Of a stretch of DNA of 23,837 bases, positions 1-23,837 are shown piece after piece. This DNA is from a virus. Positions within the stretch are counted from its first letter, which is position 1, and every line of letters starts with the position of its first letter. The notes under the pieces were generated by a model. That model ran no database searches, was not told where the DNA came from, and saw only the letters and a list, made by a program, of their open reading frames with translations. A program made the translations under genes and the position numbers. Where the stretch lies: positions 1-23,837 of IMG/VR virus record IMGVR_UViG_3300022074_000379, one strand, 5' to 3'.

Positions 1-15
1 GTTTGCTCATGGTAC

Positions 16-84
16 GGGCGGATAGTATGTGTGTACTGGTGCCCCTTCAAGTACACAGGCAGGGTGCGACTCCCTGCCCGCCCA
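16..84 (+). other. tRNA-like fold, probably not a working tRNA
   Basis: Positions 16-21 (GGGCGG) pair with 78-83 (CCGCCC). A 5-bp T-stem (60-64 with 72-76) carries a 7-base loop TGCGACT, followed by a 7-base 3' acceptor strand and a discriminator-like A84, and TA follows the 5' acceptor strand as in tRNA. Between them, GTGTACT (31-37) pairs with AGTACAC (50-56) around a 12-base loop, so there is no normal 7-base anticodon loop and no convincing D-arm. The T-loop deviates from TTCRANT. Total length is 69 bases against about 73. This could be a decayed tRNA or a tRNA mimic like those at 432 and 21224. A second hairpin, GCCTG 87-91 with CAGGC 108-112, follows. Confidence 0.4.
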
Positions 85-121
85 TGGCCTGCACCTTCCA
101 CGGTTGCCAGGCATCACAATC

Positions 122-436
122 ATGCTCACCTTTCCACTTATGCAACTTTCAAGGGATCTTTTCATTCACATTCCCTCTCGCACTTCCGAGTGTGTTGAGG
201 AATTATGGGTGAATCCTATCACTGGTGTTGTCCAATGTGCGTTTGCTAAGGGCAACGTATACGAATACACCCACGTTTCACGGCGTGCAATTCTCAACTT
301 ACTTTCGCAGCCACAAATGTCGTTAGGTTTTTGGGTTAATCGCAACCTTTTAGCCTACGATTGCAAGTCTAAAAAGTACGGGTATTCTTACACTTTGCCC
401 GTAATTCTTGCTACTTCCATGCCTTATCTTTCCTGA
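122..436 (+). CDS. KTSC-domain small protein
   Basis: The ORF gives 104 residues. From about residue 24 it matches the KTSC pattern seen in phage and bacterial proteins and at the C-terminus of some lysyl-tRNA synthetases: VNPITGVVQCAFAKGN, then VYEYTHVS and a late aromatic stretch LGFWVNRN. KTSC is a small beta-rich domain of unclear, possibly nucleic-acid-binding function, so the domain call is safer than any role. The start is uncertain. ATG 122 is the longest reasonable choice; ATG 140 (98 residues) follows a CCTTTCCACTT leader resembling those before other early genes. No Shine-Dalgarno is visible. The stop codon at 434-436 lies inside the tRNA-mimic hairpin at 432-470. Confidence 0.6.
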   Translation: MLTFPLMQLSRDLFIHIPSRTSECVEELWVNPITGVVQCAFAKGNVYEYTHVSRRAILNLLSQPQMSLGFWVNRNLLAYDCKSKKYGYSYTLPVILATSMPYLS

Positions 437-470
437 TGGTGTAGCCAGGGTTCGACTCCCTGGCCAGGTA
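432..470 (+). ncRNA. tRNA mimic: acceptor plus T-arm minihelix (copy 1)
   Basis: CCTG (432-435) pairs with CAGG (465-468). GCCAGGG (444-450) pairs with CCCTGGC (458-464) around the T-loop TTCGACT. From the T-stem on, the geometry is that of a tRNA: 5-bp T-stem, 7-base loop, 7-base 3' acceptor strand and a discriminator-like A470. D and anticodon arms are replaced by a 9-base linker ATGGTGTAG. The element overlaps the stop codon of the KTSC gene. An almost identical architecture with the same 11-mer TGATGGTGTAG occurs at 21224-21263. Acceptor-plus-T-arm helices are known minimal RNase P substrates, so a processing site is a reasonable inference. Confidence 0.55.
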
Positions 471-627
471 TTGGGTTTTCCTCAGTTTCCCATACCAAAC
501 TGTGAGGGCTTGGCCTCCCGTAGATAAAAAGAGCCAAGGCAGCCGGAAGCCTCTCTAAGACCGGTGGGTTTTCGCTAGTCCGTTTCATCCCTCTAAAAAA
601 TCGGCGTGTTTCCCGATCACTAACGGG
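467..627 (+). other. Structured intergenic region with serial hairpins
   Basis: This stretch follows the tRNA mimic and precedes the next gene; I see no credible ORF in it. Possible stems are GGTAT-GGG (467-475, one bulged T) with CCCATACC (489-496), CTTGGC (509-514) with GCCAAG (533-538), CCGG (543-546) with CCGG (561-564), and ATCGG (600-604) with CCGAT (613-617). The last competes with CCCG (612-615) pairing CGGG (624-627). The first hairpin uses bases 467-468, which also close the acceptor of the upstream tRNA mimic, so the two folds exclude each other. It may be an RNA element or a long 5' leader. No known riboswitch consensus was recognised. Confidence 0.4.
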
Positions 628-694
628 CAAGAAAGTGAGCGCTTGGATGTTTGACATCGAAAGACTCACACCTTTTGTTCACAACCTACCACCA

Positions 695-1087
695 ATGATC
701 ACATCAACACGTGAACTTGAACTCACAAACTGGTACGACAGTTTGTCAGAAGAGAATCAATCTCTTTATGACATGATTGAAGAACGCTGTCCTGAGTTTA
801 CAAAATCAGACGGCGAAGATTGTCAAGCTTTTATGGATGAACTCGCAGAGTATGGCATCACAACTGCTCAACAGTTTGAGGATTCCTTTTACTATTCAGA
901 AGACTACCGACCCGATTTATCACACTATAGTGAGTTCGTTGAGTATGTAGTCACTGAAGTTAACTGCGAGACAGTGCCTGAGTATCTTGTTATTGACTGG
1001 CTAGCCAGTTGGCGTAGGAACTATAGGCATGATTTCATTGACATTGAACACGATGACATTGTGTACTTCTTCAACCGTAACTTTTGA
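695..1087 (+). CDS. Acidic ArdA-like antirestriction protein (putative)
   Basis: The product is 130 residues from ATG 695 and strongly acidic. Its second half (FEDSFYYSEDY, a valine-rich SEFVEYVV segment, VPEYLVIDW, then DFIDIEHDDIVYFFNRNF at the end) resembles the C-terminal part of ArdA-type antirestriction proteins common in cyanophages. Those proteins mimic DNA and block type I restriction enzymes, as T7 Ocr does in the equivalent early position. ATG 695 follows the leader CCTACCACCA, similar to leaders before ATG 2260 and ATG 19314. ATG 647 (146 residues) is in frame, but the extra residues look like translated non-coding sequence. The family call is from pattern memory and is moderate. 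Confidence 0.55.
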   Translation: MITSTRELELTNWYDSLSEENQSLYDMIEERCPEFTKSDGEDCQAFMDELAEYGITTAQQFEDSFYYSEDYRPDLSHYSEFVEYVVTEVNCETVPEYLVIDWLASWRRNYRHDFIDIEHDDIVYFFNRNF

Positions 1088-1098
1088 CTCTCTTATTC

Positions 1099-1114
1099 AA
1101 CCCTTCCACTCAGG
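1099..1114 (+). promoter_or_regulatory. TTCCACT leader motif (copy 1)
   Basis: AACCCTTCCACTCAGG lies 5 bases before the ATG at 1119. Close copies are at 1795-1810, 4250-4264 and 5819-5834, all outside or at the edge of genes. It could be part of a promoter or a non-Shine-Dalgarno translation leader; the sequence alone cannot tell which. Confidence 0.3.
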
Positions 1115-1118
1115 TACT

Positions 1119-1796
1119 ATGAAAATCCGAGTACACATCACGCCAAAGTCTGGCAACGATAAGACTGGCCCGATTCCTGTCACTACTAGTGAGCGAGCAT
1201 CCTGTCCCACTACCTGTGGCCTTTATGACAAGGGCTGCTATGCAAAATCAGGACCGCTTGCGCTCCATTGGCGCAAGGTTTCATCAGGTGAGCGTGGCAC
1301 AGATTGGCAAGGTTTATGCGACTTTGTCCAGTCTCTGCCTGATCGCCAGCTATGGCGTCACAACCAAGCCGGTGATTTACCTCACTTGTTTGGTGACATC
1401 GACCATTCAAACATGGCGCACTTAGTTGTCGCTAACACTGGCAAACGTGGTTACACATACACACACCACGTTCTCAACAAACACAATGTTGACATCATTC
1501 AGCGATCCAATCGCCAAGGTTTCACGATCAACGCGAGCACAGAATCTCTCGACGCGGCAGACGCTGCCATCGAGAAAGGTTTGCCTGCTGTTTGTGTTGT
1601 GCCAAACAATAAACCTGTCCCGAAGGTATCACCTAAGGGTCATAAGGTTGTGGTCTGTCCTGCACAAGTGCGTAACACCACATGTGCCGAGTGTAAGTTA
1701 TGCAGCGTTGCAAAACGTACCTGCATTGTTGCATTCAAGGCACACGGTTCTGCTGCCAAGCATGTCAACGCTTTGGTGTCTGATTCTCTTAATTAA
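1119..1796 (+). CDS. Cysteine-rich conserved phage protein
   Basis: A 225-residue protein with two conserved cysteine clusters. Near residues 28-40 it has CPTTCGLYDKGCYA, and near residues 183-205 it has CPAQVRNTTCAECKLC followed by SVAKRTCIVAFKAHG. Between them are the characteristic strings LWRHNQAGDLP and a KRGYTYTHH segment. This architecture is widespread in phages and plasmids (I believe it is the DUF7227 or GP88-like group) and has no established function. The cysteine spacing suggests a metal or iron-sulfur site, which is inference. The start at 1119 sits just after the leader motif AACCCTTCCACTCAGG. The gene overlaps nothing downstream and is followed by two hairpins. Confidence 0.75.
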   Translation: MKIRVHITPKSGNDKTGPIPVTTSERASCPTTCGLYDKGCYAKSGPLALHWRKVSSGERGTDWQGLCDFVQSLPDRQLWRHNQAGDLPHLFGDIDHSNMAHLVVANTGKRGYTYTHHVLNKHNVDIIQRSNRQGFTINASTESLDAADAAIEKGLPAVCVVPNNKPVPKVSPKGHKVVVCPAQVRNTTCAECKLCSVAKRTCIVAFKAHGSAAKHVNALVSDSLN

Positions 1797-1846
1797 CCCT
1801 TCCACTTAGACAATAAGTGGCGGGTTTCCTAAGGGATTCATCCCTT
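1795..1846 (+). promoter_or_regulatory. TTCCACT motif plus two hairpins
   Basis: AACCCTTCCACTTAGA (1795-1810) overlaps the end of the cysteine-rich gene. Its CCACTT (1802-1807) pairs with AAGTGG (1815-1820). A second hairpin, AAGGGA (1831-1836) with TCCCTT (1841-1846), is followed by a pyrimidine-rich tract. It could be a weak terminator, an RNA processing site or a promoter region. Confidence 0.35.
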
Positions 1847-1866
1847 GTCCTTTCCTTTCACCTTCC

Positions 1867-1995
1867 ATGCTCAACATCCACTATCAACAAACCGAGAACG
1901 GCAAAGTTCTTACTCAAACCTGTTATGTACAGGACCGCAAACACCTTTACGTAACTCTTCTCAACAAGGGTTACATCATCGTTGGAGAATCCTAA
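1867..1995 (+). CDS. Hypothetical protein, 42 residues
   Basis: The ORF reads MLNIHYQQTENGKVLTQTCY and ends LLNKGYIIVGES. It starts at ATG 1867 after the pyrimidine-rich leader CCTTTCACCTTCC, with no Shine-Dalgarno. Its stop codon TAA shares an A with the ATG of the next gene (TAATG), the junction type used throughout this genome, which supports it as a real gene. The composition suggests a small beta-strand protein. I do not recognise the family. Confidence 0.55.
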   Translation: MLNIHYQQTENGKVLTQTCYVQDRKHLYVTLLNKGYIIVGES

Positions 1996-2147
1996 TGACT
2001 TTCAAATTCATTCTTGAATCAAAAGATAACTGGGGAAAGTTTTCCTTCGTTACTGTTGAAGATTGCAGGGACATGGATGATGCAATCAATCATGTCAAAC
2101 GTGAATTTCCCGATTTCACAATTGATCAAATCACTCCAGTTCAATGA
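1995..2147 (+). CDS. Hypothetical protein, 50 residues
   Basis: The product begins MTFKFILESKDNWGKFSFVT and ends FPDFTIDQITPVQ. The pattern is two short beta strands, an acidic turn, one helix (DMDDAINHVKREF) and a final strand, a compact fold plausible for a real small protein. It is coupled by TAATG to the gene before and by ATGA to the gene after. No family was recognised and no function can be offered. Confidence 0.6.
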   Translation: MTFKFILESKDNWGKFSFVTVEDCRDMDDAINHVKREFPDFTIDQITPVQ

Positions 2148-2311
2148 CACCACATCAGCAATACCTTATCCAGGCATGTGCTGACAAGAAAGGTATGAGT
2201 TATGAGTTATTCATTTCATACCTTATTGAACTTGCACTCAAACAACTATCCACCACAAAATGTCACAAGTCACTTTCTACTTCGGCAACGAAAAACGTCA
2301 GGGTAAGTTAG
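2144..2311 (+). CDS. Hypothetical protein, 55 residues
   Basis: Its start overlaps the previous stop in ATGA (2144-2147). The first 40 residues (MTPHQQYLIQACADKKGMSY, then a hydrophobic helix FISYLIELALKQL) look like a small two-helix protein and recall the helices of short ribbon-helix-helix regulators, but the strand is not clear. The last 52 bases overlap the next gene (2260) in another frame, and the tail beyond residue 40 is low in character, so the functional part is probably the N-terminal two thirds. Confidence 0.45.
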   Translation: MTPHQQYLIQACADKKGMSYELFISYLIELALKQLSTTKCHKSLSTSATKNVRVS

Positions 2312-2430
2312 ACCCTGTCACGTATCCAGCTTCTGAACATCTCATTGATTCATTGTCAGATGACAATCTCTGTGAATTCTTTGGTCACTGCATTGAGAAC
2401 CTAGTTTACACAGAAAGGGTGTACACATGA
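2260..2430 (+). CDS. Hypothetical protein, 56 residues
   Basis: It starts MSQVTFYFGNEKRQGKLDPV, continues with an acidic helix (ASEHLIDSLSDDNLCEFFGH) and ends VYTERVYT. The leader TATCCACCACAAA before ATG 2260 matches the CCACCA-type leaders of ATG 695 and ATG 19314. The stop is shared with the next start in ATGA (2427-2430). It overlaps the previous gene by 52 bases. The family is unknown. Confidence 0.55.
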   Translation: MSQVTFYFGNEKRQGKLDPVTYPASEHLIDSLSDDNLCEFFGHCIENLVYTERVYT

Positions 2431-2774
2431 GAGTTCGTGTTTACTACAACCTAACAAAACATGTCTGGAGTGTACAAAAACACATTCCAGGCAAAGGTTG
2501 GCGAGTCGCGGGTCATCTTCCGCGGCTTGCACTTTACAACGCAAGAACTGTGATCATGAAACACGGTCAGCAGCGCACAAGATCAGAAGGTAAGAAGTAC
2601 GTTCACGCTTTCATTGAAGGTGAATTGAATGACTCTGAAGTTCTGGTCAGTAAGTCACACAAACGCATCACGTACAATCCGCACCGTGATGATGATTTTG
2701 TCTGGAAAGATTCAGGCGAGTTGTTCACAACATCTCCTGAGGTCATCCTTTCAGATAAAGCACACGCACTCTGA
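2427..2774 (+). CDS. Conserved marine-phage protein, 115 residues
   Basis: The N-terminus RVRVYYNLTKHVWSVQ, then GWRVAGHLPRL, the basic middle (a run of RTRSEGKK then VHAFIEGEL) and a late RITYNPHRDDDFVW segment form a pattern I recall as a recurrent hypothetical family in marine cyanophages and pelagiphages. No function is established. The protein is basic with alternating strands. It is translationally coupled to the gene before by ATGA and followed by 12 bases of leader before the next ORF. Confidence 0.7.
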   Translation: MRVRVYYNLTKHVWSVQKHIPGKGWRVAGHLPRLALYNARTVIMKHGQQRTRSEGKKYVHAFIEGELNDSEVLVSKSHKRITYNPHRDDDFVWKDSGELFTTSPEVILSDKAHAL

Positions 2775-2786
2775 CATCTTTCACAA

Positions 2787-2981
2787 ATGAGAATCGATCC
2801 ATCCACACGTATTGACGTTCGCTGCAAATCTGCACAGTGGGAAAACACCACAACTGATGCAGAACGCGCTGTTGATCTTGCTTATGACCTAAGTGAGGAG
2901 CACGGCGCGGATGTTGACTTGTATTTTAACGCTACTGGTCAACTTTACATGACTGTTTCAAACTATCCGTGGCATTCATGA
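2787..2981 (+). CDS. Hypothetical protein, 64 residues
   Basis: An acidic product: MRIDPSTRIDVRCKSAQWEN, then a helix AERAVDLAYDLSEEHG and strands VDLYFNATGQLYMTVSNYPW. The strand-helix-strand-strand layout looks like a genuine small fold. ATG 2787 follows the leader CATCTTTCACAA; no Shine-Dalgarno is visible. Its stop overlaps the next start in ATGA (2978-2981). The family is not recognised. Confidence 0.55.
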   Translation: MRIDPSTRIDVRCKSAQWENTTTDAERAVDLAYDLSEEHGADVDLYFNATGQLYMTVSNYPWHS

Positions 2982-3130
2982 CACACGATGACTTGCTAGA
3001 ACTGCAAGATACAGCCCTCCGTGATTATTACCGAGGGCTTCTTGATAGTAGGCAACTTCTCAACATCATTCACACACTTGACAGACGATCACATCAGTAT
3101 GGCTCCAAAATCGAAGGATTGGTTGATTAG
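2978..3130 (+). CDS. Hypothetical helical protein, 50 residues
   Basis: The product MTHDDLLELQDTALRDYYRG continues as one long helix with heptad-like leucines (LLDSRQLLNIIHTLDRRS) and ends KIEGLVD. It is probably a helical hairpin or coiled coil. It is coupled upstream by ATGA and overlaps the next ORF (3099) by 32 bases in a different frame. No family was recognised. Confidence 0.5.
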   Translation: MTHDDLLELQDTALRDYYRGLLDSRQLLNIIHTLDRRSHQYGSKIEGLVD

Positions 3131-3329
3131 GAATGCAATTTATTGCTGGATGCATTACTACAAAGACTCAAATTCAACTCTCAACAGTCAGTATCAACAA
3201 CTTTTGCAAAATGACTCAGACATCGACCCGCCAAAAGTTCGCACACGCGGACGTCCGGCGAAAAGACAAAGGACGAAGAAAACCTCAACAATTGAGGCAG
3301 AGAAAACAAGCACGGAAGGCTCTACTTAA
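3099..3329 (+). CDS. Small protein with AT-hook-like motif
   Basis: A 76-residue product. An aromatic N-terminal half (DWLIRNAIYCWMHYYK) is followed by a basic segment with VRTRGRPAKRQRTKK near residues 49-63. RGRP flanked by basic residues is the core of an AT-hook, a minor-groove DNA-binding motif, so a small DNA-binding protein is plausible. It is overlapped from 3211 by a different ORF in another frame, and only one of the two may be expressed. This frame has the better amino-acid character. Confidence 0.5.
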   Translation: MAPKSKDWLIRNAIYCWMHYYKDSNSTLNSQYQQLLQNDSDIDPPKVRTRGRPAKRQRTKKTSTIEAEKTSTEGST

Positions 3330-3384
3330 CAAAATTCACAATCACGATCGTCATGCCACTATTGGGTCAGGTAAAAGAATATGA
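3211..3384 (+). CDS. Hypothetical basic protein overlapping the AT-hook ORF
   Basis: A 57-residue, highly basic product (KFAHADVRRKDKGRRKPQQL, then RQRKQARKALLNKIHNH). It shares 119 bases with the 3099 ORF in another frame and overlaps the next gene by 32 bases, the same overlap length as between the 2978 and 3099 ORFs. It may be real, since such overlaps are common here. It may also be a by-product of the lysine- and arginine-rich sequence read in a second frame. Confidence 0.35.
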   Translation: MTQTSTRQKFAHADVRRKDKGRRKPQQLRQRKQARKALLNKIHNHDRHATIGSGKRI

Positions 3385-3526
3385 AGTAATTCTTGATGAC
3401 GGTAAGGAGCAATGGTCAGAAATTGTCTACGCTCCCGATTCTGAACACGCCGCATGGTCTGCTCTTGAATTGTCCACAAACCGTAGAGCACATTTAAAGG
3501 ACGTAAAAAGAACTTATGAGTGGTAA
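3353..3526 (+). CDS. Hypothetical protein, 57 residues
   Basis: The product MPLLGQVKEYEVILDDGKEQ, then WSEIVYAPDSEHAAWSALEL and a basic end, looks like a real alpha-beta mini-domain, with two strands followed by an amphipathic helix. It ends at 3526 and overlaps the next gene's start at 3516 by 11 bases. No family was recognised. Confidence 0.6.
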   Translation: MPLLGQVKEYEVILDDGKEQWSEIVYAPDSEHAAWSALELSTNRRAHLKDVKRTYEW

Positions 3527-3842
3527 GTATTATCCAAATAATTGGGCAAGGTATAAAGCTGCGCCTGATGAATTCTTCGAGCCCCATACGTTCATGGAAA
3601 TCATGGCATACAAATTGCTTGCTTGGGAACTAAAACCAGGCATTTGTGCAATCATTCGTGCCACAAATCATGATACAAAAAAGACTCAAGAGTTTGTCTA
3701 CAAACGTAAAAGCGCAGCAGATAAAAGGATCGAAGATTTAATCATGGATCCTAACGTTGAATTTACTGTATGCACACCCGAACTGATTCAAGCAGTCTCT
3801 GCACACGATACCGATTCTGATTATGAACCTAGTAACTTTTGA
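3516..3842 (+). CDS. Conserved cyanophage protein, 108 residues
   Basis: MSGKYYPNNWARYKAAPDEF, then PHTFMEIMAYKLLAWELKPG, CAIIRATNHDTKKTQEFVYK and a NVEFTVCTPELI segment. This sequence pattern recurs as an uncharacterised protein in many cyanophages, including myoviruses, so it is a conserved host-range or takeover accessory of unknown role. Mixed alpha/beta, no membrane segment. It overlaps its upstream neighbour by 11 bases and its downstream neighbour by 20. Confidence 0.75.
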   Translation: MSGKYYPNNWARYKAAPDEFFEPHTFMEIMAYKLLAWELKPGICAIIRATNHDTKKTQEFVYKRKSAADKRIEDLIMDPNVEFTVCTPELIQAVSAHDTDSDYEPSNF

Positions 3843-4005
3843 TCGTCTGTCAACAAAGCTACAGCATGAAATTTTAGGTCATCCGCATAGGGATGAGCTT
3901 ATTTGCCTAATGCATGAACAATTGTTAGATTATCGGCAGTCATGTAAGGCAGTGAGCAGTGAGCGGACTCAACACCAAGCGCCTTGCAGTTTTGATGCAG
4001 AGTGA
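3823..4005 (+). CDS. Hypothetical protein, 60 residues
   Basis: It starts within the last codons of the previous gene (ATG 3823). The first 40 residues (FDRLSTKLQHEILGHPHRDE, then LICLMHEQLLDYRQ) are helical and plausible. The tail after residue 44 overlaps the next gene's GTG start region and is low-complexity. No family was recognised. A short coupling ORF is possible. Confidence 0.4.
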   Translation: MNLVTFDRLSTKLQHEILGHPHRDELICLMHEQLLDYRQSCKAVSSERTQHQAPCSFDAE

Positions 4006-4210
4006 CTGTGTGAAATTGTGCAAGTTGATAGCTGTGCATAAAGGCATCAGCATGTCTGAACTTGCCAACACCGCGCTGCAAAAGTACATAGCGAGCGAAT
4101 TATTAGCTGATGACACCCTATACAACTTGGTATCAAACATGGTAACTACGCCAGGTAGCTTGACTCATGATGGACTTTGTAAAATCGCGGATTTACGTCG
4201 GAATCGATAA
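3959..4210 (+). CDS. Ribbon-helix-helix DNA-binding protein (putative repressor)
   Basis: The 83-residue product begins at GTG 3959. Residues about 4-45 follow the ribbon-helix-helix layout: a short basic strand (TKRLAVLMQSD), helix 1 (KLCKLIAVHKG), a turn GISMSEL, helix 2 (ANTALQKYIASELL). Such proteins act as dimers that insert the N-terminal strand into the major groove of operators, as in Arc or CopG. The C-terminal half is unassigned. ATG 3995 would remove the strand and is therefore unlikely as start. It lies just upstream of a MarR-like gene and the integrase, so it is a candidate lysogeny or early-gene regulator; that role is inference. Confidence 0.6.
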   Translation: MSGLNTKRLAVLMQSDCVKLCKLIAVHKGISMSELANTALQKYIASELLADDTLYNLVSNMVTTPGSLTHDGLCKIADLRRNR

Positions 4211-4249
4211 CGTTTCCTTTTGGGATTTTTGGCAATTTAACAATTGCAC

Positions 4250-4264
4250 AACCCTCCACTTGGG
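4250..4264 (+). promoter_or_regulatory. TTCCACT-like motif before the MarR gene
   Basis: AACCCTCCACTTGGG lies in the 89-base gap between the RHH gene and the MarR-like gene and differs by few bases from the copies at 1099, 1795 and 5819. Confidence 0.3.
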
Positions 4265-4299
4265 CAAGTTCCGTCTAGAGTTGTGTTGTTCATTACCCG

Positions 4300-4662
4300 T
4301 TGATCTTGGATCCTCTTCGCAGGCAAGTTACCGACGATCAGCTTGTAAAACTCCTGAAAGTCATCGAGACACTGAGGATCTTGGACCGTGAGATGCCAGC
4401 ACAGCTGCTCTCAACGTTCCTGTATGTCGCTAGCCACGACGGTTGCCACAAGCCTGCACTCTCGGAGGATTTGGACTTCTCAGAAGCGTCATCGTCAAGA
4501 TGCACGGATTGGTTGTCCAAAAAACACCGGATTAAAGGACGTGATGGCTTAAACCTAATCACCAAGGAGGCTGATCCAGCAAACAGACGCAGACACGTCT
4601 TGAGATTAACTCCTCAAGGCAAATTACTTGCACAACAACTTCGCGACATTCTCTATGAATGA
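4300..4662 (+). CDS. MarR-like winged-helix regulator
   Basis: About 120 residues. From MPAQLLSTFLYVASHDG a helix leads into the winged-helix core: PALSEDLDFSEASSSRCTDW as helix-turn-helix, then the wing (LITKEADPANRRRHVLRLT) and the dimer helix (GKLLAQQLRDIL). This is the MarR-type layout also seen in other marine cyanophages. No ATG precedes residue 32 (ATG 4393), yet the residues before it (LVKLLKVIETLRILDRE) are a good amphipathic helix, so translation probably starts at TTG 4300 or TTG 4306. The stop overlaps the integrase start. The position next to integrase suggests control of lysogeny or early transcription, which is inference. Confidence 0.7.
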   Translation: MILDPLRRQVTDDQLVKLLKVIETLRILDREMPAQLLSTFLYVASHDGCHKPALSEDLDFSEASSSRCTDWLSKKHRIKGRDGLNLITKEADPANRRRHVLRLTPQGKLLAQQLRDILYE

Positions 4663-5599
4663 GTTTAAGACGTGGGGTCAATGCTTTGACTTCACATCAA
4701 CAAACAGAGAGGAATGGGTCAATGGTCGTGGTCGAAAGACTGCGTTAATCAATGCCAACCATTTCACACAGATCAAGGGGCGTATGTTCCCCATCAAAGA
4801 CATCACACAAGGTGTCATGGACTCTTTAAAAACAGAGTTACGTGAAACACGTGAGATGGAAGATGGGACAATCAATAAGGTGTTTCAGTATGTGCAAACA
4901 ACGCTGAATCATTGCATTGATGTTGGCATGGTTCCTTGTCAAGATCCAAAAAAAGCTTGGATCAATGGCATGGGTCGTTTTGCCTTCAAAAAACTGAAGG
5001 TGTCACGCAAAACAAAAGAGTGCCTCACGTTGGCCCAGGTCGATCAGATGGCTGCCACGGCAACCAGCTTGTTTTCCAATCAAGCCTTGTCTGATTCCAT
5101 CCTGGTGTCTGCCTGGTCTGGTATGGGCTGGGCTGAGTTCTCACAACTCACCACGAGCGATGTTGTGCTCGACACGAAGCACCCATTCATTGGTATTGGC
5201 ACACAACGCAACGGCTGGACTCTTAAGAAGGAGTGCAGACGCCGCAATGTGTACTTTCCGGCAGACAGTGCCGGTTACCAGCGTGTGGTGCCCATCCTGA
5301 GCCGCTATGTGGACCTCCTGGGGCCTTCTGACCTGATCCCCTTCCTAGGGGACAATTGGCAGTCTCAGGACCGCCACAGAGAGCAGTTCAACAGGGTCAG
5401 AGATTACTTGGGGTTTCCTGATGTGATCACGCCCTACACATTGCGCCGAACGTATGCATCAGCGTTGGCTGCCAATGATGTTCACCCGTCAAAAACACAC
5501 AAGTTGATGGGTCACTCACAGATGTCCACCACACTGGGTTATTACACCTACGTGGACGATGGGCAGCTGGTCGATGCCATGTCACGCTTGGAAGTCTAA
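4655..5599 (+). CDS. int: Tyrosine-family integrase with altered active site
   Basis: A 314-residue site-specific recombinase. Its C-terminal catalytic domain begins near residue 130 (LTLAQVDQMA). Box II LRRTYASAL contains R264, LMGHSQ gives H287 and TTLGYYTY gives the likely nucleophile Y296, nine residues after H287. Two catalytic positions differ: the TGxR arginine is glycine (SGMGWAE, G158) and the HxxR histidine is tyrosine (Y261). Tyrosine is sometimes tolerated at the second position, but loss of the first arginine is unusual. ATG 4655 overlaps the MarR gene by 8 bases. An attP lies about 115 bases downstream. GC content and codon use look more host-like than in the flanking genes. Confidence 0.88.
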   Translation: MNEFKTWGQCFDFTSTNREEWVNGRGRKTALINANHFTQIKGRMFPIKDITQGVMDSLKTELRETREMEDGTINKVFQYVQTTLNHCIDVGMVPCQDPKKAWINGMGRFAFKKLKVSRKTKECLTLAQVDQMAATATSLFSNQALSDSILVSAWSGMGWAEFSQLTTSDVVLDTKHPFIGIGTQRNGWTLKKECRRRNVYFPADSAGYQRVVPILSRYVDLLGPSDLIPFLGDNWQSQDRHREQFNRVRDYLGFPDVITPYTLRRTYASALAANDVHPSKTHKLMGHSQMSTTLGYYTYVDDGQLVDAMSRLEV

Positions 5600-5637
5600 C
5601 GGTGTCTAAGAACCCTTTCTGGTAAGCTCTACCGGCT

Positions 5638-5669
5638 GAAGCGATCAAGTCTCAAAACAGTCTCGCTTC
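5638..5669 (+). terminator. Hairpin after integrase, possible terminator
   Basis: GAAGCGA (5638-5644) pairs with TCGCTTC (5663-5669) around an 18-base loop and is followed by a TGTCTCTCTT pyrimidine tract. It may end the integrase transcript. The T-run is interrupted, so it would be a weak intrinsic terminator. Confidence 0.35.
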
Positions 5670-5712
5670 TGTCTCTCTTGTAAGACACTTGTCATTGCAA
5701 GGGATCTCGCCC

Positions 5713-5753
5713 GCGGATGTGGCGGAATTGGTAGACGCGCTAGTTTCAGGTTC
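5713..5753 (+). other. attP: attP candidate: 5' half of a tRNA-Leu gene
   Basis: The 41 bases have the form of a bacterial tRNA-Leu from its first base through the anticodon loop: acceptor strand GCGGATG, then TG, the D-arm GCGGAATTGGTAGACGC, and anticodon-loop TTCAGGT (anticodon CAG). The sequence then departs from tRNA, with no complementary anticodon or acceptor strand, so it is not a working tRNA. A roughly 42-bp tRNA-Leu identity downstream of integrase is the known attP arrangement in the cyanophage P-SSP7. The host tRNA sequence is not in the window, so the exact core is an estimate. Confidence 0.8.
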
Positions 5754-5779
5754 CTCCGTTTCCAAGCTTTCATAAGTGC

Positions 5780-5808
5780 AAGGGTCAAGGACACAAACCT
5801 TGGCCCTT
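5780..5808 (+). terminator. Strong hairpin between attP and RNA polymerase gene
   Basis: AAGGGTCAAGG (5780-5790) pairs with CCTTGGCCCTT (5798-5808), an 11-bp stem with one G-U pair and the 7-base loop ACACAAA. It is not followed by a T-run, so it may be an RNase III-type processing site or a Rho-assisted terminator. After integration it would stand between the host tRNA-Leu promoter and the phage RNA polymerase gene. Confidence 0.45.
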
Positions 5809-5818
5809 CAGTCGTATC

Positions 5819-5855
5819 AATGCTTCCACTAAGGCTAACAGTTGCACAAGTGGAA
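5819..5855 (+). promoter_or_regulatory. TTCCACT motif forming a hairpin before RNA polymerase
   Basis: AATGCTTCCACTAAGG (5819-5834) is a copy of the leader motif. Its TTCCACT (5824-5830) pairs with AGTGGAA (5849-5855) around an 18-base loop. The 293-base gap 5600-5892 contains this, the hairpins at 5638 and 5780 and attP; no ORF of substance is seen there. Confidence 0.35.
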
Positions 5856-5892
5856 TAGTACGAGTCTACCGAACGATCTAACGCGAGACTGA

Positions 5893-8238
5893 ATGCCAAC
5901 ACCCGCTGAGATTTCAGCGCAGGTTGACCTTGAGCGAGAACAAATACGACAAGGATTACTACACCTGCACAACAACACCAAAAACTTAGAAAACAAAGAT
6001 TATGCGAGTGCTTCTGTTTACGGAGTGTCTTCTATTCAGCAGCTGCTGCCTCTTGTGGTTGCACGTATCAATGATACTAAATCACGCATAAGGAAAGGAC
6101 AGGCAGGGAAACATTTTGGAGAGATAAGAACTTATCTTTCTGATTTTGATGCTGAATCTGCTGCTGCTATCACCTGCAAAGTAACCTTTGACAAGGTATT
6201 TAGTACAAAAGATAGGTCGAACTACGTTGTCAATGTAACTGACTTTATTGGTCAAGCAATTGAGAACGAGTGCATGATGAGGCACTACGAAAAAGAGTGC
6301 CCTGGCTTATTGAATTTCATCAAAGAGAAATACTGGCACAAGGCAAGTGGCACACAACAAAAGGTCACAAATGTCAGAACCATGATGAATCGCCATGATG
6401 TAAATCATTGGAAATCATGGGGGAAAGTTATCCGTGTCAGGTTAGGAGGTTGGTTGCTTTCATGTTTATGTGAAGCCTCTAATTGGTTCCATATTTATAT
6501 GAAACAAGTCGGACGTAAACGACACAATCTTGTTGTTCCGACACCAGAATTTCATGCCATCAAAGATGAAATTATGGCGACTGCTGAGATGTTTTCGCCC
6601 ATTGCCTGGCCGATGCTTGTGCCACCTAACGATTGGGATCTACTGGGTGAGAAGCCAGGCGGCTACTTACTAAATGAGTTGATGAAGGGCTACCCGATGG
6701 TGCGGCGCGGTAACCCCACATGTATACAGGGAAAAAACGTGGTTGACTATTTGAACCATGTTCAACGAGTCGCTTTTACCCTTAATCCTTTCATTGTTGG
6801 CGTTGCAGAAACGTTAATGGAGAGAGGAATAAGTGTTGGAAAGTTTATCCCTGTTGTTGAGTTACCTTTACCACCAAAGCCACCTGATATTGAAACCAAC
6901 GCGGAAGCGCGGAAGGACTACAGGCGACGAGCTGCAGAGGTATGTAACATCAACGCACAAGCGTTTCAAAAGTCATGCAGAACACGCATGACAATGAATG
7001 CTGTAAGTGTATTCAAAGAAAAAGGTAAGTTCTATCATCCGTGGAGTTGCGATTATCGTGGAAGAATCTACCCTATCTGCACCGTTTTATCACCTCAAGA
7101 TACAGACTTTGGTAAATCACTACTAAAGTTTCATTCAGAGTCTTTTATGACACCTGAGGCAGAGCAATGGTTAGCTTTCCAAGTCAGTACATGTTACGGG
7201 CTGTCAAGAGAACCAATGCAAAAACGTATTGAATGGGCTTTAGAGAATCACGATTTGATTTCACGCATTGCGAAAAACCCGATTGAAACTAGGCCAGAAT
7301 GGGAAGCAGCAGATGACCCCTGGACTTTCCTTGCTGCCTGCGATGAATACTATCATTGCATCATTAGTTGTGATAGAACTCACACTAATCTCCCTATTGC
7401 CTGTGATGCTACATGCAGTGGGCTACAAATATTGGCCGGATTATCTAGAGACAGAAGTACAGCAGCCAAAGTGAACTGCATACCTAGTGATAAACCACAA
7501 GATGCATATGCTGTTATTGCTGAAACATCTTTACCTAAGATACCGGACCATTTGAAGCCTGTATGGGACAGGAAATGCACAAAACGTGTATGTATGACGG
7601 TGCCATATAATGCCCGCCCGTTCTCAAATAGAGGCTACATTCGTGAAGCCTTGAAAGAAAAAGGCATTGAAGTTGACAAGGATGATTTAACTCAATGTGT
7701 CAAAGCAGTTCGTGATGCGATGGATAAGGTATTTCCTGGTCCTATGCGTGTCATGAAATGGATCGAAGATGAGGTTTGTCGAGCTATCGACAGAGGAATG
7801 ACAGAATTAAGTTGGACAACACCATCTGGATTTGTCGTCAATCAAAAATTGATGAAACCTCAAATTGAAATCATTGAATTAAATCTACTTGGTCGATGCA
7901 AAGTTAGTCTTGCAGATGGAAGTACAGACAAAGTAGATAAAAACCACCACAAAAATGCAACAAGTCCTAATCTTATCCACTCACTTGATGCAAGCTTACT
8001 TTGTCTTTCTGCAATACGTTTCAACGCTCCGATTTCCCTCATACACGATTCGGTTTTATGTCGTGCTACTGACATGTCTACTCTTTCACGAATCGTGCGT
8101 GAAACATACGTGTACTTGTTTGCGGAGCACGACTATCTCAAAACCTTTGCTCAACATATAGGAGCAGAGACAGAACCACCAATTATTGGTGATCTAGAAC
8201 CAGAATCAGTTATTAATTCCACCTATTTTTTCTGTTAA
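5893..8238 (+). CDS. T7-like single-subunit RNA polymerase
   Basis: A 781-residue DNA-directed RNA polymerase of the T7 family (T7 gp1 has 883). The key motifs are in order: CDYRGRIYPI near 393-402 (T7 DWRGRVYAV), catalytic Asp505 in CDATCSGLQ, Lys564 in KRVCMTVPY, and catalytic Asp719 in LIHDSV. After KRVCMTVPY comes Asn where T7 has Gly. The N-terminal promoter-recognition part is shorter than in T7. It transcribes phage middle and late genes in the host cytoplasm. The upstream region carries attP and two hairpins. The stop TAA shares its last base with the SSB start (TAATG). The C-terminus STYFFC is aromatic, as is common in this family. Confidence 0.97.
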   Translation: MPTPAEISAQVDLEREQIRQGLLHLHNNTKNLENKDYASASVYGVSSIQQLLPLVVARINDTKSRIRKGQAGKHFGEIRTYLSDFDAESAAAITCKVTFDKVFSTKDRSNYVVNVTDFIGQAIENECMMRHYEKECPGLLNFIKEKYWHKASGTQQKVTNVRTMMNRHDVNHWKSWGKVIRVRLGGWLLSCLCEASNWFHIYMKQVGRKRHNLVVPTPEFHAIKDEIMATAEMFSPIAWPMLVPPNDWDLLGEKPGGYLLNELMKGYPMVRRGNPTCIQGKNVVDYLNHVQRVAFTLNPFIVGVAETLMERGISVGKFIPVVELPLPPKPPDIETNAEARKDYRRRAAEVCNINAQAFQKSCRTRMTMNAVSVFKEKGKFYHPWSCDYRGRIYPICTVLSPQDTDFGKSLLKFHSESFMTPEAEQWLAFQVSTCYGLSREPMQKRIEWALENHDLISRIAKNPIETRPEWEAADDPWTFLAACDEYYHCIISCDRTHTNLPIACDATCSGLQILAGLSRDRSTAAKVNCIPSDKPQDAYAVIAETSLPKIPDHLKPVWDRKCTKRVCMTVPYNARPFSNRGYIREALKEKGIEVDKDDLTQCVKAVRDAMDKVFPGPMRVMKWIEDEVCRAIDRGMTELSWTTPSGFVVNQKLMKPQIEIIELNLLGRCKVSLADGSTDKVDKNHHKNATSPNLIHSLDASLLCLSAIRFNAPISLIHDSVLCRATDMSTLSRIVRETYVYLFAEHDYLKTFAQHIGAETEPPIIGDLEPESVINSTYFFC

Positions 8239-8810
8239 TGTCACGAACTACATTTGTCACACCTGAACCAGTAGAACTGCAAGGATTTCAAGCAGTACTC
8301 GTAAAGGGTAAATACGACAAGTATGTTATGTCAGCAATTATTGATGACAAGCTTGCTCGTCAACTAGAACAAGATCGTATTTCTTCATTGGAATGGATCC
8401 AGTCTAAACTGAAAAACCCAAAACGATCAGTTCTTAAACCTGAGCCATGGGAAGAGGTTGCAGAGAATAAGTACTCTGCCAAGTTTTCATGGAATGACAA
8501 TAATAAACCACCTATTGTTGACACTGAAGGTGCTCCAATTACTGACGATCGTACTCCTATTTACAGTGGCAGTACAGTCAAGATTGCTTTTATCCAGAAA
8601 CCATACATCCTGAAGGATGATCTTACTTATGGTACAAGGTTGGAGCTAAAAGGAGTACAAGTGTTGTCAATTAATAGTGCTGCTGGTGTCGATGCTGGCG
8701 ACATGTCAGCTGAAAGTGTCGCTGAGCTTTTCGGCACAACTGAAGGCTTCAAAGTTAGCGATCCAAATGTAATCCCACCCACTGAAACTGAAGTAGAAGA
8801 TGATTTCTAA
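8238..8810 (+). CDS. Single-stranded DNA-binding protein (T7 gp2.5-like)
   Basis: A 190-residue product in the T7 gp2.5 position, directly after RNA polymerase. It has an OB-fold-like core rich in beta strands (FQAVLVKGKYDKYVMSAIID, TVKIAFIQKPYIL, GTRLELKGVQVLSI) and an acidic C-terminal tail ending TETEVEDDF. The acidic tail with a terminal aromatic residue is the part that, in T7, contacts DNA polymerase and helicase. It coats single-stranded DNA at the phage replication fork. Its last 11 bases overlap the hli gene. Confidence 0.88.
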   Translation: MSRTTFVTPEPVELQGFQAVLVKGKYDKYVMSAIIDDKLARQLEQDRISSLEWIQSKLKNPKRSVLKPEPWEEVAENKYSAKFSWNDNNKPPIVDTEGAPITDDRTPIYSGSTVKIAFIQKPYILKDDLTYGTRLELKGVQVLSINSAAGVDAGDMSAESVAELFGTTEGFKVSDPNVIPPTETEVEDDF

Positions 8811-8934
8811 AACCGTGTACGAAACACTAAATGAAAAGGCTGAAAAGATTAATGGACGCCTTGCAATGCTTGGTATGGTCGCAGCACTGGGTGCGTACGC
8901 CCTTACCGGCCAGCTCATTCCTGGGATCTGGTAA
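8800..8934 (+). CDS. hli: High-light-inducible (Hli) protein
   Basis: A 44-residue protein with the single-helix chlorophyll-binding signature: EKINGRLAMLGMVAALGAYA followed by TGQLIPGIW. Glu, Asn and Arg of ExxNGR are the chlorophyll-ligand residues of the LHC/ELIP family. It would sit in the thylakoid membrane and protect photosystem II from excess light during infection. Hli proteins are frequent cyanophage auxiliary metabolic genes of host origin. It is wedged between SSB (11-base overlap) and endonuclease I (TAATG overlap), inside the replication module. In P-SSP7, as I recall, hli instead lies with psbA among the virion genes. Confidence 0.95.
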   Translation: MISKTVYETLNEKAEKINGRLAMLGMVAALGAYALTGQLIPGIW

Positions 8935-9287
8935 TGGCATTCAGATCAGGACTGGAAGAAAAAGTCGCTGATCTTATGGTTGATTTAGGAGTGAAGTACG
9001 AGTATGAGTCTACTAAAATCCCTTATATTATTGCTCATCACTACACTCCTGATTTCGTACTGCCTAACGGCGTCCTTCTAGAATGTAAGGGATATTGGGA
9101 CGCAAAAGATAGGCGTAAAGTCAAATCAGTTAAAGAGCAGCATCCTGAACTAGATCTGAGGATGGTGTTTCAATCACCATTCAATACGATCAGCAAGAAA
9201 TCAAAAACGACATACGCTCAGTATTGCGAGCGGTTGAATATTCCTTGGACATCATATGTCAATATCCCAATCGATTGGCTCACCTAG
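8934..9287 (+). CDS. Endonuclease I (Holliday-junction resolvase, T7 gp3-like)
   Basis: A 117-residue nuclease. The PD-(D/E)XK active site is visible: E8 or E9 in SGLEEKV, E23 or E25, D40 in HHYTPDFVLPNG, then E50 and K52 in LLECKGYW. In T7 this enzyme is a dimer that resolves branched DNA during packaging and breaks host DNA to supply nucleotides. The length is somewhat shorter than T7 gp3 (149). It overlaps hli by one base and primase-helicase by 32 bases. Confidence 0.92.
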   Translation: MAFRSGLEEKVADLMVDLGVKYEYESTKIPYIIAHHYTPDFVLPNGVLLECKGYWDAKDRRKVKSVKEQHPELDLRMVFQSPFNTISKKSKTTYAQYCERLNIPWTSYVNIPIDWLT

Positions 9288-10839
9288 TGAGTTCGTTATG
9301 CACACACCGTGCGGCGAATGTGGTTCATCAGATGCCAACAGTTTGTACTCTGATGGACACACTTTTTGTTTTGCTTGTCACACTTGGAAAAGTGGAGACG
9401 GCACTGTTCACAATCACACTTCTACCCATGAAAGAATGGAACCAAGAGGATTTCCGCGACGATTATCTAAGCGAGGAATTTCTGAAAAAGTATGCGAAGA
9501 GTACGGAATCAATGCCGACGACTCACATTTATACTTCCATTATCGAGACAGCACTGGCAAAATTATTGGAATAAAAACTAAGGACAAGCAGAAAAAGTTT
9601 TGGTATGAAGGCGAGTCAGATGGCCGCTTCTATGGGCAGCACTTGTTCCGCAATCAAGGAAAAAGAGTTGTCATTACAGAGGGTGAGATCGATGCTGCTA
9701 CTTGTCGCGAAGCTCTCCCAACGTGGGAGATGGTTTCACTACCGAATGGTGCAGCCGCGGCCAAAAAATCAATCCAACGAAATTTGGAGTGGTTACAAGG
9801 TTGGGACGAAGTCTGCCTGTTTTTCGACAACGACTCTGCAGGCCGTGAGGCGACGGAGGAGGCGGCTAGCGTCCTACCACCTGGCAAGGTCACGATTGCT
9901 GACCTCAAGGGCTACAAGGACGCCTCAGAGGCAGCACAGGACGACAATTTGCAGGCAATTCGTGATGCTATTTGGAATGCTAAACCGTACCGGCCTGACG
10001 GGATTGTCGATGGAAAGTCTTTACTTTCACTTGTAATTGAACCACAAGAGGATTGTATTCATGAGTACCCATTTCAAGGACTCCAGCACAAATTACGCGG
10101 GATCAGGAGGTCAGAACTTAATGTCCTTACTAGTGGAACTGGTCAGGGAAAATCATCACTCTGCACTCAACTTGCAACTCATCTCCTCAGTAAAGGGGAA
10201 AGAGTTGGGTATCTGGCACTTGAAGAAAGTAACAGACGAACTGCACTCCGCATAATGTCCTGTGCTACGGAAACTGCGCTACATCTTGAAAACCAAGAAC
10301 GAGAGGTTTTGGTTGATGCATTCAATCAAACATTGGGCACTTATAATCTTTTTCTATTCGATGGCTTTGGTAGTTATGAGCCTGACGTTATTTATAACCG
10401 TATTGAGTATCTTGCAAGCGGTCTAGATTGTAAAATTATTTTTCTTGATCACTTATCGATTCTGCTTAGCGGTCTTGATGGTGACGAAAGAAAGATGATT
10501 GATACAACGATGACTCGTCTCCGTTCACTTGTTGAACGTACAGGTATAACACTGTTCCTAGTTTCGCACTTACGTAGACCACAAGGAGATAAAGGTCATG
10601 AAGAGGGACTACAAACTAGCCTTGGACAATTGCGTGGAAGTCACTCAATTAGTCAAATTGCTGACGCAGTTATCGGACTCGAAAAAGATCAGCAGAGCGG
10701 AGATGAACAGTCTCCTACAACTTTGCGAGTCCTCAAGAATCGCTTTAGCGGCGAGCTTGGTACTGCCGGAGAACTGATTTACAAGAAAGAAAAATGTAAG
10801 TTCTATGAAACAGAATTCAACCCAGCAACAGACTTCTAA
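9256..10839 (+). CDS. Primase-helicase (T7 gp4-like)
   Basis: A 527-residue bifunctional replication protein. An N-terminal zinc finger uses C19, C22, C38 and C41 (CGECGSSDANSLYSDGHTFC). The TOPRIM primase core follows (VVITEGEIDA near 141-150, FFDNDSAGRE near 192-201). The RecA-like helicase has Walker A GTGQGKS near 294-300, Walker B IIFLDH near 395-400, and FLVSHLRRP. It unwinds DNA as a hexamer and makes primers for the phage polymerase. ATG 9256 leaves a 17-residue lead before the zinc finger, comparable to T7 gp4; ATG 9298 would begin at HTPCGEC and is the alternative. Confidence 0.95.
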   Translation: MSISQSIGSPSEFVMHTPCGECGSSDANSLYSDGHTFCFACHTWKSGDGTVHNHTSTHERMEPRGFPRRLSKRGISEKVCEEYGINADDSHLYFHYRDSTGKIIGIKTKDKQKKFWYEGESDGRFYGQHLFRNQGKRVVITEGEIDAATCREALPTWEMVSLPNGAAAAKKSIQRNLEWLQGWDEVCLFFDNDSAGREATEEAASVLPPGKVTIADLKGYKDASEAAQDDNLQAIRDAIWNAKPYRPDGIVDGKSLLSLVIEPQEDCIHEYPFQGLQHKLRGIRRSELNVLTSGTGQGKSSLCTQLATHLLSKGERVGYLALEESNRRTALRIMSCATETALHLENQEREVLVDAFNQTLGTYNLFLFDGFGSYEPDVIYNRIEYLASGLDCKIIFLDHLSILLSGLDGDERKMIDTTMTRLRSLVERTGITLFLVSHLRRPQGDKGHEEGLQTSLGQLRGSHSISQIADAVIGLEKDQQSGDEQSPTTLRVLKNRFSGELGTAGELIYKKEKCKFYETEFNPATDF

Positions 10840-11035
10840 CGGTTGGATCAATACGCCACACCAAGCAGCAATGCTTTGGGATCCAGGACCAATGATTACG
10901 CACGGCGAACAAGAACAATTAAAAAAACCAAATCCACCTTCAAAGGAAATGGTAGACAAAGCACAATTTATCGACAAAACTTACGACTGGAAACATGCTC
11001 GTATTCGACCTGGAGACGGACGGTCTTCGCAATGA
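10805..11035 (+). CDS. Hypothetical protein between helicase and DNA polymerase
   Basis: A 76-residue, proline- and glutamine-rich product (SNGWINTPHQAAMLWDPGPM, then EQLKKPNPPSKEMVDKAQFI). It overlaps primase-helicase by 35 bases and the exonuclease part of DNA polymerase by 41 bases, filling the 155-base space between them. That fit and the non-random composition support a real gene. It is probably largely disordered. No family was recognised. Confidence 0.55.
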   Translation: MKQNSTQQQTSNGWINTPHQAAMLWDPGPMITHGEQEQLKKPNPPSKEMVDKAQFIDKTYDWKHARIRPGDGRSSQ

Positions 11036-11510
11036 TGTTACCTGCATTCACTGTTTGGTTATCTACGATTCAAAGACAGATCAAACACTCGTCTACAACG
11101 ATGTTGGTAGTCAAGAACCGATTGTTAGAGGTGTCCAGATACTTGAAGAACATGAAGTTCTAGTTGGACACAATGTTATTGGTTACGATATTCCTGTCAT
11201 CGAAAAAATTTATCCGTGGTTTTCACCAAAAGGATTAGTTGTTGACACCTTGCTTTTGTCTCGGTTGTATCACGCAGACCAGATGCAAAGGGATCACAAA
11301 TTTAATCCTGCACATATGCCATCGCAGCTGTATGGTCGTCACAGTTTGGAATCATACGGTTACAGATTAGGTGAATACAAAGGTGAGTTTTGTAAAACAA
11401 CTGACTGGAAAGACTGGTCAGAAGAAATGCAGGACTACTGCATACAAGATGTAAAACTTACACGCAAATTATGCGACCACTTCCACCCCTACCTGACTGG
11501 GTCGATTTAG
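10995..11510 (+). CDS. DNA polymerase, 3'-5' exonuclease part (split gene)
   Basis: The 171 residues correspond to the proofreading domain of T7 gp5. Exo I is MLVFDLETDGL (D5, E7), Exo II is VGHNVIGYDIPV, followed by DTLLLSRLYHA, SLESYGYRLGEYKGEF, and Exo III is MQDYCIQDVKLT. The ORF then stops, exactly where T7 polymerase continues into its polymerase domain. The next ORF, 40 bases back in the -1 frame, carries on the homology without a visible gap. A split DNA polymerase is, as I recall, a reported trait of an uncultured integrase- and NblA-bearing cyanophage lineage, which argues against a sequencing error. Confidence 0.9.
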   Translation: MLVFDLETDGLRNDVTCIHCLVIYDSKTDQTLVYNDVGSQEPIVRGVQILEEHEVLVGHNVIGYDIPVIEKIYPWFSPKGLVVDTLLLSRLYHADQMQRDHKFNPAHMPSQLYGRHSLESYGYRLGEYKGEFCKTTDWKDWSEEMQDYCIQDVKLTRKLCDHFHPYLTGSI

Positions 11511-12793
11511 AGCACAAGGTAGCGACTATTTTAACTAAACAAGAACTACATGGCTGGTATTTCGATGAGAGATCTGCATGGCAACTTGCATCGACTCTCC
11601 AACAAGAACTTTCAGATCTTGAAAAAGTACTTCGGGAACAACACCCTAACGTCGCAGGAACTATCTTCACTCCAAAACGAGATAACAAAACTAGCGGCTA
11701 CATCAAAGGAACTGGACACGTAGAGCGCCATGAACATTGTGGTGTAATAACTGCTATTGAACAGTGCTCTTTCACCCGTCTCAAAGAACTAAACCCTACA
11801 TCACGCGATCACATCTCATGGGTATTGAAGACATTTTATGGTTGGACTCCGAAGATTTTGACAGCTACTGGGAAACCTATTGTGGACGAGAATATTCTGA
11901 CCGAGATGAAGTTAGAAATTTCTACGATGTTTGCGAGATGTTTGACGGTAACGAAAATGCTTGGGATGCTATCGAACGGCGTGAACGCATGGCTGAAGCT
12001 GAGTACGACATCTAATCGTATTCATCATCATTGTTCGATTGCTACAGCTACACATCGGTGTGCTCATCGACGACCAAATTTATCTCAAGTTCCACACGAA
12101 GATGAATTTAGAAAACTATTTACTGCTAGTCCTGGTCAACGAATGGTTGGCGCTGACTTGTCTGGTATTGAGCTTCGGATGCTTGCACATTATTTGAGCA
12201 GGCATGATAATCATTTTCGTGACACTCTGCTTAATGGTGACATCCATCAAGTTAATGCAGATAGAGTTGGCGTATCTAGAAGACAAATTAAAACTATTAC
12301 TTATGCATGGTGCTATGGAGCGGGCAATGAGAAGCTCGGATTATCATTCGACCCTTGGCTTTCCTCGGTCAAGGCGAAAAAGAAGGGTAAGGAAATCCGT
12401 GAAGCTTTTGTCAAAGCTATTCCAGGTATGTCGCAGTTGCTGGAGGATATTGAAACGGCGACTCTACGTGGCTATATGATTGCTATTGATGGTCGAAAGA
12501 TCACTCTTGATAGCAGGCACAAAGCACTAAATTATTTGCTTCAATCATCAGCTGGTGTTATTTCTCGCAGGTGGCTGTTGATGGCAAATGATGCAGTCAA
12601 ACAGCAACAATTGTGTGCTCATCAACTTGCATACATACACGACGAACTACAGTTTGAATGTACGCCCGAACATACAAACGATTTAAAATTTATTCTTGAA
12701 TACACAGCAACAACAGCCGGTGAATATTACAACCTACGCTGTCCAGTTGCTGCTGAGTCAAAGGATGGTATGAACTGGGCAGAGGTACATTGA
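11471..12793 (+). CDS. DNA polymerase, polymerase part (split gene)
   Basis: The 440 residues correspond to the palm, fingers and thumb of T7 gp5 (family A). Motif A is VGADLSGIELRMLAH with catalytic D229. Motif B is KTITYAWCYGAGNEKLG with the conserved Tyr that selects deoxynucleotides. Motif C is AYIHDELQ with D391 and E392. The opening PLPDWVDLEHKVATIL matches the T7 linker region around VDIEHRAAWLL. ATG 11471 lies inside the exonuclease ORF with no Shine-Dalgarno. Expression could be by coupling, independent initiation or -1 frameshifting; no canonical slippery heptamer is evident. Presumably the two chains assemble into one enzyme. Confidence 0.92.
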   Translation: MRPLPPLPDWVDLEHKVATILTKQELHGWYFDERSAWQLASTLQQELSDLEKVLREQHPNVAGTIFTPKRDNKTSGYIKGTGHVERHEHCGVITAIEQCSFTRLKELNPTSRDHISWVLKTFYGWTPKILTATGKPIVDENILTEMKLEISTMFARCLTVTKMLGMLSNGVNAWLKLSTTSNRIHHHCSIATATHRCAHRRPNLSQVPHEDEFRKLFTASPGQRMVGADLSGIELRMLAHYLSRHDNHFRDTLLNGDIHQVNADRVGVSRRQIKTITYAWCYGAGNEKLGLSFDPWLSSVKAKKKGKEIREAFVKAIPGMSQLLEDIETATLRGYMIAIDGRKITLDSRHKALNYLLQSSAGVISRRWLLMANDAVKQQQLCAHQLAYIHDELQFECTPEHTNDLKFILEYTATTAGEYYNLRCPVAAESKDGMNWAEVH

Positions 12794-13564
12794 TTGAAAC
12801 TACTTATCGACGCAGACTTTATAGTCTATAAATCTTGCGCTGCTGCTGAAGATGAAATTGATTGGGGTGATGATGTCATCCTGGTCACTAGCAGATTCAC
12901 AGATGCGTATAACAACGTCCTGAAAGAACTAAAAAGAATTAAAGAATTTTTTTTGTGGGACGTGCCAGATCTAATTCTATTTTTCAGTGACTCTAAAAAT
13001 TTCAGGAAGAAAATTTTTCCTGAGTATAAAGGTCATCGAAATAGAAAAAAGCCTTGTGGCTACAAACGTGTGATTAATACGTTGCGTAATCATTATGAGG
13101 TTATACAGATGCCTGAGCTAGAAGCTGATGATGCTATGGGTATTTATGCAACAGCTAACCCCGGTAACATCATCGTTAGTCCTGATAAAGACATGCGCCA
13201 GATACCTGGCCGCTTGTACAACCTCGATGAGACGACGCACATCACACCTGAAGAGGGTGCAAAATGGCATCTAATTCAAACATTGGCTGGTGATCAGACT
13301 GATGGTTATAGTGGCGTTCCTGGCATTGGCGTAAAACGTGCAGTTCAATTGTTTGAAAAGGAAGGCTACGGTTGGCAGACAGTTGTAGATACCTTTGCGA
13401 CTAAAGATCTCGATGAGGATGTTGCACTTATGAATGCACGACTTGCAAAAATTCTTACATGTGAAGATTATGATGACGCCAGAGGAGCTGTCCGATATTG
13501 GTCTCCCACCGCCGATTATAGAGTTGACGATGGAGCAGCAGTTCAAACTGCGAAGGATGGATGA
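12794..13564 (+). CDS. 5'-3' exonuclease (T7 gp6-like, FEN family)
   Basis: A 256-residue structure-specific nuclease. KLLIDADFIVYKSC is the first metal-binding strand, ELEADDAMG and SPDKDMRQIPG hold further acidic ligands, and the helix-three-turn-helix DNA-binding segment is DGYSGVPGIGVKRAVQLF. In T7 it removes RNA primers and degrades host DNA. The ORF begins with TTG 12794 directly after the polymerase stop codon; there is no ATG near the conserved LLIDAD strand, so TTG is the likely start. Its last 95 bases are shared with the NblA ORF in another frame. Confidence 0.92.
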   Translation: MKLLIDADFIVYKSCAAAEDEIDWGDDVILVTSRFTDAYNNVLKELKRIKEFFLWDVPDLILFFSDSKNFRKKIFPEYKGHRNRKKPCGYKRVINTLRNHYEVIQMPELEADDAMGIYATANPGNIIVSPDKDMRQIPGRLYNLDETTHITPEEGAKWHLIQTLAGDQTDGYSGVPGIGVKRAVQLFEKEGYGWQTVVDTFATKDLDEDVALMNARLAKILTCEDYDDARGAVRYWSPTADYRVDDGAAVQTAKDG

Positions 13565-13706
13565 CCTACTACCACAAGCAACTAAAGAAGATATTATTAC
13601 TATTTTTATGGCACTACAAAGGCAGAACTTTGTTTTGTCAAATACAATAAGCAACCTAGTTAAACAATGGCCTATTCACCCAGGTACTACACAAGAGGAT
13701 CAGTAG
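13470..13706 (+). CDS. nblA: NblA-like phycobilisome degradation adaptor
   Basis: The core ELTMEQQFKLRRMDDLLPQA, then DIITIFMALQRQN and SNLVKQWP, matches the NblA consensus (LTxEQQFxLR, an acidic helix, LxRQ, a final KQW). The preceding GLPPPIIELT also resembles the start of Synechococcus elongatus NblA. NblA binds phycobilisome rods and brings them to the Clp protease, causing pigment loss and freeing amino acids. ATG 13470 (or 13473) gives 78 residues; ATG 13530 gives 58 but cuts off the conserved ELT, and TTG 13524 is a third option. Host NblA is about 60 residues. It overlaps the exonuclease gene by 95 bases and DUF3310 by 40. Functional phage NblA proteins are known. Confidence 0.82.
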   Translation: MMTPEELSDIGLPPPIIELTMEQQFKLRRMDDLLPQATKEDIITIFMALQRQNFVLSNTISNLVKQWPIHPGTTQEDQ

Positions 13707-13957
13707 AAGTTTGGGACTTTGTACGTGATCAATCTTTAAATTATCATCTTGGTAATGCTGTTAAATACATCTGCAGAGCTGGTCACAAAGATTCTTATGC
13801 AGATGATTTAAAAAAAGCTATCCACTATTTAGAAAATGAATTATCACATGCACTTGCAGAGCGAAAGTCTAATGCAACAGGCGGAAACTTTCCGCCAGGC
13901 ATATGGTCTTCCATCGTCCCAGGCTCGGATGAGGATACAGAAAGCTTTGATCGATGA
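13667..13957 (+). CDS. DUF3310 family protein
   Basis: The 96-residue product carries the DUF3310 signature: LNYHLGNAVKYICRAGHKD, then YADDLKKAIHYLENELSHAL. This small helical family (sometimes labelled nucleotide-kinase-like) is common in phages near nucleotide metabolism genes, but its activity is not firmly established. The C-terminal 30 residues, glycine- and serine-rich, are read from bases that also encode the start of the MazG-like gene in another frame. It overlaps NblA by 40 bases. Confidence 0.8.
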   Translation: MAYSPRYYTRGSVEVWDFVRDQSLNYHLGNAVKYICRAGHKDSYADDLKKAIHYLENELSHALAERKSNATGGNFPPGIWSSIVPGSDEDTESFDR

Positions 13958-14210
13958 AGAATGGTCAGAGTTTCATCAGGCATTTCATTTTGAAAGTAGT
14001 GAGAACCAACTAAAAGAACTAGCAGATCTTGTGTACGTCTGTTATCAATACGCCGCCAATCTTGAATGGGATTTAGACGAAGCACTTAAACGTGTACACA
14101 AATCAAACATGTCAAAGCTTGATGAATATGGCAAACCTATTTATCGAGCTGACGGCAAAGTCCTTAAAGGACCAAATTACAAACCACCAATTCTCACTGA
14201 TTTAGTGTAA
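13872..14210 (+). CDS. MazG-like nucleotide pyrophosphohydrolase
   Basis: An all-helical product of about 112 residues from ATG 13872. The metal-binding pair characteristic of the MazG / HisE superfamily is present: DEEWSEFHQAF (ExxE) and LKELADLVYVCYQY (ExxD). The C-terminal segment VHKSNMSKLDEYGKPIYRAD, then GKVLKGPNYKPP, is typical of phage versions. These enzymes hydrolyse (d)NTPs or related nucleotides to monophosphates. Phage MazG has also been discussed as acting on alarmone or nucleotide pools. The start is uncertain: ATG 13836 and 13848 are also in frame. The stop is coupled to the next gene by TAATG. Confidence 0.8.
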   Translation: MQQAETFRQAYGLPSSQARMRIQKALIDEEWSEFHQAFHFESSENQLKELADLVYVCYQYAANLEWDLDEALKRVHKSNMSKLDEYGKPIYRADGKVLKGPNYKPPILTDLV

Positions 14211-15589
14211 TGCCTAATTACATTTCTAGAACTGGCCGCGTTCAAACATGGATGGATGAGCCTGACGGTCGCCTTCCCGTGTCGTGCACGGTATTTGTAG
14301 TAGAAGACTCAATGGAGGGTCCGAATGGAATCGAAGCAAGTTGGAAGTTCGTCTCTCATGCGCTCCGCAATGGCGCTGGATGCGCGGTCCACCTTAGTAA
14401 ACTACGACCGAAAGGAAGCGATAATGGTAAGGGACTTATTGCATCTGGTCCTGTCTCGTTTGGACGAATCTATTCTACTCTCAACGAAACTCTTAGACGC
14501 GGAGGATATTACAAAGGAGGAGCTGTAGTTCTTCATTTAGATGCAAATTCTCCTGACCTAGTAGACTTTGTAACTGCACCACGCAATGAACTGCCTTGGG
14601 CAAAACGTTGTGTAGATATTACACAAGAGTGGTGGGACGCGCTGGATCAAAACTCGAAAGATGCTGTCATCTACGGTATACGTTCTGGCGACATCTGGCT
14701 AAACAAAGTTAAGTATCAAAATGGAAAACGAATCTTCGGCAACGTTTGCCTTGAAGTATATCTGCCCTCACGCGGAACTTGCTTGTTGCAACATGTCAAT
14801 ACCGCTGCGTGTGAGTTCGACGAAATCCCTAGAGCTTTCGCTGAAGGTATGTCGCAATTGTGTGCCCTCCACGCTGTTACTGGCGTCGGCGATTCGGGAG
14901 AGTATCTGCATCCCGGAGAAGACAGGCAGGTCGGATTGGGAATCCTTGGATTGGCAAACTTACTTCGACGCTGCGGAGTCACTTACGATCAATTCGGACG
15001 TGCCTTAGAACAAGTAAACAACGGAGATGTTGTAAAGTCTCCTGCATATGAACTCGCCCGTCAGTTCGAAATAGGAATTGATGAGGCAGCAAACATTGCA
15101 CGACACAATAAAATGGATCGTGCTTTTGCTATCGCACCAACCGCATCGTGCTCCTATAGGTCACAAGACCTTGATGGATTCACCGCTTGTCCTGAAATTG
15201 CACCACCTATTGCAAGGACTGTAGACCGTGACAGCGGTACATTTGGTGTACAAACTTATGAATACGGCGATGTAGAAATCGCCAGTGAAGTCGGATGGGA
15301 CAGCTACAAGAGAGTAGCTGACCAGATGATGATAATGTTAGATAAGACTGGACTTCTTCACGGGTATAGCTTCAACAGTTGGAGTGACATCGTTACTTAC
15401 GACGAGACCTTTATTGAAGAGTGGCTGGAATCGCCCCAGACATCTCTATACTATAGCCTTCAAGTTATGGGCGATGTACAAGATAAGTCTGATGCATATG
15501 CTGCACTAAAGGACAGTGATCTTGACGAATACATTGCTGATTTATTTGAAGGTTCTTCTGTTGAACCTCAATGTGATTGTCAAGAATGA
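14210..15589 (+). CDS. nrdA: Ribonucleotide reductase class I large (alpha) subunit
   Basis: The 459-residue enzyme reduces ribonucleotides to deoxyribonucleotides for phage DNA synthesis. C26 in PVSCTVF is the first redox cysteine. NVCLEVYLP holds the N-x-C-x-E catalytic triad and resembles NLCLEIALP of E. coli NrdA. GTCLLQ supplies the partner cysteine, and FAIAPTASCSY is the phosphate-binding loop. Tyr-Tyr in TSLYYSLQ (about residues 413-414) matches the radical-relay pair unique to class I, and CDC near the end is the tail thiol pair. There is no N-terminal ATP-cone and the protein is far shorter than E. coli NrdA (761). Cyanopodovirus homologues were once called class II and later re-annotated as class I. 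Confidence 0.9.
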   Translation: MPNYISRTGRVQTWMDEPDGRLPVSCTVFVVEDSMEGPNGIEASWKFVSHALRNGAGCAVHLSKLRPKGSDNGKGLIASGPVSFGRIYSTLNETLRRGGYYKGGAVVLHLDANSPDLVDFVTAPRNELPWAKRCVDITQEWWDALDQNSKDAVIYGIRSGDIWLNKVKYQNGKRIFGNVCLEVYLPSRGTCLLQHVNTAACEFDEIPRAFAEGMSQLCALHAVTGVGDSGEYLHPGEDRQVGLGILGLANLLRRCGVTYDQFGRALEQVNNGDVVKSPAYELARQFEIGIDEAANIARHNKMDRAFAIAPTASCSYRSQDLDGFTACPEIAPPIARTVDRDSGTFGVQTYEYGDVEIASEVGWDSYKRVADQMMIMLDKTGLLHGYSFNSWSDIVTYDETFIEEWLESPQTSLYYSLQVMGDVQDKSDAYAALKDSDLDEYIADLFEGSSVEPQCDCQE

Positions 15590-16293
15590 ACCCGTACGAA
15601 AAACTAATTACCAGAAAAAGAAAGTGGACCCCTGTTGCTGTAACAGGTGGTCCTGTGACTGAAGGGACAGAGGACGCCATCAGTCGGTGCCTTGCATTGC
15701 GTGTCCTGGAGATTCCGGTTGGTGACTTCATCAGTGAAGCAACTAATAAGGAAGTGCCAGAGTCCGCGAGAAAGATTCTCAGTATGAACATTACTGATGA
15801 AATTAATCATGACATTGCACTCAACTATGTCGCAGACACATTTGATGTGGATGCAAAAACAACAAAAGAAGCAGAGAGCATTGCGGAAGCTTGGATCAAT
15901 CATCCAGAGCATCCCATTGTCAAAGCGATGGTACTTGAGCGAAGTATCTTCTTCACTATCTTGCCATTCTTCAGAGCCTATGGAAACTCAGGTATGAGGA
16001 CAGTTTCAGCAGATGTGTCACGAGATGAACAAATTCATGTTGCAACTAATTCTCTGGTTTGTGCTGAGTTGGGGCTTAGTTTTTCTCCATCACTGGATAA
16101 ACTGAGGAAGGCTACTGCGTATTGGTTGTTCTCACCACTACGTGGTTCTGCAAAACTATCTACAAAGTTCTGGACAGAATCAAGTGATCGCTTGATGTAT
16201 CAAGGTAAAGCACCTGAGCTGTCATTTACTAAGGCCGCACGTATGCCTGCATTCTTTGAACATGATGCAAGAAATCTACCCCAATATGCTTGA
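15586..16293 (+). CDS. nrdB: Ribonucleotide reductase class I small (beta) subunit
   Basis: A 235-residue ferritin-like metalloprotein that would form the radical-generating partner of the upstream alpha subunit. Metal ligands are visible as DEINHD (ExxH, helix B), the Glu of VLERSIFF, and SRDEQIHV (ExxH, helix E). The residue four after the first His, where E. coli NrdB has its radical Tyr122, is Leu (HDIAL). It therefore lacks the canonical tyrosyl radical site, as do some other beta subclasses. ATG 15586 overlaps the nrdA stop in ATGA; the in-frame TTG 15577 is unnecessary. Shorter than E. coli NrdB (376). Confidence 0.85.
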   Translation: MNPYEKLITRKRKWTPVAVTGGPVTEGTEDAISRCLALRVLEIPVGDFISEATNKEVPESARKILSMNITDEINHDIALNYVADTFDVDAKTTKEAESIAEAWINHPEHPIVKAMVLERSIFFTILPFFRAYGNSGMRTVSADVSRDEQIHVATNSLVCAELGLSFSPSLDKLRKATAYWLFSPLRGSAKLSTKFWTESSDRLMYQGKAPELSFTKAARMPAFFEHDARNLPQYA

Positions 16294-16456
16294 GGTCTTC
16301 GGTATGGAGGCCAGAGCTGTACTCAATGAAATGGAAGATAGATTCCCATCTATTACTCCATCTCCAGATGACACAATTGAAAAAATTATGTACCGCTCTG
16401 GTCAACGTTCTGTTGTGGAGTGGCTTGTAAACCGACTAGAGAATAACGATGGCTAG
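16262..16456 (+). CDS. Small conserved cyanopodovirus protein, 64 residues
   Basis: An acidic helical product: NMLEVFGMEARAVLNEMEDR, then FPSITPSPDDTIEKIMYRSG and QRSVVEWLVNRLEN. I recall close relatives at the same site in other marine cyanopodoviruses, but no function. ATG 16262 overlaps nrdB by 32 bases; ATG 16286, inside the nrdB stop region, is the alternative start. The next gene begins 8 bases before its stop codon ends. Confidence 0.65.
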   Translation: MMQEIYPNMLEVFGMEARAVLNEMEDRFPSITPSPDDTIEKIMYRSGQRSVVEWLVNRLENNDG

Positions 16457-17753
16457 ACGCAGAAAGAGTAAGCCAAGACGAGCACCGAAAAGAGTTGCTA
16501 AAAGAAAAATTACACGTTCTTTTAAACGTAAGTCACCAGCTAAAAAAGCTGTAAAACGTGCTCTCAAAGATAACAAAGTTACTAAAAAAGAAATAAGGAC
16601 TATTGTCAGGAAGGGTGGCAGTAGAAAGCAAGTTCAATCAATTAGAAAAGCTGCTAAAAACACAAAAGGTCTGAAAATTGGAAAAGGTGTAGACAATAAA
16701 AAAGAAGTAAGAAAGATTTTTAAAAGGAATAAAAATAAAGGCAAAGCTGACAATCTCAGATCCGATCAACTTAAATTAACCCGCACTAGCGATGGCGGCG
16801 GTGGTGGCGGAACCTCCGGCGGAGGCGGTGGTAACTCTGGTGGAAACGGTGGCGGCGATGGCAAAGGCAATGGTGGCAAAAAAGGCGTCAAAGTAACGGC
16901 AGATGCGCTGTCTGGTGGTTATGGTCACAAAGATTTTGAACGCAGAGAAACCAAGCTGAAACAAAGAGCTAGGGGGTATGCAAATATTTACGGAGGAGAG
17001 AACAAACAATCACGAAAGTTTCTCAAGGCTTTAGCTGACCAAGCTACTACCCGTATGAAGATCAAACCTAGCGAATATGGTCGCAAGGGTAAAAAGGCAA
17101 AGTTCAGTGATTTGAGTCTTGCTCAACAATATGATCGTAATTCTGCAAAATTAGAAAAGAAACTGTCTAATCCCATGAATTCATTCATGGAGAAACAGGC
17201 TAAAAAATATAATAGCGGCGATGGTCCTATGGCATATCTTTCTGCTTTCAAAAATAAAGCTAACCCTGAGTTTGCAGAATTTAATGCAAGCCGTATGCAA
17301 AAGTTCGCTCAGTCTGGATTAACTGGTAAGGGCAAGGGCACCAGGAAGATGAGGAGACTTGCTACAAATTTAGGTATTAGCGACAAGCGTTTCGAGAAGA
17401 GGCGCAATCCAGGCAAAGTCTTTGGCATGGCAAGAAATAACCTGCAGAAAGCTGCTAAAAAAAATAAAAACTATACTCTCGGTAAAGCATCGGAAAGGTT
17501 GGATAAAATAATGAGTGGAAAAATGGAACCTGGACGTAACGGACCTGGACGTAAAGTACCTGGACGTAAAGTACCTGGAAATAGGAATTCCACTGCCATG
17601 TTTGCAACACCTTATGAAACAAATCGTTCCGGTGCCATGTCTATAGTTCCTTATAAAAATAGGAAAGCAGCTAGAAAAGCAGCAAAAAGAAAGTCTCGTT
17701 TTCCTACCGGAGGCGCATCAGCAGTGATAGCCCAAGCTTATAGTTCAGTATAA
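16449..17753 (+). CDS. Very basic virion-module protein with Gly-rich linker
   Basis: The 434 residues are dominated by Lys and Arg. The N-terminal 110 residues resemble histone H1 or protamine tails (MARRRKSKPRRAPKRVAKRK and onward). A glycine-rich linker follows at about 115-145. The middle 300 residues are mixed helical and basic. Near residues 361-376 there are three tandem copies of the 5-residue unit PGRKV or PGRNG. It sits immediately before the portal gene, where T7 carries small virion genes. A structural, genome-binding or internal capsid role is inference. No enzymatic motif was found. Confidence 0.75.
   Translation: MARRRKSKPRRAPKRVAKRKITRSFKRKSPAKKAVKRALKDNKVTKKEIRTIVRKGGSRKQVQSIRKAAKNTKGLKIGKGVDNKKEVRKIFKRNKNKGKADNLRSDQLKLTRTSDGGGGGGTSGGGGGNSGGNGGGDGKGNGGKKGVKVTADALSGGYGHKDFERRETKLKQRARGYANIYGGENKQSRKFLKALADQATTRMKIKPSEYGRKGKKAKFSDLSLAQQYDRNSAKLEKKLSNPMNSFMEKQAKKYNSGDGPMAYLSAFKNKANPEFAEFNASRMQKFAQSGLTGKGKGTRKMRRLATNLGISDKRFEKRRNPGKVFGMARNNLQKAAKKNKNYTLGKASERLDKIMSGKMEPGRNGPGRKVPGRKVPGNRNSTAMFATPYETNRSGAMSIVPYKNRKAARKAAKRKSRFPTGGASAVIAQAYSSV
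17529..17578 (+). repeat. 15-bp tandem repeat, about 3.3 copies
   Basis: The unit CCTGGACGTAAAGTA occurs twice exactly (17544-17558, 17559-17573), once with two changes (17529-17543), and then as a partial copy. It encodes repeated PGRKV in the basic protein. Confidence 0.85.
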
Positions 17754-17756
17754 ATT

Positions 17757-19304
17757 ATGTCAGCTAAATCACGATACGACGCTCTTGCTAGTAGCCGTAA
17801 CCAATTTCTACAAACTGCAATTGATGCAGCTAAATTGACTATTCCTTATTTGATGAAGCATGACGAAGAGGATAGTAACTATAAAACTCTTTTAACACCG
17901 TGGCAATCAGTCGGTGCTAAAGGAGTCTCTACTTTGGCAAGTAAATTAATGCTTGCTTTGTTACCTCCTCAGACAAGCTTTTTTAAATTACAGATTGATG
18001 ATGCAACACTACTGTCTGGTGAGTTGAATCCTGCGATAAGATCAGATCTTGATCTTTCATTTGCAAAGATTGAACGTACTATCTTGGAATCTATTGCAGC
18101 TTCTGACGATCGTGTTGTTGTTCACCAAGCATTGAAACACCTCGTTGTTTCTGGTAATGCACTCATCTTTATGGACAAGGATAAACTTAAGTTATATCCA
18201 TTGAACAGATACGTTGTAGAAAGAGACGGTCTAGGAAACGTAATTGAAATCGTTACCAAAGAAAAAATACATAAAAAACTACTGAAGTCTGTTCTTCCTG
18301 AACCTGATCCTTTCAAGACTACTGATGAAAGTACTGGTTACAGTCGTGATGATATTGATGTCTATACGCACATCAAGCGTGACAACAATAGATTTATTTG
18401 GCACCAGGAAGTTTACGACAAAATTATTCCAGGATCACAAGGTAAAGCTCCATTAGATTCAACGCCATGGCTCCCACTAAGGTTCAATACTGTTGATAAT
18501 GAACCACTAGGTAGAGGCAGGGTTGAGGAGTACATTGGAGATCTCAAAAACCTAGAAGCATTATCTCAGGCTATTTGTGAAGGCTCTGCTGCTGCAGCTA
18601 AAGTTGTATTTACTGTTTCTCCTTCATCTACTACTAAGCCGTCAACATTAGCCAAGGCTGGTAACGGAGCAATCATTCAAGGCCGACCAGATGATATTGG
18701 AGTTGTACAAGTTGGTAAAACAGCAGATTTTGCTACTGCATATCAAATGATCCAACAACTGGAACGTAGGCTAAGTGAAGCATTCTTAGTCCTTACGGTA
18801 AGGCAGTCGGAACGTACTACTGCAGAAGAAGTACGAATGACTCAAATGGAACTTGAACAACAATTGGGAGGATTGTTCTCACTTTTGACTGTTGAGTTTC
18901 TTGTTCCTTATCTCAACCGTAAGTTGAGCGTGTTCCAAAAAACAGGAGAGATACCACGTCTTCCTAAAAACATTGTCAAACCTACAATTGTTGCTGGTGT
19001 CAATGCATTAGGCCGCGGCCAAGATAGAGAGAGTTTGCAGATGTTTATGCAGACTTTAGCTCAAACAATGGGTCCGCAAGCTATTCAGCAATATATTAAT
19101 CCTGAAGAGGTTGTCAAACGATTGGCGGCTGCACAGGGTATTGATGCTCTCAATCTTGTCAAGACTGCACAGCAACTTGAGCAAGAGAAGCAGGCTGAGA
19201 TGCAACAACAGCAGGAGATGGCTCTTACACAACAAGCAGGCCAATTCGCATCAGTTGAGCAACGCGCCCAGGCGCAAGGTCAACCACAACAACCAGAACA
19301 GTAA
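17757..19304 (+). CDS. Portal (head-tail connector) protein, T7 gp8-like
   Basis: The 515 residues match T7-type portal proteins in length and order. Features seen are the N-terminal SRYDALASSRNQFLQTAIDA, a TLLTPWQSVGAKGVSTLASK segment, LALLPPQTSFFKL, LYPLNRYVVERDG, and the late AEEVRMTQMELEQQLGGLFS. Twelve copies form the ring through which DNA enters and leaves the capsid. The C-terminal 60 residues are glutamine-rich and probably disordered. It is separated from the basic gene by 3 bases and from the scaffold by 9. Confidence 0.93.
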   Translation: MSAKSRYDALASSRNQFLQTAIDAAKLTIPYLMKHDEEDSNYKTLLTPWQSVGAKGVSTLASKLMLALLPPQTSFFKLQIDDATLLSGELNPAIRSDLDLSFAKIERTILESIAASDDRVVVHQALKHLVVSGNALIFMDKDKLKLYPLNRYVVERDGLGNVIEIVTKEKIHKKLLKSVLPEPDPFKTTDESTGYSRDDIDVYTHIKRDNNRFIWHQEVYDKIIPGSQGKAPLDSTPWLPLRFNTVDNEPLGRGRVEEYIGDLKNLEALSQAICEGSAAAAKVVFTVSPSSTTKPSTLAKAGNGAIIQGRPDDIGVVQVGKTADFATAYQMIQQLERRLSEAFLVLTVRQSERTTAEEVRMTQMELEQQLGGLFSLLTVEFLVPYLNRKLSVFQKTGEIPRLPKNIVKPTIVAGVNALGRGQDRESLQMFMQTLAQTMGPQAIQQYINPEEVVKRLAAAQGIDALNLVKTAQQLEQEKQAEMQQQQEMALTQQAGQFASVEQRAQAQGQPQQPEQ

Positions 19305-19313
19305 TCCACCACA

Positions 19314-19955
19314 ATGGCAGAAACACTAACCAATCAACAAGAAGTCTCTACAGAACTGAATGCAGATGAGCAAGAATCTCTGCAGATCGGTGAGCAGATG
19401 GATCAAGATCAGTCACAGATGTTGGCTGGCAAATATAAAACACCTGCTGATTTAGAAAAAGCATACCTTGAGTTGCAATCTAAACTGGGTTCACAGGATC
19501 GAGACACAGAGGAATCTGAAGAATCTGATGAAGTAGTTGATGAAACTGCTTCTGAAGAACAAGAAGAAGAAACTTCTGAAGAAGAAATCGCTGAACTTAC
19601 AGACGGTGATATTGAATTCCTACATGAATTGGCAGGAGGAAAGGAAGGTTACAACACAATGGTGTCTTGGGCCTCTGAAAATTTCGATGCTGAGGAAGTA
19701 AACATGTACGACACAGTGATGGATTCAGGAGATCCTGCTGCTATTTATTTTGCTGTTCAATCACTTGTGTCTAGATACGGTGAGGCTAACGGTACTGATG
19801 GTGAATTGCTTGTTGGTACTGCCGCTTCTAATACTGTTGATGCTTTTAAGAGTCAAGCAGAACTTGTCGCTGCAATGAGTGACCCTCGTTACGAAAATGA
19901 TCCTGCATATCGAGAAGCACTGCTTCTTAAACTTGATAAATCTGACATCTTTTAA
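19314..19955 (+). CDS. Capsid assembly scaffolding protein, T7 gp9-like
   Basis: A 213-residue, strongly acidic protein with a long Glu-rich middle (EESEESDEVVDETASEEQEE), a helix-rich C-terminal half and YKTPADLEKAYLELQSKLGS near residues 42-61. The AYLELQ-type segment and the acidity are typical of T7-like scaffolds, which shape the procapsid and then leave. ATG 19314 follows the leader AATCCACCACA, resembling early-gene leaders. It sits between portal and capsid as expected, but five basic mini-genes and a lysin intervene before the capsid. Confidence 0.88.
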   Translation: MAETLTNQQEVSTELNADEQESLQIGEQMDQDQSQMLAGKYKTPADLEKAYLELQSKLGSQDRDTEESEESDEVVDETASEEQEEETSEEEIAELTDGDIEFLHELAGGKEGYNTMVSWASENFDAEEVNMYDTVMDSGDPAAIYFAVQSLVSRYGEANGTDGELLVGTAASNTVDAFKSQAELVAAMSDPRYENDPAYREALLLKLDKSDIF

Positions 19956-19957
19956 TC

Positions 19958-20074
19958 ATGCCAAACGTAAACGGTAAAAAGTTTCCATACACTCCCGCTG
20001 GTAAAAAAGCAGCTAAATCTTACGCTGCACTTCAAAAGAAAAAGAAGGGCAGTCAATATAAAAAGGTGATGTAA
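19958..20074 (+). CDS. Tiny basic protein 1 (38 residues)
   Basis: MPNVNGKKFPYTPAGKKAAK followed by SYAALQKKKKGSQYKKVM. Two bases after the scaffold stop, and coupled by TAATG to the next mini-gene. The FPYTPAGKKAAK pattern recurs in marine cyanophage mini-proteins. About one third Lys. The function is unknown; nucleic-acid binding or a capsid-associated peptide is possible. Confidence 0.65.
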   Translation: MPNVNGKKFPYTPAGKKAAKSYAALQKKKKGSQYKKVM

Positions 20075-20133
20075 TGGCACACAAAGGAAAAGGCTCCTGT
20101 AAAGGAGGGAAAAAAGGTGGCTACAAAAAGTAG
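20074..20133 (+). CDS. Tiny basic peptide 2 (19 residues)
   Basis: MAHKGKGSCKGGKKGGYKK, only Gly, Lys and a few others. The start is coupled by TAATG to the gene before. The 3' end overlaps the GTG start of the next gene by 17 bases and contains its Shine-Dalgarno. It may be a leader peptide rather than a functional protein. Confidence 0.4.
   Translation: MAHKGKGSCKGGKKGGYKK
20104..20109 (+). promoter_or_regulatory. Strong ribosome-binding site for GTG 20117
   Basis: GGAGGG sits 7 bases before GTG 20117. Clear Shine-Dalgarno sites are rare in this window, so this one supports the GTG start of the 87-residue basic protein. Confidence 0.7.
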
Positions 20134-20380
20134 TAAACGAAAAAGAAAAAGTGTAAGTTTGAAAATCGGCGTTCACAAATCACGTAAGGGTGGCCTTACT
20201 GCAGCTGGACGCCGTAAATACAACAAAGCAACAGGATCAAATTTGAAGGCACCACAGCCCGGTGGTGGTGCTCGCAAGCGTTCTTTTTGTGCTCGTTTCA
20301 AAGGTATGAAAGGACCGATGAAAAAACCTAACGGCAAGCCAACCCGTAAAGCATTGGCACTTCGCAGATGGAAATGTTAG
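20117..20380 (+). CDS. Basic conserved phage protein (DUF6321-like)
   Basis: The 87-residue product begins at GTG 20117. The core GLTAAGRRKYNKATGSNLKA, then PQPGGGARKRSFCARFKGM and a terminal KALALRRWKC, is a recurring pattern in cyanophages and other marine phages (I believe DUF6321). Very basic, no enzymatic motif. A conserved virion or DNA-associated role is likely but unproven. The good Shine-Dalgarno upstream suggests high translation. Confidence 0.75.
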   Translation: MATKSSKRKRKSVSLKIGVHKSRKGGLTAAGRRKYNKATGSNLKAPQPGGGARKRSFCARFKGMKGPMKKPNGKPTRKALALRRWKC

Positions 20381-20382
20381 TT

Positions 20383-20532
20383 ATGCCTGGACATTATGGT
20401 GGGATGAAAAAGCCCGCAGCTAAAAAAAAATTGAGTGCTGGTCAGCGTAAGATTGCTGGTCAAGCTGGCAATCCAAACAAGATCGAAGCTTCAGATTTCA
20501 AAAAACTACGTGCTAAGCGAGGCAAAAAGTAA
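20383..20532 (+). CDS. Tiny basic protein 4 (49 residues)
   Basis: MPGHYGGMKKPAAKKKLSAG followed by QRKIAGQAGNPNKIEASDFK and a basic end. The MPGHYG start motif recurs in cyanophage virion-region mini-proteins. ATG 20383 is 2 bases after the previous stop; ATG 20374 and 20368 are in frame and would overlap the previous gene. The stop is coupled by TAATG to the next mini-gene. Confidence 0.65.
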   Translation: MPGHYGGMKKPAAKKKLSAGQRKIAGQAGNPNKIEASDFKKLRAKRGKK

Positions 20533-20681
20533 TGGCTAAACCTGGACTGTATGCAAACATTCACGCCAAGCGTAAGCGTATTGCTGCTGGTAGTGGAGAG
20601 AAGATGAGAAAGCCTGGTGCAAAAGGTGCGCCTACAGCAGCAAACTTTAAACGTGCTGCAAAAACTGCTAAGAAAAAATAA
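20532..20681 (+). CDS. Tiny basic protein 5 (49 residues)
   Basis: MAKPGLYANIHAKRKRIAAG followed by SGEKMRKPGAKGAPTAANFK and RAAKTAKKK. I recognise this sequence as highly conserved in cyanophages of several morphotypes, with no assigned function. About a third of its residues are basic. It is coupled by TAATG on both sides. The conservation across phages with different capsids points to a general role, not a T7-specific one. Confidence 0.8.
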   Translation: MAKPGLYANIHAKRKRIAAGSGEKMRKPGAKGAPTAANFKRAAKTAKKK

Positions 20682-21229
20682 TGTCTATCAACCTCACTGA
20701 CGCTGCTCAGTATTTCAAGGCTCTACCACATCAGGTAGATGCCTTTGCTTACTTACAACAAAATACAGATCCTGTTATTCTTGCTGAATTTGCTCGTCTA
20801 TATCGTAATAACCTTGAGACTAACGAGTTTACAAATGATTGGGACAGTGTTGTCAGATTGGCTACGACTGCTGGAGCTAAGTTCCCTGAACTAGTTGCTG
20901 CTCAATGGGCACTTGAGTCAGGTTGGGGACAACACGTAAGTGGTAAAAATAACTACTTTGGTATCAAAGGTAAGGGCACTGTTCATCAAACCTGGGAGGA
21001 CTACGGTAATGGTCCTGTCACTATTTATGATGAGTTTAAAGATTTTGATACTCCTTATGATTGTATCAATGAGCTAGTTACCAAATGGCATAAAGATTAC
21101 AGAGGATATGTCGGTGCTAATTTTGCGAGCGATCGTAATAGTGCCGCTTATCACCTCAAAGCTGAAGGGTATGCAACAGATCCAAACTACCCACAAAAAC
21201 TTATCTCTTTAATGAATAAGCACGCTTGA
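20681..21229 (+). CDS. Glucosaminidase-type lysin (endolysin or virion hydrolase)
   Basis: The 182-residue product has a glucosaminidase (GH73, FlgJ-like) domain. The catalytic-region motif PELVAAQWALESGWGQHVSG is followed by KNNYFGIKGKG, a Tyr-rich middle and a late SAAYHLKAEGYATDPNYPQK. The Glu of ALESGWG is the likely acid catalyst. Such enzymes cut glycan strands of peptidoglycan. There is no signal peptide or membrane segment, so release would need a holin, which was not found in the window, or it acts from the virion at entry. The place between scaffold and capsid favours a structural or entry role. Its stop lies in a tRNA-mimic hairpin. Confidence 0.85.
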   Translation: MSINLTDAAQYFKALPHQVDAFAYLQQNTDPVILAEFARLYRNNLETNEFTNDWDSVVRLATTAGAKFPELVAAQWALESGWGQHVSGKNNYFGIKGKGTVHQTWEDYGNGPVTIYDEFKDFDTPYDCINELVTKWHKDYRGYVGANFASDRNSAAYHLKAEGYATDPNYPQKLISLMNKHA

Positions 21230-21263
21230 TGGTGTAGAGGAGGTTCGATTCCTCCTCCAAGCA
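21224..21263 (+). ncRNA. tRNA mimic: acceptor plus T-arm minihelix (copy 2)
   Basis: GCTTG (21224-21228) pairs with CAAGC (21258-21262). GAGGAGG (21237-21243) pairs with CCTCCTC (21251-21257) around the T-loop TTCGATT. Linker ATGGTGTAG (21229-21237) is identical to that at 436-444, and a discriminator-like A follows at 21263. The two T-stems differ in sequence but keep all pairs, which is what conserved RNA structure looks like. It overlaps the lysin stop codon. Confidence 0.6.
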
Positions 21264-21379
21264 TTTGGCACTGAGCCCGAAAGTGGATACCTCGGTTGCC
21301 GTCTAGACGGTGGGAAAGACCACAAACTTCAAAGCTTTGAAGAGAATGTAAATACAAACTTTATTCTCTTTTTTTAAAA
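21264..21379 (+). other. Structured capsid-gene leader
   Basis: This is the leader between the tRNA mimic and the capsid ATG. Possible stems are GGCA with TGCC (outer) and GAG with CTC across 21267-21301, the palindrome CCGTCTAGACGG just after it, GTGG with CCAC around GAAAGA, and the 16-base palindrome CTTCAAAGCTTTGAAG at 21327-21342. The last competes with the hairpin at 21340. No ORF. A 5' stability or processing role for the capsid message is plausible. Confidence 0.4.
21340..21375 (+). terminator. Intrinsic-terminator-like hairpin just before capsid ATG
   Basis: AAGAGAAT (21340-21347) pairs with ATTCTCTT (21363-21370), with a 15-base loop and a run of seven T (21369-21375). The T-run ends 4 bases before the capsid ATG, so it would either attenuate transcription or act as a 5' structural element. 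Confidence 0.5.
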
Positions 21380-22564
21380 ATGGCACAACAAAGTAGTTCA
21401 CAGACTGTAGGCGGACTCGTCCGCCCCGGTCAAAATAATGCAACGGGTGATGCCCGTGCTCTCTATTTGAAATTGTTCAGTGGAGAGATGTTCAAAGGTT
21501 TCCAAAATAATACGATCGCCCGTGATCTTGTTATGAAGCGTACCTTGCAGAATGGCAAATCTCTTCAGTTCATTTACACTGGACGTACGAAAGCTGAATA
21601 TCACACTCCTGGAAATGCAATTCTTGGTAACGATCAAGGTGCTCCTCCAGTGTCAGAAAAGACCATCACTTGTGATGATCTTTTGATTTCTTCGGCCTTC
21701 GTTTATAACCTTGACGAAGTACTTTCGCACTACGATCTTCGCTCGGAGATCAGTCGCAAAATCGGCTATGCTTTGGCCGAAAAGTATGACCGCTTGATCT
21801 TCCGTCAAATTGCAAAAGGTGCTCGTCAAGCATCTGCTATCCAATCTACCGGCACTGGCGGTTCTTTGATCAGTATGGAAGAGCCAGGTGGTACTCAGAT
21901 TCAGGTTGGTTCTGGTTCTGGCGCTGTTCAGGATGCTTTCGATGCTACCAAGCTTATTGCTGCTTTCTATGATGCAGCAGCAGCATTAGACGAAAAAGGT
22001 GTTAGTCAAGACGGACGTGTTGGTGTTCTAAACCCACGTCAGTACTATGCACTGATTCAGAACGTAGGTAGCAGTGGTCTGATTAACCGCGATGAGACCG
22101 GCACTGCTTTGCAGAGCGGCAACGGTGTGGTCGAGATTGCTGGTATCAAGATTTACAAGTCAATGAACATTCCGTTCCTTGGCAACTACGGTATGAAGTA
22201 TTCAGCTGATGGTTCAACTCTTCCCAAAACTCCCGGTAACACTGGTGATTTCGTTGGAAGTGATACTGAATTTGAAGATGCTCAAGCTAGCGTCTCTGGC
22301 ATCAACAACAACTATGGTGCTCAAGATGCTTTTGACACCAGTTGCGGACTTATCTTCCAGAAGGAAGCCGCTGGTGTTGTTGAGGCAATTGGTCCTCAAG
22401 TTCAGGTCACCAGTGGTGACGTTTCCGTGATTTATCAGGGTGACGTGATGCTGGGTCGTCTGGCTATGGGCGCTGACTTCCTTAACCCTGCATGTGCAGT
22501 TGAGCTGTTCGCTACTAGTACCCCTGGTGGTGTATTCGGTTCATCTTATCCTGCTAACGCTTGA
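21380..22564 (+). CDS. Major capsid protein, T7 gp10-like
   Basis: The 394-residue protein fits the T7-like HK97-fold capsid of cyanopodoviruses. Features seen are the N-terminal GDARALYLKLFSGEMFKGFQ, then RTLQNGKSLQFIYTGRTKAE, ITCDDLLISSAFVYNLDEVL, GRVGVLNPRQYYALIQNV, and the late VSVIYQGDVMLGRLAMGADF. It assembles the icosahedral head around the scaffold. The start has no Shine-Dalgarno and follows a structured leader. A strong terminator lies 24 bases after the stop. Codon use is smoother and richer in C-ending codons than neighbouring genes, as expected for a highly expressed gene. Confidence 0.96.
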   Translation: MAQQSSSQTVGGLVRPGQNNATGDARALYLKLFSGEMFKGFQNNTIARDLVMKRTLQNGKSLQFIYTGRTKAEYHTPGNAILGNDQGAPPVSEKTITCDDLLISSAFVYNLDEVLSHYDLRSEISRKIGYALAEKYDRLIFRQIAKGARQASAIQSTGTGGSLISMEEPGGTQIQVGSGSGAVQDAFDATKLIAAFYDAAAALDEKGVSQDGRVGVLNPRQYYALIQNVGSSGLINRDETGTALQSGNGVVEIAGIKIYKSMNIPFLGNYGMKYSADGSTLPKTPGNTGDFVGSDTEFEDAQASVSGINNNYGAQDAFDTSCGLIFQKEAAGVVEAIGPQVQVTSGDVSVIYQGDVMLGRLAMGADFLNPACAVELFATSTPGGVFGSSYPANA

Positions 22565-22587
22565 TATTTTTTATATATACACACACA

Positions 22588-22613
22588 GGGAGTCTTCGGG
22601 CTCCCTTTTTTTT
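22588..22613 (+). terminator. Rho-independent terminator after capsid
   Basis: GGGAGTC (22588-22594) pairs with GGCTCCC (22599-22605) with one G-U pair, closing a TTCG tetraloop, followed by eight T. This is the equivalent of T7 T-phi, which sits in the same place and partly stops the phage polymerase after the capsid gene. Confidence 0.93.
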
Positions 22614-22623
22614 ATTTTGTACG

Positions 22624-23316
22624 ATGACACTACCAACAGATACAACTGAACAATCTCAAGCTCTACCGTTTATCAATGAAATGCTGGCAGTGGTCGGACA
22701 AGCTCCTGTCAATTCTGTGGAAGACACCAACCAGGAGGTTGCGATTGCCTGGAACACGTTAGGGAGAATATCAAAAGAAGTTCAATCAGAAGGTTGGACC
22801 TTCAATAAAAAATATGATTTAGAGCTTGCAAGAACTGATGTTACCGTTGCAGGTGTAATACAAAAACGTGTAGCTGTTAGTTCGCAGGTCGTGCAGATGG
22901 ACCTGACGAAAAATGGTGAAAATTTAGGAAGAGAAGTATCTATTAGATATGATTCTTCAGGAACACCTGCTGGTCAATATCTTTATGACTTGAGTAAAAA
23001 TACATTTGAGTTTACCTATAATCCACATGTGGATGTTATCGAGTTGGTTACTAATGAATCAACAAATGCATATGGATTGCATTTTCTACCGAAACCTATA
23101 CAAGATTATATTTTAGCCCGTGGCTGTACGTTTTTTAGTAATCGTGCCGTAGGCTCTGGTGAACAGTATCAAATACTAAAAGCAAAGGAAGACGAACTTA
23201 AGGCGATGGCTATTGAGTTTGAATGTAATCAGGCTGACTATAGTTTCTTTGGTCATCCTCAAGGTGGCAACTTCTACACCAGCTACGAACCGTACAAAGC
23301 ACTCTCGCGTTACTGA
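22624..23316 (+). CDS. Tail tubular protein A, T7 gp11-like
   Basis: A 230-residue adaptor. The N-terminus ALPFINEMLAVVGQAPVNSV, then EVQSEGWTFNKKYD, and the late LHFLPKPIQDYILARGCTFF, is the typical gp11 / TTPA order. Twelve copies join the portal to the tail nozzle. ATG 22624 follows the terminator; the upstream in-frame extension to 22561 runs through the terminator and is non-coding. The stop overlaps the next start (TGATG). Confidence 0.92.
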   Translation: MTLPTDTTEQSQALPFINEMLAVVGQAPVNSVEDTNQEVAIAWNTLGRISKEVQSEGWTFNKKYDLELARTDVTVAGVIQKRVAVSSQVVQMDLTKNGENLGREVSIRYDSSGTPAGQYLYDLSKNTFEFTYNPHVDVIELVTNESTNAYGLHFLPKPIQDYILARGCTFFSNRAVGSGEQYQILKAKEDELKAMAIEFECNQADYSFFGHPQGGNFYTSYEPYKALSRY

Positions 23317-23837
23317 TGGCAAATATTACACAAAGTATTCCTAATTTTTTAGGTGGTGTTTCTACTAGGCCAGACGATCTTAAGGACATCAATCAAGTCA
23401 GAGATATTGTCAATGGCTTTCTCGATCCTACGTTTGGTCTTATCAAAAGAAACGGGTTTGCTTTTGTTAGCGAGTTAGGCACTGCATCAGACTATACAGA
23501 TGGTTATTGGTTCTTTTATCGTTTTAGCAGCACTGAGGCTTACATTGGTGTAATAAGAAGCCAAAAAATAGATGTATGGAATGTTGCAGATGGCGGATCA
23601 GTAGCAACATTTACCAGTCAATCATATCTGACTGTTCCTGGTGGTTCTACGGCAAGAGATAACTTTCATACTGTTTCTAGAAAAAATAAAGTTGTTATAG
23701 CAAATAAGAGTCAAGTTACTGCGATGCAAGCTGCTCCGTCAGTTGCTCTTAATGGCGAAGTAGCTTCAATTGCTGATTTACCAACAGCATCTGCTAGTAA
23801 TGTAAATGAAATCTATAAAGTATCTAATACATCACGT
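23316..23837 (+). CDS. Tail tubular protein B, T7 gp12-like (partial)
   Basis: The first 174 residues of the tail nozzle protein; the gene continues past the window end. The beginning MANITQSIPNFLGGVSTRPD, then VNGFLDPTFGLIKRNGFAFV, is the hallmark N-terminus of the T7 gp12 family (SQSIPNLLGGVSQQP type followed by a GLxKRPG-like turn). Six copies form the nozzle below gp11. The stop of gp11 and this start overlap in TGATG. Confidence 0.92.
   Translation, partial: MANITQSIPNFLGGVSTRPDDLKDINQVRDIVNGFLDPTFGLIKRNGFAFVSELGTASDYTDGYWFFYRFSSTEAYIGVIRSQKIDVWNVADGGSVATFTSQSYLTVPGGSTARDNFHTVSRKNKVVIANKSQVTAMQAAPSVALNGEVASIADLPTASASNVNEIYKVSNTSR

Follow-up and report, generated by a model that had tools for sequence, protein, structure and literature searches.

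Acceptor/T-arm elements in a viral genome

The window analysed here is a 23,837-nt stretch of viral DNA (positions 1 to 23,837 of IMG/VR record IMGVR_UViG_3300022074_000379) in which short tRNA-like sequences overlap the stop codons of genes, raising the question of what a tRNA mimic does at the end of a phage gene. The first-pass annotation had described two acceptor/T-arm minihelices sharing the linker ATGGTGTA and the loop TTCGAYT. Both were present in the sequence, together with a third copy that had been overlooked (Table 1).

Table 1. Positions of tRNA-like elements and neighbouring features in the window
Feature	Position	Strand	Description
Third tRNA-like element, long form	16..83	+	acceptor GGGCGG/CCGCCC, T-arm loop TGCGACT, then A
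ORF	122..436	+	PHROG 7365, weakly similar to the KTSC domain; flanked by two tRNA-like elements
Compact tRNA-like element 1	431..469	+	acceptor 4 bp plus T.T, linker ATGGTGTA, 7-bp T-stem, loop TTCGACT
Tyrosine integrase	4628-5599		encoded in window
Glucosaminidase-type endolysin	20681..21229	+	PF01832, 7e-23
Compact tRNA-like element 2	21224..21262	+	acceptor 5 bp, linker ATGGTGTA, 7-bp T-stem, loop TTCGATT
Conserved structured leader	21265..21324	+	TTGGC...GGATACC...GCCGTCTAGACGGTGGGAAAGACCACA; starts 2 nt past discriminator
Major capsid protein gene	21380..22564	+	downstream of element 2

Element 1 (432-468) reads cctg-ATGGTGTA-gccaggg-TTCGACT-ccctggc-cagg with discriminator A470; in the 431-469 frame the outermost T/T is unpaired, and 4+7 bp are formed. 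Element 2 reads gcttg-ATGGTGTA-gaggagg-TTCGATT-cctcctc-caagc with discriminator A21263 and forms 5+7 bp. The 11-mer common to both had been said to hold the stops of a KTSC gene and of the lysin gene, and a TGA does lie inside each element (434-436 for the ORF, 21227-21229 for the endolysin). The KTSC label itself was sub-threshold, with a domain match at E 0.08, below the Pfam cut-off, and assignment to PHROG 7365 (unknown function). Cyanopodovirus genomes carry homologues of this ORF at their left end, and long-form elements adjoined these homologues in S-SBP1, S-TIP37, P-SSP7, S-RIP2 and 9515-10a. The long-form element of the window followed the acceptor/T-arm plan of the compact ones, with an extra hairpin (TGTACT..AGTACA) in its linker. 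A KTSC-like protein as binder of the elements was considered and dropped, its basis being gene position and the sub-threshold domain match.

A strict scan of the window for a T-stem and T-loop next to an acceptor of 4 bp or more returned elements 1 and 2 and no others, whereas any match was seen in 1/400 dinucleotide shuffles of the window. Chance similarity was ruled out by this control together with the covariation and linker-fold agreement given below. ARAGORN found no tRNA in the window, and no Rfam 15 family scored above its gathering score at the elements. With 39 nt, the elements do not have the anticodon arm and full cloverleaf of a functional tRNA, nor the tag-encoding frame with 3' CCA of a tmRNA. 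The letters after the stems (ATTGGG and ATTTGGC) did not form the U-run that follows the GC-rich hairpin of an intrinsic terminator.

Covariation and a D-loop-like linker

Homologues were searched with the pattern GATGGTGTAG-N4-GGTTCGANTCC, in which the linker, the loop and four pairs were fixed and eight pairs left free. Exact matches were obtained in 99 viral contigs, and the full fold was present in 95/99. In a set of 48 distinct sequences, pairing held in 99.7% of the stem cells, with 155 double-sided changes; covariation was 0.739, while column shuffles gave 0.192 (0/500) and sliding the partner never gave more than 0.17. The covarying homologues on which the first-pass annotation had let its proposal depend were thus found, and its observation that unlike stem sequences remain paired was borne out across the family.

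When the linker was partly freed, the counts being samples, the fold accompanied A-N-G-G in 53/57 of the matches listed and other linkers in 0/31; with U-G at positions 5-6 it was present in 62/65 of the matches listed, otherwise in 0/7. Linker consensus and fold thus predict each other, as expected if the linker mimics a D-loop. The consensus, A-N-G-G-U-G-N-A, is similar to the D-loop of tRNA (A14..G18-G19..A21). In tRNA, G18-G19 dock on the T-loop, and by analogy the linker GG of the phage element may dock in the same way. Acceptor and T-stem together make 12 bp, the same as the 7+5 bp of tRNA. A 13th pair was possible in 9/64 elements against 21 expected; its avoidance indicates that the stack has a fixed end, at 12 bp.

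Position at gene ends and occurrence among phages

In 81/88 distinct compact elements, a frame on the sense strand with 35 or more codons stopped at -12..+14 of the element 5' end, compared with 17/88 for the antisense mirror and 19% for shifted positions, the last control showing that part of the association is automatic because stop codons lie within the element itself. The upstream stop was offset by exactly +6 in 42/88, giving a TGATG overlap at the gene end. This overlap and the GC-rich stem could suggest a role in making phage RNA polymerase terminate or pause, or a translational role by way of the TGA/ATG overlap and of ATG GTG TAG, a two-codon frame. We regard such a role as very improbable: no U-run follows the stem, the linkers ATGGTGCA, ATGGTGAA, AAGGTGTA, ACGGTGTA and longer ones break the two-codon frame and keep the fold, and in Corynebacterium copies the upstream stop lies ~10 nt before the element. 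The ATG-GTG-TAG minigene as the cause of linker conservation was likewise rejected, since linkers ATGGTGCA/AA and AAGGTGTA still fold.

Copies occurred across unrelated phages. One 60-kb contig (L210) carried ten on the coding strand, most directly after successive genes, with none on the other strand; one copy preceded psbA (contig L085), and others were found in many other contexts. A Lactobacillus-phage-like contig (L350) also contained pattern matches, which are candidate elements. Among cellular genomes, copies were found in three Corynebacterium genomes, at loci which look like prophages and have a PHROG 5931 member as the neighbouring gene, and in one Prochlorococcus single-cell contig. 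The element was present in 0/291 other cyanobacterial genomes, and Actinomycetota apart from the known Corynebacterium gave weak matches only, partly to tmRNA-like ends. The elements form an RNA family specific to phages, one that escapes both Rfam and tRNA finders.

This distribution bears on two further explanations. One is that integration left the elements behind as attachment sites or as remnants of tRNA genes, since the window encodes a tyrosine integrase and the T-arm resembles tRNA 3' ends. Such an origin is extremely improbable and was rejected, because the stems vary freely yet stay paired, several copies occur per phage (as in the ten-copy contig), unrelated phages share the element and cyanobacterial chromosomes do not have it. 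The second explanation is that the released element acts in trans, for instance as a small RNA that decoys tRNA enzymes. The CCA-adding enzyme, RNase P and EF-Tu bind the tRNA top half, which the element possesses, and some contigs hold many copies. However, the cyanopodoviruses examined had few copies, and a decoy would need neither a site at gene boundaries nor a hairpin right after it, making a trans role very unlikely.

Sequence downstream of the elements and the capsid site

Structured non-coding sequence had been reported after both compact elements, and this was borne out well for element 2 only. The leader at 21265-21324 is a conserved domain found in dozens of relatives, and an alignment of 26 sequences gave three pairs with compensatory changes. 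The fold energy of 464-610 was no better than that of shuffles (z +0.75), and a structured leader after 470 was dropped. Across the family, a hairpin often started 0-6 nt 3' of the element, with a mean score of 13.4 vs 8.6 in shuffled sequence (higher in 50/58); at the capsid site this hairpin belongs to the conserved domain. The discriminator (N73) was A in 54/88 elements. The base after it (+1) was U in 72/88, which may partly come from common ancestry of the cyanophage copies, and CCA followed in 2/88.

The very stable 12-bp stack, its gene-end position and the adjacent hairpins would also suit an uncut stability device, in which the fold and the hairpin after it would keep exonucleases or RNase E from attacking intact polycistronic RNA. 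P-SSP7 infection raises host RNase E (PMC10989914), indicating that phage RNA may need protection. We consider this unlikely, since a plain GC-rich hairpin would suffice for the purpose, while the T-loop, the D-loop-like linker, the fixed 12 bp and the N73/+1 bases are cues for tRNA enzymes that stability does not need.

The sequence upstream of the capsid gene was surveyed in 80 metagenomic relatives and 14 named cyanophages. A tRNA-like element was present at this site in 45, of which 42 came from the scan and three (L056, L073 and L196) were recognised by eye. In 39 its place was taken by a hairpin whose loop is CACCTCAGAGTCGGA, both occurred together in 0, neither in 1, and 9 were truncated. 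About half of cyanopodoviruses therefore have the tRNA-like element at the capsid site, and the alternative hairpin in about half of the relatives shows that the mimic is not strictly required there. Three forms were distinguished: an 8-nt linker as in the window, a 12-13-nt linker with CUGGUG (Syn5, S-TIP37), and a 14-20-nt linker, often with a small hairpin (P-SSP7, S-SBP1, P-SSP2, P-GSP1). Long forms were found by structure scan because model R1 alone misses most of them, and their boundaries are less certain. The isolates carrying the element were P-SSP7, S-SBP1, Syn5, S-TIP37, P-GSP1 and P-SSP2, and more copies adjoined the first genes of S-SBP1 (929, 1325), S-TIP37, S-RIP2, 9515-10a, P-GSP1 and P-SSP7. 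S-SBP1, which infects Synechococcus WH7803, has a further element at 19299; Syn5, a phage of WH8109, has one at 19842, and P-SSP7, a phage of Prochlorococcus MED4, has elements at 603 and 20632.

Candidate processing by host tRNA enzymes

These elements are probably t-elements of phages, tRNA mimics at which RNase Z and/or RNase P of the host would cut so that mRNAs become separate. The D-loop-like linker of the 39-nt (or slightly longer) acceptor/T-arm mimic would rebuild the tRNA elbow, and host tRNA end-processing enzymes would recognise the elbow and 12-bp stack in polycistronic phage RNA. RNase P takes the elbow as the origin of its measurement on the acceptor/T stack, and RNase Z holds the elbow in a clamp, with CCA as an antideterminant (PMC4919913). 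Cyanobacteria possess both enzymes (PMC10989914), and in plant mitochondria and Haloferax t-elements are cut by both, setting transcript ends (PMC11658184, PMC4326828). On these grounds, namely elbow and stack reading, the CCA antideterminant, the t-element precedents and the presence of both enzymes, we propose that RNase Z would most likely cut after the discriminator base. The downstream message (capsid, psbA or others) would then start with a 5'-terminal hairpin, and an optional RNase P cut at the 5' side would release the element.

The first-pass annotation had favoured RNase P processing sites. Sense-strand placement at gene ends agrees with transcript processing as such, and the N73 and +1 bases are compatible with cleavage by RNase P or RNase Z. 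However, most elements contain the upstream stop codon, and a 5' cut would strip it from the upstream message, which speaks against an obligatory RNase P cut. A 3' cut by RNase Z is indicated at least equally by the U at +1, the scarcity of CCA and the 3' hairpin. RNase P as the sole enzyme is therefore less convincing than RNase Z.

Comparison with known systems

The phage element is in kind a t-element, while its form, host range and arrangement are new. Literature searches, which covered the literature in part, returned no description of such elements in phages. Like the t-elements at mRNA and rRNA ends in plant mitochondria and Haloferax, the phage elements are tRNA-like folds beside genes with CCA not encoded; the acceptor/T-arm fold is established by covariation and the sense-strand gene-end location by the counts above (81/88 vs 17/88 antisense). 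Plant t-elements differ in being homologous to tRNA genes and located in organelles. The phage elements, for which cutting is proposed, are 39 nt long, have a D-loop-like linker, no anticodon arm and often the upstream stop inside. The tRNA-like domain of tmRNA also combines an acceptor and T-arm with a stem-less D-loop, and model R1 weakly matched sequences resembling tmRNA 3' ends (33.7 bits). However, tmRNA has CCA, a tag frame and pseudoknots. The mascRNA/menRNA family (MALAT1, NEAT1; RF01684) likewise places a short tRNA-like RNA at a transcript end, though in eukaryotes; RF01684 gave no match in the window, and its match to the Syn5 element was sub-threshold (E 1.5, 23.4 bits; gathering score 42.5).

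In T7, recurrent processing signals between genes are imperfect hairpins read by RNase III. They resemble the present elements as recurrent intergenic signals in a T7-like phage but are without tRNA features, and the phage t-elements would do the same job. Phage RNAs cut by host RNase P are on record, namely C4 RNA, M3 RNA and T4 gene 32 mRNA (PMC11143913); these are single cases and not a repeated intergenic minihelix family.

We lean towards a wider view in which phages of several unrelated lineages punctuate their genomes with a minimal tRNA, a 39-nt elbow with a 12-bp stack placed after gene after gene, and host tRNA maturases would cut the polycistronic RNA as they do at tRNAs in mitochondria. 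The phage element is a very small natural mimic of the tRNA elbow. It occurs in cultured phage/host pairs (P-SSP7, Syn5, S-SBP1), which makes the proposal directly testable. If it is true, the abundant T7-like phages of marine picocyanobacteria would process their mRNA with host tRNA enzymes, ones that a cell can hardly lose, in place of the RNase III sites of T7.

Capsid site and integrase gene

About half of the cyanopodovirus relatives compared had a different hairpin in place of the tRNA-like element at the capsid site, the region upstream of the major capsid protein gene. This substitute occurred in a single copy per genome; its 9-10 bp stem was covarying and its 15-nt loop, CACCTCAGAGTCGGA, was almost invariant. 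Many cyanopodoviruses had a match to the Glutamine-II riboswitch in the region 5' of their capsid gene. The conserved leader domain contained a palindromic CCGTC(TA/AT)GACGG in the window and its relatives, and no counterpart of this domain was found in Rfam. The window, which belongs to a T7-like cyanophage, encoded a tyrosine integrase, as P-SSP7 does.

Coordinates of features in the window and in compared sequences (L-numbers)
Feature	Location	Remark
Glutamine-II riboswitch	L187:158-211	above threshold
Glutamine-II riboswitch	L188:190-244	above threshold
Glutamine-II riboswitch	L189:9-63	above threshold
Glutamine-II riboswitch	L193:134-187	above threshold
Glutamine-II riboswitch	L194:4-87	above threshold
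Glutamine-II riboswitch	L198:172-223	above threshold
Substitute hairpin (examples)	L189, L191, L194, L198	capsid site
Conserved leader domain	window 21265-21324	5' of capsid gene; kept in relatives
Tyrosine integrase gene	window 4628-5599	T7-like cyanophage
Tandem mini-tRNA array	L386:7280-9040	IMG/VR 3300035517_000474, 67 kb

tRNA-like elements in other genomes

The L386 array consisted of approximately 12 mini-tRNAs in a stretch without ORFs, in which ARAGORN detected no tRNA. Each unit was approximately 45 nt long with a 7-bp acceptor and a 5-bp T-arm, GG was frequent in the linker, and 5' of most units lay a hairpin whose loop was conserved and similar to TTGTGAAAT. One actinobacterial genome (contigs L422 and L425) had two copies of a related element, the linker of which resembled ATGGTCGCA. 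An encoded CCA (CATCC-ACCA) followed the element 3' in phage contigs L090, L098, L116, L133, L150 and L162, a feature that set this group apart from the cyanophage copies.
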